In this document: piece after piece, positions 1 to 64,000 of the stretch | How the letters are laid out: each line of letters starts with the position of its first letter | Numbering within the stretch: position 1 is the stretch's first letter | NCBI GenBank assembly: GCA_963971405.1 | Contig: OZ020490.1 | Span: forward strand, 24,453,464 to 24,517,463 | DNA from: Psococerastis gibbosa | Lineage: Eukaryota; Arthropoda; Insecta; Psocodea; Psocidae | DNA: 64,000 nucleotides | Direction of reading: 5' to 3' | The notes under the pieces: model-generated | What the model saw: only the letters and a program-made list of their open reading frames with translations | Told to the model about the DNA's origin: nothing | The model's database searches: none | Translations under genes and position numbers: made by a program

Positions 1-78
1 CATTTCTGCCAAATTTTCGTAATATTCTCCACTAAACTGTACAATTATTATGACATATGTCATAATGCTTGAATATAT
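1..78 (-). CDS. Gustatory receptor exon 6 with TYhhhhhQF motif, truncated by window edge
   Basis: It follows an acceptor TTTTTTTCCAG. The 26 codons begin IYSSIMTYVIIIVQF, the diagnostic TM7 motif of insect gustatory receptors. The frame is still open at base 1, so the gene continues to the left. Confidence 0.9.
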   Translation of the reverse strand, partial: MYSSIMTYVIIIVQFSGEYYENLAEM

Positions 79-3000
79 CTGGAAAAAAATATGTAGATTC
101 AAATACTCAAGAAACATCGCAATCAAAATATTAAATTCTTTTGGTAAACTTAAATCATTAATCGCTCATCGGGTTAACATTAATTGCATTATCCATGGGT
201 TAACGATGACTTAAGTAGCTATGTAACTGCAAAGGCTTTCACGGCCGGAGTCAAATGAAGAACCAGTAGAATCCGGGCTGATGGGCCGTGGTCGAATTGA
301 AAGTTGGAAGTTCACTTTCAATTCGACCACGGCCCATCAGCCCGGATTGTACTGGTTCTTCACTTAAGTAGCTATTTTGTAATCTATTGGTAAAGGTTAA
401 TGGCAATAGTGTAATACTATTTAACCAAGGGTCAGTTTGGACTTATATTGACTGCTGTGTTTAGTCTGATAATGGTCTCTACCTTAATTGTTCTGAGGTG
501 ACCAGGACTCGCCATGCACATAGACTGACTGGTATAGTCTCAGCGTGTTATCATGTCAACGCTGTGCACACTACCAAGTTTGCCGCAGTTTTAAACACGC
601 CCCCTGCTCTTGTGGGCAAGGGCGGATTATAGGGGGTCAGAGGGTCCGGACCCCCCCCCCCCCGAATGAAATTAACATGAAAACGAACATACACTAGATA
701 ACAATGGGTTTACAATGGGAATTAAAAATAACAATGTTTTTTAATGTTATAATCCGCTGAACCTGCCCGCTGACCCCCCCCCCCTAATTTGGAGGCAAGA
801 TCCGCCCTTGCTCGTGGGACAATTGAAAGTTACCTACCGCAACGTTGACCCCTCTGTTAACATTAAAAAATCCTCCTAGTGATATATTTGGATAGAAAAT
901 TGTAATTTCTTTCATAAAAGTTCTGATTTCTAATTCACACTCTGTTGTTTTTTCATGAAATAACAAAGCTGTTAATCTACTTTGAAACTCGCTCCCAAGC
1001 TGAAACAATTTTATAATATCAACAACACCTTTCTGGTTACAATTTTATCAAGACTACTTTTATAGTGGCCCTTTGGTCCCTTGTCCAATGCCGACGATCC
1101 CATGGATTTCGGACATTACTTTGTATTGTTTCCATCTGAATTTTTGGTCATTGGCAAACTGGTATACGTCCGCAATGTCAACCTACACCGGCTACAAGCG
1201 ATAATGGACAAGCTGAGACAATTAAACTTCCCATTGACGCAATGAACCGGCCAAAGCTTGACGTATACCTTCAAGTATACGAATCTTCATTAGGACATGT
1301 AGAGTAGTGGTACGGACTCTGTCTTTCACCCGAAAGGTTGTTGGTTCGAGTCCTGCACTTCCTACATTTTCTGGCCATGCTTCGGAGGTCATGTAAAGCA
1401 GGCGGTCCCGGGCTTTCTTAGTTGAGTGTAAGAGAGGGCTTTATAGCCCTAACTCCGCTAGGTTGGCTTAGTAATAGAACAAAAAAAGTCCTTATTTATT
1501 TATTTATTTATAAGGAAACGAGTAAAGCTTAAGACGAACTTATTGCTACTTTTACTTATTGGTAGGCAGTAACGTTTAGGCGGCCATTCCACCAGCGAAT
1601 TTACTTCATTTGTGATTTTGTCATTGACGTTTGTTTTGTTTTAAGGAGACTATTATGTAGATACATAACTTATCTATTGTAAATTAAGTTATAATATGGT
1701 AGCAGACATCATTAATAAGTCTCTATTATAACTTAATTTATAAGAGATAAGTTAATTATCTGCATAATAGTCTCCTTGAAGCAAAACATACGTCAATGAC
1801 AAAATCACAAATGAAGTAAATTCGCCGGTGGAATGGCCGCCTTAGTAGTTTATTGGCAGTTTCCAAAATTGAAGATATTGCAATTCATATTTTACCTTGT
1901 AAAATATTTATCAGACTATTCTAATTGGCCATATGTACGGAAATGGTAAACTAATTCTGGATTATAAAGTTGGAGAGGTATCTAATCTCGAAATGAAGCG
2001 TTTGAGGTTATAGATTAGCTGGCAGAGTAGCCCTTCGGGGCTGAAGCTCACCTAATATAAAGCTGTTTTCCATTTCATTTCATTTGAAATAATTAGCCTG
2101 CTCGCAGGTACCCCTGTACCAATTATTTTAAGCATAAATACAAGAAATCTACCAACCTTTGTTGTAGTATAGTGACCAAATTCAATGAATAACGAAATAT
2201 AGCTTAAAGTGCACAGTGTGAAGATGAGGACTCCAAAATTCGAAGATTTCAGGCCGCTAATACCCATATACAATGAAGGTAGGCTTTCGAGATAAATAAT
2301 CAAACATAATGAGGTGTAGGTTGCGCAAAAAACATTGCCAACGAGTTCATGGAGATCTCTTAAAAGATGCCATAACTTTATGTGGTTATTTAGAGACCTT
2401 GTGTGAATCCAACGAAATGACTGCAAAGTGAGAAAATGTTTGAAATGTTGTACAACAATTTCAAGCTTGCCTATCCCTCTTATGCTCTTTAATGCTATCC
2501 TGAAAATGCCGTCCAGTCTGGCCCACATACAGGCCATCCCAGTTTATATAAAATGTCTGGTGCACACTTAACTGTCAGAAGGTGATATGTGAATTTCCTC
2601 GATGATAACTTCTGTCAGTTATTTATCACTCTTGCCAACGGCCTTACCATGTTGATTCCATGAGAGCAGAACATATTTCAAATTGCGGCAAACTTGGTAG
2701 TGTGCACAGCGTTGGCAGGGGAACATGGTGGGACATGATAAGTCGCTGAGACTATACCAGTCAGTCTAGGTGTGTGTCGAGTCCTGGTCACCTCCGATTT
2801 AATCGTGTGACTTTACCATGTTCCCCAAGTGGTTCGGAATCCACTATAATCAGAAGGTCCACCCTGTCAGTCAACTCCCCATCCCCCGGAGGTGAAGGAC
2901 TGAAGGAGTCTGGTCTTAGGGTGCCTCAAGTTAACAAACAGGCTCACTCTCCCCACCAGGTTGGCAGGGTTGCTTAAAGCAGAAATGCTGAAAGCAGGAG

Positions 3001-5883
3001 TCGGAAACAACCACAGCAACAGTTATTTACCTCTCTGTATATGAATTCACTCAATTTTATTTTAATAAAAATAGTCGTGGTATACCTCTTTAACTTAAAA
3101 TTGTTGAAAAGATAAAACGCAGCTGATCCACAATAAAATATATTAACAGTGACCGGTTTCGGTAAGATACCATCTTCAGACATAAACAAACAAATGAAAT
3201 TTTATTTTTACGTTATATATTTGTATTTTATCTTTTCAACTATTTTAAGGATGATGAAGTTCCACGAAGTCACAATGCAGAATCTCACTATGGGTGGCAT
3301 ACCTCAATATCTTCAATAAGACTTCTTGAACAATGTACCAAAGATTTTGTTAGTACAAGCCAAAGCATCAAAAGGGCTTCTACTGTGAAAAAGGTTATGT
3401 TGGGTATAGCCTTAGTCGGAAATAGCACTATATCAGCAACTTTGGCGCCATGTTTCTTGTAAATATCTTGAACATTTGTTTGGCCTATGGTGAAAATATA
3501 TCCACAAATGCAAAATCCTAGCATACACAAGCAGGAATTTGTTATTTTCATGGTGAATTTCGGCAATTTTGATTGTGCAGTCTTATTAAAATTGATCTAC
3601 AAAATAAAGTCACATAACCGATAAGGACAAAAAACGCCGTGGCACAGCAATCCATCACTCAGGGTCAAGGTTTGAAGAATTTGGGATAATGTGGTCAGTT
3701 TTGGCCACTTTCTTCCTATTTTAAGGGTTGAGTGCTTGCTGAGAGTTATTCTTGTCTATGTCCAACCGCGACCCTCAACCTTCTATTTCATAATCGAGAT
3801 GTCTACAAACCAACGGCCATACCAAGTTAAATCCACCAGCAGCCTGATCGAGGCGATTATAATACCGGTATTTATTTAATCCCCTGGTAATAAAAATGTA
3901 AACAAGATAATTTTATAATGGAAAGTGCTATTCAAAATTTGTTTGTTTACAGTTATAATCCTAGGGTATTTATTTAACCCCGGTATTAAAATCGCCTCGA
4001 TCAGCCTGCAGATCAGATAACATAATAAATCATTCTTGCTTGTTTTATATCCCATGGTAAATTCAGAAATAATTGAGGGGGTCTAGTCTGCTTACCTCAA
4101 AATCACTGAGTTTATTAAGGAATGTCATCAATTTTATGTTTTCCAAAAATGCCATCAGTGGCAAAATTAAAATAATAGTACTCAACAAAACCGTGTAAAT
4201 TAACATGCCATCGTCAAAGTTGAATTGCGTATTCATAACCAAAGGCACTTGATTAATTTCAAAAATCAGTGCTATAGTGATAACAAAAATTAGAAAAGAT
4301 ACTGAATAAACTGTCATGAAGGAAAAGGATAAACTGAAGCGGCCTGGAATAAAAATTTGCTTGTTACTATTATTATTAATATGTATTGTATTTTATAAAT
4401 ATACTGTAAGCTCCTTGTCTAGGAAATACTGGGCAAGGAAAAGAAAGAAAGAAAGATTTTTTTTTTCATAAAACATTATTCGCATAGTCGCATGGGTAGG
4501 TATTGAGTCACCGATCGCATGTTGTGAAGAGACTCGCACAAGTACGAACAAGCTACGACTATGCCATGTTGGGTTGTGTCTATCGATTTTATAATTTTTA
4601 ATTATTGCTTTCCAATTTATACGTAGTACGAGGAAAGCTTTTTGATGGTTGAAATTTTCGATTCCGAGATTTCAACGGATTTACACGTTTTCAGGTCCCA
4701 GGAACCCAAAAAAGTGGTTTTTACGAAATGTCTGTCTGTGCATCGATTTCCGGGCAAACTAATCGGTCGATTTTGATGAAATTCGGCATGTAGGTTCACA
4801 AAAATCATACCTCGAGATAATGTTTTTTATTTGGGGCTAACTCAATTTGGGGGGTTTCATTCTCAAAAAACTCCAAAAAAACGTCAAAAAAAAATTATTT
4901 CTCAAAAACGGCTCCAACGATTTCTTTTAAATTCACATATATTGTAGTCGTTCTTAATGTTGATAAAATGCGGGGGGTCGCTTGCCCCTTGATAGTTTGC
5001 TTCTGGGGGTAACAAAATAAAAATAACTTAATTTTAATGAAAAATGACTAAAAAATAATATTTCTGCGAAACTTTTCTATCGATGATTTCTACCTTCAGG
5101 CATGTTTTAGGTGTTAAGTTGAGTAACGAAACCGGACAGTTGGCTTTCCCAAAAACCTACTTACTTATGCGCAAAAATTTTTTTTTTTGAAACAATGATA
5201 GAAACTTCACGCTGAAATGCATTGCCTGCCCTGCCATTATTACTGTGTTGTAATGTGTTTTAAATATATTGAGGTTACCTCACCTCCAGTGACGTCAAGT
5301 GGACACCCCCCCCCCCCCCCCGAGATATCCGAAATTTAACCGTAGGAAAATTATTTACCATGAAATTATTCATTTTCTCTCCCTACTAATTGATAAATTG
5401 GAAAGCATGTTCGAGTAAACTCGGACCGGTTCTTATTATATTATTATAAGTTTTAATTATTTCATGAAGTTATCTTAATTTTTGAATTGTTGAGTGTACG
5501 GGTACTTTTGCGTGCTCGAATTTATACACTCCTCCACATGTTTGATTTCTAGTAGCTTCTGTTGAATTTTCTTTGTTCCTTCTTTGGAAATTAAACCTAA
5601 ATCTTTAATGAATCTATGATATTTTTTCAGAAACACCTCCTCCTTTAGTTTTAGGTGTTTCTTGAGAAAAACATACTTTTTAGACACTTTAATTATTAAA
5701 TAATTATTATTATAAATTTTATTAATTATTACCTGACTTATCTAATGTTATTGGCAACATTCCTAAAAATTTAAGTAAAATAAATAAAGGATCCCATTTG
5801 TCGTAATAAAACGGTGTGTTGGCCTCTTCTCGTAAAAATTCCTTCTTTGAGGGTAAGACGCCGGTTTTATAAGAAACACGCAT
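1..5883 (-). CDS. Insect gustatory receptor (7TM chemoreceptor), 6 exons, C-terminus beyond window
   Basis: Exons on the minus strand are 5883-5733, 4343-4096, 3596-3303, 2420-2157, 999-838 and 78-1. They join in phases 1,0,0,0,0 and give about 399 residues before the window edge, close to the usual 400-450. The N-terminal exon has the receptor-like DPLFILLKFLGMLP segment. Exons 2-4 carry repeated hydrophobic stretches with few charges. Exon 5 ends in SLGGFFNVNRG, and the last exon has TYVIIIVQF, the TYhhhhhQF signature of transmembrane segment 7. Family knowledge: such proteins sit in sensory-neuron membranes with an intracellular N-terminus and act as tastant-gated channels. The ligand cannot be inferred. 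All splice sites are GT-AG; the exon 4 donor (GTTGGT) is weak. The gene lies head to head with the aminopeptidase-like gene. Introns hold a SINE, MITEs and an 850-bp inverted-repeat element. Confidence 0.9.
224..366. repeat. Foldback repeat (family R5) in receptor intron 5
   Basis: A hairpin of about 140 bp: the arm around 245-300 (CGGCCGGAGTC, CCGGGCTGATGGGCCGTGG) is repeated inverted at 310-365. Diverged relatives lie at about 16588-16850, 22489-22576, 46945-47260 and 59868-59960. Confidence 0.75.
428..600 (-). repeat. Fragment of interspersed repeat R6
   Basis: It shares long matches (GGTGACCAGGACTCG, AACGCTGTGCACACTACCAAG) with copies at about 2637-2998, 38585-38945, 57900-58222, 58737-58975, 59070-59440, 61316-61470 and 63370-63412. 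There is no coding capacity; the superfamily is unknown. Confidence 0.6.
617..810. mobile_element. hAT-type MITE
   Basis: Terminal inverted repeats are CAAGGGCGGAT/ATCCGCCCTTG. Flanking 8-bp duplications are CTTGTGGG (609-616) and CTCGTGGG (811-818), one mismatch. Long C runs lie just inside both ends. Inserted in receptor intron 5. Confidence 0.7.
838..999 (-). CDS. Gustatory receptor exon 5
   Basis: The acceptor is TTGTTTCAG and the donor GTAGGT. Residues 320-373 end with ITIFYPNISLGGFFNVNRG, matching the conserved approach to TM7 (family consensus Gx(F/L)x(L/V)(N/D)). Confidence 0.88.
1292..1511 (+). mobile_element. tRNA-derived SINE, family 1, full length
   Basis: The head carries A-box-like TAGAGTAGTGGTACGG and B-box-like GGTTCGAGTCC sequences, followed by a conserved body (AGAGAGGGCTTTATAGCCCT) and a (TTTA)n tail. 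Copies recur at 12743, 14259, 34709, 45227 (minus), 53848, 61736 and 63650 (minus). Confidence 0.8.
1579..1841. mobile_element. PIF/Harbinger-like palindromic MITE
   Basis: The arms GGCGGCCATTCCACC...GGTGGAATGGCCGCC are inverted over most of the 263 bp. Flanking TTA at 1576-1578 and 1842-1844 fits the 3-bp TWA target duplication of PIF/Harbinger. It lies in receptor intron 4. Confidence 0.75.
2157..2420 (-). CDS. Gustatory receptor exon 4
   Basis: The acceptor CTCACTTTGCAG is preferred over the upstream in-frame ATG at 2537, which lies in non-receptor sequence. Residues 232-319 run from the intracellular loop (WHLLRDLHELVGNVF) through TM5 and TM6 to FGHYTTTK. Donor GTTGGT is weak, but phase 0 joins cleanly to exon 5. 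Confidence 0.82.
2637..2998 (+). repeat. Interspersed repeat R6, longest copy
   Basis: About 360 bp running from a GCCATGTTGATTCCATGAG-like start to a GCTTAAAGCAGAAATGCTG-like end. Inverted and direct copies occur across the window. A 67-codon open frame in it is not conserved between copies and is not called a gene. Confidence 0.65.
3303..3596 (-). CDS. Gustatory receptor exon 3
   Basis: The acceptor is TTATTTTGTAG and the donor GTATGC, both phase 0. Residues 134-231 contain two more membrane segments (CLCMLGFCICGYIFTIG and TFFTVEALLMLWLVL) and end in the charged loop SRSLIEDIE. Confidence 0.85.
3839..4011. mobile_element. Small MITE, family M2
   Basis: Terminal sequence CAGCCTGATCGAGGCGATT and its inverse enclose about 130 bp with GTAAACAAGATAATTTTATA and the symmetric GTTTGTTTAC. 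The best copies elsewhere are 8861-9018 and 48313-48472. It lies in receptor intron 2. Confidence 0.75.
4096..4343 (-). CDS. Gustatory receptor exon 2
   Basis: The acceptor TTTTTATTCCAG precedes it and donor GTAAGC follows. It encodes residues 51-133 with two hydrophobic segments (around SFLIFVITIALIF and LLSTIILILPLMAF), read as TM1 and TM2. Confidence 0.85.
4490..4572 (-). mobile_element. Fragment of tRNA-like SINE, family 2
   Basis: It matches the 5' part of the family seen at 14461, 24483, 40806, 42450 (all minus), 47469 and 63208 (plus): GACTCGCACAAGTACGAAC and CGATCGCATG. Degraded. Confidence 0.5.
4604..5440 (+). mobile_element. About 0.85-kb non-autonomous inverted-repeat element M1
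   Basis: It starts TTGCTTTCCAATTTATACG and ends TAAATTGGAAAGCATG plus about 30 bp (to ACCGGTTCTT), so the ends are inverted. Internal landmarks are a TGTC microsatellite, GATAGTTTGCTTCTGGGGGT, and a C run near the 3' end. No coding sequence. Near-full copies are at 8189-9193, 19873-20712 and 32685-33543. In receptor intron 1. Confidence 0.75.
5733..5883 (-). CDS. Gustatory receptor exon 1 (start codon)
   Basis: ATG is at 5883-5881. Residues 1-50 include FYYDKWDPLFILLKFLGMLP, typical of the region just before transmembrane segment 1. Donor GTAATA follows 5733, phase 1, and completes a Gly codon with exon 2. Confidence 0.85.
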
Positions 5884-6729
5884 TGTATAGTACGCAGAAA
5901 TATTTGAAATACTAAAAGGTAATAAGCCTTTGCTGCCCCTGTAGATTATTCATTTAAATATGTCTATGTTCGTCCAAAATTTTACGATATTAAAAAGGGT
6001 TCTACTGTGTGTTTAGGCTATTGAATTAATGTCTAATATCGAACGCAATGCCATTATTGGAATTAGTAGGCTATGTATACTTTGCCCAGTGCCAGAATGA
6101 CCATGTGATGAATACATTCTCGGTATTTCATATTTTTCATTACTAATTTTTATAAGGTAGCAAGTGTCACAATGAACAATATTATTGCTTTCCTACTTAT
6201 TCACTACCATAAGGAAAGCTTTGTGATAATCGAAATGTTTGATTTCGAGATTTCAGATGATTTACACGTTTTGAGGTCTCCGGAACCAAATAAGTAGTTT
6301 TTACGAAATATCTGTCTGTCTGTTTGTCAATTTTTCGAACCACCTATCGATCTTTAGACCTAGTTGATAAGAGATGATTCTTGCCGGCTATAGTCACTTC
6401 GTCGATTTGTGGGCAACTACTCAATGGACTTCGATGATTTTTATTTGTTGTAACTCAATTCTGAGGGACATTGAGGATGTCAGGTTGGAAGAATTAAAAA
6501 AATATGGCCAAAATGCTTGTAACATCTTATAACTGGTACGTAAACGCCGTGATTATAGCGGAATAATATAGCTTAAAGTGGCATGATTTGGGGGGGGGGG
6601 GCGGAATTGTTAGGACTTTATGCAATTTAGGATTTTATGCAAAATACTAGAGCAGCCAGTATCAATATGGGAGTTCATGGTATATTTTCAACCACGAATT
6701 TTAACCAGCCTTCTTTCTCTTCTACCTAG
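5884..6729. other. Head-to-head spacer between receptor and aminopeptidase-like gene
   Basis: This should hold the receptor promoter and perhaps the missing signal-peptide exon of the aminopeptidase-like gene. About 6185-6460 is a degraded M1 fragment (AAGGAAAGCTTTGTGATAATC). I found no convincing TATA box, and no short exon with an ATG and a phase-1 donor. Confidence 0.5.
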
Positions 6730-6902
6730 GAGTCTGGGCTTTGTCTGGAGTGGCAGAGGGACAAAGAGCGACCACATGTCCAACGAGACCAATCAAAAGA
6801 GCTGAATCGGAGAAGTTAGAACAATTACGCGGGAAAATGACAATGGCCATTGCTGGAAAAACTATGGAAGCCTATATTATTACTTCCGACGATGAACATC
6901 AG
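6730..6902 (+). CDS. Aminopeptidase-like exon 1 of those found
   Basis: A pyrimidine-rich acceptor ending CTACCTAG gives a phase-1 start. It encodes the end of a signal peptide (GVWALSGVAEGQ), then EKLEQLRGKM and AYIITSDDEHQ, the N-terminal family motif. Donor GTATGA, phase 0. In-frame stops lie just upstream, so an earlier exon must exist. Confidence 0.85.
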
Positions 6903-9900
6903 GTATGAACCTTACAGTCCTCTTACAGTATACGGTATTCAGAGAAATGTCGACTACCATTATCGCAGCTCTAATACCTTTTAGTGGATGAAAGTGAAAG
7001 AGTGGAAACATACGAAGGACGTGACAAGAAGATTGCCGGAGGACTCTGTCGAAGAGTGGCAGAGACGATGGGACCGAAACAGGGACGCCGACTTGGGGGG
7101 GGGGGGGCACGGTCCATCATGTCCCCGTAGACTGCCCCCCAAAAGCAAAGAACCCTTAGTGCAGTTTATTTATTTGTCTCCCTTAATATGTCAAACACTA
7201 AGATAAAAGTGAATCACAAAATTTGGCATTTGCACCGCACCAACTTTTAGAAACTTTTTCGGGCCAATTTCGTTCGTATAGCCAACTTTCGAATGATTTT
7301 TGATATAAAGGCTGTAGTTAATAATTTTATAGAAAGAGCGAGTGTACGTCGGTCAACGTTTTCTGCATTATAGGCCTAGTTTAATTTTAAGTAACCGTTT
7401 TACCAATGCATTTTCTTAATACTTTCCAGAGTACCGAATTCTTCCCCCCCCCCCCACCGAGGATTTGTAAAACTCGGCGTCCCTGGACCGATAGACACAC
7501 CAGCTCATTCGTTAGGTCTAATCGTGTCTAACAAAATAATAAAGAAGACCCCGTTAGTTTGTCGTGCCACACTGGGCTTTTCTTGTACTTCTTGTACATA
7601 CAACATAGGCCGACTATATGATGCAACTTAATTTTCAGAGCGAATACGTAGCGGATCGTGATAAAAGACTGCAATATATCACAGGGTTTACAGGACGAAG
7701 AGGAATTGCGGCTGTTACGAAAAATAGTGCAGCTCTTTGGGCTTATCCTGAGGAATTTTGGATAGCTGAAATGGATTTGGACTGCGATTGGCAAATTTAC
7801 AGAATTGGGGATGATGTAAGTGTGTAGGCTATGACCTTTTTTTATGCAGAAGCACAAGAGGGGGAGAAGCCAAATTTCAATTTTACTGCATAGAATTGAA
7901 TTTAAGGCTGAGAAAATGTTGAAAATGTGGAATTCGTTTTGGTTTTGCCTGCGTTCCTTACACACCCTGTACCAATCTGTTGTTTTCATAGGATTTTTGT
8001 TCATTCTGTACTCGTCAATAGTTTAGTTCGTATTTAAAGTGCAAATGAACCGTAATTGGTCCGGAATACAAATCAATTCAAATTTATTCACAATGACACA
8101 ATCTACAAATTATTTATTTCTTTATTATATGTTATTAATAATACAGGTAATTACACCAAAAAAGTGGTAGGAGTGTAGATTTGTATTCTTATTGCATTCC
8201 ACTTTATACGTACCGTAGTATAAGGAATGTTCGATTCCGAGATTTAAGCGGATTTACACGTTTGAAGGTCCCAGGAACCCAAAAAAGTGGTTTTTACGAA
8301 ATGTCTCTCTGTCTGTCATTCTGTCTGTCTGTGCGTCGATTTCCGGGCAAACTACTCGGTCGATTTTGATGACATTCGGCACATAGGTTCACAAAAATCA
8401 TACCTCGGGGCTATTTTTTTTATTTGGGGCTAACCCAATTTGGGGGGATTTTGTTTTAAAAAAAAATCCAAAAAAAACGTCTAAAAAACTTATTTCCCAA
8501 AAACGGCTCTCGATTTCTTCTTAATTCACATATATTGTAGTTGTTATTAATGTTGATAAAATGCTGAGGGTCGCTTGCCCCTTGATAGTTTGCTTCTGGG
8601 GGTAAAAAAATAAAAATAACTAAATTTTAATGAAAAATGACTAAAAAATAATATTTCTACGAAACTTTTCTATCGATGATTTCTATCTTCAGATATATGT
8701 TTTAGGTGTTAAATTGAGTAACGAAATCGGACAGGTTGCTTTCCCAAAAAAGTACTTGGTTTTGTACAAAACAATGTTTTTTTGGAAAAATGATAGAAAA
8801 TTCACGCTCAAACGCATTGCGTGCCCTGCCAGTATTGCTGTGTGTTAATGTGTTGGTCTGCAGCCTGATCGAGGCGATCATAATACCGGGGTTAAATAAA
8901 TACCCTAGGATTATAACTGTAAACAAACAAATTTTGAATAGCACTTTCCATTATAAAATAATCTTGTTTACATTTTATTACCAGGGGATTAAATAAATAC
9001 CTCGATCAGGCTGCAGACCTATCTAGAATTTACCTCACCTCCAGGTGGACAACCCCCCCCCCCCCCAGAGATATCGGAAATTTAACCGTAGGAAAATTAT
9101 TTACCTTGAAATTACTCATTTTATCTATCTATCTACTAATTTTGATAAATTGGAAAGCATCTTCGAGTAAACTCGGACCGGTTCTTTACAATCGGAGGGC
9201 TGACTGGTGTAATTTCAGCCGATTCAACAATTATTGATATTGTTACTTGTATAAATTATGTTGTTGCTAATTGCCATTATGTTCCTATAAGAGCTGTATT
9301 TGCTATTATATAGTAGATGGATTCATCCATGAATACACCGTACATAGGAATAGTCGTCAATGAAAAACAATTAAATTAAATTTTTTATCGTATTTATTGC
9401 TTTTAACAGGCTGTATATATTGTTCATTTTCTTGGATTGAGTGGTATACCTCGACGATATAGTGATTATCCAGATGCCTATGATCTATACCTTGTTTTTC
9501 ATCACCAGCAACAGAAATGTCTTTCGCCACAAAATTATAAAATTGAGTTACATTCTTCTTTTGAGGTCACAATCTCAATTTGGCAGCAACTCTTTGCATA
9601 TCCATCCTCAAGCTCTCTCGGTCCTGCGCCTTCCTTTTCAGCTCTTGATGCGTTCGCGCTCCTGCGTCCTCTTCCAGTTGATCCATGAATTCCTTCTTTG
9701 GGCTGCCTCTTCCATTCATTCAATCATTGCCCTCAATGATGGTGTGTACCAGATTAGGTTTAATGTACCAAAATTTCCGCATTGTATTGATATTCATTTA
9801 TCTGTGATCTTTAGAATATGACTATTACGACATGGCTACGGAAGGAGTTGAGGACTGGAGTACGGGTGGGAGCTGATTCCAAACTCATTCCCGCTGCAAA

Positions 9901-12900
9901 ATGGGAAGAATGGCGAAGAGAGTTAGGTGAGTTAATGGGCATTTATTTAAAATATTATTTATTGCGTAAGCTACGTGGAATAACCCGATAGTAACAAAAC
10001 CACACCTATGCCTTGGAGATGTGAAAGTTCACAATCAGTGAGGACTTAACGCAAGCAAGGAAGTTGCAAAGTAGCTCCAGCAGCCACGAGGAGCGCATGG
10101 GTCAAGTTAGTGAGGCCTATTCAGAGGCATGGAAGGACGACCTCAGGCTACCATTACGTTTTCTATGCTGTGTTCCAATCACGTCTCTTGGTGATGTTAT
10201 GTGAAAACACACAATCTGTGAGGCCGTAAGCGCAAGCGTGGAAGTTGCAAAGTAGCTCCAGCAGCCACGAGGAGCGCATGGGTCAAGTATGTGTGGCCTA
10301 TTCAGAGACCTCAGGTTACCATTACGTTTTCTATGCTGTGTTCCAATCACGTCTCTTGGTGATGTTATGTGAAAACCCACAATCTGTGAGGCCGTAAGCG
10401 CAAGCGAGAAAGTTGCAAAGTAGCTCCAGCAGCCACGAGGAGCGCATGGGTCAAGTTAGTGAGGCCTATTCAGAGGCATGCAAGGACGACCTCGGGCTAC
10501 CCTTACGTTTCCTATGCTGTGTTCCAATCACGTCTCTTGGTGATGTTATGTGAAAACCCACAATCTGTGAGGCCGTAAGCGCAAGCGTGGAAGTTGCAAA
10601 GTAGCTCCAGCAGCCACGAGGAGCGCATGGGTCAAGTATGTGTGGCCTATTCAGAGACCTCAGGCTACCATTACGTTTTCCATGCTGTGTTCCAATCACG
10701 TCTCTTGGTGATGTTATGTGAAAACCCACAATCTGTGAGGCCGTTAGCGCAAGCGAGAAAGTTGCAAAGTAGCTCCAGCAGCCACGAGGAGCGCATGGAT
10801 CAAGTATGTGTAGTCTATTCAGAGGCATGCAAGGACGACCTCGGGCTACCCTTACGTTTCCTATGCTGTGTTCCAATCACGTCTCATGGTGATGTTATGT
10901 GAAAACCCACAATCTGTGAGGCCGTAAGCGCAAGCGAGGAAGTTGCAAAGTAGCTCCAGGAGCCACGAGGAGCGCATGGGTCAAGTATGTGTAGTCTATT
11001 CAGAGGCATGCAAGGACGACCTCAGGCTACCATTACGTTTTTTATGCTGTGTTCCAATCAGTGATACCAGCTTTACGTTGTGAAAAATATATGAACAATT
11101 TCAAAGGTTTAACACCCGGCTTGGTGCCTATTCATTATCAGTTGAAAAAAATTCAATTATTTTATTTATTATTTTAGAGTGGAGTCACATACCTCTCCAA
11201 GAAACGCCTACTAATTGGATAGACGAAATTTGGACCATCGGAAGGCCACCTTACAGTAACCAGACCGCTTTCTTCATACCCGAACAACAAGCTGGTAGGT
11301 AGCTATACAGTAGTGCAGTACCTATCTATTTAGAGGCAATATTAATACTACTGGTGTAGGCCTAGGTTATGAATTAAGTTAGAACCATAAAGTAGTTAGT
11401 AGTCCAGTTGTACTATAAATTAGGTCTTGCTATAATAATTATAAAAAGACTTAATTGTGTGCTGTGGTCCGGTTCTTATAATGGGAAACCATTGGGTCAG
11501 TGTTGAGAAAAACAGTTTTTTTGCTAATTAAAATTACCTTACGCGGTTACCGTCGGAGGAAGTGCAAACAATTAGGCCTACCTTTCGAATTTGAACGAAA
11601 TTGATCAAGCAGTTTGGGCTCTAGCTCTTTTTACATACACACACAGCACATACACACCTATAGGTATACTTAATTGTAACATATGTACATACACACAGGT
11701 ACATATATATGCTACCGGCAGAAGAACATCCCGACTTGGCAAGAGCACGACTTCCCTTTTCACAGCAGCAGCAGTCTTCAAGGCCCAAATTACCAATTTT
11801 CGATAGAAGAGGCATTTTAATGAAGAAGATATTATACTTCTATTTCTATATTTTAGGACAGCCTGTACACGAAAAACTGGAAGCTCTTCGAGCGAACCTC
11901 TCTCGAATCGAATCAGACGCAATGATAGTAACCGCTCTCGATGAGATTGCTTGGCTACTCAATGTTAGAGGTCGTGATGCGCCCTACAGCCCCTTTGTAA
12001 GATCGTACCTGCTGGTCACCAGGGATGAAGTACAGTGGTTTGTGCCTGCTGAGAAAGTTACCACACCTCTTCGTGTTGAGCTCCAGAAAAATTCAGTTAT
12101 ATCGAGGATACGGTAGGTAATCTATTGGTAAAGGTTAATTGTAATGGTGTAGGCTACTAGTATTTAACATCTTTGATGCTTTTATAAAATGTACTATGTC
12201 TTTTCCATTGAGTGTTGCTTTTTCTATTCGCGCCAGTCATAGATGTCAAGGGTCACCAGATCCTCCTCGGCGTCGTCAAGCCATGATGATCCATGAACAC
12301 GTCTTCTCCCTTGGGGCACCTTGTGTAAGGCAGCTCTTGTAGCCCTATTGTCTGGCATTCGTTCCACGTGCCCTAGCCACCTGATGCGGGCTCTCTTGAA
12401 TTCCGCTACAATCGTGGGTTCTTAGTATATCGTGTAGACCTCATCATTTCTGTCGTAACGCCACTCTCTCTCTGTACCCACCGTTCTTTGTCCAAAATTT
12501 GGAATTCATTGGCGTCATTGGCGGTAAGATTCCAGAATTCTGAGCAGCACGCATGTTGCAACCGGTTTTACAAGCGTTTTGTAGATCTTTAACTGTGTGG
12601 TCCTGCTGGATGTCAGTTTTGACTTAAGTAATTTCATGTTTGCGAAGTATATGCTCTGTTGTTAGCCATTTTTCTTCTATGTATATCATAAAATAACAAA
12701 CTATTACTATTCTTTGACTTCCATTTTCAGGGCAGCATTCTCAGGACATGTAGCGTAGTGGTACGGACTCTGACTTTCACCCGAAAGGTTGCTGGTTCGA
12801 GTCCCACACTGGCCACATTTTCTGGCCATGCTTTGGAGGGCATGTAAAGCAGGCGGTCCCGGGCCGTCCTAGTTGAGTGTAAGAGAGGGCTTTATAGCCC

Positions 12901-15900
12901 TAACTCCGCTAGATTGGCTTAGTAATAGAAACAATAAAAAGTCCTTATTTATTTTTTATTTATTTATTTTATTCTAAGATCTAAATTGCCACGATGATGG
13001 CCAATCTTCGCTAGAGAGCTACACGAAAAAAAAATTATATTTGAACTACGCTATATATTTGTTTCAGATTGAGAACATATGATGACGTTTGGAAAGAGCT
13101 AAAAAACCTTAGCTTCCGGCGCATCTTAATTCCGGCTGCCTGCGAATTTAGTCCTGGAGCGAGCCAAAGCATTGTTTCCATATTTCCAAACAGCAGGCGT
13201 ATAATCCGACCTTCTCCAGTCATCTTCCTGAGAGCCGTTAAAAATGAGGCAGAAATCGAAGAGATGCGGGAGGCGGGTCTCAAAGAGTCTGCAGCTTTCG
13301 CTCAGTTCCTCATGTTCCTAGAAGATGAAGTAAGGGTTTTTACCGGCAATTTATTGGACTTAATATTTATTGTGCAATACTGTAATTATTGACTTAAATG
13401 ACGGCCTTGCTCGTACCATATTGCTTCTCCACGTTTACCTGCTGACAGCAATTATTGTTGACCAGAAAGCAGGATGCAATTGTTGCTGAGTCGTTTCCTT
13501 GTCTTCCCACGATTATAGTATTGCCACTGGGTGTAAGTTTAGAGTCCCTGGTATAGAACAGATGGGACACTCACTCCCGCCCATGATTTGGAATATTTGT
13601 TGCCACCTACCCCGCCTTCTTCGTCCAATCAGGGCTTCGACCAATTAACCCACCTTGCACCCGCGGCCACGACCAGCACCTGGGCCATCTGACTTTGGCC
13701 ATGTGATGAGGAACGAAAAGTATCGCCTTCTGCATCTATACTAATAGATAGAAGAACTAAGGGCTCCCGGAAGAAAACTGGTTGAAAAGTTTGATTTTCC
13801 AAGATTCAAATTGGCATGATGATCTCGAACCTTCGATAGAAGAGGTTTTTAAAGGAGAAGAAGAAGAAGCCATGACGGGATTTGTTGTTGCTTGGAAGCG
13901 TACTCTGATTGATCTGGTATTGGCAGAGGTATGCCCGTCATGTTTCTTCTTAGCTCAGAAAAGTCCTATTTTTACTTCTCCATAGTCTGACAAATTTATT
14001 TATTTCAGATGCAAAATGCAGCCAACATAACCGAACTTGAGTTAGGAAGAAAACTAGAGCAATTCAAGCTGAATCAGAGCGAGGAGTATCAGGGGCAGGC
14101 GATTCCTCTTCGGATCGCCTATGGACAACATGGAGCCCTCTCCAGTTTCCATCCTAGCAACAACACTGACATGTTCATAGGCGACTCCAGCACCCTAGTC
14201 ATCCATTCAGCAAGCCATTATTTTGGTATAAATCAGCTTATTAATTTAATATAGACTCAGGACATGTAAAGTAGTGGTACAGACTCCGACTTTCACCCGA
14301 AAGGTTGTTTTCTGGCCATGCTTCGGGGTGTAAAGACATGTAAAGCAGGCGGCCCCAGGCCAATATTTATTTATTAATTATTTATTTATTGGCGTAATTT
14401 TTATACAGGGAAAAAGTAGGCTACGTAGCCCTATTTTATTTTTTATTTTTATTTTTTTAAATAAAAGGTTAATCGCATACAAACAATTTAATGAATGTAT
14501 CCCAATGACCTCTTCAGTCGCCCGCGTTGAGTTACGACACGTCTCCGATCGCATGGCGTGTAAAGACTCGCTAAAGTACAAGCACGTTACCACCTGGCCA
14601 TCGAAGCCGATACATTGGTTGAATAGTTTTCAGGATACTTTTCATAACCCGTCCGGCCGTCCTTTCGAGAAAAAAAATATATATATATTATATATTAATA
14701 TATAATACTATATATACTGTATATTAGCATATAGCCTTAATTTTCATTTCAGTCGGAACAGCTTCAGTTGCTCGAACACTGCATTTTGGGACACCCTCCA
14801 GGACAGATATCGAAATTTACACACTAACTTTGGCAGGTAAGCCCCTTATATCACTCAAAATTAATAGACTGTTAGCTTTCTCCATGGGCAAATCACCCTG
14901 GGGGCACCGGTGTAAGCTGGTACCTGATCCATATTTCCTGTGGTACAATACTATACAGTAGTACATTGTTTGCTTGATGCGTCTTTTATAGGATTCTTCT
15001 TCTTCCTCTGGCTCTGCAGCTCCTGATGAGCTTTGGCCTGCTCGACAACACACCTCCAGTAATCTCGGCTTTGTACAACGCTCCACCACCTACGGACTCC
15101 CAACTCGCGACAGTCAGTTTCCAACTCATCCTTCCAGCGTTATCGAGGACGTCCGGCCAGTCGTCTTCCTGCCATGCTTGCTTCGTACATCCTTTTCGCC
15201 ATGCGGTCGTGTGACATTCATTTGACGTGTCCCACCTATCTTATGCGTTGCGCTTTTATAGTATTAGACCCACTAAAGACAGTTGAGTCTCTATCCCAAA
15301 ACACTGACAATCCATTGGACAATATTGCCACTAAAAGTTTCCCTATGAATTGCATAACTGAAGTAATATTGGTAACAGGGACGGATACAGAGGGAGGGCA
15401 GGGGGGGTAGCTGCCCCCCCCCCCCCCAAAAAAAACATTTTTGGTAAATCTATTGTAAATTAATTAATTACGCTCTAATTTAATCGATCTTCCATATGTT
15501 TTTCCTATTTTGACCCACAACTACCCCCCCCCCCCAACAAATGGGCTGGATCCGTCCCTGATTGGTAGTAGGTATTGAGTTCAGTTTAGGTGTACTAGAG
15601 GGAATGAGAGAGAGAATACGGGTATTTTTTTAAACTAGTACAATGAAAATTGCAAAGCTGCGCCCCCTCAAGCTAAATCATGTGAGGGTGGCATATCAAT
15701 TACATTAGGTAGATATTATTAAATATTTATTTATTTGCAGCATTGATAAAATTATCTCGTCAAATTTTTCCAAGCGACCTGAAACCAGCAGATCTTGATA
15801 CGATTGTCAAGTCGAGATTGTGGATGCACGGGTTGGACTATGACCATGGAACTGGCCACGGGATTGGATCCTTTTCGAACTATTTCGAATGTGAGTAATT

Positions 15901-18900
15901 CTAACTATTTCATTGGCAAATTTGCATCTACTGGAGGATCATCTAAAAAGTTCCTTGAGAGAGTCAATAGAGATTAGAGAATAGACTATTTTCTGTTTAA
16001 AATTGAATACGCATTAAGGTGCGGTTTCCACCGACCGGCTAGGACTAAATACAAATACGGTGACGTGGTAACAGACATTCAAGACTTAGGCGGGGTTTTC
16101 ACCGGTCTCGCATTGCAGAATGCAAATGACATTGACGGAAATGTTTGTTTTTCTTTTTATAGAAATCTATTAAAATGTGAATGTAATGAACATATCCCAT
16201 GACGCCATTTTTTAATTTTAGTTAGTTTGTTTGTGATTTTATTGTATGATCATTGATCAATTTTAACTATGGCATAGAGTAAAACAAACATTTCCGTCAA
16301 TGTCATTTGCATTCTGCAATGCGAGGTCGGTGGAAACCCCGCCTAAGTTTTGAATGTCTGCTACCACGTCACCGTATTTGTATTTAGCCCTAGCCGGTCG
16401 GTGGAAACCCCGCCTAAAACGTGCCCAGCTCTCGTCAATAGTAGTGGTTCACCCGATTTAGAAAATGTATAAAAATCGAACAATCTCTGTGCTCCGCTTA
16501 CGCCAGTTTTCGAGTAAACAAAGTATGCCAAATGTTATACTAGATCGTGGCAGAATTAGGTTAACAACGGGTCATGACAATAATGTAACAGCAAAGGCTT
16601 TCACGGCCGAAGTCGAGTGAAGAACCAGTAGAATCCGGGTTGATAGGCCGTGGTCGAAATAAAAGCAAACTTCCAAACGTTTCGTCAACATCTGCGGTCA
16701 ACATCTTCAGTGGAACTGCGTAGACTTCTAAGATTGTATCTTGGAGGCTCAGCAGCAACCTGAGATGTCTGCGCAGTTCCACTGAAGATGTCGACCGCAG
16801 ATATTGACGAAACGTTTGGAAGTTAACTTTCATTTCGACCACTTTAAAAACACCTTCACCGTATAGGAGTAGCAGCTGTATTGCCCTGTGGGTGACACTC
16901 GGGAAGAAATGCATAGAAAACACCTTGAGACGGGCTTTTCTTTTGCCAAAAGCAGAGTTTCACCAGATTATTTATTGTATTGGGCTGCACGAAAGCTGAT
17001 GGCGGAAGCCTAATGCTATGAAGTAAATAAAAAATAATCCTAAGTCGCGATCGGGTAGTATATAGAATATATGTATATTGTATAGTAGACTGATATAAAT
17101 ATCTTTGTTGTTTCAGCTCCTATTAACATAAACCGAAATTCTAAATATCTTAACCACAACCTTCTCAATGGCTCTTTTATCACAGCAGGTACCTAACTTA
17201 AATTTGACTACATACTCGTATTAATTTAACTACGGTATTTGAAATTGGAATTAGTATTTAAGGTATACCTATTGAAATAATATTAGTGCCAGGCATACAG
17301 CTTAAACATATATTGTACATCGGACCTGGTTAAGTATGAATGTTGAATGTCAGAAACAAATATCAATAAAGTAAAAAAAACTTATAAAAATAATTAACTT
17401 ATGCCTAGCTCCAAGGACAGAATTTGCAATGAAATTTAAATTTTCCATGTAGTATTAGTAAGCTATTCAGTGATTATCTGAGCCTGGAACCTAGACTTTC
17501 CGTTTCATAGTCTAGTTCTCTACCAACTGACTTTTGGGAAAATTAGCCCCGTCATTATGTCAGTAATCTGTAGTACTGCACTTCCCCTTCTTCTTCTTCT
17601 TCAAATGCCTCTTCTATCGAAGATTGGCGACCATCATGACAATTGTAGTCATGATAATTATACTAGGGAATTGTAATACCGGGTTTTCCCATTGCCTTTT
17701 GCATCCTTATGCAGTTGACTCTTCATTGATTTCCTCCACCTTCAGAGCCGTTTTCTCAACCCCAGGACAAAAGAGTGCCCTGCACAGAAACGATTAGGTC
17801 CCCTATCTGTTCAGACGGCACTACACCCTTCCATCTTCACCACGAGGAGGTACTGATTAGGAATTCACTTCAATTCTGAGACCATATAAAGCTCAGTTAC
17901 TTTGTAGACACTATACTGTATTTTCTGTTTTCTCATTAATTCCTTTAGGTTCCATGAACAAGGAACAAGAACAGATTTACAAATAATAGGGTTATTTATT
18001 TAGATTAATTCGGTCAAACATTCTTGACACCGAGTATCTCTAACGTTTCGTTTTAATAAAGAAAAATTGTGAACCTTCAACAATTATTTATAGTTTTTAA
18101 CAAGTGGCGACCGTGACAAAGGACAACTATGGACGGAACGGCAAGTCTTAATCTTAATAGTTTGAGAAAAAAAGAGGGGCCTTACGAATGCTGATAACCA
18201 AAGCCATTCGGGACGCAGATTTAGCCTATGACGATGAGAAATGGGAAGAGTTTCGAATAAAAACCTACACAATTGCGATGAGAGGCAAAGAACTAGTTAA
18301 ATTAGATGAGGATATTGTGAATTTGCTTGTTTCTGATGAGTTAGTGACGGAAGACGATATATGTAGCGAGAATGAAAGCGCCAATGATTGCCAAGAGAAG
18401 ATAATGAGTTGTTGCTCAAGGGAAGTTAACCTTACTGGATTGTGTAAGGTTAATCTAAGTGCGCAATTAAGCGACAATCTAAAATTGCCCAAAATAGAAC
18501 TAATAAAATTCGATGAGAAATTGATTTTGATGAAAAAGCGGGCCTCTTTATTTTGCTCAGAACTTAATCACAAAGCCAACGATTGTGTGGCCCAAGTGTC
18601 TTGCAGGGGATGTTCTGGAAGACATGGGACCATTATGTGCTCTGGACAAGGGCGGCAGACAGATGATGATGGTATTTATCTTGATGAGGATAATGATGAT
18701 GATAATGATCATGATGATGATCTCGATGACGATGATGATATTGACGATGATATTGATCTTGATGACGATGATGATGACCTTGATAAGGATAATGATGATA
18801 TTGATCTTGATGACGACGATGATGACCTTGATAAGGATGATGATGATATTGATCTTGATGACGACGATGATGACCTTGATAAGGATGATGATAATGATCT

Positions 18901-19832
18901 TGATGACGACCTTGATGAGGATGATGATATTGATTTTGATGACGACCTTGATGATGATGATAATCTTGATGAGGAGGATGATGATTTTCATGACGATGAT
19001 GGTGATGAGAATGAGAAGAAGACAGAAAACATACCACAACCGGAGGATGAATCTACTCAGAAGGAAGAAGTTATGCCTGACCCCCGTACCCCAGTGACCA
19101 GCCGAGGACGCGTGTTTCGCCTGCTGGCCGACTACGTTAAAGCGGAAAGAAGATACCTTCTTTGGTGGGAGGATGTCGTGGCGCTACTGGGTTTTGTATA
19201 TGTTTGAAAAAAGAAAACAATTGAAGTCAACCTGAATGTTTTGAAATTATCTCTAACGTTTCGTTTTAATAAAGAAAAATTGTGAACCTTCAACAATTAT
19301 TTATAGTTTTTAACACCGAGAACACATTATTTCTGAGATCCGCCATGTTGCTCTCTGGTTGCTATGGCCTATGGCTACCATCTGAACACAATGCCGTAAT
19401 GGCGCTTAATTCAAATACACAACACTGTACTAATGTACATATTCACATTATGTTTTAGGCCCAACCTATTTCGAACCAGGAGACTTTGGTATCCATCTAG
19501 AAAATGTTCTTGAAACCGTCTCTAAGCCAACTTCTTACCTCCATGGCGTTCGGCAATCGTTGGGCTTTCAAGAAACTACCCTGGTGCCTTTCGAAGAAAA
19601 ACTAATTGAGCCTGCGCTTCTGTCCACTGATGAAGTAGCCTACATAAACCGATACCATAAACGGGTACTGGATGAAGTTGGCAATGAATTAAAGAAACAA
19701 TCTCGAATGGATGCTGTGTATTGGCTTATGAAGAAAACCAAAGCGATTTCGCCACGTTGCAGCACAGCTATTTCAAATGCTCCGCTATTTTTTGTACCTT
19801 TAATGTTTCTTACGTGTCTCAGATTTTTATAA
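6730..19832 (+). CDS. XPNPEP2-like aminopeptidase P homologue, probable pseudoenzyme, 11 exons, first exon missing
   Basis: Exons are 6730-6902, 7639-7815, 9815-9926, 11178-11294, 11857-12112, 13068-13329, 14009-14225, 14753-14836, 15741-15890, 17117-17188 and 19459-19832, about 664 codons in total (family 620-675). Order: signal-peptide remnant (YLGVWALSGVAEG), creatinase-N-like domain, middle domain, pita-bread domain, hydrophobic C-terminus. Active members remove N-terminal residues before proline with two Mn ions. Compared with human XPNPEP1, metal ligands D415, D426 and E523 align with H, S and G; H489 (HGTGHGIG) and E537 (GIHLEN) are kept; H395 and H498 align with S and F. I infer loss of peptidase activity while the fold is kept. 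The C-terminal 17 residues (APLFFVPLMFLTCLRFL) suggest GPI anchoring as in XPNPEP2. All introns are GT-AG and phases match. A phase-1 upstream exon with the initiator Met is needed. Confidence 0.92.
7080..7485. mobile_element. hAT-type MITE in aminopeptidase-like intron
   Basis: Ends CAGGGACGCCGA/TCGGCGTCCCTG, flanked by GACCGAAA (7072-7079) and GACCGATA (7486-7493). G and C runs sit just inside each end. Confidence 0.7.
7639..7815 (+). CDS. Aminopeptidase-like exon 2
   Basis: It encodes SEYVADRDKRLQYITGFTG, then AALWAYPEEFWIAEMDLDC, which matches the conserved SEY(I/V)A..DKR...GF(S/T)G and ALW..GRY..QAE..LDC blocks. Acceptor TTTTCAG, donor GTAAGT, phase 0 on both sides. Confidence 0.9.
8189..9193 (+). 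mobile_element. M1 element with nested M2 MITE
   Basis: Same layout as the copy at 4604-5440. It is interrupted near its 3' part by an M2 unit at 8861-9018, so M2 moved after this M1 copy arrived. The TCTG/CAGA context at both joins is consistent with insertion at GGTCTG. Confidence 0.7.
8861..9018. mobile_element. M2 MITE nested in M1
   Basis: Terminal inverted repeats GCAGCCTGATCGAGGCGAT/CCTCGATCAGGCTGC with internal GTAAACAAACAAATTTTGAA. The uninterrupted host sequence can be read in the copy at 32685-33543. Confidence 0.8.
9815..9926 (+). CDS. Aminopeptidase-like exon 3
   Basis: It encodes TTWLRKELRTGVRVGADSKL then IPAAKWEEWRREL; the family has P(T/S)I..WL...L..G..VG.DP.L. Acceptor GATCTTTAG, donor GTGAGT, phase 1. 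Confidence 0.88.
10030..11062 (+). repeat. Tandem array of six about 170-180-bp units in aminopeptidase-like intron 3
   Basis: Units start near 10030, 10208, 10378, 10558, 10726 and 10907 at ACAATCTGTGAGGCCGTAAG. The first four alternate long (with AAGGACGACCTC) and short (12 bp less), giving a dimer period near 350 bp; the last two are both long. Open frames through it on both strands come from the repeat and are not genes. Confidence 0.85.
11178..11294 (+). CDS. Aminopeptidase-like exon 4
   Basis: It encodes NWIDEIWTIGRPPYSNQTAF, matching the family block N.VD.IW...RP. Acceptor TATTTTAG, donor GTAGGT, phase 1. Confidence 0.88.
11857..12112 (+). CDS. Aminopeptidase-like exon 5
   Basis: It encodes EKLEALRANLSR, then VTALDEIAWLLNVRGRDAPY and SPFVRSYLLV. 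This is the strongly conserved LDEIAWLLN(I/V)RG.D..Y.P.F.SY block linking the two domains. Phase 2 donor CG|GTAGGT. Confidence 0.92.
12226..12680 (-). mobile_element. RTE-like LINE 3' fragment
   Basis: Minus-strand translation in broken frames resembles the C-terminal tail of APE-type LINE polyproteins (RW.GHVERMP then a basic GRRR stretch). Frameshifted and stop-interrupted; in aminopeptidase-like intron 5. Confidence 0.55.
12743..12972 (+). mobile_element. tRNA-derived SINE, family 1
   Basis: Full-length copy with the B-box-like GGTTCGAGTCC and a T/A-rich tail that ends about 95 bp before exon 6. Confidence 0.75.
13068..13329 (+). CDS. Aminopeptidase-like exon 6
   Basis: It encodes the middle-domain end and the start of the pita-bread fold: RAVKNEAEIEEMREAGLKES then AAFAQFLMFLEDE (family K...E..GMR.AH..DA.A...FL.WLE). 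Donor GTAAGG, phase 0, joins exon 7 directly. Confidence 0.9.
13690..13862 (+). mobile_element. LINE 3' fragment
   Basis: The plus frame reads FGHVMRNEKYRLLHLY and then a degenerate tail with FDRRG-like sequence and GAAGAAGAAG. This is the end of an insect non-LTR element. Inverse relatives are at about 17590-17890, 24285-24350, 44960-45180 and 61115-61215. Confidence 0.55.
14009..14225 (+). CDS. Aminopeptidase-like exon 7 (first metal-ligand Asp replaced by His)
   Basis: It encodes ITELELGRKLEQFKLNQSEE and later STLVIHSASHYF. The family has L(I/V)DSGAQY; the ligand Asp (human D415) is His here. The upstream GAIIHY block reads GALSSFHPS, losing the His equivalent to H395. Confidence 0.88.
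14259..14392 (+). mobile_element. Truncated family-1 SINE
   Basis: It keeps the A-box head and the tail but has an internal deletion that removes the B-box region (GAAAGGTTGTTTTCTGGCC). Confidence 0.65.
14461..14610 (-). mobile_element. tRNA-like SINE, family 2
   Basis: It reads inversely from CCATCGAAG through CGTCTCCGATCGCATGG to TTGTATGCGATTAACC. Between exons 7 and 8. Confidence 0.65.
14753..14836 (+). CDS. Aminopeptidase-like exon 8 (second metal-ligand Asp replaced by Ser)
   Basis: It encodes VGTASVARTLHFGTPSRTD, aligned without gaps to DGTTDVTRTMHFGTPT of the active enzyme. The ligand Asp (human D426) is Ser. The rest of the block is well kept. Confidence 0.9.
14990..15265 (-). mobile_element. 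RTE-like LINE 3' fragment
   Basis: The minus frame gives RRWWSVVQSRDYWR-like residues and a basic RPGR..RW.DEL stretch, homologous to the better-preserved copy at 31380-31900. Confidence 0.6.
15376..15560. mobile_element. hAT-type MITE
   Basis: Ends CAGGGACGGAT/ATCCGTCCCTG with 8-bp flanks ATTGGTAA (15368-15375) and ATTGGTAG (15561-15568), and C runs inside both ends. Confidence 0.75.
15741..15890 (+). CDS. Aminopeptidase-like exon 9 (HGTGHG retained)
   Basis: It encodes LIKLSRQIFP, LDTIVKSRLW and GLDYDHGTGHGIGSFSNYFE. The metal-binding His of HGTGHG (human H489) is present. The following NVHEGP reads NYFESP, so H498 is Phe. Donor GTGAGT, phase 1. Confidence 0.92.
16018..16414. mobile_element. 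Long-arm foldback MITE M3
   Basis: Arms of over 100 bp (TTTCCACCGACCGGCTAGG, GACGTGGTAACAGACATTC and inverses) enclose an AT-rich core. Flanking TAA on each side (16015-16017, 16415-16417). Sister copies: 42029-42420, 52692-53319 and 54578-54960. The TAA duplication suggests PIF/Harbinger. Confidence 0.75.
16588..16850. repeat. Repeat family R5 with hairpin
   Basis: It contains CTTTCACGGCCGAAGTC and a hairpin of TCCAAACGTTTCGTCAACAT and its inverse about 90 bp later. Same family as 224-366. Confidence 0.65.
17117..17188 (+). CDS. Aminopeptidase-like exon 10
   Basis: A short 72-bp exon encoding INRNSKYLNHNLLNGSFITA. It aligns with the stretch ending GM(I/V)(V/T)(T/S)DEPG. Acceptor TTGTTTCAG, donor GTACCT, phase 1. 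Confidence 0.82.
17590..17890 (-). repeat. Degraded LINE-related repeat R8
   Basis: Shares CTTCTATCGAAGATTGGC and ACTAGGGAATTGTAAT with 44960-45180 and other fragments. No coding capacity left. Confidence 0.5.
18035..19313 (+). mobile_element. Miniature LTR (BEL/Pao-derived, TRIM-like) element with acidic-repeat ORF
   Basis: Direct 66-bp terminal repeats lie at 18035-18100 and 19248-19313 (TATCTCTAACGTTTCGTTTT...), each with AATAAA. Flanking CACCGAG at 18028-18034 and 19314-19320 is the target duplication. TGGCGACCGTGAC just after the left repeat resembles a BEL/Pao primer-binding site. It sits in the last aminopeptidase-like intron, same strand. Confidence 0.75.
18188..19207 (+). CDS. Gag-like / Asp-rich repeat ORF of the miniature LTR element (339 aa)
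   Basis: I assign this to the surrounding element, not to the host gene. Residues 1-110 resemble a BEL/Pao Gag N-terminus (AYDDEKWEEFRIKTYT, LPKIELIKFDEKL). A zinc-knuckle-like stretch follows (CSELNHKANDC...CRGC...C). Residues about 157-275 are almost only Asp with Glu, Leu, Ile and Asn, built from GATGATGAT-type repeats. The end (SRGRVFRLLADYVKAERR) recalls an integrase C-terminus. Protease, RT, RNase H and integrase core are absent. An upstream ATG at 18129 starts a related frame interrupted by frameshifts, so the start at 18188 is formal. Antisense frames here are shadows of the repeat. Confidence 0.6.
   Translation: MLITKAIRDADLAYDDEKWEEFRIKTYTIAMRGKELVKLDEDIVNLLVSDELVTEDDICSENESANDCQEKIMSCCSREVNLTGLCKVNLSAQLSDNLKLPKIELIKFDEKLILMKKRASLFCSELNHKANDCVAQVSCRGCSGRHGTIMCSGQGRQTDDDGIYLDEDNDDDNDHDDDLDDDDDIDDDIDLDDDDDDLDKDNDDIDLDDDDDDLDKDDDDIDLDDDDDDLDKDDDNDLDDDLDEDDDIDFDDDLDDDDNLDEEDDDFHDDDGDENEKKTENIPQPEDESTQKEEVMPDPRTPVTSRGRVFRLLADYVKAERRYLLWWEDVVALLGFVYV
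19459..19832 (+). CDS. Aminopeptidase-like exon 11 (Glu ligand replaced by Gly, last Glu kept, C-terminal anchor signal)
   Basis: It begins GPTYFEPGDFGIHLENV, aligned to EPGYYEDGAFGIRIENV: E523 is Gly, E537 is kept. Then TLVPFEEKLI (family P(I/F).TK(L/M)I) and WLMKKTKAISP. The tail APLFFVPLMFLTCLRFL is hydrophobic and ends the protein, as in GPI-anchored XPNPEP2. TAA at 19830-19832. Confidence 0.92.
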
Positions 19833-19872
19833 AATGTAGTACTTATTTAAGGCGGCAATTTAAAAATACTTG

Positions 19873-20712
19873 GTAATGAACCGGTCCGAGTTTACTCGAA
19901 CATGCTTCCCAATTTATAAATTAGCAGATATAGACATGTGATTTTCATAGGAAATAATTTCCCTATCGTTAAATATATATAAATATATTAAAAACCCCTT
20001 AAAACCTAATGGCATATTCTGGAACGAACAGACCAACACATTACCACACAGCAATAATGGCAGGACATTTGAGCGTGAATTTGCTTTCATTTTTTCAAAA
20101 ACATTTTTTTGCGCAAAACCAAATAGTTTTTTGGGAACGAAAACTGTCCGTTTTTGTTACCCTATTGAACACCTAAAACATACCTGAAGTTAGAAATCAT
20201 AGATAGAAAGGTTCCGCAGAACAATTATTTTTTAGTCATTTTTCATGAAAATTGAGTAATTTTAATTTTTTCACCCCCAGACGCAAACTATCAACGGGCA
20301 AGCGACCCCCCGCATTTTGTTAACATTAATAACGACTACAATATATGTGAATTTAAAAGAAAGCGTTGGAGCCGTTTTGGATTAATAATTTTTATAGACG
20401 TTTTTTTGGAGTTTTTTGAAAATAAAACCCCGACAAATTGAGTTAGCCCAAAATAAAAAAAATGGTCCCGAGGTATGATTTTTATAAACCTACATGCAAA
20501 ATTTCATCAAAATCGGCCGGGAAATTTGCCCGGAAATCGATGAACAGACAGACAGACAGACAGACAGACAGAGCCACAGACAGGTATTTCGTAAAAACCA
20601 CTTTTTTGGTTTCCTGGGACCTTAAAACGTGTAAATCCTTTGAAATCTCGGAATCGAAAATTTCGACCATCACAAAGCTTTCCTTATACTACGTATAAAT
20701 TGGAAAGCAATA
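19873..20712 (-). mobile_element. M1 element, near full length
   Basis: Inverse of the 4604-5440 copy, starting 41 bp after the aminopeptidase-like stop codon. It may supply the transcript's 3' end (AATAAA-type sequences near 20420-20460). It includes a (CAGA)n stretch. Confidence 0.75.
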
Positions 20713-20849
20713 AATGATAAAATAATTAACTAATTCTTCATTACACGGCTACATTAGTTCTTAACAGAACTCTAGTCATCAGTCTACATAGAGAGCTTGA
20801 AATCGTAAGGTGGTTAACTCCCGAATTGCGTGTATCGAAATGAGTCATC

Positions 20850-21175
20850 TCCCCTCAGAAAGGATGGGGGTTACATAAAGTGAATATCGGTCGAGAGACG
20901 GCTCGAACGACGGCAGCCCTGGTTACTAGCCATGGTCTGTTCAGAGCCCACATGGCCAAACTGGTTCATGGAGGTCCTACCGTCTGCTGGCACTACAATG
21001 AGTCCGTGGAAACCGCGGAACACGTGGTTGGCCACTGTCCAGCCCTGTGGCGGGCGCGGTCGGACTGTTTTGGGACTGCCTACATCGGCCAGGTCGATCT
21101 GTTTGACTGGCCATTGAAAGACATGCCTGTCTTTGCTAACAAGGTTAAGCTGCTATTTTTCAACAATTGATTAAT
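20850..21175 (+). mobile_element. LINE ORF2 C-terminal fragment
   Basis: The frame has AAHVVGHCPALWRARS-like residues (seen as ETAEHVVGHCPALWRARSDC), the C-terminal knuckle typical of non-LTR polyproteins, ending in a stop and a microsatellite-like tail. Partial and not host coding. Confidence 0.65.
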
Positions 21176-21227
21176 TGATAGTATATTATTAATAGTATGA
21201 ATGATTGCACTTTTTACTTTTACTTTT

Positions 21228-21475
21228 ACATCGCCTTTGTCCTAAGGGAGGGTTGGCAGCGGCGTTTCCGAACAACTCTGTTTAGAGCGTCTTCCTTGTT
21301 CAGAGCGAGAGTCCTTATGTCTTCTCCGATTTTTCTGGGGAGTGTCATTTTCGGTCTTCCCCGGGGGCGGGGTCCAGGGGGTGTCATGTTCTGTATACGC
21401 TTTAGGAGGGATGTTTCCTCTCTCCTCTGGACATGGCCCCACCAGCTGAGTCATCTTTCCCTCAGTTTCAGTTTC
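21228..21475 (-). mobile_element. RTE-like LINE 3' fragment
   Basis: The minus translation has WWGHVQRRE-like residues and a basic PRGRPKMTLP-like block in broken frames. It is adjacent to, but opposite in strand from, the preceding fragment. Confidence 0.5.
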
Positions 21476-21518
21476 ATTGTGATCCCAATAAATATGCTGT
21501 TCAAATGATAATATTTCA

Positions 21519-22037
21519 GCGGGCCTACTATGGAGATTATTTTTCATCTTAACCTGGGTTTTAAAATGTAAACAAGATAATTTTTTAATTGAAAGTGCTA
21601 TTCTGCATTGATATGTTTACATTTGTAAACCCCATGAATAAGTTAATACCATTGTGAGAAAATGTAAATTTACGGTACTGCGAAAGCATGTGTTGTTTAT
21701 GAATTAATTATCTGGCCATTTTCACATCTTTTACACTGAACGAATTAATTAATTGGGTCAAAAAGACACGGTCATAATTTATTTACAAATTATCTTTAAA
21801 TCTCTGCCTAAATAAAATTACCTGTTTTTTTTCTTTCTTTTATATTGTGATGTTCTGCGGCCTATAGAATGCTGGCGATAAATTTTAATTTTAACCTGAG
21901 AATAAACAAATTTTATTCTCAGGTTACATTTAATGTAAACAAGATAAATTTATAATGGAAAGTGCTATTCAAAATAGTTTTGTTTACATTTTAAACCCCA
22001 AAAGGAAGGTGATACTGATCGCCATAATAAGTCCGCT
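21519..22037. mobile_element. Two M2b MITE copies (one truncated) and AT-rich spacer
   Basis: About 21519-21640 starts AGCGGGCCTACTATGG and contains GTAAACAAGATAA. About 21890-22037 ends with the inverse ATAATAAGTCCGCT. Same group as 50724-50880. Confidence 0.6.
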
Positions 22038-23160
22038 TGCAACGTCGAAGTTTTCCCTAAAAATTTCCGCTATACCTATAATCCAATTGGGTACAGTAAA
22101 GTGAGAAATATAACAACACATAAGGGAAAATAATTTATGTATTTATAAACTTATTGCTTTCGTATTTTTCCACTTTACCAGCACAAGCTAACATTGTACC
22201 TTATTATAGCTCTATATTAGGAAATGGTTATTTAGTATTTTATGTCGTGAAATAGGTAGTTTGATCTCTTTATCTATAGGTGTTTTGCATTTAGGGCGTA
22301 TTCGGGCATGATGGAGTAGGCTGAAGTACGTTTGCCAACCATCGACGATATGTTGTTACCTACCTTATTTACTAATATACGAATGTAATTATCGCATTCT
22401 GATGAATATGTACGGTAATAATTATGAAGTTACACCACGCTTGATAATGTACAACATGCTCTTTCAAAACATAAAACTTATGACATACAATGTAACTGCA
22501 TAGGCTTTCACGGCCGGAGTGAAATGAAAAACCAGTAGTATCCGGACTGATGGGCCGTGGTCTACTGGTTCTTCACTTATGACATACAGTAAATTGTCAT
22601 TAATTTGTCATGCCCCCCCCCCTTCCCCAGGAGAATATGGCTTTCTATACGGTAGTTGCTCCTATAGAAAGTTTGACAATTTATTAATATTCTACAATGC
22701 AGTACGTAGGGTGACTTCTTGAATAGCATACAGCGTACACTATATTGATGACAAAATGGCATCGTACTTTATGATTTATTTTAAGTATATAGGTAGGTAT
22801 TCTGTAGATGCCTATATCGCATGGGAGGCGGAAATGGAACCAACTGTTTTATCATTAAAGGTTTTTTATTATAACAAGTTTTCATTGTAATCCTACCTCT
22901 TATAAAAAGTCAATTGAGTTCTCAAGTAATTTTTTTAGTGCATGCCTTACAAGTTATATGGAGACGTTAAACAACTGTTATTCAATTCTTTTAGTTATGT
23001 AAACACCTTTCATATTAACTTAATTAATAAGTTTACTTATAATATTAATAATTGTAATTCTGTAACATTGTAATACGTTTCTTTTAGAATCGTACTAACG
23101 TCGTATTGATATTTTAGGCTATATATATACATATATGTATGTTGGTGTATGTATGTATGT
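22038..23160. other. AT-rich spacer, one R5 fragment
   Basis: Apart from the R5 fragment at about 22489-22576, I see no gene, RNA or clear repeat here. Confidence 0.5.
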
Positions 23161-23163
23161 ATA

Positions 23164-23660
23164 TAGATTTTAGGAAACACTCTAACTTCCGTAAATATTA
23201 TCCGAATTTGATGAGACTTGGCAAAAAATTGATCATACTAATGTCTTGATCGTTAACCATCAGCTAGGTGGATTTAGTTCCAAGATATGGCGGTCGATTA
23301 ACACCTTATACAGGCCTTGGTAGTTCATATCTCAGTTGTAATTGGTCGCAGAGGAATGAAATAAAATCTGACTGAAAGCCCGTATTATTATCTACGATAA
23401 TGGCAATCATCACTTTTTACGACAAATCAACGATTTCAAGATGGCGTCCAGTCAAAGTGAAAATAATTTGATAAATAAAAGTTCATAGTCGTGGCTCGAA
23501 ATTTGGAACACTAGAGTGTTTTGTGTGTTGATGATGTGGCCGGGAAAATAATGAAGTACTCTTTTTTTATCTACATAAAACGTAGCACAGGGGAAAAGCG
23601 GAGTCTGCGCTTGCATGGAATCTCCCTACACCTGATCGACCAGAGCCGAAAGGGATTTTG
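23164..23660 (+). repeat. Repeat R7, inverted partner of 43347-43883
   Basis: About 500 bp with GATTTCAAGATGGCGTCCAG, TTCATATCTCAGTTGTAATT and CTACACCTGATCGACCAGAG. The same landmarks occur in reverse at 43347-43883. The two copies bracket paralogues A and B. No long open frame. Confidence 0.7.
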
Positions 23661-23709
23661 TAATTGAATCTTAGTTAAGATTCAATGGGTATAGTTTTGA
23701 AATTTCACA

Positions 23710-23715
23710 TTTATT
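23710..23715 (-). terminator. Polyadenylation signal of paralogue A
   Basis: AATAAA on the minus strand (TTTATT on plus), 30 bp past the stop. The surrounding sequence is conserved at paralogue B (35207-35212). Confidence 0.7.
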
Positions 23716-23744
23716 GTAAAGCCGTTAAATTTAATTATGGTGAG

Positions 23745-24021
23745 TTAATAATCATCGTCATCAACATTGAAATTAATTGTTTCCTTATATTTTGCAGTTG
23801 TTATTGTTGTTGTTGTTGATTCCATTACAGGTACTTTTGTAGTAAGTTCCTTCGGCAGAGAGCCACTGCAGACATCTATCTTCAATTTCGCAAATAAGTA
23901 ATTTTTCTTGACATCATCCGTATATTTTTTGGTGCAGTCCTTTATAGCTTCATTTGTATTCAAATTTTCTATAGATAGTAGCATTAGCATTACTCTACTC
24001 TGATAGAACAGATTTTCACGC
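23745..24021 (-). CDS. Paralogue A exon 5 (last C-x21-C pair, stop)
   Basis: Acceptor CTACTTTTCAG; ENLFYQSRVMLMLLSIENLN, KDCTKKYTDDVKKNYLFAKL, DVCSGS, a Thr-rich run and an acidic end; TAA at 23745-23747. Confidence 0.87.
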
Positions 24022-27000
24022 CTGAAAAGTAGAAAAGAAAACACATATTGTCATCTACATAGTTGTATTACCTACAGCTGTAAGAACAGCCAAATTTATA
24101 GACCTAGCGCTAGGTGAGTACTTACCTGCAAAATTTTCAGACATGAATTAGGCTAATTGCATTTGCCTTAACTTTAATGTTCGGCTTAACATTTTTTTTT
24201 AATTTTAATATACAGCAGATCTAGGTATTTTTCCATTTTTAGCGTCAGGTTAGTTCTTGATCAATTTATTTTTAATCTTCTTCTTTGAACGCCTCTTCTA
24301 TCGGAGATCATTGTGGCGATTTGAATGTTGGAGACTGCTGCTCTGCTCATGCTGCTCTGTTTATTAGTAAAAAACCGTCCGAGTGAACACGTACTTTCTT
24401 ATAATATAAAACTAATCAAAATGAAGTTATCCAAAAAATAAAAAATAGGCCTAAAGGTACATCCCTGGATGATATTTTTGCGATTTTTTTTTTTTTTTAA
24501 ATGATTAACCGCATGCATTCAATTTAATGAATGCATCCGATTAACCTCTTCAGTGGCCTCACTCTCCTCTATATGTTGAGTTACGACACGTCTCCAATCG
24601 CATAGCGTGTAGAGGCTCGCACAAGTGCAATCACGCAACACATGCCAAATTTCATAAAATTTTATAAAGTAGGTACTTTGGCCCTAATCGAGTTACAGAC
24701 GGACGGACCGACGACCGGTCACGACCGACACATATATGTGTGCCTATAGGCATTTCTTAGAAACCTCTTTTTTTGGGTTCCTAAAACGTATAAATCCGTT
24801 AAAGAAAAAATTCAATTACTCGTGACTTCGTGGTATTTCACTTTAATAAACAAACAAAACAGTTTTATCAAAATTGTTATATAACAACTATAACTAGAAT
24901 TAGTAAAACCCAAATAATCGTCAGAAAATTGACTTTGTCTACAAAACCCACTGATGTTAGCACAAAACCCTGAACGCTTTCGGCGTAAATTCCAAAATAT
25001 CTTGGGGGGGGGGAAGCATTAGGACCCCAAGACTTTCATCCCCCGGAGAAAAAAAATGATAAATAGGCCCAAATTAGTGAGGTGTTACGCATTTTATTCC
25101 CTGGAGAAAGGGGCGCCCGGGGGTCTCCCCCGGAGAAAAAAATGGACAAATGGGCCCAAATTAGTGAGGTTTTGCGCATTGATACCCTAGAGGAAGGGGG
25201 GTCCGGTGTTCTCCCCCGGAGCAAAAAAATGGACAACTATGCCCAAATTAGTGAGGTTTTACGCATATTAAACCCCGGAGAAAGGGGGGCCGGGGGTCTC
25301 CCCCGGAGAAGGGAAATTGATAAGTAGGCCCAAATTAGTGAGGTTTTGTAAACGCATTTGCAAGAGATTGTACCGACGAATAAACCTACCACTGAGGGGA
25401 GCCCGGGGGTCTGCCCGAAGAAAAAGTTTGAAAAAATAGGTCCGAAATATTGGGGTTTTAAGCATTTTGAGTACCGTAATATATTTTTGTGAAAGTAAGT
25501 CATTGTATGTGTTGATTTTTTCATGACGACTTTCACGTAAAATAAGCATACCAAACATTAATTTCCCTTTCGTTATTTTGGATACTATGCTTTTCGCCTC
25601 CATAACGTGTTTGTCACCAGAAATCCTGGAAGGGGGGCACGGGCTTAGCCCCCCCAGGACCCCCCTATATTTACGCCAAACGTATGTATGGGTTTGAGTT
25701 TCAACACAAATTTTCATTTCTCAAAACAACAAAATAAATATATATATAGAAGTTTTATTTGTAGTTAATCAAAAATTTTATCGGCCCTTCATTTTTTCAA
25801 AAACAAATTGACAATGGGCTAGGTAGGCCTATAAATCAACAATTTATTACAAATAATCATCGTCTGAAAATCTATACACTTTCAGCCGCTGAGTTTTGAT
25901 TTTGCTGAAATTTCTACAAAACTTTTCACCCTTTCCTTTTCGAAGCCCAATAGTGTTAAGTGTCCTTCACTTTAATCCCTCTTGGGGGGCGTGACAGAAC
26001 GTTTGGGGGGGGGGGCTGAGCCCCCCCCCGCCCCCCAGACTACGGCCCTGTTTCGTAGACAAAGTTAATTTTTTAATTATCATTTTGGTATTACTAATTC
26101 TAGTTATGATTGTTATAACAAGTTTTGGTAAAACACTATGTTTTTTTGTTTATTGAAAATTTGAATCAATTTCGACCATCACAAAGCTTTCCTTATACCA
26201 ACGTATACAAAGAAGAGCTATAAGTTACCTTTCAAATATACTATTGTATACAGTGTTCACACAATTGATGTCTTTATTATTCGGACGCTCCTGCGGTGGC
26301 GGCGGTGGGGGTGGAGGTGTTTGATGACGGTATCGATTATAGTTATAATTATAGTTAGGATCTGGTGTTGGCGCAATTGTCATGGCAGTGTTACAGGCAT
26401 CCAATGTCTCAATTGCATTGTTCAATTCGACTTTAATAGTGCTCTAAAACAGAAAATTGAGAAATAAGGAATACCTGCGGTCAATGCGGAACGCTGGAAG
26501 CCACGAACTTACGTTTCCGGGACATAGCACTACCACTATTATTGTTTGCCTTATCCTTGCTTGACTTGACTCTCCCATCGACAAGATTCATGTATTGTTC
26601 GACAGGCATCCTCGGGTGCACAACTATGTAGGTAACTCAACAGCTTTGACTTGACCCTCCCATCGACAAGATTTATATATTGTTCGACAGGCATCCTCGG
26701 GTGCACAACTATGTAGGTAACTCAACAGCTCTGACTTGACTCTCCCATCGACAAGATATAATGTATATATATATTATATATATATATATAGGTATATATT
26801 GTTCGACAGGCTACCTCAGGTACAGGAAAAACTGTGCACGGTGGGATTAGAACCCACAATCTACGCCTAACTGGGGAGTCGTCTCAACCGCTGGACCACA
26901 AGCCCCGACAAGAACAGTTGATATATATTATATCCTCTACTTATATGTTCTAATTGACATGATTCGTGTTTCTAGTCAGGTTAGCACAGCTGTTAAAAAA

Positions 27001-30000
27001 TTAATAAGCAAACAGAATAAGATAACGATGCAATGGATCCCTGCTCACTGCGGTGTCTCTGGAAATGAAATAGCTGATAGCATAGCAAAAGATGCGGCAA
27101 AAATGGCACCAATTCAAGAACCCCAGTTTTCATTAACACACTGTATGAATGCTGCTGACAGAGTCCTGCTTCAAGAACGGATACAGAGATGGAGGGTTTC
27201 CCCCCCTGTAAGCAACACAACCTAAGCCGGCTTCAGCAGTACAATATCGCGGGATAAACAGAAGCGTTGCATCCTTTGCTGCTAGAGCAAGAACAAGCCA
27301 CAATACTACCAATGATTGCTTGCACCGTTTCCATCTAACCGAATCTCCAGTATGTCGTGCATGTGGTCTAGCTAATGAAACACTGGAGCACATACTCCTG
27401 CAGTGCTCCGCCCCATGCACACAACGGGACAAACTACGCAATCAGGCTGGACACATGGAGGGCGGACATCTAAAGATCCTGTTCACGCCGAACATGTGGA
27501 CACTAGCATCAAGGGCATTTCTGAGACATCAGGCAGTCGGCATCACCTGACCTGGAAGCCCTGTACTAAGAAGTAAGAAGTAAGCACAGCTACACAAGTA
27601 CAAGTCTGTGAGCTTGCTTTATGCCATACGGCAATGCTTTATATACATTTATATGAATCATGCCAAGTAAAGCACTTAAGTAGAGGATATATATATCAAC
27701 TGTTCTTGTCGGGGCTTGTAGTCCAGCGGTTTAGACGATGGCCCGGTTAGGCGTCGATCATGGGTTCGAATAATTAACCTATAATATTAAAATATTAATA
27801 ATAACATTGATAGAATAACAGGATAACCCCTTAAATAAAATTCGGCTTTAGTGGAAAGTGCCTGAGGATGTACCATGAGATAAGATAAGAGGGATGGACT
27901 GGTGCTACGTGATTCGTTATAGCCTACCTTAATATCTGTTGCAGCTTTGATGAAGTTGGTAATTATTAGTTTCCTCACACTCATCACGCAAGTACTTGCT
28001 TTGGTCAAAATATTATTGAAAGCTTGTAGAACTTCAGATTCTGCTTGGAATAAACATTCTGATGTGGAATCATTCAAATTTCCGTTTGTTCGAAGGCCGG
28101 CAATGTACCCGGTAAGCTATAAGGAAACCGACATTATTATTATTCAGAACTCTTTTAACGCCTTAAACACTGGAAATTAACATTTCAAAAACCAACTCAT
28201 TTGCCTTCTATGCAATTACATATGGATTATGATAACGCAAATGAAAGTTAATATTTAGTTCACTACTGCATAATTCTCGATAAATATTTTTATGGTATAT
28301 TACGGTACATGTATTATGTATTGTATGATATTATGACGTTTTGTATTATAATCAAATGCAATTAAAATGATAACTTACATAACTTCCTAAACATTTCAAA
28401 TAACAACATAATCGGAGAACAAATTTATAAATAGACCTGATATATTAATCAGCTGTTTAAATGTTTCACTCCTTAGGCCTCCTAATAGTTCACTCCCTAG
28501 ATATTAGACTATTATGTACGGAAGTACCTTCTAAATGGTATAAGCTACACTCAGTTAAACCTGACGTCAACGCAGAAAATTGAATGCTTAAATAATTCAA
28601 ACAGCCAGCATTTTGCAAATGATATACTAGTAGATGGGTATGAGATAGAGCTTTCGTTTTGCTAAGGTTTCTTTTAGAAGTTCAACTCAAGAGCATTTTG
28701 ATATGGTTTCTCTGAATTCCAGATATGACTAAAATAAATAAATATATATTGAGTAGTAGTCTATGACACCACTCTACATGCCCTGACAAAATTGTTTCTT
28801 AAAAATTTATGGGAAAATATGACGCATGGTTCAACTTAACGTAGCTTACCTAATTTTTTTGAAGTGAAAACTTCTTTAGTGACGTTGAGCACTTTCGTAT
28901 TATTTAGATTTTAGATGAGGGATAAAAAGGGAAATTGTAATGACAGGAATTGCAGTGTAAGAAGACTGCGCATCTAGGGTGTGTTCGATGATAAACGAAA
29001 AGAAACCGCCTCGTGAGACCGCCTGATGAACGTATGAAGACCTAATATCACTATGGACACTATACACAAACTGCATAGATTTCTATTTAGAGCAAAATGA
29101 TTAACGTAAGAAGACCTGTTTTGACTATGCATACCGCCCGCCGTCTCGTTCTGTCGCGAGTAAATGTTTCTTGCCGTGATCATTAACGTAAGAAGACCCA
29201 TTTTGACTATGCATACCGCCCGCCGTCTCGTTCTAGCAATTCGAGCGAAATTAATTCCTAACCATTCCAAAATATTAAAAAATTTACAAGTCAATGTTCA
29301 TGTTTTCACTTCTGCCGGCCCTCCCGGAGTGCTCCCGGTTTTTTTTTTATTAAATCAGAAACTTACTTCTTCCGAATATTTGTTTATATCATTCATAAGC
29401 GAATTATTAGTCTCCTGGACATTTGTCTTTGTTGACGTAAACAAGGTGGACAGCCTAGGTATCTGTCTATCAATGTTCGTTCTGGTCTCATTGAAGTCTT
29501 GATATATTTGGTTTCGGACGTGAGCAAAAAGGTCCGAAAATTCAGCTGCTTCTATTGGCACTGCTACCTAAAATTCGTAAACAAAATTTCAATGACTTCC
29601 AACAAGATCGGCACTATTTTTTTAAAACCTGGCTCTCTTTACCGTATAGTAGACTAAATCACTAATGCTGCGCTACATTACGCATTTAAGGGGAACCAGT
29701 CCAAGTTTTTAGAAACAGCATGGCGTCAGAGGCTGAGAGCTAATTATCTAAATGTTCGTTCCACTATCTATTGACTATCTTGGACAACCGCACTTTGAAC
29801 ACCTCCTAAAATAAACTTGGATAATAAACAATACATTTTTTATGGGCACAGCGGCCTCATCATGGCAATTGGTATTAAGGCTGAGTGTTCAAAATGTTTT
29901 GTAAACAAGAAATTTTGCTGATTTTTTGACGAAAATAATTTATTAATCATTCCACAGATGCAAAGATAACAAAGTGAACAGATAAAAACTCATAAAAAAA

Positions 30001-30931
30001 CCAAGTTATCGCAGGAAGTTTATATTTTCTGAACTAAAATATTATTACCTTTAAAAAAATTGGGTAAAGAGCCTTAAACCCAATTTGTACCACAGTTGTA
30101 AATCTGTAAGGGTAATAGACAGCTTCCACAGAAAGCTCGTATTTTTTAAGATTTTTTCATCTGTTCCCTTTTATATCTTTGTGGCTGTGGAACGAGCAAT
30201 TAATTAATTTCGTCCAAAAAGTACGATAATTTCTTGTTTACAAAACATTTTGAACACTCAGGCTTAACTTACTCCTGGGATTAAAACCGTAAGCAAACAA
30301 ATTTTGAATAGCACTTTCCATTGTAAAATTATCTTAATTGTTTACATTTTTAATACCAGGGTATTATATTAACTCCGGTATTATAATCGCCATGATTGGG
30401 CCGCAGTTGTTAATAAAATGAATTAATATCATCTAAATGGAAGAAGACGTAGGTATTTAAGAAATAAGACTACCTATAGATTTTTATGGATTAACGTTAT
30501 CAAGACATAGGCTAATATATTGTTTATTTTCACAGCTCATGCATTTATAATTACTATGACGAAGTATTACAAAGTGAATGTGGAAGATATAACTGAAATA
30601 ACTTTATGAGGTGTTTAAAACCATTTGAATCAATATGAGGGACTAATTAATTAATTAATTAGCTCACAGCCTAGGTTGTATTTAACCTTTTTCGGGATTC
30701 CCCTTTGAAGTATGTATCAGATTCAATATTTGTATATTTTATTTTGTCTTGTAAAGATTGGAAGTACAATATTCATTCGTACATATTCATTCATTTGCTC
30801 TTCAAGTAAATACTTTGTTTTTGTCAATTCCATTGATTACACGTTCTTAAAACAAAAGAATATTGAAATTGTACAGTAATTAAACTTACAAAGAGCAGAG
30901 CTATAAACACAGCTCCTTCAATGGCAGTCAT
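23745..30931 (-). CDS. Paralogue A: secreted six-cysteine protein of unknown family, 5 exons, 307 aa
   Basis: I do not recognise this family. Exons on the minus strand are 30931-30890, 29567-29367, 28116-27928, 26443-26229 and 24021-23745, phases 0,0,0,2, all GT-AG. Residues 1-20 are a signal peptide (MTAIEGAVFIALLFVAVP), probably cut near IEAA-EF. No membrane anchor follows. Residues 22-160 look helical and Asn/Thr-rich. The six cysteines are 102, 124, 161, 205, 245 and 267, giving C-x21-C, C-x43-C, C-x21-C. Residues 174-194 form a Tyr/Asn stretch followed by eight prolines. The C-terminus is Thr-rich then Asp-rich (NVDDDDY). A polyadenylation signal lies 30 bp past the stop. B and C share the exon plan and cysteine frame. 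Domain of unknown function DUF725 is one family to test, without sequence proof here. Confidence 0.85.
24483..24830 (-). mobile_element. Family-2 SINE followed by degraded M1 fragment
   Basis: 24483-24640 is the SINE (GAGTTACGACACGTCTCCAA). About 24640-24830 has M1 landmarks such as TTCCTAAAACGTATAAATCC. In intron 4 of paralogue A. Confidence 0.55.
24842..26158. mobile_element. 1.3-kb foldback element with internal tandem repeats
   Basis: Arms of about 105 bp (AACTATAACTAGAATTAGTA, GACTTTGTCTAC and the inverse at 26055-26158) enclose a tandem array and G/C runs. No transposase frame is visible. Confidence 0.65.
25034..25400 (+). repeat. Tandem repeat, about 87-bp period, 4 units plus degenerate copy
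   Basis: GCCCAAATTAGTGAGGT recurs at 25067, 25153, 25241 and 25328, each followed by CCCCGGAG-type sequence. Open frames on both strands come from the repeat. Confidence 0.8.
26229..26443 (-). CDS. Paralogue A exon 4 (Tyr/Pro-rich insert)
   Basis: Acceptor CTGTTTTAG; DACNTAMTIAPTPDP, then NYNYNYNRYRHQT, eight prolines, and DINCVNTVYNSIFE. Donor GTAACT, phase 2. It differs from paralogue B exon 4 at only two bases, both silent. Confidence 0.87.
26562..26735 (+). repeat. Tandem duplication of about 88 bp in paralogue A intron 3
   Basis: CTCCCATCGACAAGATT...GGCATCCTCGGGTGCACAAC occurs twice in tandem. Only one related unit exists at the matching place in B (about 37020-37090). Confidence 0.75.
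26838..26908 (-). mobile_element. tRNA-like unit, left member of inverted pair 1
   Basis: The inverse of a cloverleaf-like sequence: GGGGCTTGTGGTCCAGCGG at one end and TGGGTTCTAATCCCACC at the other. Its partner is at about 27712-27775 on the plus strand. Confidence 0.6.
26992..27582 (+). mobile_element. 5'-truncated LINE insertion (RNase H plus C-terminal knuckle)
   Basis: Flanked by AGCACAGCT at 26983-26991 and 27583-27591, a 9-bp target duplication. The first frame encodes ITMQWIPAHCGVSGNEIADS, the RNase H motif of I/Jockey/R1-type elements. A second, frameshifted frame encodes VCRACGLANETLEHILLQCS. The tail is (AAGAAGT)n. It interrupted the sequence between the paired tRNA-like units. 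Confidence 0.8.
27712..27775 (+). mobile_element. tRNA-like unit, right member of inverted pair 1 (degenerate)
   Basis: GGGGCTTGTAGTCCAGCGG, GGTTAGGCGTCGATC and GGGTTCGAA are kept. The 3' acceptor half is lost. Confidence 0.55.
27928..28116 (-). CDS. Paralogue A exon 3 (first C-x21-C pair)
   Basis: Acceptor CCTTATAG, then LTGYIAGLRTNGNLN, SECLFQAESEVLQAFNNILT and KASTC; donor GTAGGC. 63 codons, phase 0 on both sides. Confidence 0.86.
28117..29366 (-). other. Paralogue A intron 2, mostly unassigned
   Basis: 29097-29240 holds two tandem copies (about 81-bp period) of a unit with TTAACGTAAGAAGACC and CGCCCGCCGTCTCG. The rest is AT-rich with no feature seen. Confidence 0.5.
29367..29567 (-). 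CDS. Paralogue A exon 2
   Basis: Acceptor TTTTAG, then VAVPIEAAEFSDLFAHVRNQ and LSTLFTSTKTNVQETNNSLM to KYSEE; donor GTAAGT. Contains the likely signal cleavage site and an amphipathic helical stretch. 67 codons, same length as in B. Confidence 0.87.
29879..30263. mobile_element. piggyBac-like MITE
   Basis: Ends GGCTGAGTGTTCAAAATGTT and its near-perfect inverse (about 37 bp), flanked by TTAA at 29875-29878 and 30264-30267. No transposase. In intron 1 of paralogue A. Confidence 0.75.
30272..30412. mobile_element. M2-related MITE (diverged)
   Basis: Contains CAAACAAATTTTGAATAGCA and CGGTATTATAATCGCCATGA. It lies 9 bp from the piggyBac-like element. Confidence 0.6.
30890..30931 (-). CDS. Paralogue A exon 1 (signal peptide start)
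   Basis: ATG at 30931-30929; MTAIEGAVFIALLF, then donor GTAAGT, phase 0. The exon and its donor flank are nearly identical to paralogue B at 41305-41264. Confidence 0.85.
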
Positions 30932-31260
30932 TTTCTGAATAATGATGGCTAGAGCAAGCTCTTATCGTGTGTTGGCTACAAATGAAGCGCGCGGTAGCGC
31001 ATGTCCAACGATTCCTCTGATACAGAATTGCAGCACAAAATCACAGTACATAGGAGCACAGACAGTCATTTCGTAAAAACCACATTTCGGGTTCCGGGGA
31101 CCTCAAAACGTGTAAATCAACTGAAATATTGAAATGGATATTTCGAGATTCCATAAACTAACGTATTTTGGAAAGCAGCTAAACTCATAGGTTGTGAGGC
31201 TGTGCCCAGGTTTTGATTTGGGGGGGGGGGGTTCAAAAAATTTACGTCATTTATTAATGA
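30932..31260 (-). promoter_or_regulatory. 5' flank of paralogue A with blocks shared with B
   Basis: Short blocks are conserved with the flank of B: CGTGTGTTG, GCGGTAGCG and TTCCTCT. GATAAG on the minus strand lies about 33 bp above the ATG. No clear TATA box. An M1 fragment (about 31055-31175) follows. Confidence 0.35.
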
Positions 31261-31379
31261 ATTAACGGATGAATTCTTCAAAAAATACAGGTTTACAAAA
31301 AAAAATTATTTCGGGGGGGGGGGGGGTCCGGACCCCATGGACCACCTCCCCGGGCAGGGCCATGACTCTAATGACTTCT

Positions 31380-31900
31380 TCTTCTTCTTCCGGCTCTACA
31401 GCCCTTGGTGGGCTTTGGCCTGCTCGACAACACTCCTCCATTCTTCTCGGTTTTGCACAACGCTCCACCATCTGGAGACTCCCAACTCGCGAAGGTCATT
31501 CTCTAACTCGTCCTTCCAGCGGTTTCTTGGCCGTCCTGGCAGTCGTCTTCCCGTCATGCTTGCTTTGTACATTTTTCGTGGCATGCGTTCTTCAGACATC
31601 CTTACAACGTGTCCCAGCCACCTTAATCGTTGTGCTTTAATGAACCTTACTATGTCTTCTCCGTTGAGAGCGGCGTCGATTTCAGCGTTGTGTCTTATAC
31701 GCCATTCTCCGTACTCGTAAAGGGGTCCATATATCCTCCTTATTATCTTTCTTTCGAGTACACGTAGTTTGTTGGCATCGTTTACAGTGAGATTCCAGGT
31801 TTCCGATCCGTATGTTGCAACTGGTCTTATAAGGGTTTTGTATATTCGTAGTTTTGTGGCTCTAGAGATAAGTCTTGACTTGAGCAATTTTAGGTTGGCA
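31380..31900 (-). mobile_element. RTE-like LINE 3' end, best-preserved coding fragment
   Basis: An open minus frame (31887-31396, 163 codons) has RLRWLGHVVRMSEERMP, GRRLPGRPRNRWKDEL and NREEWRSVVEQAKAHQGL, the C-terminal tail of an APE-type LINE ORF2, ending in a stop. Endonuclease and RT domains are missing. Not a host gene. Confidence 0.75.
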
Positions 31901-31929
31901 AAATATGCTCTATTGGCTGCTGTTATTCT

Positions 31930-32684
31930 TCTGTCTTATCTCTGCGCTAGTTTTGTTTTGATTGTTTACTTCTGCACCAAGGTAGATGAAGCTCTTTACA
32001 TTCTCGAAAGCCATTCCTTGTACAGTCAGGTTGTCACTTCTCCGTCTCCTTTCTAACGCTGACATTACTAGATACTTAGTTTTTGAGACATTTATTTCTA
32101 GTCCAGCTCTACTCGCCTCTACACATAGTCTAACTCTAATGACTGGTCAAAGGGTATTAGCCTATAAATGAGCTGGTTTACTACATTATCCACTTTTTTT
32201 CTTATATATAGGCCCATTAGGTAATAATTTTTTAATACATAAATGCGGTGATATCGCGCTCAAACCTTTGCTTACCCAGCGATCTTCACACAGTGGCACT
32301 GCAAAAATATGCCTGCTCTTAATTTTGTAATTTACAATAATTAACCACTGAGGCGGATCAATGATAATATTAATTTTTTTTCCCCAGCCGGTACCCTCAG
32401 CACTGGAAGCATTTAATAGAAAGCTTACAATACAATATTAAAAATAATAGTTTTTACCGGAATACTGCATGTATGCCCCAAAAGGGAGGCTTGTGGCAGG
32501 ATTCGCCGAAAGGCTACAAACAGTTATAGTTATACGGAGTACGAACTACATTATTACAAGTGAAAATAAACAATAATAATACAGTTATATAGTTAGTTAA
32601 AGTTAAATAAGTTAAAGTTACCTTACATTATCCAGTATAAAGTAAAATAAAAATAAATAGAAATAATTAATCACCATCATTTAA
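31930..32684. other. Unassigned spacer between A and B
   Basis: LINE-like traces continue to about 32130. GCGCTCAAACCTTTGCTTA near 32260 recurs near 44235. Nothing else seen. Confidence 0.4.
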
Positions 32685-33543
32685 AGAACCGGTCCAAGTT
32701 TACTCGAACATGCTTTCCAATTTATCAAAATTAGTAGATAGAGAAAATGAGTAATTACATGATAAATAATTTTCATCTAGTTAAATTTCCGATATTTGGG
32801 GGGGGGGGGGTTGTCCACCTGACGTCACTGGAGGTGAGGTAAATTCTAGTTAGGCCGCCAGACCAACACATTAAGCAATAATGGCAGGGCACGCAATGCA
32901 TTTCAGCGTGAATTTTCTATCATTTTTCCAACAAAAAAAATGTTTTTTGCACAAAACCAAATAGTTTTTTGGGGAAGCAACCTGTCCGGTTTCGTTTTGC
33001 AATTTAACACCTAAATCTTGCCTGAAGGTATAGAAATCATCGAGAGAATGGTTTCGCAGAAAAATTATTTTTTAGTTATTTTTTTACCCCCAGAAGCAAA
33101 CTATCAACGGGCAAGCGACCCCCCGGCATTTTGTTAACATTAATAACAACTACAATATATGTGAATTTAAAAGAAAGCGTTGGAGCCGTTTTGGATTAAT
33201 AATTTTTTTGACGTTTTTTTGGAGTTTTTTGAAAATAAAAACCCCCCAAATTGAGTTAGCCCAAATTAAAAAAATGGTTCCTAGGCATAATTTTTGTGAA
33301 CCTGCATGCCGAATTTCATCAAAATCGAATATGCCCGGAAATCGACCTACAGACAGAGCGACAGGCAGATAGAGCGACAGACAGAGCGACAGGCAGATAG
33401 AGCGACAGACAGACAGACATTTCGTAAAAACCACTGTTTTGGGTTCCTGGGACCTCAAAACGTGTAAATCCGTTGAAATCTCGGAATCGAAAATTTCGAC
33501 AATCACAAAGCTTTCCTTATACTACGTATAGATTGGAAAGCAA
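32685..33543 (-). mobile_element. M1 element, near full length
   Basis: Runs inversely from GAACCGGTCCAAGTTTACTC to TATAGATTGGAAAGCAA. This is the uninterrupted copy used to define the nested insertion at 8861-9018. Confidence 0.75.
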
Positions 33544-33790
33544 CAATTCATTTTTCAATTCAATCAGCCAGTCCCCTAGATTTCTCTTAACAGCATTGTA
33601 GCTATCCAACTCTAGAAGACTGACGGGAATCAAATTAAATACTCGGGGAATTGCTACCTTAAGCTCATGATAGCCATACATATTATTATGAGGCAGCTCA
33701 ATAAAATGTTTGTAGGTTGTTCCAGCTCTGCGACTGTACCTAGAAGGATTTATGGTCTTATATTTTGAGTTAAAATAATTCAACAATTAA
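33540..33790 (-). mobile_element. LINE ORF2 C-terminal fragment, cut by M1
   Basis: The minus frame has YKHFIELPHNNMYGYHELKV and IPRVFNLIPVSLLEL, the typical end of a Jockey-like RT. Its last codons run into M1 sequence, so M1 inserted into or next to the LINE. Confidence 0.65.
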
Positions 33791-33799
33791 ATGGCTTGA

Positions 33800-34157
33800 G
33801 TATGTAATAAAGCTATAGGCAATATACGATATTTTTTAAAGAAAGAATTTCTGTTTGTTTTAAAATTAATAATAATCTTCTTCTTTCTTTCTTTCTTTTC
33901 CTTGCCCAGTATCCCCTGGACAAGGAGCATATATTTACAAAATACAATAGACATAATGATACCATACCTCATCCCCAAGCTAAAGCTTGATTGGGACAAA
34001 GGACTTATACAGTGCTGCTAAAACAAGATATTTTCATATTATTTTTTCTTATTTTAAAATAATAATTTTTATTATTATTTTATTTATACTGTTTTTTTAT
34101 TTACTTATTTATTTAATTATTTATTTTATTTTTATTTTTTATGTTAATAGTCTGCTT

Positions 34158-34194
<37 letters not shown>

Positions 34195-35200
34195 ATGCTA
34201 AACTCAGCAGACAGCAGCTGTTCCTGAACCTCATTTAATTGTGTGGGGCTCACATGGTACCGCAATTGCATTGACAATGTGTTTGTGTAATATGACTACA
34301 ATATGGCGTGCTCTCAAACTTTGGATGGAAGTTCTTCTATGGTTTTCTTATAGGAAGGGCCCTTTTCACGCCCAATAAGTTGAGCCCACCTTATTTAATG
34401 ACCGAAAAAGCGTCTAATGTATTGCAAGAATTAAAAAAAAAATGTAGCCTACCGGTATATTGAAACAAATAAAGGAACTTGTGGTCATCGTTGCACTTGA
34501 TTTTGAATTATCTTTGCCCAATAAGTTATTTAAAAACTAAAAGGTTATCGGATCTAAATTGCCCTATGAGCTGTTGTGGAGATAACGAAAATCTGGCTAT
34601 TGCGTCTCACAAAATATGGAGAGTTAGATAAGAGCTCTATATAGAAGAGATGGGACATTCACTTCCTACCAAAAAATTTATTTTTAAAATTCATGGGCCA
34701 CCTGTCGTGCCTACCTAGTTGTGTGTAAGAGAGGGCTTCATAGCCCTAACTCCGCTAGGTTGGCTTAGTAATAGAACAAAAAGTCCTTATTTATTTATTT
34801 ATTTTCATTTATTACTATCATTTTTAGTATTATTGTGTACACTATATAGTATAGCGGTATTGTTTTTCTGTAGGAAAATGTCCCTATTTGCTTCAAACAG
34901 GGCTGAAAAAACTGCTAACGGTTTGGGGAAAATTCACAATACGCATCATATATACAGTATGTCAAGTATACATTTCTATAGCCTATGATGAGGTTTTAAA
35001 TGGTCATTCCGGTATTGATAGGTACACATACTACTAATGCCCCATCCGATAAATTATAAGTATCATTGTCGGATTGGCCCTTAACCATTAAATATGGTAC
35101 CTATTGTCATAATATCGTAAAACACATTGTATTTAATTATTTAGGTAGGTACTAGGTAGATTTTTTAAATTTAATCTTAGTTATAATTCAGTTTTTAACT
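33800..35200. other. AT-rich spacer with microsatellites and a SINE tail
   Basis: (AATA)-rich and (AAT)n runs at about 34060-34195; a 3' half of family-1 SINE at 34709-34803. No gene seen. Confidence 0.5.
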
Positions 35201-35206
35201 TTCACA

Positions 35207-35212
35207 TTTATT
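35207..35212 (-). terminator. Polyadenylation signal of paralogue B
   Basis: AATAAA on the minus strand (TTTATT on plus), 71 bp past the stop; the flanks match paralogue A. Confidence 0.65.
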
Positions 35213-35282
35213 GTAAAGCTGTTAAATTTAATTATGTAAGTTAATCGTCGTCACTCTAATTAATCATATTCATCTCGTAGGC

Positions 35283-35499
35283 CTATTCAGTTATTGATTC
35301 CATTGCAGGCATTTCTGTGGTAAGTTCTTTCGGCGGAGAGCCGCTGCAGACGTCTATCTTCAATTTCGCAAATAAGTAATTTTTCTTGACATCATCCGTA
35401 TATTTTTTGGTGCAGCCCTTTAAAGCTTCATTTGTATTGAAATTTTCTATAGAAAGTAGGATTAGCATTACTCTACTCCGATGGAACAAATCTTCACGA
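35283..35499 (-). CDS. Paralogue B exon 5
   Basis: SREDLFHRSRVMLILLSIEN, then the last C-x21-C pair and PKELTTEMPAMESITE; TAG at 35283-35285. Confidence 0.86.
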
Positions 35500-38400
35500 C
35501 TGAAAAGTAGAAAAGAAAACACATTACGTATAGTTGTATTACCTACCTCCAGCCCGATCCTGCTGATTAATTGGGACTATTATAATACATGGGGTTTACT
35601 TTTAATAGTAAAGTGTCAGGTGACGATGTTAAGAAATGGGCGGGAAATTCAAATTAATAAATTATTAGAATACAAGAGAATGGGTGAATAATTGAAGGAA
35701 ATGCTAATAAACATTACAATGTAAAGGTAGAATTTTGAAAAATAATAAGAATTTTAATTAGTGTGTCTACATCTAGAGGGGAAAAAATTGAAAACTTACC
35801 CAAAATATTAATTTATCAATTTGAATTTCCCGCGCACTTTGTACTCATTTCTTTAAAACAATTGAATAAACCTCGGTACTATAATAATTCCAATTTGCCA
35901 TGATGCTGTTAGAATTAGAAATGCCGAATTTATAGACATAAATAGTGGGTACTTACCTGCAACCTAATTTAACAACTTTTAAATCTAACTTTAGGTAACA
36001 AGGCCTATATATTTTTCCATTTTCAGGGTCAGTCTGATTCGCTTGTAAGTTGATCAATTTTTTTTCTTCTTCTCTCAAGCTCTGAGACAAACGTCTGTTA
36101 TTGCATAGGCATGTCCAAAGGCAAGGCCGTTGCCAGGAATTTTTCCCGGGGGGGGGGGGGGTTTAGGGTTTAGAAATTTCATTGGGTATTACATAGTGGT
36201 TTTTATTTTTCCTCTCAAAATCCGATTCTATCTAGTATCAAGCTATTTCATTTGGGGGGGGGGGGGGTTTGGACCCCCATGACCCCCCCCCCCCTTGGCT
36301 ACGGCCTTGTCCAAAGGCGAGGCGTGCCCCGTGTACTGACTGAGAAGAGTTGACACGATTGTGGTCCCGGACGCTGGAGAAGAGGAAAACCAAAGATGAC
36401 GCTGCCGAGAAATATCCACTATCCAGGCAGACATGGACCAACTCTCACTCACAAGCCGGGACGCCCTAAATAGAGGGCTGTGGAGGCGCCTTACCATTCC
36501 GTCATTCCGCCATTCAACCATTCCCCCGTAGCGTACAGGGCCACAAGGGACGGAAAAAGCAAAAAAAAGTTTCTTGAATGTCTCTTCTATACAGTACCGT
36601 TGAAGTCTCAAAATTGAAAATTTCATTCATTTTCGACTGTCACAAAGCTTTCCTTATACGAACGTATACAAAGAAGAGCAATAAGTTACCTTTCAAATAT
36701 ACTATTGTATACAGTGTTCACACAATTGATGTCTTTATTATTCGGACGCTCCTGCGGTGGCGGCGGTGGGGGTGGAGGTGTTTGATGACGGTATCGATTA
36801 TAGTTATAATTATAGTTAGGGTCTGGTGTTGGCGCAATTGTCATGGCTGTGTTACAGGCATCCAATGTCTCAATTGCATTGTTCAATTCGACTTTAATAG
36901 TGCTCTAAAACAGAAAATTGAGAAATGAGGAATACCTGGTCAATGCGGAACGCTGGAAGCCACGAACTTACGTTTCCGGGACATAGCACTACCACTATTA
37001 TTGTTTGCCTTATCTAGGTTTGACTGGACTCTCCCATTGACAAGATTCATGTATTGTTTGACAGGTTACCTCGGGTACACAACTATGTAACTCAACAGGT
37101 CTGCGAGCTACATAGTTAATTTAAATTAAAAATAAAAATAAATTAAATAATTTTAGGCTTTGTTCAAGGATGGATCCAGATGAGCCGCCCCCCCCCCCCT
37201 CCCAAGACGAACGAATTCACACTAGAATAAACAAGGATTCACAAATATACCTACTTAATACAGTAAGAAGTAAGAGTACAAATTACAACTGCCAAATGGA
37301 CTATATGGGATCCCGTCCAGGTTCCCAGATCCCAACCTTTCCTAACCTTTCCCAACACTAACATTAATTGTCTAGAACTCTAGACCGTTGCTTTGAGCCC
37401 CGCATTGTCCACATATTTATTGATTCCCTTGAATTAAATATGAAAAACGGTAAAATTTCAAGAGACGGAAGAATGAAATTATAATATTACAATATTAATA
37501 ACAACGACTGACGTACACTCTTCAAAGAAGTTTAGCTGTATAGCGGATAGAGCCTAAAGCGGTGCCCCCACTATGCCGCGTTGCCTGTTGGCAAATTACA
37601 ATGGCGGCTATTCCACCGACGTCGTTTTTCATTGTGCATGTGCATGACGTGGTAGCAGACATCATTAATAAGTCTCTGCCATATTTTAAGGAGACTATTA
37701 TGTAGATACTTAACTTATCTATTGTAAATTAAGTTATAGAATGGTAGGGACTTATTTAATGATGTCTCCTACCACGTCATGCACATCCACAATGAAAAAC
37801 GACGTCGGTGGAATAGCCACCAACGCGGCAAATCTCATTGTTGGCCTCCCGTCCATACCGAAAGTTAACATCCAGCCGCAAAATGTCCGCCGAGGTGGAT
37901 TTACTAGGAGGATTAACCTACGTGTCGCGTGAAGCCAACGGTTGGCATGTCCCCACTACCCGCTCTCGCTGGCTTCCTTTGATGGAGACCGACACTTAAG
38001 CGACGTTCTGCGGCAAACCGTTGGCTCAGTGGCACGCCGCTTAAGGATATCCCATCAGATAAGATAAGAGGGATGGACGGTTGTTATGATTCGTTAATAA
38101 CCTACCTTAATATCTGTTGCAGCTTCGATGAATTTGGTAATTATAGGTGTTCTCACACTCGACACGCAAGTACTTGCTTTGGTCAGAATATTATTAAAAG
38201 CTTTTAGAACTTCCGATTCGGCTTGAAATAAACATTCTGATGTCGGATTATTCAAATTTCCGTTTGTTCGTAGGCCAGCAATGTACGAGGTAAGCTATAA
38301 GGAAACCGACAGAAGTAATTAAGTTTAATCATCAGAAACGCCGTAAGCACTAGAAATTTAGGGTTATTTTTCAAATGCAAAGTCCTTTGCCTTTTTGTGC

Positions 38401-41305
38401 AATTATGGATTATGATACCTTAAATGAAAGCTAACTTTTAGTTCGCTACTTCATGATCAACAATAAATATTTTAATATATATATAAATATATATAAATTT
38501 ATGAATAGGCCTGATAAATGAATCAGCTGTTCGAATGTTTCACCCCTTATAGGCCTCCTTATAGTTAACTCCCTAGATGTTGTTGTTTCTAGCGCCTGCT
38601 TTAAGCATTTCTGCTTTTAAACAACCCTGTCAGTCTGGTCCCAGTCTGGGAGTGAGTCTGTTTGTTAACTTGAGGCACCCTAAGGGCAGACTCTATCACC
38701 TCGGGGAAAGGGGAGTTGACTGACAGGGTAAACCTCCTGATTATAGTGGATTCCGAACCACTTCGGGATCACGGTTAAGTCACACGATTAAATCGGAGGT
38801 GACCAAGACTCGACAGCTGCTGGTATAGTCTCAGCTCGTTATCCTGTCCCTCCATGTTCCCCTGCCAACACTGTGCACACCAAGTTTGCCGCAGTTTGAA
38901 ACTTGTTCTGCTCTAATGGATTCAACATGGTAAGGCCGTTGGCTCCCTAGATCAGCCATATTAGGCTATTGTACTATATATAGTATATAAGTACCCTCTA
39001 TGGTAAGCTACACTCAGTTGAACCTGACGTCACAGCAGAAAATTGAATGCTTTCATAATTAAAGCGTTGTCACACTTACTTTGTGTGTTACGCGAACAGC
39101 CAGCATCTTGCAAATTATATAGAGCTTTCGTATTGCTAGGGTTTTTCAGACGTTAAGTTCTAGAGCATTTTGATATGGCTTTTCAAAATTACAAAAATCT
39201 CGATAATTACTTCCTAAAGATTTTTGAAACTATGACGTATGGTTCAACTTAATGTAGCTTACGGTACCTACTTTTTTCTTTTATCAGAAACTTACTTCTT
39301 CCGAATATTTGTTTATATCATTCATAAGCGAATTATTAGTCTCCTGGACATTTGTCTTTGTTGACGTAAACAAGGTGGATAGCCTAGGTATCTGTCTATC
39401 AATGCTCGTTCTTGTCTCATTGAAATCTTGATATATTTGATTTCGGACGTGAGCAAAAAGGTCGGACAACTCTGCTGCTTCTAGTGGCACTGCTACCTAA
39501 AATACGATATTCATAAAAAGAAATGGTTAGGCAGAGTTAAACATTGGAGAGATGGGTCAATTGCCATGTCCAATCTCTCCTGGCTATTATTCTATAATGG
39601 ATAATATACAAAATTACAGTCAGAGCGCAATGGCACAACATACGAAAAACCACTGCATAAGACCACAAGACACGGGCAATCTACGGTATTATTCTCGATT
39701 CGCCACTGGAACCGCCTACCGTTGGAGATTAGGGCAGCTAGTTCTCTCAGTAGCTTTAAGAAAATTATTAAACAATGTATGTTAGAATGTTAGATAACGC
39801 TAGAGACTCTCCCCGGTCTTATAATGGTGACGACAATGGATCCCCCCCCGTATATATTTTAATCTTCTTCACCCCCCTCTCTTCTTCTCTTGTTTCTTCT
39901 CTATTTATTTTTAAGCATCTATCTATAATTATAAATAATATATAATACCGTATAATAAATCTGTAATTAATACAATATTTTTGTTTTTAAGGTTAGCATG
40001 AAAAGGAGACTTTATATAGTCTTATTGTTCGCCTTTTGTTTTTTCAATAAAGTCGTTTTCAATTCAATTCAATTCAATGGATACGGTACTGTCACACACT
40101 AAAAACAAATATTACTATTTAATGTCAGTCAAGATCTGCACAATTTATTTATAACACACCTTCACTCTTTAGCGTTTAACAGACAGAATCACTAATGCAT
40201 CTTGCGGTACATTACATAACCAACACCATTGAAAAAGAATCTTTTCAAATTTGTGGTAACAACGCGGCATGACAGCTAATTAGGAAATTAAATAACAGGT
40301 AGAATTTTGAAATAAAATAAGAATTTCAATTAATGTGTCTAAATACACGTATAGTATAAGGGAGAAACAATTGAAAACTCACCAAAGAAAAGCCCATGAT
40401 AAATTTATCAATTTAAATTTCCAGCGCACTCGTTTTTTTTAAAACAATTGAAAAAACCTCGGTCGTATTATGTTAATCCCAAATCGCCATAATGGGACTG
40501 TTGCAGCTCGATCATGGCGATTTAGAATTATTACAATACCGGGGTTTATTCAATTGATTTAAACAAATGAGTTCAGAATGCACCGGAAATTAATAACTTA
40601 ATATTTATGGTGAGTTTTTTTTATTTTTCTCTCTTAATTAAAATTCTTATTATATAGCCTATTTAAAAATTCTACACATATATTTTTATTTTTATTATTA
40701 TTTCCTTCAATGATTAAACAATCCAACCATTCTCTTGAATTCTAATAATTTATTAATCTGATTTTCCCGCGCATTCCATATATACATACCGTCCAGTGAA
40801 AACTTTTTTTATTATTTAAGGCTAAATCATGTAAAAACAATTTAATGAATGTATCCGATTAACCTCTCCAATCCCCTCACTAAGTCACCTAATAGGTACT
40901 TGTGTCGAGTTACGACGCGTCTCCGACCGCAAGGTGTGTTGATACTCGAACAAGCACAAGCACGCTACCACCTCGCCACCGAAGTCGCTAAACTTACTAC
41001 TGCGGTATTAAAAAATGAACCCCGTTATTATAATAAGCCCAAATCGCTATGATTGTATACCTTTGCTGTACTGTACTATTGTTATGAGAAAAGAGCAAAT
41101 TGTACATGTTTATAATTCGTACTCTATAGAAAGAATTTTCTACTCTACGATCAAATACTTTTTTGTCAATTCAATTGATTAAACGTTTCTCTACATCAAA
41201 ATTTTATTGAAACTAGTCTATAGATTATGTATATACTGTGTATTGTACAATAATTAAACTTACAAAGAGCAGAGCGATAAACACAGCCCCATTAATGGAA
41301 GTCAT
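35283..41305 (-). CDS. Paralogue B: secreted six-cysteine protein of unknown family, 5 exons, 287 aa
   Basis: Exons are 41305-41264, 39496-39296, 38294-38106, 36904-36690 and 35499-35283, with the same lengths and phases as A for exons 1-4. Signal peptide MTSINGAVFIALLFVAVPLE. The cysteines fall at the same six positions (102, 124, 161, 205, 245, 267). The C-terminus is 20 residues shorter than A and lacks the Thr/Asp-rich tail. Identity with A is uneven: about 3 changes in 67 codons in exon 2, about 10 in 63 in exon 3, none in exon 4, many in exon 5. Expression and localisation are likely to match A, given the shared 5' blocks. Function unknown. Confidence 0.85.
35500..36689 (-). other. Paralogue B intron 4
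   Basis: Contains a hAT-type MITE (36122-36309), LINE-like traces at about 36315-36550 (minus frame with QYTGHASPLDK-like residues in broken frames) and an M1 scar at 36625-36672 shared with A. AT-rich elsewhere. Confidence 0.5.
36122..36309. mobile_element. hAT-type MITE with perfect 8-bp duplication
   Basis: Ends CAAGGCCGT/ACGGCCTTG; TCCAAAGG occurs at both 36114-36121 and 36310-36317. G and C runs lie inside the ends. Confidence 0.85.
36690..36904 (-). CDS. Paralogue B exon 4, protein identical to A
   Basis: Same 71 full codons as 26443-26229. Donor GTAACT, phase 2. The near-identity extends into both flanking introns. Confidence 0.87.
37603..37821. mobile_element. PIF-like palindromic MITE
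   Basis: GGCGGCTATTCCACCGACGT and its inverse; the core shares GACTATTATGTAGATACTTA with 1579-1841. In paralogue B intron 3. Confidence 0.7.
38106..38294 (-). CDS. Paralogue B exon 3
   Basis: LTSYIAGLRTNGNLNNPTSE and CLFQAESEVLKAFNNILTKA with the C-x21-C pair. Acceptor CCTTATAG, donor GTAGGT. Confidence 0.86.
38585..38945 (-). repeat. Interspersed repeat R6
   Basis: Inverse of the 2637-2998 copy over nearly its full length; in paralogue B intron 2. Confidence 0.65.
39296..39496 (-). CDS. Paralogue B exon 2
   Basis: VAVPLEAAELSDLFAHVRNQ followed by the same Thr/Asn-rich helix as A; donor GTAAGT. Confidence 0.87.
39690..40078 (+). mobile_element. LINE 3' end with (CAATT)n tail
   Basis: The plus frame reads IRHWNRLPLEIRAASSLSSF followed by KKIIKQCML and a stop, the C-terminus of a non-LTR RT. 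It is followed by about 290 bp of 3' UTR with AATAAA and a (CAATT)n end. In intron 1 of paralogue B. Confidence 0.7.
40430..40990. mobile_element. M2-like arms and family-2 SINE
   Basis: 40440-40560 has rearranged M2 sequence (CGATCATGGCGATTTAGAAT). 40806-40990 is a minus-strand family-2 SINE (GAGTTACGACGCGTCTCCGA). Confidence 0.55.
41264..41305 (-). CDS. Paralogue B exon 1
   Basis: ATG at 41305-41303; MTSINGAVFIALLF; donor GTAAGT, phase 0. Confidence 0.84.
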
Positions 41306-43346
41306 GTCTTCTTCTGCAGTAAAGCTGTTGTCGTGTGTTGTGAACAACTGACGTGCGGTAGCGGAAGTCCCACGTTTCCTCTACTGCAGAAGTACACCAC
41401 AAGTCACAATTACAAATGGGAGTTGGAGTTAAAAATAAGGCATTTATCGGTCTTTATATGTGTTTTAAAATAATACAATTTACTTTGCTAGCATTTTCAA
41501 GTCGATTAAATTAAACCTGAATACCTACACGTTTTTTTTCTCGATTTTCCCGTCTACGGTAGTAGATTTTATGCAGACTCTATTTGATTTTAAATCTAGG
41601 ACCGGCAATATGAATATTAAATTCCTTTGTACGATAAAATCTTTAAGCCGCAATGCTGTTAAAATGCGAAAATTTTATTTGGCTCCTCTTTTTTGGATCA
41701 TTTTTATTTCCCCTTGTTTGTAGTAATATTCATTCCCAGTAAGCATCGTAAAATCGAATCTTTACTGCTATATTTAATTAATGTGTATAGGTATAACCCC
41801 ATTATTATTCCGCGCCTATTTTTTCAATAATTTCCCCTGGGAAGCCCCTTCGGAAAATGGCAATATGAATATTTCTATATGCGTATTAAACCGTCGTAAT
41901 TTTAACACTATGGTTAAGTCCACAATATGTCCGTAAAATGTTATCTGCCTATGCCCGCATCAAAGTTAAGTCCGCCACTGAAAATATTATCAATTGTATA
42001 AACTTGACTTTTGAAGTACCTAACTTATGGCGGGGATTCCACCGACCGGCTAGGATTAAATAAATACAAAAACGGTGACGAGGTAGCAGACATTCAAGAC
42101 TTAGGCGAGGTTTCCACCGACCTCGCATTGCAGAATGCAAATGACATTGACGGAAATGTTTGTTTTCCTCTATTCCATAGTTAAAATTGATCAATGATCA
42201 TACAGTAAAATCACAAACAAACAAATTTAAATTAAAAAATGGCGTCATGGGATATGTTAAGTGTAAACCTTTTAATAGATTTCTATAAAAAGAAAAATTC
42301 TAATTTCCGTCATTGTCATTTGCATTCTGCAATGCGAGGTCGGTGAAAACCCCACCTATGTCTTGAATGTCTGTTACCATGTCACCGTTTTTGTATTTAG
42401 CCCTAGCCGGTCGGTGGAATTCATATGCACTTATGTTCTCATATATATATATATTTTTTTTTAAGATTAATCGCATACAAACAATTTAATGAATGTATCC
42501 GATTGGCCTCTTCAGTCGCCCCTGTAGGTTAGTACCCGCGTTGAGTTACGACACGTCTCCGATCACATGGCGTGTAAAGACTCGCACAAGTGCAAGCACG
42601 TTACCACCTGGCCATCGAAGTCGATCATTGGTACGAGTGATGCCATAACATCTAAATAATACATAAGATACTATTGAGTTATTAAGACCAAACCGGAGGG
42701 GGTCACGTGACTGATCGATAGAAGGGTATAGTATACGCGTAGACATACTTACACTATTGACAACCAAAAATTACAATTACATTAGGTCTAAAATTTGTGC
42801 ATGAAGCAATTAAAAACATACCTTTCAGAACATTTTTACGTGCCCCACAGGGAAGAAAAACCTCCGACTTTTGTAATGAAATGCACTTCAGTCAGAAGCT
42901 CAACACTTAATTTGACAGTAAAGCGCCAGAAATAGGTAAAACTGCAATTATTTGCAATAATACAAGTCAAATACGGAACAGGTACATGACGCGGGGCTTT
43001 GTGTATAGAATGGATATTCAACCATCCCGTGGCTGGAGACCGCTATCAATATGGCTGCTAGTGTAGCCTGCACAAGCTAAGTACAGAGTTTTTGACCGGG
43101 TCCAGGTATCCGCTCTGCTATGCCGCAATGTGTAAGACTTCGATATTTTTTGCGTTGGTACTTTTCTCTGATAGTTGGCTTATGGTTAACGGGTGCCTCG
43201 TAAGCCATATTATGGCTCCCGCCGCTCCAGTTCTATTATATTTCTATGTATTCAACACTCAACGCTCAAGGTCATAACTCTCCGGCTTGGCCTTAAGAAA
43301 ACATTTTGCAATATGTTCAATCAAATTAGCCCCGCCCCCTCGAAAA
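41306..43346. other. 5' flank of paralogue B and spacer
   Basis: It holds M3 (42029-42420) and a minus family-2 SINE (42450-42622). No gene or RNA is seen elsewhere; the first 110 bp share short blocks with the A promoter region. Confidence 0.5.
42029..42420. mobile_element. Foldback MITE M3
   Basis: ATTCCACCGACCGGCTAGGA at the left and TAGCCCTAGCCGGTCGGTGG at the right; AT-rich core with TTGATCAATGATCATACAGT. Confidence 0.75.
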
Positions 43347-43883
43347 AAATCCCTTTCGGCTCTGGCCGATCAGGTGTAGGGAGATTCCATACAAGCGCAG
43401 ACTACATATTTCCTCTATGCTACGAACGATATGCATGTCCCGAGATAAAAATAAAAAAATACTTCATTCTCTTCCCGACCACAACATCAACCAAGTACCC
43501 ACAAAACACTCTTGTGTTCCAAATTTTGAACCACAATGACGGCTATGAACTTTTACCTAGAGTATGACATTATTTTCACTTTGACTGGACGCCATCTTGA
43601 AATCGTTAATTTGTCATACAAAGTTTTAATAACCGTTATTGTAGACAATAATACGGGCTTTTAGTCAGATTTTAATTCATTTCTTTGCGACCAATATTAA
43701 CTGAGATATGAATTATATAAGATTTTAATCGGCTGCCATCTTGGAACTATATAGTGGATCTAGCTGGTTAACGAACTCGATCAAGAAATTTGTGTGATCA
43801 ATTTTTGTGCCAAGTTTCATCAAGATCAAATAATATCTATAGTAGTTAGAGTTTTTCCTAAAATCTAAATTCATAGACCTACA
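43347..43883 (-). repeat. Repeat R7, inverted partner of 23164-23660
   Basis: Contains CTGGCCGATCAGGTGTAGGG, TGGACGCCATCTTGAAATCG and ACTGAGATATGAATTATATA. A 124-codon frame here is not shared by the other copy. Confidence 0.7.
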
Positions 43884-44959
43884 TAGATACATAAGTAACA
43901 TTTTGAACGAGGGGGGGGGCTGGTTTTAGGCTCAGAGGGTCATGAAATGAAAAGTTATGAAGAAATTTTCCGGAAGTCGAACATTGGTCGCCATCTCAAT
44001 GGATAGATGAATCTCCCTAAAATCCTGACTGTTACTATATATGGCATATAGTGTCAGGGTGGAGAACTTGGCCGGGTTCCTGTTTAAATAAACTAAACTC
44101 ATGCACGGGCTTGTACAGTGATAACTCTTTTGACCATTCTAAGTGCATTAATAGCCCGCGTGACCCGGGTCACTATTTTTTTCCAATTTTTTCCTATTTA
44201 TCAACAATTTTGCAATGCAATAATGTGTTATCACGCTCAAGCCTTTGCTTATTGAGCGATATTTACGAAGTGGCACTGCAAAAATCTCTCTATCTCTAAT
44301 GCAATCACGTACTGTACAATAATATAAATAATGTCCGCGTCCCGATTGGGTCAAGTGACTTTTAATTTGCTGCTAAAATAAGGCATTATCATGTAGACTA
44401 ATTTCTTTTTTAATTATGTATTATTATTTATTAATATTGTTATTATTAGACAATTATTATTAATTACCACTGGCATTTCTTCATTCATCCTTCCAACCAT
44501 TCCTTTATACCTGCTTTTAGCTCTCGCAGTTGTTAAATTGTTTCATTAGTGGAGAAAGTACTTTTAATATTATTAGTATGAGTAGCCTACTTTGCTTCAG
44601 AGTATACGTCCCGTAGGTACCCCAAAATTTGTTGATTTTACAGACTTCATATTTTTTATTAATTAAAAAACAAAGATATTAAAGATTTGGCTCAATTGAG
44701 TTACAAGTAGCAGACTGCTTCATGCATCATATATTAAGGTAGCCAATTTTAATTTTTTTGGACGGTGCCTTAAATTTTTCATAAAAATAACTAAGGCTGA
44801 AATTTCACGTAAAAATGATACCACGACAAAACCAAAAATTAATAATACCCTATTGTGTGATGCATACCAATATTTGAATAACTTGCTGATTAAATTTCGG
44901 GCTGCCAATTTCCTACAGGACGTACACTCTTGATGTCTTTCCATCTTAGCTATGAGTTA
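43884..44959. other. Unassigned AT-rich spacer
   Basis: A G-run at 43911-43919 and a short match to 32250-32330 are the only structure seen. Confidence 0.4.
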
Positions 44960-45447
44960 TATCAAACTTCTGTCTACTATCGAATATCGGCGGTCATCAT
45001 GGCAATTGCAATCATGATGACTATACTAGGGAATTGTAATGCAGTGGTTTCCCGTTGCCTTCTGCATCCTTGTGCTGTTGACTCTTCATTGAGTTCCTCC
45101 ACCTTCAGGGCCAGTTTCCCAACCCCAGAAGAAAAGAGTGTCCAGCTCAGCGTGTCTTCGCCTCGGAGACCTTAAGGCAATACTCTGAAGCCCAGGTACT
45201 TTAAAGAAGCTCTCTCACTACCCCCCAATAAATAAATAAATGAATATTGACTTTTTTGTTCTAATACTAAACGAACCTAGCGGAGTTAGGGCTCTAAAGC
45301 CCTCTCTTATACTCAACTAGGAAGACTCGGCACCGCCTACTTTACATGCCCTCCGAAGCATGGCCAGAAAATGTAGCAAGTGTGGGACTCGAACCAACAA
45401 CCCTTCGGGAGAAAGCAAGAGTCTGTACCACTACTCTACAAGTCCTG
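44960..45447 (-). mobile_element. LINE-related repeat R8 and family-1 SINE (minus)
   Basis: 44960-45180 matches 17590-17890. 45227-45447 is a full-length inverse family-1 SINE with GGACTCGAACCAACAACC. Both lie beyond the 3' end of paralogue C. Confidence 0.65.
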
Positions 45448-45545
45448 AATAGCACTTCAACAACTACAACCAATTTACTAATATATTGTATTGTATTTGG
45501 GGAAACTTCAACAAGGAATAGGATATTACTAAATAAGACGAAATT

Positions 45546-45745
45546 GAACTATTCAATGACCATTGGTTGAATTTTGTTGGGAAATAGAACAATTTGGCTG
45601 TTCGCTGCAATATTTTTGCCAATTACATAGTTATTAATAATATTATAAGACGTATTGAACTACTCAATGACCCACATTGGTTGAATTTTGTTGGGAAGTA
45701 AAACAGTTCGCTGAAATATTTTTGCCAATGACATAGTTGCTGTGG
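45546..45745. repeat. Tandem duplication covering the 3' end of paralogue C
   Basis: About 112-bp period: TTGGTTGAATTTTGTTGGGAA and AATATTTTTGCCAAT occur in both halves. The right copy is the end of exon 5 with its stop; the left copy lies in the 3' UTR and is diverged. Confidence 0.75.
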
Positions 45746-45862
45746 ACCTGCTCGAATGAACTGGAGACGCAGCCCATTGCAACGCCTTTGACAATGTACC
45801 TACTGTTCAAATTGTTTCCCTCAATAACTTCGTCCTCAAGCTCTGCGTTCAGGGATTCGTAC
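45664..45862 (-). CDS. Paralogue C exon 5
   Basis: Acceptor TGTTTTTAG; YESLNAELEDEVIEGNNLNS, MGCVSSSFEQVHSNYVIGKN, ISANCFTSQQNSTNVGH; TGA at 45664-45666. Confidence 0.82.
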
Positions 45863-48800
45863 CTAAAAACACAAATAATCCGTAATATGATAGAACTTAG
45901 TAATAAGAAAAACAATTAATCTGTGTGGGAAATTTCATCAGTGCCGTGTTGTATAGGTTTCATGTACTGCATACTCAAGATTAAAACCGATTCGATAATA
46001 CAATTAGTCAACAGGAGGGCTCAAATTTGGCGGGAAATCTGCATATGTAAGATAAAATCAGAGTGACACTGTCATTTCCATCCAGCGCTCACTTCTTCTG
46101 GGTCTTCAACACTTTGGTGGGCTTTGATCTCGTCAACAATACTCCTCGAGACATCTCGGTTTTGCACGACACTCGGTTTCTAATTTTAAATGTTACCTGA
46201 TAATGGATTGGACGACTGTGGGTACCAGACACTTATGGTCTCCGTTAGCGCATTTTCGTAGTAAGTTTTGGAACTCTCGCAGAGAAGCCAGCACCTTATT
46301 CTAAAACAAAGTCAATGTGAATATCATTTGACTATTCAAGTTTCCGTCATCAGCATCTCAGTTTCAATCAAAATTGTATGCATACACAGTCTAGAATCTA
46401 ACCGAAATTAGAGGATATGGAAAAAACTGGGCTTGGCGGGATTCGAACCCACAATCTACGCCTAACCGGGGCGTCGTCTTAACCGCTGTCACAAGCCCGG
46501 CAAGTCCAGTAAAATGCCAAATCCCCTACTTATGCTCTAATTGACATGATTCGTGTTGCTAGACAGGTTAGCACAACTACACAACTATCTAACCGAACAG
46601 GTCTGTGAGCTTACTTAATTGCATAAAGGCAATGCTTTATTCATTACATTGTAGTATTATATGGTATATATAACACTGACATTAAATTAACTTTGGTTGA
46701 AGAGGTAACCTCCTCGTTATAACCGAAATTTACTGGACTTGTCGGGGCTTGTGGTCCAGCGGTTAAGACGACGCCCCGGTTAGGCGTAGATCGTGGGTTC
46801 GAATCCCGCCAAGCCCAGTTTTTTCCATATCCTCTAATTTCAGTTATAACGAGGAGGTTACCTCTTCAACCAAAGTTAATTTAATGTCAGTGTTATACAG
46901 TATATACCATATAGTACTACAATGTAATAAAGCCTATAATCTAATTGAAAAGGCATTCACAGCCGGTTCTGATGATGAAACAGTAAAATCCTGTCAACCT
47001 GGTCCTTTAATCAGAAGTGAGTGGACTTGACAGGGAGCCAATCAGAAACTAGAATGACTTAATTGCTGCCTTCCCCTCCTCTCAAACCCGTAACCAGGGC
47101 TGCAGAAATATTTTATCTTTAGACCCGGTAGAATTGAACTTTCCAGAGGTGCGACATATCACAACATACTATACTACCGACTTATGCCATCTTGGACGTC
47201 TATAGTGCCACTGAAAATGTCGACCGCAGATGTTAACGAAACGTTAGGAAGTTCGCTTTCAGACTATGACCCATCAGTCCTGATTCAACTCAATATATTG
47301 CAGCACTATATGGTAGGCTATATACCTGTAATACCCCAGATAGTCATAGGTCGTAGGTTGGGATCCCACTAAGTTCAGTTTTTTCGAAATCCCCTAATTT
47401 CTGATTCAACTCCATCATCACCTACAGCCTAATTCTGAAATACTGTAAGTCCTGCTATTTGGCACTTCTGTGGCAAAGTGGTAGCGTGCTTGAACTTGTG
47501 CGAGTCTCTACACACCGTGCGGTCGGAGACGTATCGTAACTCGACACAAGTACCTATAAGGTTACTTAGTGAGGCGATTGAAGAGGTTAATCGGATACAT
47601 TCATTAAATTTTGTACCTTTTTTTAGAAAATATAAAAATATATGTTTAGGCAATTTACAGTTTACACAGGAATATGAAACATAAATTCTCAACTCATGTT
47701 CTATAGCTACGAATTTCATAAATCTCTACCTTGAAAAGGTCCAACTTCTTATTTAGGCTCTCATATTGTTTTTCATAGCTCAGCTGCGCCGATCGAATGC
47801 AGTTCTGCACATTGTACCATGTGTTTCTATAGGCTTGAATTAGGGAAAGCTCCCCACGTATTATGCAGTCATTAATGGAAGGAGCCCCGTTATTGGCCAT
47901 CCTTAAAGACAGATTCTCTGCGCTCGTCTGAAAATTACATGGCAAATAAGCAAATAGTTTTCGTGCAGTCAACCTAATTGATTCATACTAATACATAAAT
48001 AATAATGAGCTACAGTGAGTATCCTATACTGGGGCGTAAAGTTGGGGGGGGGGGCACGGTCCATCTTGCCCCCCCCCCCCCAGCCTCGAGCATTGTAAGA
48101 CGTGGTTCATGGAGTCCACCGGGCCCCTTTGCAGCAATATGAAAACAAGGCTTTGTCAGCTTTGTAAAATCTACAGCTATACGTTACTACTGTTAAAATG
48201 CGTAAAACCCTACTATTTTGTACTTATATTTTCAATTTCTTATCCTGCCTGATGACGTCATAAGGTCTACTTAGTTTTGCCCCTGCCATCATTCTAAAAC
48301 TTTACGCTTCTGCAGCCTGATCGGGGCGTTTATAATACCGGTATTTATTTAATCCACTGGTAAACAAGATAATTTTATAATGGAAAGTGCTATTCAAAAT
48401 TTGTTTGTTTACAGTTATAATCCCAGGGTATTTATTTGACCCCGGTATTATAAACGCCTCGATCAGACTGCTGATCCTATAAGCAAACCTCTAACGGTAG
48501 GTACTTCTATACAGGGACGCAACAACAGGGGGGGGGGGTACATTGCCCCCCTCCTGGATACCAATTGCCCCCCCTGGAAATCATTGCCATCCCACCACCC
48601 CCCCCCCCCCCCAAGAAAAAGCCTAAATTTTGAAATAGCATTAAAAAGGTGTGCGTCAATTGGACATAGACAAAGTGTTAGCGGAATTCATTAGTGCCAA
48701 TGAGTACCGACACACGGTTTTCGGCAATATCTATAGGTAAGGGTTAGTGTGATATAACTTCTTAATACAGCCTGTTTAAACATTCTACAGTATAGTATAA

Positions 48801-51800
48801 TTTGTGGTTTCTTGCCCCCCCCCCTCCTGGAAAGAGTCCGTTGTGGCGTCCCTGCTTCTATATCAGGGGTTCTCAAATGGCGACCCTCTTCCAGGCTGGG
48901 GGCCATGGGCGAGCCATGTGAAAAAATATGTTATTCCTTTTATGAAAATAATAACAAAATTCGAGGGAATTTTTTTTACTAAACAAACGTTGTTGATAGT
49001 TTGTTTTTTCTTCATTACATAAAACACCTTTTTATATAAATACATGCATTCAATGCCCCCCCCCCCCCCCCCCGCCCCACATACGAGAATATGGTATATA
49101 TTTTAGGGAGCCACCGAAAAATTGTCTTGAGAACCCCTGCTCTATATAATAGCCTACACGAAATTTCCCCCCACCTATCGGGAACCCCCACCTATCGGAA
49201 ACCCCCACCTATCGGAAACCCCCACCTAAACGGCGCAAATGCAAATATCCGCTAGGATCCCGCGTCTTAAAAATAAAAAAACCGAGAGGAAGGGAACACA
49301 AAAAAATTGTCGGAGTGGGATCAGAACCATCAAAAGCGACCTATTGGGTTTTGTTTATATCAAATATCAAGAACAACTAAAATAAATGTGAATTAAAAAA
49401 AAAAAAAAAAAAAAAAAAACCGTTGGAGTCGTTTTGTATTAATTGGAAGTCAAATATACTTTTTATATTAAATAAATAATTTCCTCGCCAATAAATTGTT
49501 ACATATATAAGAATAGTCAAACTACATCAACAAAATGTCAGTATCAAGCAGCGGCCTCAAATCCAAAGTGATGTACATTAGAGAAGTGAGGCTTATATTG
49601 ATTTTGGAGTTTCAAGGGTGTAAAACCCCTAAAAATTGATGTAACCCATAATCCATCTTTCATCGAGGAGTGAGTGTGCCCACAAATTTATGTCGTACCG
49701 ACCAACAGCAGTGCCGGGTTTGACCTTGTGGGGGCCCCTGAACTGGTCCGAACTGTGTTGGAGCCCTTACTCCTTACCTTTACTCGAATATCCCACTATC
49801 ATTTATAAAATAGAGACTCAGGATGCAAAATAGAATAGAATACAATCGATTAAGGCGATTAATCTTTAATGCCACGGCACGTTCCAATTTCCCGCCAAAT
49901 ATTTCGACAAGCTTCTTATTTGCTTTCGTTTGTTGTTTTTTTAATCTAGGCCTATTGCGATTTTGTGGCTTGTTGTGGGGGCTTCTTTTTTGTGGGGCCT
50001 CGTTTTTTGTGGGGGCCCTGGATCCATGGCACAAAAAAAAAAACTTTTATACCTGGGACCTGAAAACAAGACATAATTTATTGTTTCCTCGTAAATTGTA
50101 TTACCAGATTGCTATGTTGCTCAATGTATTCTACGACTTGATGGGCTTGTTCTTGTGAGAATAACGTGTACATTCTTAACATGTTATACATGTTCTTGAG
50201 CTGCACTTCTCCAGCACCTTTGTGCAGTTTATTGAAATCGGTATTGACTTTCCCTAGAGCTTGTTGAGGGGTCATGAAATCGTTGGCATTGTATTGGACA
50301 CTTAGCGCAGTTCCCACAATCTGCAATATCAAATCAAATACAAATATATAATATTATATTTTTTGTTTATGGAAACATACCTAGCCAACGCCCACCCTTA
50401 TCAGGTTACCCAATGTTATTATATTTAGTGGGTTAGCCATTTGGTGAAGCGCTGACCCAGTATCTCCTTGCTGTCTCTCGGAAGATGCTGTCCGTTTGGG
50501 TGATAAAAAATACACAAGAAACATTACAATTTACAATTAACATAGTCAAAAGCAAAATTACCAGCACCGGAACCACTTCCAAAAGCAAATATCGAACTAA
50601 AGAGGGTACCTACCTAATTGTAAGTACTTAAGTAAACGGTTAAATGCATACAGCATCCAAGTTAATGAAGAATTAGGAGGAACGGTGATAGGCCTACGTA
50701 CAGTAAACAGAATAACCTTACCAGCGGGCCTACTATGGGGATTATTATTCATCTTAACCTGAGATTACAAATGTAAACAAATCAATTTTGAATAGCACTC
50801 TCCAGTGTTAAATTAGGTACCTTGTTTACATATATTAATCCCAGGTTAAAATTAAAAATAATCACCATAGTAAGCCCGCTGTAGTTAAGCTATTAAAACT
50901 CCAGTGGGCCTACTATGGCGATCACTTTTAATCTTATCCTGGGATTATAATTAATGTAAACAAGGCACCTAATTTAACTAAGGAAAGTACTAATCAAAAT
51001 GGTTTTATTAACATTTTTAACCCCCGGAATAAGTTAATAGTAGGTTAAAAGATAAAAAAAAAATAAGGAAGCGGAAATTTTCTTTATTTAAGAGGATGTC
51101 GATTTTAGGAAATTGGCACACAATTAGTCACCAAAATCTGTTGTTATTATGTTGATTTTGATTTTTTATTACATTTATTAAGTAACTTATTACAGATGTA
51201 GTCTATTCAAGTTGTAGAAGTCGTACATCATACTTGTATTTTAAGGTATTTTTAATTTTAGGTAGGGTACGGGAGTTCTTTCAAGAAAGTTACTTGGGAC
51301 TAAACTAAAATTCCCCCAGTAATGTTCATGGAACAACTACAAGGCAAACAATTAAAAATACTCTATAACAAGGGTTCTCAAATGGTAAGCCATGGGTGAG
51401 CCATGCGAAAAAATAAGTTATTGCTTTTATGAAATATATAAGTTGAAAATAATGGCAAGCCTCGAGTTTCAATCAAGTGAATTTTTGACTAAATATAAAT
51501 ACATGCATTCAACACCACCATTTTTCTCGAGAACCCCTGCTCTATAATATGATGCATGAGTAGACCAAATTTTTAATAACTTGCCTTGTAAATTAAATAA
51601 CAAATAATAAGCGTCGGGTTTTGCGATGGGGTGCCAATTTTCTACGCTCCTCCTAATGACGTTTTAATCCCTTAAATACCTACGCCTACTAGACGCCTAC
51701 TCATACGTTTCCAAAACCTCAAAGACGCAGCACAAATGAGAGAGCACTGCCACAACACTCGGCAAAGAGACGCACTCCTACTACCAAAACTCAGCTTGGC

Positions 51801-52481
51801 AAAATGTAGCTACACATACCTGGCACCAAAAATATTTAAGCTGATCCCCGTAGACATAAAAAGTTGTACAAGGAAAACTTCTTTTATACACCTACTAAAC
51901 TTATGGCTTCACGAGAAAAAAACAGATTTAGAAAACTTACTATTCCATGTAGAACAATAAAAATATATTTTCATCAACATTTTTTTACTCAACTTAAAGA
52001 ACAAAACTTATTTTTCTATTAACTCTTTTCTAGCATATACACTTTTACATACGTAACACATACCTGCACACTGTCGTAACAAATCGGAGTTAAACTGAAA
52101 TGCTGTACCGGCCCTAGCACGTGGAAACACAGTTGGGCTGGTTATAGTTCCTTGTAAAGTATTGAATGCAATATAACTTAAGTATTTTAGCGTATTTAAA
52201 GTTAATATTAATTTTGTCATTTTATGTATACTTCTCTTGTTGGAAAAAAATTGAATAAATATATATTTGATTTGATTTGATTTGAATTACATTATAGTAA
52301 TCCAAGGAGCGTCCGCACTAAAACCCAGCTCAGAAAATCATATAGGCTAGTTACCAGTAAAATATTGAATTCGTTTTTTCATCGTCTAAATTAGGTAAAT
52401 AACATCTGCTGAAATAATGCAAAGAAATAACTCACCAGCAAAAAAGTTAATGTGATATTCACATCTGTTATAAAAGCCATT
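45664..52481 (-). CDS. Paralogue C: diverged secreted six-cysteine protein, 5 exons, about 253 aa
   Basis: Exons are 52481-52436, 50320-50105, 47927-47730, 46300-46197 and 45862-45664. Gene structure and phases (0,0,2 at the last three introns) match A and B, although the sequence is strongly diverged. Cysteines at about 108, 130, 170, 177, 219 and 241 again give C-x21-C, a middle pair, and C-x21-C; the middle pair is 6 residues apart because the Tyr/Pro insert is absent. Exon 1 encodes a hydrophobic start (MAFITDVNITLTF). As written, exon 1 ends in phase 1 while exon 2 needs phase 0; a run of seven T in exon 1 is one base too long for the expected frame. This is either a sequence error, another first exon, or a real frameshift. 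Function unknown. Confidence 0.78.
46197..46300 (-). CDS. Paralogue C exon 4 (short, no Pro insert)
   Basis: NKVLASLREFQNLLRKCANG, DHKCLVPTVVQSII; phase 2 donor AG|GTAACA. 104 bp compared with 215 bp in A and B. Confidence 0.8.
46402..46512 (-). mobile_element. tRNA-like unit, left member of inverted pair 2
   Basis: Inverse of the 46745-46817 unit with a 4-base deletion in the D-arm region (GCTGTCACAAGCCC). It is bounded by GGATATGGAAAAAACTGGGC, whose inverse bounds the partner. Confidence 0.7.
46634..46935. repeat. Palindrome surrounding the intact tRNA-like unit
   Basis: Left arm 46634-46725 and right arm 46840-46935 share TTAAATTAACTTTGGTTGAA, GAGGTAACCTCCTCGTTATA and inverses. The tRNA-like sequence is the loop. 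Confidence 0.75.
46745..46817 (+). mobile_element. Complete tRNA-like cloverleaf in a foldback element
   Basis: The acceptor stem GGGCTTG/CAAGCCC pairs fully; anticodon stem ACGCC/GGCGT has loop CCGGTTA; T-arm GTGGG-TTCGAAT-CCCGC. The anticodon would be GGT, but position 33 is C and 37 is T, unlike working tRNAs. Four related copies in inverted pairs show it is part of a mobile unit; a real tRNA gene is less likely. Confidence 0.65.
47469..47632 (+). mobile_element. tRNA-like SINE, family 2
   Basis: TGGCAAAGTGGTAGCGTGCT head, GTGCGGTCGGAGACG and GGTTAATCGGATACATTCAT body. In intron 3 of paralogue C. Confidence 0.7.
47730..47927 (-). CDS. Paralogue C exon 3 (C-x21-C)
   Basis: TSAENLSLRMANNGAPSIND then C108, YRNTWYNVQNC130 and LSYEKQYESLNKKLDLFK. 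Acceptor TTTTCAG, donor GTAGAG. Confidence 0.82.
48029..48472. mobile_element. Two adjoining MITEs: G/C-run element and M2
   Basis: 48029-48312 has ends GGGGCGTAAAGTT/AACTTTACGC with G and C runs inside. 48313-48472 is a clean M2 copy (CAGCCTGATCGGGGCGTTTA / inverse). Confidence 0.65.
48512..48854. mobile_element. hAT-type MITE with perfect 8-bp duplication
   Basis: Ends CAGGGACGCAACAAC/GTTGTGGCGTCCCTG; CTTCTATA at 48504-48511 and 48855-48862. Very long C runs inside. Confidence 0.82.
48864..49140. mobile_element. hAT MITE (CAGGGGTTCTCAA ends)
   Basis: TIRs CAGGGGTTCTCAA/TTGAGAACCCCTG are classic hAT. Flanks TTCTATAT (48856-48863) and CTCTATAT (49141-49148). It abuts the previous MITE; a relative is at 51369-51540. 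Confidence 0.82.
49141..50104. other. Paralogue C intron 2, mostly unassigned
   Basis: ACCCCCACCTATCGGAA repeats three times at about 49165-49225; a long A run lies at about 49397-49420. No gene seen. Confidence 0.45.
50105..50320 (-). CDS. Paralogue C exon 2
   Basis: Acceptor GATATTGCAG; IVGTALSVQYNANDFMTPQQ, helical KNMYNMLRMYTLFSQEQAHQ, VVEYIEQHSNL; donor GTAATA, phase 0. Confidence 0.8.
50724..51045. mobile_element. Two M2b MITEs
   Basis: 50724-50880 has ends AGCGGGCCTACTATGG and CCATAGTAAGCCCGCT. A second, truncated copy begins near 50902 (AGTGGGCCTACTATGGCGAT). Confidence 0.7.
51369..51540. mobile_element. hAT MITE, diverged
   Basis: AAGGGTTCTCAAATGG and CTCGAGAACCCCTG ends. Internal GTGAGCCATGCGAAAAAATA matches 48864-49140. 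Confidence 0.65.
51670..52285 (+). mobile_element. LINE 3' end with (TTGAT)n tail
   Basis: The plus frame reads IRFQNLKDAAQMREHCHNTR, LLLPKLSLAKCSYTYLAPKI and FKLIPVDIKSC to a stop at 51958, the C-terminus of a non-LTR RT. About 320 bp of 3' UTR ends in GATTTGATTTGATTTG. In intron 1 of paralogue C. Confidence 0.75.
52436..52481 (-). CDS. Paralogue C exon 1 (phase conflict)
   Basis: ATG at 52481-52479; donor GTGAGT after 52436. The 46 bp give phase 1, but exons 1 of A and B are phase 0. The T7 run is at about 52440-52446. Confidence 0.6.
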
Positions 52482-52581
52482 TTGGAATATCTTTGTTTAG
52501 TACGCAGCGAAACTTAGGATATTATCATAAATGCTGGCAGCACATGGTCATAAGGTCGTAAGGCGATGTTGACCATAACCC

Positions 52582-52596
52582 ATTTATATCTTTATC
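52582..52596 (-). promoter_or_regulatory. Candidate TATA box of paralogue C
   Basis: On the minus strand GATAAAGATATAAATGG lies about 100 bp above the ATG. This suits a start site near 52555 and a short 5' UTR. Confidence 0.4.
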
Positions 52597-52691
52597 AAAC
52601 TCCAATTTCCCAGTTATTGTAGGCTTATAGGCAAACAAATTAGTCATTATCTGTTCTTAATTTATCGCAATAAATAGTATTGCTTTCCTAT

Positions 52692-53319
52692 GGCGCCCAT
52701 TCCATCGACCGGCTAGGGCTATTTACAAAAACGGTGACGTGGTAGCAGACATTCAAGACATAGGCGGGGTTTCCACCTACCTCGCATTGCAGAATTGACG
52801 GAAATGTTTATTTTCCTCAATGCCATAGTTAAAATTGATCAATGATCATACAGTAAAATCACTAACAAACTAAAATTAAAAAATGGCGTCATGAGATATG
52901 TTAATTACAAACATTTTAATAGATTTCTATAATAAGAAAAATTCTAATTTCCGTCAATGTCATTTGCATTCTGCAATGCGAGGTCGGTGGAAACGCCACC
53001 TAAGTCTTGAATGTCTGCTACCACGTCACCGTTTTTGTAAATAGCCCTAGCCGGTCGGTGGAATGGGCAGTGGTGGCGCTAGAAATTTTTAGGCGGGGGG
53101 GGGGGCCATGGAGGGGCATGACTTCTATCTGGGGGGGGGGCAATGAAAAAACAAAACATTTTTCATTGGGAGTAGGTATACCGTTCACTAATTCTGCAAT
53201 TTAACAACATGTAAAATATCTCAAAAGTGGGGGGGGGCCGGAGGGGCCGGAGAAACTTTTGGGGGGGGGGGCAGGCCCCCTCGGGCTCCCCTGTAGCGCC
53301 GCCACTGGGAATGGGTGCC
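52692..53319. mobile_element. M3 foldback MITE split by a hAT MITE
   Basis: GGCGCCCATTCCATCGACCG at the left and TCGGTGGAATGGG...TGCC at the right. 53068-53307 is an inserted element; the M3 end resumes after it. Confidence 0.8.
53068..53307. mobile_element. hAT-type MITE inserted in M3
   Basis: Ends CAGTGGTGGCGCTA/TAGCGCCGCCACTG; perfect 8-bp duplication GGAATGGG at 53060-53067 and 53308-53315. Four long G runs. Confidence 0.85.
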
Positions 53320-53324
53320 TATTT

Positions 53325-53780
53325 ATAACATACGTAGTAGGAAAGCTTTGTGATGGTCAAAATTTTCGATTTCAAGATTTCAGTGGATGTAGGCCCCTAC
53401 GCGTTTTGAAATCCCCGGAAACAAAAAACGTAAACTTTACAAAACGTCTGTCTACCTGTTCATCGATTTGCGTGCAAACTACTGAACTTCGATGAAATTA
53501 TTTGACTTTAAACTGGACAGAATTGAACCTTCCAGATGTGCGGCATTTGACTACATACAATAGGATCGTAACTCTTCCCGAAATAAAATTCCGGTTACGG
53601 GCCCGCCGGCTGCTTCCCATTGATCAATTTAGTGCTTTGGTATAGGGATTTCGAGGCAACTGAAATTTAATCACAGGAAAAATATTAACAATTGTAATAT
53701 CATATCATTTATCTTGGTAGCTATATTTACTAATTTGTAAATAGGAAAGCATGTTCGAGTAAACTCGGATCGGTTCTTTT
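53325..53780 (+). mobile_element. Degraded M1 copy
   Basis: The start (TACGTAGTAGGAAAGCTTTG) and end (AGCATGTTCGAGTAAACTCG) are recognisable; the middle is lost or replaced. Confidence 0.55.
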
Positions 53781-53847
53781 ACTTTCTGCATAATAATAGG
53801 CTACCGTAAGTCTTTATTTCACATTTTTTCACGTTTCTTCACTTTTC

Positions 53848-54078
53848 AGGACAAGTAGAGTAGTGGTACGGACTCTGACTTTCACCCGAAAGGTTGTTGG
53901 TTCGAGTCCTACACTTCCTACATTTTCTGGCCATGCTTCGGAGGGCTTGTAAAGCAGGTGATCCCGGGCTTTCTTAGTTGAGTGCAAGAGAGGGCATTAT
54001 AGCCCTATTAACTCCGCTAGGTTGGCTTAGTAATAGAACCAAAAAAAGTCCTAATTTTATTTATTTATTTATTTATTT
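53848..54078 (+). mobile_element. tRNA-derived SINE, family 1
   Basis: Full-length with GGTTCGAGTCC and a (TTTA)n tail. Confidence 0.75.
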
Positions 54079-54269
54079 CACGTTTTTTCTCCAAAGCCGA
54101 ATTTCAAAATAAATATTCAATGTAGCGCTATAAAAAATATAATATAGGTATTAGAAGAAATATTTAGTTATAAATTTTGATAGTTCATGTCGGCCGCACA
54201 TATCATCCATTGAATTGTAGAGAAATATTTCTTTCAGTACCTATATTAGATATAATCTAATTACCTCCA

Positions 54270-54545
54270 TTTCGCTGAGAAGAACAAAATGGATGGGTCA
54301 CCTGATCAGACAAGAAGGACTCTTAAGCACCATAATAGAAGGCACAATCGAAGGCACCAATGCAAGAGGGCGACCAAGGAATGCGTACGCAGAAGACCTC
54401 TAGAAAGATATATGAGATGCGGAACCTACTTGTAACTCAAGAGAACGGCCCAAGACAGGGAGGAGTGGAGAAGATTTGTTGCAAACCAATCGCTAGATTG
54501 CAACTACAGAAGAAGATATATGTATTATTTATAGCTCAACAATAA
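54270..54545 (+). mobile_element. RTE-like LINE 3' fragment
   Basis: The plus frame reads RTKWMGHLIRQEGLLSTIIE and TNARGRPRNAYAEDL, then stops and frameshifts with DREEWRRFV. Terminal part of an APE-type LINE. Confidence 0.65.
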
Positions 54546-54577
54546 ATCGGAATCCCACTAAACGTTTCTTGTACTCA

Positions 54578-54960
54578 GGTGCCCATTCCATTGACCGGCT
54601 AGGGCTATTTCCAAAAACGGTGACGTGGTAGCAGACATTCAAGACTTAGGTGGCGTTTCCACCGACATCGCATTGCAGAATTGACGGAAATGTTTATTTT
54701 CCTCTATGCCATAGTTAAAATTGATCAATGATCATACAGTAAAATCACAAACAAACAAACTAAAATTAAAAAATGGCGTCATGGGATATGTTAAGTACAA
54801 ACATTTTAATAGATTTCTATTAAAAAAAACTTCTAATTTCCGTCAATGTCATATGCATTCTGCTATGCGAGATCGGTGGAAACGACACCTAAGTCTTGAA
54901 TGTCTGCTACCACGTAACTGTTTTTGGAAATAGCCCTAGCCAGTCAGTGGAATGGGCACC
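54578..54960. mobile_element. Foldback MITE M3
   Basis: GGTGCCCATTCCATTGACCG to CAGTCAGTGGAATGGGCACC, internal arms with GACGTGGTAGCAGACATTCA. The core matches 42029-42420. Confidence 0.78.
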
Positions 54961-54997
54961 TTAGTCAAATTTCTCATAAAACATCGATCCTAGCTAG

Positions 54998-55271
54998 AGC
55001 CCGGTACACACTGATGATTCTCGTAGTCGTGCCTTGCCGACGTCTTATCTATTGTAGCCAAAGGGCTTGTTGAATGGTGCAAACCCACAGAGGCAACTTG
55101 CGAAGATTTCTCTGATCTGACGTACCTAGCAGAAAACCGTGTTGGCTTCACCCCAGCTTCCGAAATTGTCAAGTCAAATGATCGACCAGAAATCTATTGC
55201 TAGTCCTATGGCTACAATGGAAAGGAAGTCGGAAAATCGCGACTACGAGTATCGCCCGTGTGTACGGGGCC
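54998..55271. mobile_element. Unclassified MITE with about 60-bp imperfect inverted ends
   Basis: GCCCGGTACACACTGATGAT...ACTCGTAGTCG-type sequence occurs at both ends inverted. A second small hairpin (TTTTTGAAGG/CCTTCAAAAA) lies at 55350-55410. Confidence 0.55.
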
Positions 55272-55441
55272 ATGAACGAGTTGAAGAAGACAAGACGTAT
55301 GCTCCTTCTCCTCCACAATATAATAATACCACCTCACCTTTTACCACAGTTTTTGAAGGAGTGGACCTAACCCTGCATAGGCTATTATTGTTCATGCCTT
55401 CAAAAACTGTAGTTACAGTATGTATGATTGTAATGCAATAA

Positions 55442-56000
55442 TATGTATTTATGTAGACATGACGTATAAAACGGTAGAGGATGGTGTCTTCTAATTCTTC
55501 GACTACGAATTTAAACGGCTTTATATGATCGATATTTTATGAGAAATTTGACTTTTTACAAAAAACGTCCTTAGGTGGTGATGTCCAATTTGCCTTGGGG
55601 ACGGGCTACCCACTTGTTCCCATGCTCAATGGTAAGCATGTCTGAGCTTGCCCATTGGTACTTGTAGTCGTTGAGTGAAATACTAACAACTAGATATCTT
55701 GTATGTTTATGTTAGTATTCCGGCAAATTTAAACAAATATTAAACATTTAAATGGCTTGTTCAGTAAATAAGTAAATTAAATAAAAATTACATTAAACTT
55801 TTTGCAAACACCATAAGTTTTGTAATCCCCACAAATTAGCGCGAAACAGTATCTTTCAATAATGAGCGACTTTTAAAAGAATAATAACAAATATTTAACT
55901 TTTAATATTATTATTGATAATAATAAATTAAATAATTTATCAAACAATAAATTACCCTTTATCAAAACTTGTAAATCTAAAATAAAAGTACTTCAATACA
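55442..56000. other. Unassigned AT-rich spacer upstream of the ZBED-like gene
   Basis: No repeat or coding signal that I can support. Confidence 0.4.
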
Positions 56001-56003
56001 TCG

Positions 56004-56036
56004 TGACGTCACACAGCGATCGCGGCCATTTTGTTG
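56004..56036 (+). promoter_or_regulatory. Candidate promoter of the ZBED-like gene (CRE plus YY1-like site)
   Basis: TGACGTCA (56004-56011) is followed by GCGATCGC (56016-56023) and CGGCCATTTTG, the inverse of the YY1/pho core. This CpG cluster is unusual in the AT-rich surroundings and lies about 900 bp above the first coding exon, as expected for a non-coding first exon. Confidence 0.4.
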
Positions 56037-56039
56037 TCC

Positions 56040-56920
56040 GATTTTCTAAATCGTTCGATGATCAAAACAAATTCAGTAGAATCGATTACTTTCAAATTAG
56101 TTTCTTGGGTAAGTTTTTTATTCATGCAAATTTGAACTTAATTTAACATTAAAAGTACTATGCAAAAACAAATTCAATCCAAAACTTGCAGAGCTGAAAT
56201 CCGCATAAAGCCAGTTCGAAGTGCATCTGTGAACATGGATGTGTACAATTTGCTTACGACTTTATTGTCGTTGGTTGGTCGTTGGCTCCAATCGACAACA
56301 AAAAGTTTTCCGGCTACTTATAATGTAATCTGGCAAAAGACAAATAAGTTGTCCGTTTTCTGGCTAAGAAGAGTCAGTGGTCAAGAAACATCTGATGTGA
56401 CAAAAAGTTTAATCTTTGTTTACATTGTAGCGCACCAAAATACCTTGAGAGTTTAGGACTGAGGTTGCTACAACGCTACAGCTTAGTATAATCTTTATAG
56501 GCGGTAGTATGGAAAACTTACTGTGAAATCAGAGAATAGTACAAGTTAACTCTGTGGAATATATCAGTGGAGGTTTGGTAGAGGAAGGCGAATAAACGGG
56601 ATGTCTGAAGAGAGTTAGCGCGAGCTACAGGCTGAAGCTCACTCCGAACTGAAGCTTCGAAGAAGAGAAGAGATTAAATTTCGCGGATTTTGTGGTACCA
56701 GTAAATTAACTTTACTGTGATCGATGGATCATTGGCAAGTATTAGCATTAGATGCTTCTATCGGCAATAATGCAATTTAGGTAATAGAGCAACACGATTA
56801 CACTACGAAAAGATATCAAAATAACAACATATCAGCAGCTAATGACCTAGCCCCCAAAGTGAGCGTACACAACATATCATACTGTATACCTAGGTATATT
56901 ATATATATATTTTTTTACAG
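56040..56920 (+). other. Presumed 5' UTR exon and first intron of the ZBED-like gene
   Basis: A non-coding exon should lie here, because the ATG follows an acceptor. I cannot fix its donor. A 98-codon frame at 56160-56456 has no recognised similarity and is not called. Confidence 0.4.
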
Positions 56921-57134
56921 GCATGTCAGAACGTATTGTGCCATCGCGAATTAGTGGCGAAAAGATTATTGTACCCTACCATAAATTAGTAGTGCCAATT
57001 TCAATGCGGAGTGTCTATTGGAGATTTTTCGGATTCCCTGCAAATGACGCCGGAGAAATTATATCACGTCAAAGAATCATATGCGTCTTGTGTAAGACGC
57101 AAATTGCATACAACAAAAACACTACAAATCTGAG
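56921..57134 (+). CDS. ZBED-like exon 1 found (start codon, first half of BED finger)
   Basis: Acceptor TTTTTTTACAG. MSERIVPSRI then SVYWRFFGFP and RIICVLCKTQIAYNKNTTNL; donor GTAGGT, phase 2. The first two bases before ATG are 5' UTR. Confidence 0.85.
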
Positions 57135-60100
57135 GTAGGTATGCAGGGTTAATGTAGGAATTCAGTCAAATTTTCGAAAATAAAGAAAGAGCAAAATTAT
57201 GAAAATGCAATTGGCTTTGTATAACCAATGCACTAAATTAGGGCCACTAATGCACTATAGAGAGGGATGGCCGATGGCCTAGCAATGCGGGTTCGCTGTC
57301 AATTTGTTAAATTCTTTGTTTTTCACTTTTAACACCCTTCAAATTTTTAATCTTCAGATCCGCCAGGTTCAAATACAAAATATAAAAGTCCCATCCAGAA
57401 CCTTGTCGCAAACTGCGGTCAAAATAAAAATAGCCACCCGGGGGTATTGTGCAATGAAATGAAATGAAATAAAAAACGGCTTATATTAGGCGAGCTTTAG
57501 CCCCGAAGGGCTACTCTACCAGCTAACCTATAGGAGGGTGGTTACACTTACGTCCAGTTCCTTGGGTCCAATTCACCAAGACTGTGAAAAGGTGTGCCAA
57601 TAAGCATGCCCTTTATATAATGTATGCTGTAAAGCAGTGGTTCTCAAACTGTGGTGTGTTTCTTCACTTTTCCCACTTTACCCAACCGGCCGTTTGGGGA
57701 ACTGCACTTGAGGAATCAAAAACCGCCATATTTGGTGTTGTTTTGAATTTGAATTTTGCTATTTATTTTTATTTAATTGAAAAAATTAGCTCTGCGACAG
57801 AAATTAATAAAAATAGGAAACATATGGCAAGAAGTGGACTACAGCAGATGTTCATAAGTTAATATCAAGAAACTTTAGTTAGTTAGTTAGTTAAGTTCGG
57901 TTAGGTTTTTCTATTTCTATGGTAGTAGTAGTAGTAGAGTAGTAGTAGTGTTCGTCGGGTTAATAACGACTTAGGCCTCATATTTGGGCCCATAGAGCGA
58001 CCCCGACTTGACGGTCCTATGCCAGCCCATAGGACAGTGGACCTCCTGATTATAGTGGATTCCGAACCACTTGGGAAACACAGTGAAGTCACACGATTAG
58101 TTCGGAGGTGACCAGGACAAGTCCTACCATGTTTCCCTACCGGCACTGTGCACACGACCAAGTTATCTGCATCTTTGAACCTGCTCTGGCCCGCTGGATT
58201 CAACATGGTATGGCGGCCGGCTATTTCTATGGTTGTCTGAGGTATCCTCTAGCTGAGCTATTTCTATTATTTCCCTTTTCTATCAACATAGTGAATACCC
58301 CTACTTAATATTATATTGCTTACAGAATGCACCTTCAAAGCAGACACCTGCAAGATCTAATGGCCATTGAAGACGAAGCCAGACCATTTCAGAAGCCCAA
58401 AACTAACCAAACTCCAAAAGTATCCAAGAGACAATCCGATACGAGTTTCGTATACTGCAGTCCGGGTACGTCTGTCGTGAACGTGAAGCAGGAGGCGTTC
58501 TATATCGATGAGGAAGGTCGAAATTTGTTGGCCATTGAACCTGCCATAGCAGCCGTTCAAGAGAGTTACGATGATGAGCAGAACAAAAAAGAAGTAAGTA
58601 GCCTAAGGCAGGAGTCGGGAACCCCTGGCTCCCAAGGACTTCTGCTATGGCTCCGCTCGACTAAGGCTAGGTGTCTACTCTTCCACAGAAATTAAGAAAA
58701 ATAGTACCTAGTTATTATATTATATTATATTATTGAAGCCGGCCGCCATACCAAGTTGAATCCAGCGGACCAGAGCAGGTTCAAAGCTGCAGATAAATTG
58801 GTCGTGTGCACAGTGCCGGTAGGGAAACATGGTAGGACTTGTCCTGGTCACCTCCGAACTAATCGTGTGACTTCACTGTGTTTCCCAAGTGGTTCAGAAT
58901 CCACTATAATCAGGAGGTCCACTGGAGTCCTATGGGCCCACACCGTGGCCTGGGACTGTGTCCAACCATACTACTACTACCTAGTTATTATACTTACTAG
59001 GTACTGCACACGTAGATTTTATGTTTTAAAATATTTTACTCTGCTTTATTTGATTTCAATATACACTGTGTATGGCTCTCAGGTGTTGTTTCCAACATCT
59101 GCTTTCAGCATTTCTGCTTTAAGCAACCCTGTCAGCCTGGCGGGGGAGTGAGTCTGTTAACTTGAGCCACCCTCAGGGCAAACTCCTTCACCTCGGGGGA
59201 AAAGGGGAGTTGACTGACAGGGTGGACCTCCTGATTATAGTGGATTCCGAACCACTCGGGGAACATGGTAAAGCCACACGATTAAATGGGAGGTGACCAT
59301 GACTCGACACTCACGTAGACTGACTGGTATAGCTTCAGCGCTTCCACCATGTTCCCCTGCCAACGCTGTGCACACTACCAAGTTTGTGCAGTTTGAAACA
59401 TGTTCTGCTCGCATGGAATCAACATGGTAAGGCCGTTGGCAGAAGATTTGTGAGTTCCGTGAAAATTGGCTCCCTGTAGGAAAAAGGTTCCCGACCCCTT
59501 GCCCAAGGCATAGCTGAGTTATTATCATAGCTCCACGGCTGAAGGTGTTTCTGATCATGAAACAATATCATTTTAATTTCCATTAGGCGGTTATTCCACC
59601 GACGTCAATAGTGATAGTAATGATGGTATTGACGTGGTAGCAGACATTAAAGACAGTCTAAAAATGTCTGCTACCACGTCAATATCACCATTACTATCAC
59701 TATTGACGACGGTGGAATAACCGCCTTACGGTAATTCAATCCTTGAAGAACCTTAGCCGCTTTAACAGCATCCGCCCGCCCTTCATCTGTCGATCTCCTC
59801 CATTGAGCTTCGTGAGGGCCACCAGGACATCATCCTCTTTCCCCGTATGCATTATAAGCAATCATTGGCTTTCAAGGCCGGAGTTACATGACGAAACGTT
59901 TGGAAGTACGCTTTCAGAACGACCAGGACCCATCACTCCGGATTCTACTGCTTCGGTGGGGTCGTCGGATACTGCGGGTTTTTACCCCCCCCCCCCCCCC
60001 CATGTTTTTGCCACTCGAAAAAAAACTGCTTTCTATGTTGGATATTCGCTACTTCGGAAGAAAAAAGGCACAACTCAAAAAATTTCGATATCAACTTAAA

Positions 60101-63100
60101 AACGTTAAAATATTCTATAAAAAATCTATTTTGCGTTAATGTAGTGTGTATATTTTCCGCGCGAGGGCAGTTGGTCGTTTTCTATTTGGCGGGAACCGTC
60201 AGGTAGCCTAATTCATTATTTTAAAAAACTTTAACTTCAATTTCTGTAAATTGATAGATTTAGAGTTATGTCCTTTTTCTTCCATAGTAGCGATGTGTTA
60301 TTGATATGTAAAACTATTGTTTCAGTTACTTCGAGGTGCTACAATAGAACTTGGATCAAACAGTACCAATATGATTAACATGGTTGCCAACTTTACGATA
60401 CACGATTTAGCCCATCCAGACGTGGTTGAAGGCCGTGGATTTCAGCGGTTTATTGTCAACATTATATCACCATGCAGTCTGCCTTCACAGCAAATGCTGG
60501 CCACTGAAATTATTCCTAAGTTGTATGAACAGGAGAAGAAGGTGTGTAAGATTTTGACTTTATTGCTGCTTAAATAAATAAATCATAAATAAATAATCCT
60601 TTATTAAGACATAAGGTGAGAGTACAACACCTTATGTAAAATTGCGTCATGAGAAACAGAACAAATCAGAAACAAAAAAATTGCCACCTGGCAAATTACA
60701 ACTAGGCCTAAGCATTAACTAAATATGTAGCCTAAGTACAATACGGAACAACTATCTACTCGGATTTTAGAACAATGAACTTTAAATTGTTTTCTACTTC
60801 GTCAATGGTGTAAAATACATTATTTATGATGAAGTTCCTTAGATTGTTTTTTAATTTTACAAAAGAAAGACATTTTAAGTTATTTGGCAGTTGATTATAA
60901 AATTGAATCGCCAAGTTACATTTATAAGCAGGCGTAAAGCAGCATAAGACAGATTATGTAAGCAAAGAGTGAGAAGGGATAAAAAAAAGTAGCTCAGAAG
61001 AGACAGCATAAACTATTTTCTGTAATTATCGGATCGTATATAATTAGTAATTACCATGCAGCTATAATAATTCAGTCCGAAAACGGTCCGTTAGTTACAT
61101 ATAATTCTTCAATCTTTCTCCTTCTTTATATGCATCTTCTAGCGATCGAAGATTGGTAATCATCATGGCAATTTGTACCTTGGAGACTTCTGCTCTGAAA
61201 AGAGATGTTCTTCTTCTGCCGGGAGCCCTCTGTCTTTCTATCTTCCCTTGGATTATTACATGCAGAAGACGATACTTTTAGTTCCTCATAGCATAGTAAC
61301 TTAACTTTATATTCCCCAAGTGGTTCGAAATCCTCTAAAATCACCCTGTCAGTGGACTCCCCTTCTTCCTGAGGTGAAGGATTCTGCCCTAAGGGTGCCT
61401 CAAGTGAAGAAACAGACACACTCCCCCCTCCAGGATCCCAAGCTTGCTTACAGCAGAAATCCTGAAAGTAGGTCCTCAATATAGTTCTATATCTCTTGCT
61501 TGGTCTTTCTCTTCTTTATGTTCTCTTTCCCTCTATTCTTTCTCCCAGCGATCTCCTCGCGCACCTGATGTCATCCAGTCCAAACCATTTCCTTCTCGCT
61601 ATCCTCTCCACCAATGGTTCTTCCACCCCGAACTCTCTATCCCTTCCTGTCCTCTGATGGGCTAATGAACTTAATATTAGCCGCTTGTATATTGCTGTTT
61701 GTATTGTGCGGTTTAAAGTTTATCAAAATGTTACAGACATGTAGAGTAGTGTTACGGTCTCTGACTTTCATCCGAAAGGTTGTTGGTTCGAGTCCTACAC
61801 TTCCTACATTTTCTGGCCATGCTTCGGAGGACATTTAAAGCAGGCAGTCCCGGGCCTTCCTAGTTGAGTGTTAGAGAGGGCTGTATAGCCCTAACTCCGC
61901 TAGGTTGGCTTAGTAATAGAACAAAAAAGTCATTATTTATTTATTTTACAGAAATTACATAAAGACATCTCATCGCTGACGGGTTACATGGGCCTTACGA
62001 TTGAAGAATGGGTTTGCAGCAGAAACCGCTTTCATTTGTCAATCTGCGCGTATTACATATCTTCGCGGCAAGAGGTTGAATGCAAGGTATGGAATTCAAT
62101 TGTGTGACATGTCGAAATAAATAAAATTGTAATGCACCTAACTTAAGCAGTTCATAAAAACCTGGGCATGATACGGCTGTGAAACCTCAAACCTGAACCA
62201 TAGCCCATAAGGAACTGAAGAGGCTTAAAACGTTTGAAATGTGGTGTTACAAAAAGGTGCTTTGGATCAGCTGAAGAGACCATGTGACGAGTGAATGAGT
62301 GCTAGAGACTATTGAAGAAGAGAGACAGCTGCTTCCTCATGTAAAAAGTAGAAGAGCGAAATGGGTAGGGCAATCTTAATTTTTTTATGCTGTTTGGCAT
62401 GATCATTCATTTGCTGGATTTTTTCACAGATGCTTTCAACCGTAAACTTCATTCCTAGCATGGATTGCAACCAATGGGAAATGGTACTGGCGAGCGTCCT
62501 CGGTGAATGGGGCATCACGTCGGACCGCGTGACTGCAGTTGTCTGCTCCACCGAGCGAGAGGCCATTTTGAACGCATTCTGTAACCATGGCTATACACTT
62601 GTGCCCTGCTTTGACTACACGATAGAGGTGAGTTTCCAGACGGAGAAGATAATTTATGGACGATTTCAGTTTACACATATCTCTTGATAATTCTCGATAA
62701 TTGCCAACTTGAAAGGAACCAGAATTATTTCACTCATATCCATTGACAATGCTTTGCCTTCTGTCATTTTTTAAAACATACTCTACACTTACTCAATTAT
62801 TATTTAAGAAGCCATTCGTGAGCAGGACTTTTAATAGTTCTGTTCCTTCCATCTTCAGGTCATCCTGTTGAAACCACTGGTCCAGTTTCAAAGTTTTTTG
62901 GTATGTGGTACGATGCTGCAATATCAAGTAGAGTTTGATACGTGAAATACTTTTATATATAAAGTGACAATCGTGTTTGTTCCAGGATTTTTGGTCAACA
63001 ATGTATATGGTAATCCCCGCCCCATTTTGCCGTTTAAATTGTTTATTTTATCATCTCTTATTATTGCAGGAATGTGTTCGTCAATGCTTTCAAAATGAAG

Positions 63101-64000
63101 TAATAAAAGAAATAATTGACAAGCTGCGAGACCAAATAATCTTGCTGAAAAATCATCCGCTTACTTGCGAAGCAATTAACGATCAAATCACAAGTATGGA
63201 GGTAAGTCTATGGCATAGTGGTAGCTTGCTCGTACTTGTGCGAGTCTCTACACATCATGCGATCGGAAATTGGATACATTCATTAAATTGTTTGTATGCG
63301 AATAATCCTTTTTAAGAAAAGTCAAAGTAGCCTACAACTATGTCGTAGACTCAGTTCGTTCATATTTTTTTGATAGTGTGCACAATAGTGGCAAGGGAAC
63401 ATGGTGGGATATGTATATGTAATATTGAAGAAACGAAATACATTTATTTATTATTATTCATTATTATTATTATTATTATTACTTGCCAATTATTGCCAAT
63501 TGGGAAAAGAAGAGATTCAGAAACAAGGTTGAAGTAGATTTCAGAAGAGTGGGACTGGTAGGAAGTGTTGAATAATTAGAAGTGGAGAGATACAGAGTAG
63601 AGGAAGCTCACTGACCACACGGGGAAAATGGAGCTGTTTATATTGAAGATAAATAAATAATTACTTTTTGTTTTATTACTAAGCTAAGCTAGCGGAGTTA
63701 GGGCTATAAAACCCTCTCTTACAGTCAACTAGGAAAGCCCTGGGCCGCCTGTTTTAGATGTCCTCCGAAGCATGGCCGGAAAATGTAGCATGAGTGGGAA
63801 TCGAACCTACAACGTTGCAGGTGAAAGTCAGAGTCCGTACCACTACTCTACATGACCCGACTGATGGTGATGAATATAAGAGACCGCGGCGTCTGCTTTC
63901 CTTACAGTGCAACCTTGTTATGGACGTGGAAGCAGTTTGGCTCTCTACACTGGATATGTTAGAGAACGCGCTAAAATGGCGGGAAACTCTGGAGAAGCAG
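56921..64000 (+). CDS. ZBED-like BED-finger / hAT-transposase-derived gene, at least 8 exons, runs off the right edge
   Basis: Exons are 56921-57134 (ATG 56923), 58326-58593, 60326-60541, 61952-62086, 62430-62627, 62859-62900, 63070-63201 and 63908-64000; 432 codons so far. A BED finger spans residues about 30-80: W33, C54-x2-C57, H73-x4-H78, split by a phase-2 intron. Then an acidic linker, and hAT blocks: VEGRGFQRFI, LTIEEW, WGITSDRVTAVV, CFDYTIE and VWLSTLDMLENAL. In active hAT transposases the first catalytic Asp sits in LT(L/I)DxW and the second in VVxDNAxN; here they are Glu and Ser, and the CxxH His is Tyr. The family binds DNA; catalysis is unlikely. Many introns within the transposase core and clean splice phases point to an old, expressed host gene. 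The third acidic residue and the dimerisation region are beyond the window. Confidence 0.85.
58026..58222 (-). repeat. Left arm of inverted R6 pair flanking ZBED-like exon 2
   Basis: About 200 bp nearly identical in reverse to 58737-58939 (GGACCTCCTGATTATAGTGG, CTACCGGCACTGTGCACACG, ATGGCGGCCGGCT). Confidence 0.85.
58326..58593 (+). CDS. ZBED-like exon 2 (second half of BED finger, linker)
   Basis: Acceptor TGCTTACAG. MHLQSRHLQDLM supplies the two His ligands; the Met is internal. A Lys/Thr/Ser-rich and then acidic linker follows; NVKQEAFYID resembles a SUMO site (VKQE). Donor GTAAGT. Confidence 0.88.
58737..58939 (+). repeat. Right arm of inverted R6 pair flanking ZBED-like exon 2
   Basis: AGCCGGCCGCCAT through GTGCACAGTGCCGGTAGGGA to CACTATAATCAGGAGGTCCA. 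The loop holds exon 2 (58326-58593). Confidence 0.85.
59070..59440 (-). repeat. Interspersed repeat R6, third copy in the same intron
   Basis: Inverse orientation, closer to the 2637-2998 form (CTTTAAGCAACCCTGTCAGC, GTGGATTCCGAACCACT). Confidence 0.7.
59586..59725. mobile_element. 140-bp near-perfect hairpin MITE (PIF-like)
   Basis: Arms of about 65 bp (GGCGGTTATTCCACCGACGT ... AGACAT) with a loop of a few bases. TTA at 59583-59585 and 59726-59728. In intron 2 of the ZBED-like gene, so transcribed as a hairpin. Confidence 0.82.
59868..60000. repeat. R5 fragment and C run
   Basis: GGCTTTCAAGGCCGGAGTTA and ACGAAACGTTTGGAAGT match R5; 17 or so C follow near 59985. Confidence 0.55.
60326..60541 (+). 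CDS. ZBED-like exon 3
   Basis: LLRGATIELGSNSTNMINMV, DLAHPDVVEGRGFQRFIVNI and LPSQQMLATEIIPKLYEQEK, the hAT N-terminal helical block (family VE...F..L). Phase 0 on both sides; donor GTGTGT. Confidence 0.86.
60542..61735 (+). other. ZBED-like intron 3, mostly unassigned
   Basis: About 61115-61215 is an R8/LINE fragment and about 61316-61470 an R6 fragment. 60600-61080 holds nothing that I can name. Confidence 0.45.
61736..61946 (+). mobile_element. tRNA-derived SINE, family 1, abutting exon 4
   Basis: Full-length; its TTATTTATTTATTTT tail runs directly into ACAG, so it provides the polypyrimidine tract of the exon 4 acceptor. Confidence 0.8.
61952..62086 (+). CDS. ZBED-like exon 4 (first catalytic position, D to E)
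   Basis: GLTIEEWVCSRNRFHLSICA then YYISSRQEVECK, aligned to LT(I/L)DxWTS..N..(Y/F)(L/I)....H(Y/F)I. The acceptor tract is the tail of a SINE. Confidence 0.86.
62140..62375 (+). mobile_element. RTE-like LINE 3' fragment
   Basis: Broken plus frames give YGCETSNLN-like, FEMWCYKKVLW-like and ERQLLPHVKSRRAKWVG-like stretches, the ORF2 tail. In ZBED-like intron 4. Confidence 0.6.
62430..62627 (+). CDS. ZBED-like exon 5 (second catalytic position, D to S)
   Basis: VLGEWGITSDRVTAVVCSTE then NHGYTLVPCFDYTIE, aligned to WGI..K....V(T/S)DNA.N and C.AH.L.L. Acceptor TTTTTTCACAG, donor GTGAGT, phase 0. Confidence 0.87.
62859..62900 (+). CDS. ZBED-like exon 6, 42-bp micro-exon
   Basis: VILLKPLVQFQSFL between acceptor CCATCTTCAG and donor GTATGT, phase 0. 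No stop; the position fits the short link after the C.AH block. Least certain exon. Confidence 0.6.
63070..63201 (+). CDS. ZBED-like exon 7
   Basis: ECVRQCFQNEVIKEIIDKLR, DQIILLKNHPLTC and INDQITSME; acceptor TTATTGCAG, donor GTAAGT, phase 0. A helical segment preceding the RW.ST block. Confidence 0.83.
63208..63316 (+). mobile_element. tRNA-like SINE, family 2, beginning at the exon 7 donor
   Basis: TGGCATAGTGGTAGCTTGCT starts 6 bp after the exon end; the body is shortened; it ends TTGTATGCGAATAATCC. Confidence 0.7.
63440..63610 (+). mobile_element. ATT microsatellite and small LINE tail
   Basis: (ATT)n at about 63446-63481, then GAGTGGGACTGGTAGGAAG-type ORF2-tail sequence. Confidence 0.45.
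63650..63856 (-). mobile_element. tRNA-derived SINE, family 1, inverse
   Basis: Full-length inverse copy ending about 50 bp before exon 8. Confidence 0.75.
63908..64000 (+). CDS. ZBED-like exon 8 (VWLST block), cut by window edge
   Basis: CNLVMDVEAVWLSTLDMLEN then ALKWRETLEKQ, matching D...RW(N/S)S.(Y/L).M(L/I). Acceptor TTTCCTTACAG. Still open at 64000. Confidence 0.86.

What the first reader, a model, noticed from the sequence alone, without database searches (positions are those of the whole stretch)
23745..52481. Three-gene tandem family of secreted proteins with a C-x21-C / C-xn-C / C-x21-C frame
Paralogues A, B and C have the same five-exon plan, intron phases 0,0,0,2 (C's first intron is disputed), a hydrophobic N-terminus and six cysteines. 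The outer pairs are exactly 22 positions apart in all three (A 102/124 and 245/267; C 108/130 and 219/241), although C shares little other sequence. I cannot place the family; it may be an undescribed secreted (gut, salivary or reproductive) protein group.
Basis: partly seen in the sequence, partly recalled or inferred. Interest (0 to 1): 0.78.

Follow-up and report, generated by a model that had tools for sequence, protein, structure and literature searches.

The report
Three secreted-type genes, DUF725-like cysteines
Three neighbouring genes, probably from an insect, encode secreted-type helical proteins with six regularly spaced cysteines, in a frame close to that of a known insect gut-protein family (DUF725/TsetseEP), perhaps stapling two long helices together.

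Summary
Genes A, B and C (minus strand, 23745-52480) each have five exons, intron phases 0,0,0,2 and six cysteines, with 22-residue steps in both outer pairs. A/B show purifying selection (dN/dS 0.30). C is a true relative: exon 3 of A and C match far above shuffles. Each cysteine pair lies within one exon.

The gaps are 22-37-44-40-22 (A, B) and 22-40-7-42-22 (C), nearly a palindrome. The Pfam DUF725 profile, read with recalled probe sequences, has cysteines 22-36-12-40 apart. Membership is not shown.

AlphaFold2 (three sequences) makes exon 3 one helix through both cysteines, against a hairpin disulfide within that pair; exon 5 was inconclusive. I favour a three-rung ladder, C1-C6, C2-C5, C3-C4. 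Two such rungs occur in the solved mosquito protein albicin (PMC7948415 passages). Secretion, tissue and function could not be tested.

The parts
30890..30931 (-). gene A exon 1: start codon and hydrophobic N-terminus
   Evidence: the region around it aligns with that of B exon 1 at 77% DNA identity
29367..29567 (-). gene A exon 2 (phase 0 introns both sides)
   Evidence: 94% DNA identity to B over 232 bp
27928..28116 (-). gene A exon 3: Cys1 (102) and Cys2 (124), C-x21-C
   Evidence: significant match to C exon 3; one helix through both cysteines in AF2
26229..26443 (-). gene A exon 4: Cys3 (161), proline-rich loop, Cys4 (205); ends in phase 2
   Evidence: 0 nonsynonymous differences from B
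23745..24021 (-). gene A exon 5: Cys5 (245), Cys6 (267), Thr-rich then acidic tail, stop
41264..41305 (-). gene B exon 1
39296..39496 (-). gene B exon 2
38106..38294 (-). gene B exon 3: Cys1, Cys2
36690..36904 (-). gene B exon 4: Cys3, proline-rich loop, Cys4
35283..35499 (-). gene B exon 5: Cys5, Cys6, tail shorter than A's
52436..52480 (-). gene C exon 1 (least certain exon)
50105..50320 (-). gene C exon 2
   Evidence: no significant similarity to A/B exon 2
47730..47927 (-). gene C exon 3: Cys1 (108), Cys2 (130)
46197..46300 (-). gene C exon 4: Cys3 (170) and Cys4 (177), six-residue loop
   Evidence: no significant similarity to A/B exon 4
45664..45862 (-). gene C exon 5: Cys5 (219), Cys6 (241), stop
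45533..45632 (-). partial tandem copy of the tail of C exon 5 (83% DNA identity over 103 columns)

Best explanation
A, B and C are three functional genes for secreted helical proteins with the cysteine frame of the DUF725/TsetseEP family, from which they are either very diverged members or a look-alike. Inferred structure: two long antiparallel helices stapled by three disulfides, C1-C6, C2-C5 and C3-C4. The two C-x21-C steps are then two rungs of one ladder, which is why they have the same length. The C3-C4 loop at the tip is free to vary (43 residues, proline-rich in A and B; 6 residues in C), as is the C-terminal tail. Inferred action: a protease-resistant rod released into an extracellular space, most likely the gut lumen or saliva, that binds through its variable tip and tail. 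Shown: gene models as clean open frames with splice signals, selection on A/B, A-C homology in exon 3, the frame match. Predicted: the exon-3 helix. Inferred: secretion, disulfide pairing, site of action, binding role.
For: Models and phases; dN/dS 0.30; A-C exon 3 z 7.2 and exon 5 z 3.1. Gaps A 22,37,44,40,22; C 22,40,7,42,22. Random placement of six cysteines gives g1=g5 with |g2-g4|<=3 in 0.07% (A's span) and 0.14% (C's span) of 100,000 draws. DUF725 profile cysteines are 22,36,12,40 apart: changing each of these five costs 6-7 bits, a sixth costs 3.5, and +/-1 residue between C1 and C2 costs 6-8 (against 137.1 bits). A's agreement with that frame arose in 1 of 200,000 random draws, C's looser one in 21 of 200,000. 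AF2 of exon 3: one helix, residues 16-62; block pLDDT 86-94 for residues 21-60, which hold both cysteines. Albicin crystal structure: Cys58-113 and Cys81-91 join two helices, steps 23 and 22 (PMC7948415, passages).
Against: No DUF725 match by hmmscan or genome search. Residues of A/C placed in the DUF725 register score about as shuffles: first pair A 103.4 vs 99.1-103.7 (4 shuffles), C 105.1 vs 102.2-103.2 (3); C4-C5 A 84.8 vs 78.9-87.4 (8). AF2 of exon 5 gives short helices with breaks between C5 and C6, so one helix is not shown there. Both folds used three sequences and lone exons. In exon 3 the cysteines sit 72-117 degrees off the hydrophobic face, and exon 5 shows no helical amphipathicity. 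DUF725's sixth cysteine is recalled and lies outside the profile; the probes were recalled consensus sequences, not database proteins. No signal-peptide program, no transcripts, no whole-protein fold.
Confidence: 0.5

Rival explanations
1. Orphan lineage-specific secreted family: the same ladder architecture arose independently, and it is not related to DUF725.
For: No profile match; chimera residues about as good as shuffles; twin C-x22/21-C ladders are known in SG7 proteins, whose authors suggest independent origin of their helix bundle.
Against: Three gaps agree within 0-1 residue for A (22, 37 vs 36, 40), rare by chance.
Confidence: 0.35
2. Each C-x21-C pair closes its own helical hairpin: C1-C2 and C5-C6 disulfides.
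For: Exon 5 of A is predicted as several short helices; each pair sits in one exon.
Against: Exon 3 is predicted as one confident helix through both cysteines, about 33 angstroms apart by helix geometry; equal steps in both pairs and near-equal inner gaps are unexplained.
Confidence: 0.12
3. C is not related to A and B; its matching frame is chance or a selected gene model.
For: Exons 1, 2 and 4 of A and C are no more alike than shuffles, and exon 5 is not significant by global alignment; C-x21-C occurs 39 times in six frames of the window.
Against: Exon 3 z 7.2 with 0 of 1000 shuffles, exon 5 local z 3.1; pairs of different exons reach at most z 2.3; same five-exon phase pattern.
Confidence: 0.03

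Closest known systems
DUF725 / TsetseEP (PF05267; that the two names mean one domain is recalled)
   Same: Cysteine steps 22, 36/37, 40. A DUF725 protein and TsetseEP are reported in mosquito and tsetse peritrophic matrix (PMC5865745 and PMC3998921, passages); TsetseEP has 8 cysteines, all before its Glu-Pro repeat tail (PMC2832768, passage).
   Different: No profile hit and no clear residue-level agreement between cysteines; long proline-rich loop in A/B; six cysteines.
SG7 / 30 kDa (aegyptin, AAPP) C-terminal domain, PF25001
   Same: C-x22-C and, after a short loop, C-x21-C on two antiparallel helices, with C1-C4 and C2-C3 rungs (albicin). Best Pfam row of A: E 0.0043, 17.5 bits; my recalled DUF725 probe also hit it weakly (E 0.0036).
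   Different: Below the curated cut-off of 27 bits; four, not six, cysteines; 30 kDa proteins carry an acidic Gly/Glu/Asp-rich N-terminal half (PMC5307786, passages), unlike A, B and C.
CHCH twin C-x9-C proteins (recalled)
   Same: Two helices stapled by two rungs of equal step.
   Different: Step 22 instead of 10, hydrophobic N-terminus, longer helices. No CHCH row in the Pfam scan at E<=10.

Membership tests
DUF725 / TsetseEP (PF05267) | Match to the Pfam profile at or above 22 bits | tested here: not met
   No DUF725 row for A, B, C, nor for trimmed core regions, at E<=10; none in the genome at E<=10, one candidate scored, no positive control
DUF725 / TsetseEP (PF05267) | Conserved cysteines 22, 36, 12, 40 apart | tested here: met
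   A 22,37,44,40; C 22,40,7,42: met for the helix steps (exact or within 1 in A, within 4 in C); the tip gap (12) differs in both
DUF725 / TsetseEP (PF05267) | Sixth cysteine 22 after the fifth | not testable with these tools
   Present in A, B, C; in DUF725 only recalled, beyond the 121-position profile
DUF725 / TsetseEP (PF05267) | Residue agreement between the cysteines | tested here: inconclusive
   A within the range of shuffles in both segments tried (4 and 8 shuffles); C first pair 1.9 bits above the best of 3 shuffles; C's other segments and B not tried
DUF725 / TsetseEP (PF05267) | Secreted into the gut | not testable with these tools
   Hydrophobic N-terminus only; no expression data
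SG7 / 30 kDa C-terminal domain (PF25001) | Match to the Pfam profile at or above 27 bits | tested here: not met
   A 17.5 bits, E 0.0043; B 12.1 bits, E 0.21; C none at E<=10
SG7 / 30 kDa C-terminal domain (PF25001) | Four cysteines as twin C-x21/22-C with cross-helix disulfides | tested here: inconclusive
   Twin C-x21-C present but with a C3-C4 pair and longer spacers between; pairing not measured

The most novel reading that the evidence does not exclude
The C-x21-C step marks a widespread stapled-helix design in insect gut and salivary proteins: two hendecads of helix between rungs. DUF725/TsetseEP, the SG7/30 kDa proteins and this family would be one superfamily, hidden because only the cysteine ladder is kept while other residues turn over.
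Probability: 0.25. Interest if true: 0.65.

Novelty: new variant of a known kind. Interest (0 to 1): 0.42.

Why it matters
If right, cysteine spacing would be a better handle than sequence profiles for finding fast-evolving secreted proteins at insect epithelia, a class that includes pathogen-facing gut proteins and blood-feeding factors. The equal-step rule gives a testable disulfide map for DUF725, for which one PDB search with a recalled consensus found no solved relative.

Tried and rejected
PDB sequence searches gave only chance-level rows: A/B/C profile, best E 0.55; first 162 residues of A, best E 0.31; DUF725 probe, best E 1.4. Viral and prokaryote contig scans with A matched 2 and 34 stretches by pattern, none confirmed as a relative, as expected for such a gene. 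Single-sequence searches of the 409 Mb genome returned 8 and 4 places, all exons 2-5 of A, B and C themselves. Exon 3 and exon 5 profiles over 100 kb on each side of the window found no fourth gene; the best other rows were E 0.12 (exon 3) and 0.011 (exon 5, the partial tail copy beside C). Distant copies elsewhere are not excluded. The other weak Pfam rows differ between the three proteins (best for B: Baculo_PEP_C, E 0.047; for C: PFam54_60, E 0.0078; all below cut-off), as is usual for helical sequences, so A's Aegyptin_C row may mean no more.

The hydrophobic-moment test supported an amphipathic helix for exon 3 (shuffle fraction 0.004 A, 0.002 B, 0.041 C; though C's best angle was 142, not 100) but not for exon 5 (about 0.48). 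Three spellings of C-x21-C/C-x22-C were searched in the paper library: 63 papers, 15 listed, and judging by titles and abstract starts none of those 15 is on such an insect family. Searches on DUF725/TsetseEP gave no structural paper on the domain among the rows listed. Host: genome searches for COX1 and rRNA and the mitochondrial contig did not name it; that it is an insect, perhaps a hemipteran, is my reading from recall. NCBIfam, PADLOC and PHROGs were not searched.
Full report
Gene models. On the minus strand the window holds three genes with five exons each. Twelve of 12 introns have GT/AG ends and the phases are 0,0,0,2 in all three genes. A encodes 307 residues, B 287, C 253. Each has exactly six cysteines. 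Exon 3 carries cysteines 1-2, exon 4 cysteines 3-4, exon 5 cysteines 5-6. N-termini are hydrophobic; no signal-peptide program was available. C's first exon is the best by hydrophobicity of six candidates but remains the weakest part of the models. The host is taken to be an insect from the look of its mitochondrial proteins (recall).

Are they real genes? A and B differ by 28.5 synonymous changes over 188.8 sites and 32.5 nonsynonymous over 672.2 in the common coding sequence (dN/dS 0.30; Fisher p 1.2e-5 on rounded counts), so the reading frames are under constraint. Exon 4 is unusually similar (dS 0.045 against 0.18-0.27 elsewhere; Fisher p 0.03), and the DNA identity extends beyond the exon (95% over 479 bp), which suggests recent gene conversion. 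C is much diverged. Exon by exon against shuffles, exon 3 is clearly homologous to A (local z 7.2; 0 of 1000) and exon 5 probably (local z 3.1; 18 of 1000, but 75 of 1000 by global alignment); exons 1, 2 and 4 are not above chance. No other copy was found in the genome by single-sequence search, nor within 100 kb on either side by exon profiles.

The cysteine frame. Gaps are 22-37-44-40-22 in A and B and 22-40-7-42-22 in C. The frame is nearly a palindrome: equal outer steps, inner steps that differ by 3 (A) and 2 (C). Under random placement of six cysteines over the same span, symmetry this close (equal outer steps, inner steps within 3) has a frequency of 0.0007 (A) and 0.0014 (C) in 100,000 draws each. 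The tip gap is the one that varies most.

What equal steps mean. Twenty-two residues are two hendecads, about six helical turns, so both cysteines of a pair face within 40 degrees of each other on one helix. AlphaFold2 on exon 3 of A, with B and C as alignment, gives one helix from residue 16 to 62; block pLDDT is 86-94 for residues 21-60, which hold both cysteines. In such a helix they are about 33 angstroms apart and cannot bond to each other. Equal steps on two antiparallel helices are what a ladder needs: C2-C5 and C1-C6, with C3-C4 near the tip. The exon 5 prediction (mean pLDDT 82.8) is a set of helices with breaks between its cysteines, so the second helix is not shown; the exon was folded without its partner. 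A precedent exists: in albicin, Cys58-Cys113 and Cys81-Cys91 join helices 3 and 4, with steps of 23 and 22, and AAPP is said to show the same disulfide pattern (PMC7948415, passages read). The best Pfam row of A is that family's domain, Aegyptin_C, at E 0.0043, below cut-off; this may be helical composition only.

DUF725. No DUF725 row appears for A, B or C, for their trimmed core regions, or for the genome at E<=10 (one candidate scored, no positive control). To learn the profile's own cysteine frame I used two consensus sequences recalled from memory; they match DUF725 at 1.8e-33 and 3.7e-40, the second over positions 4-121 with equal lengths on both sides. Replacing single cysteines lowers the score from 137.1 to 130-131 bits for five of the six inside the profile and to 133.6 for the other. 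So the profile holds cysteines 22, 36, 12 and 40 apart; a further one, 22 on, is recalled only. A agrees with 22, 37 and 40. Random placement reached A's agreement in 1 of 200,000 draws and C's looser one in 21 of 200,000. But when A or C residues were put into the DUF725 register, scores were within the range of shuffled residues, apart from C's first pair, which exceeded the best of its 3 shuffles by 1.9 bits. The frame agrees; the residues do not clearly do so. I therefore call it DUF725-like and do not file it as a member.

Function. A DUF725 protein is listed in mosquito peritrophic matrix and TsetseEP in that of tsetse (PMC5865745, PMC3998921, passages), and TsetseEP protects the tsetse midgut from trypanosomes (PMC2832768, title and passages). 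That DUF725 and the TsetseEP domain are the same Pfam entry is recalled. By analogy the window's proteins are most likely lumenal proteins of gut or saliva, stapled against proteases, with a variable tip loop and tail for contact. That is inference.

Noticed in passing
11664-19829, + strand: Exons of an Xaa-Pro aminopeptidase-like gene (Creatinase_N_2 E 3.8e-25, Peptidase_M24_C E 5.5e-20) next to gene A.
   Followed up: partly
49439-49601: A 163 bp nuclear copy of mitochondrial DNA from the cox3 region (92% identity to the assembly's own mitochondrial contig) inside intron 2 of gene C; an older piece (70%) from the cox1 region at 9182-9476.
   Followed up: yes
26152-26630 and 36613-37089: 95% DNA identity between A and B around exon 4, beyond the exon, while other exons are more diverged at synonymous sites: likely gene conversion.
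   Followed up: partly
26851-27225, + strand: RNase H domain fragment, probably of a retroelement, in intron 3 of gene A on the opposite strand (Pfam E 1.8e-07).
   Followed up: no
45533-45632: Partial tandem copy of the 3' end of C exon 5.
   Followed up: partly
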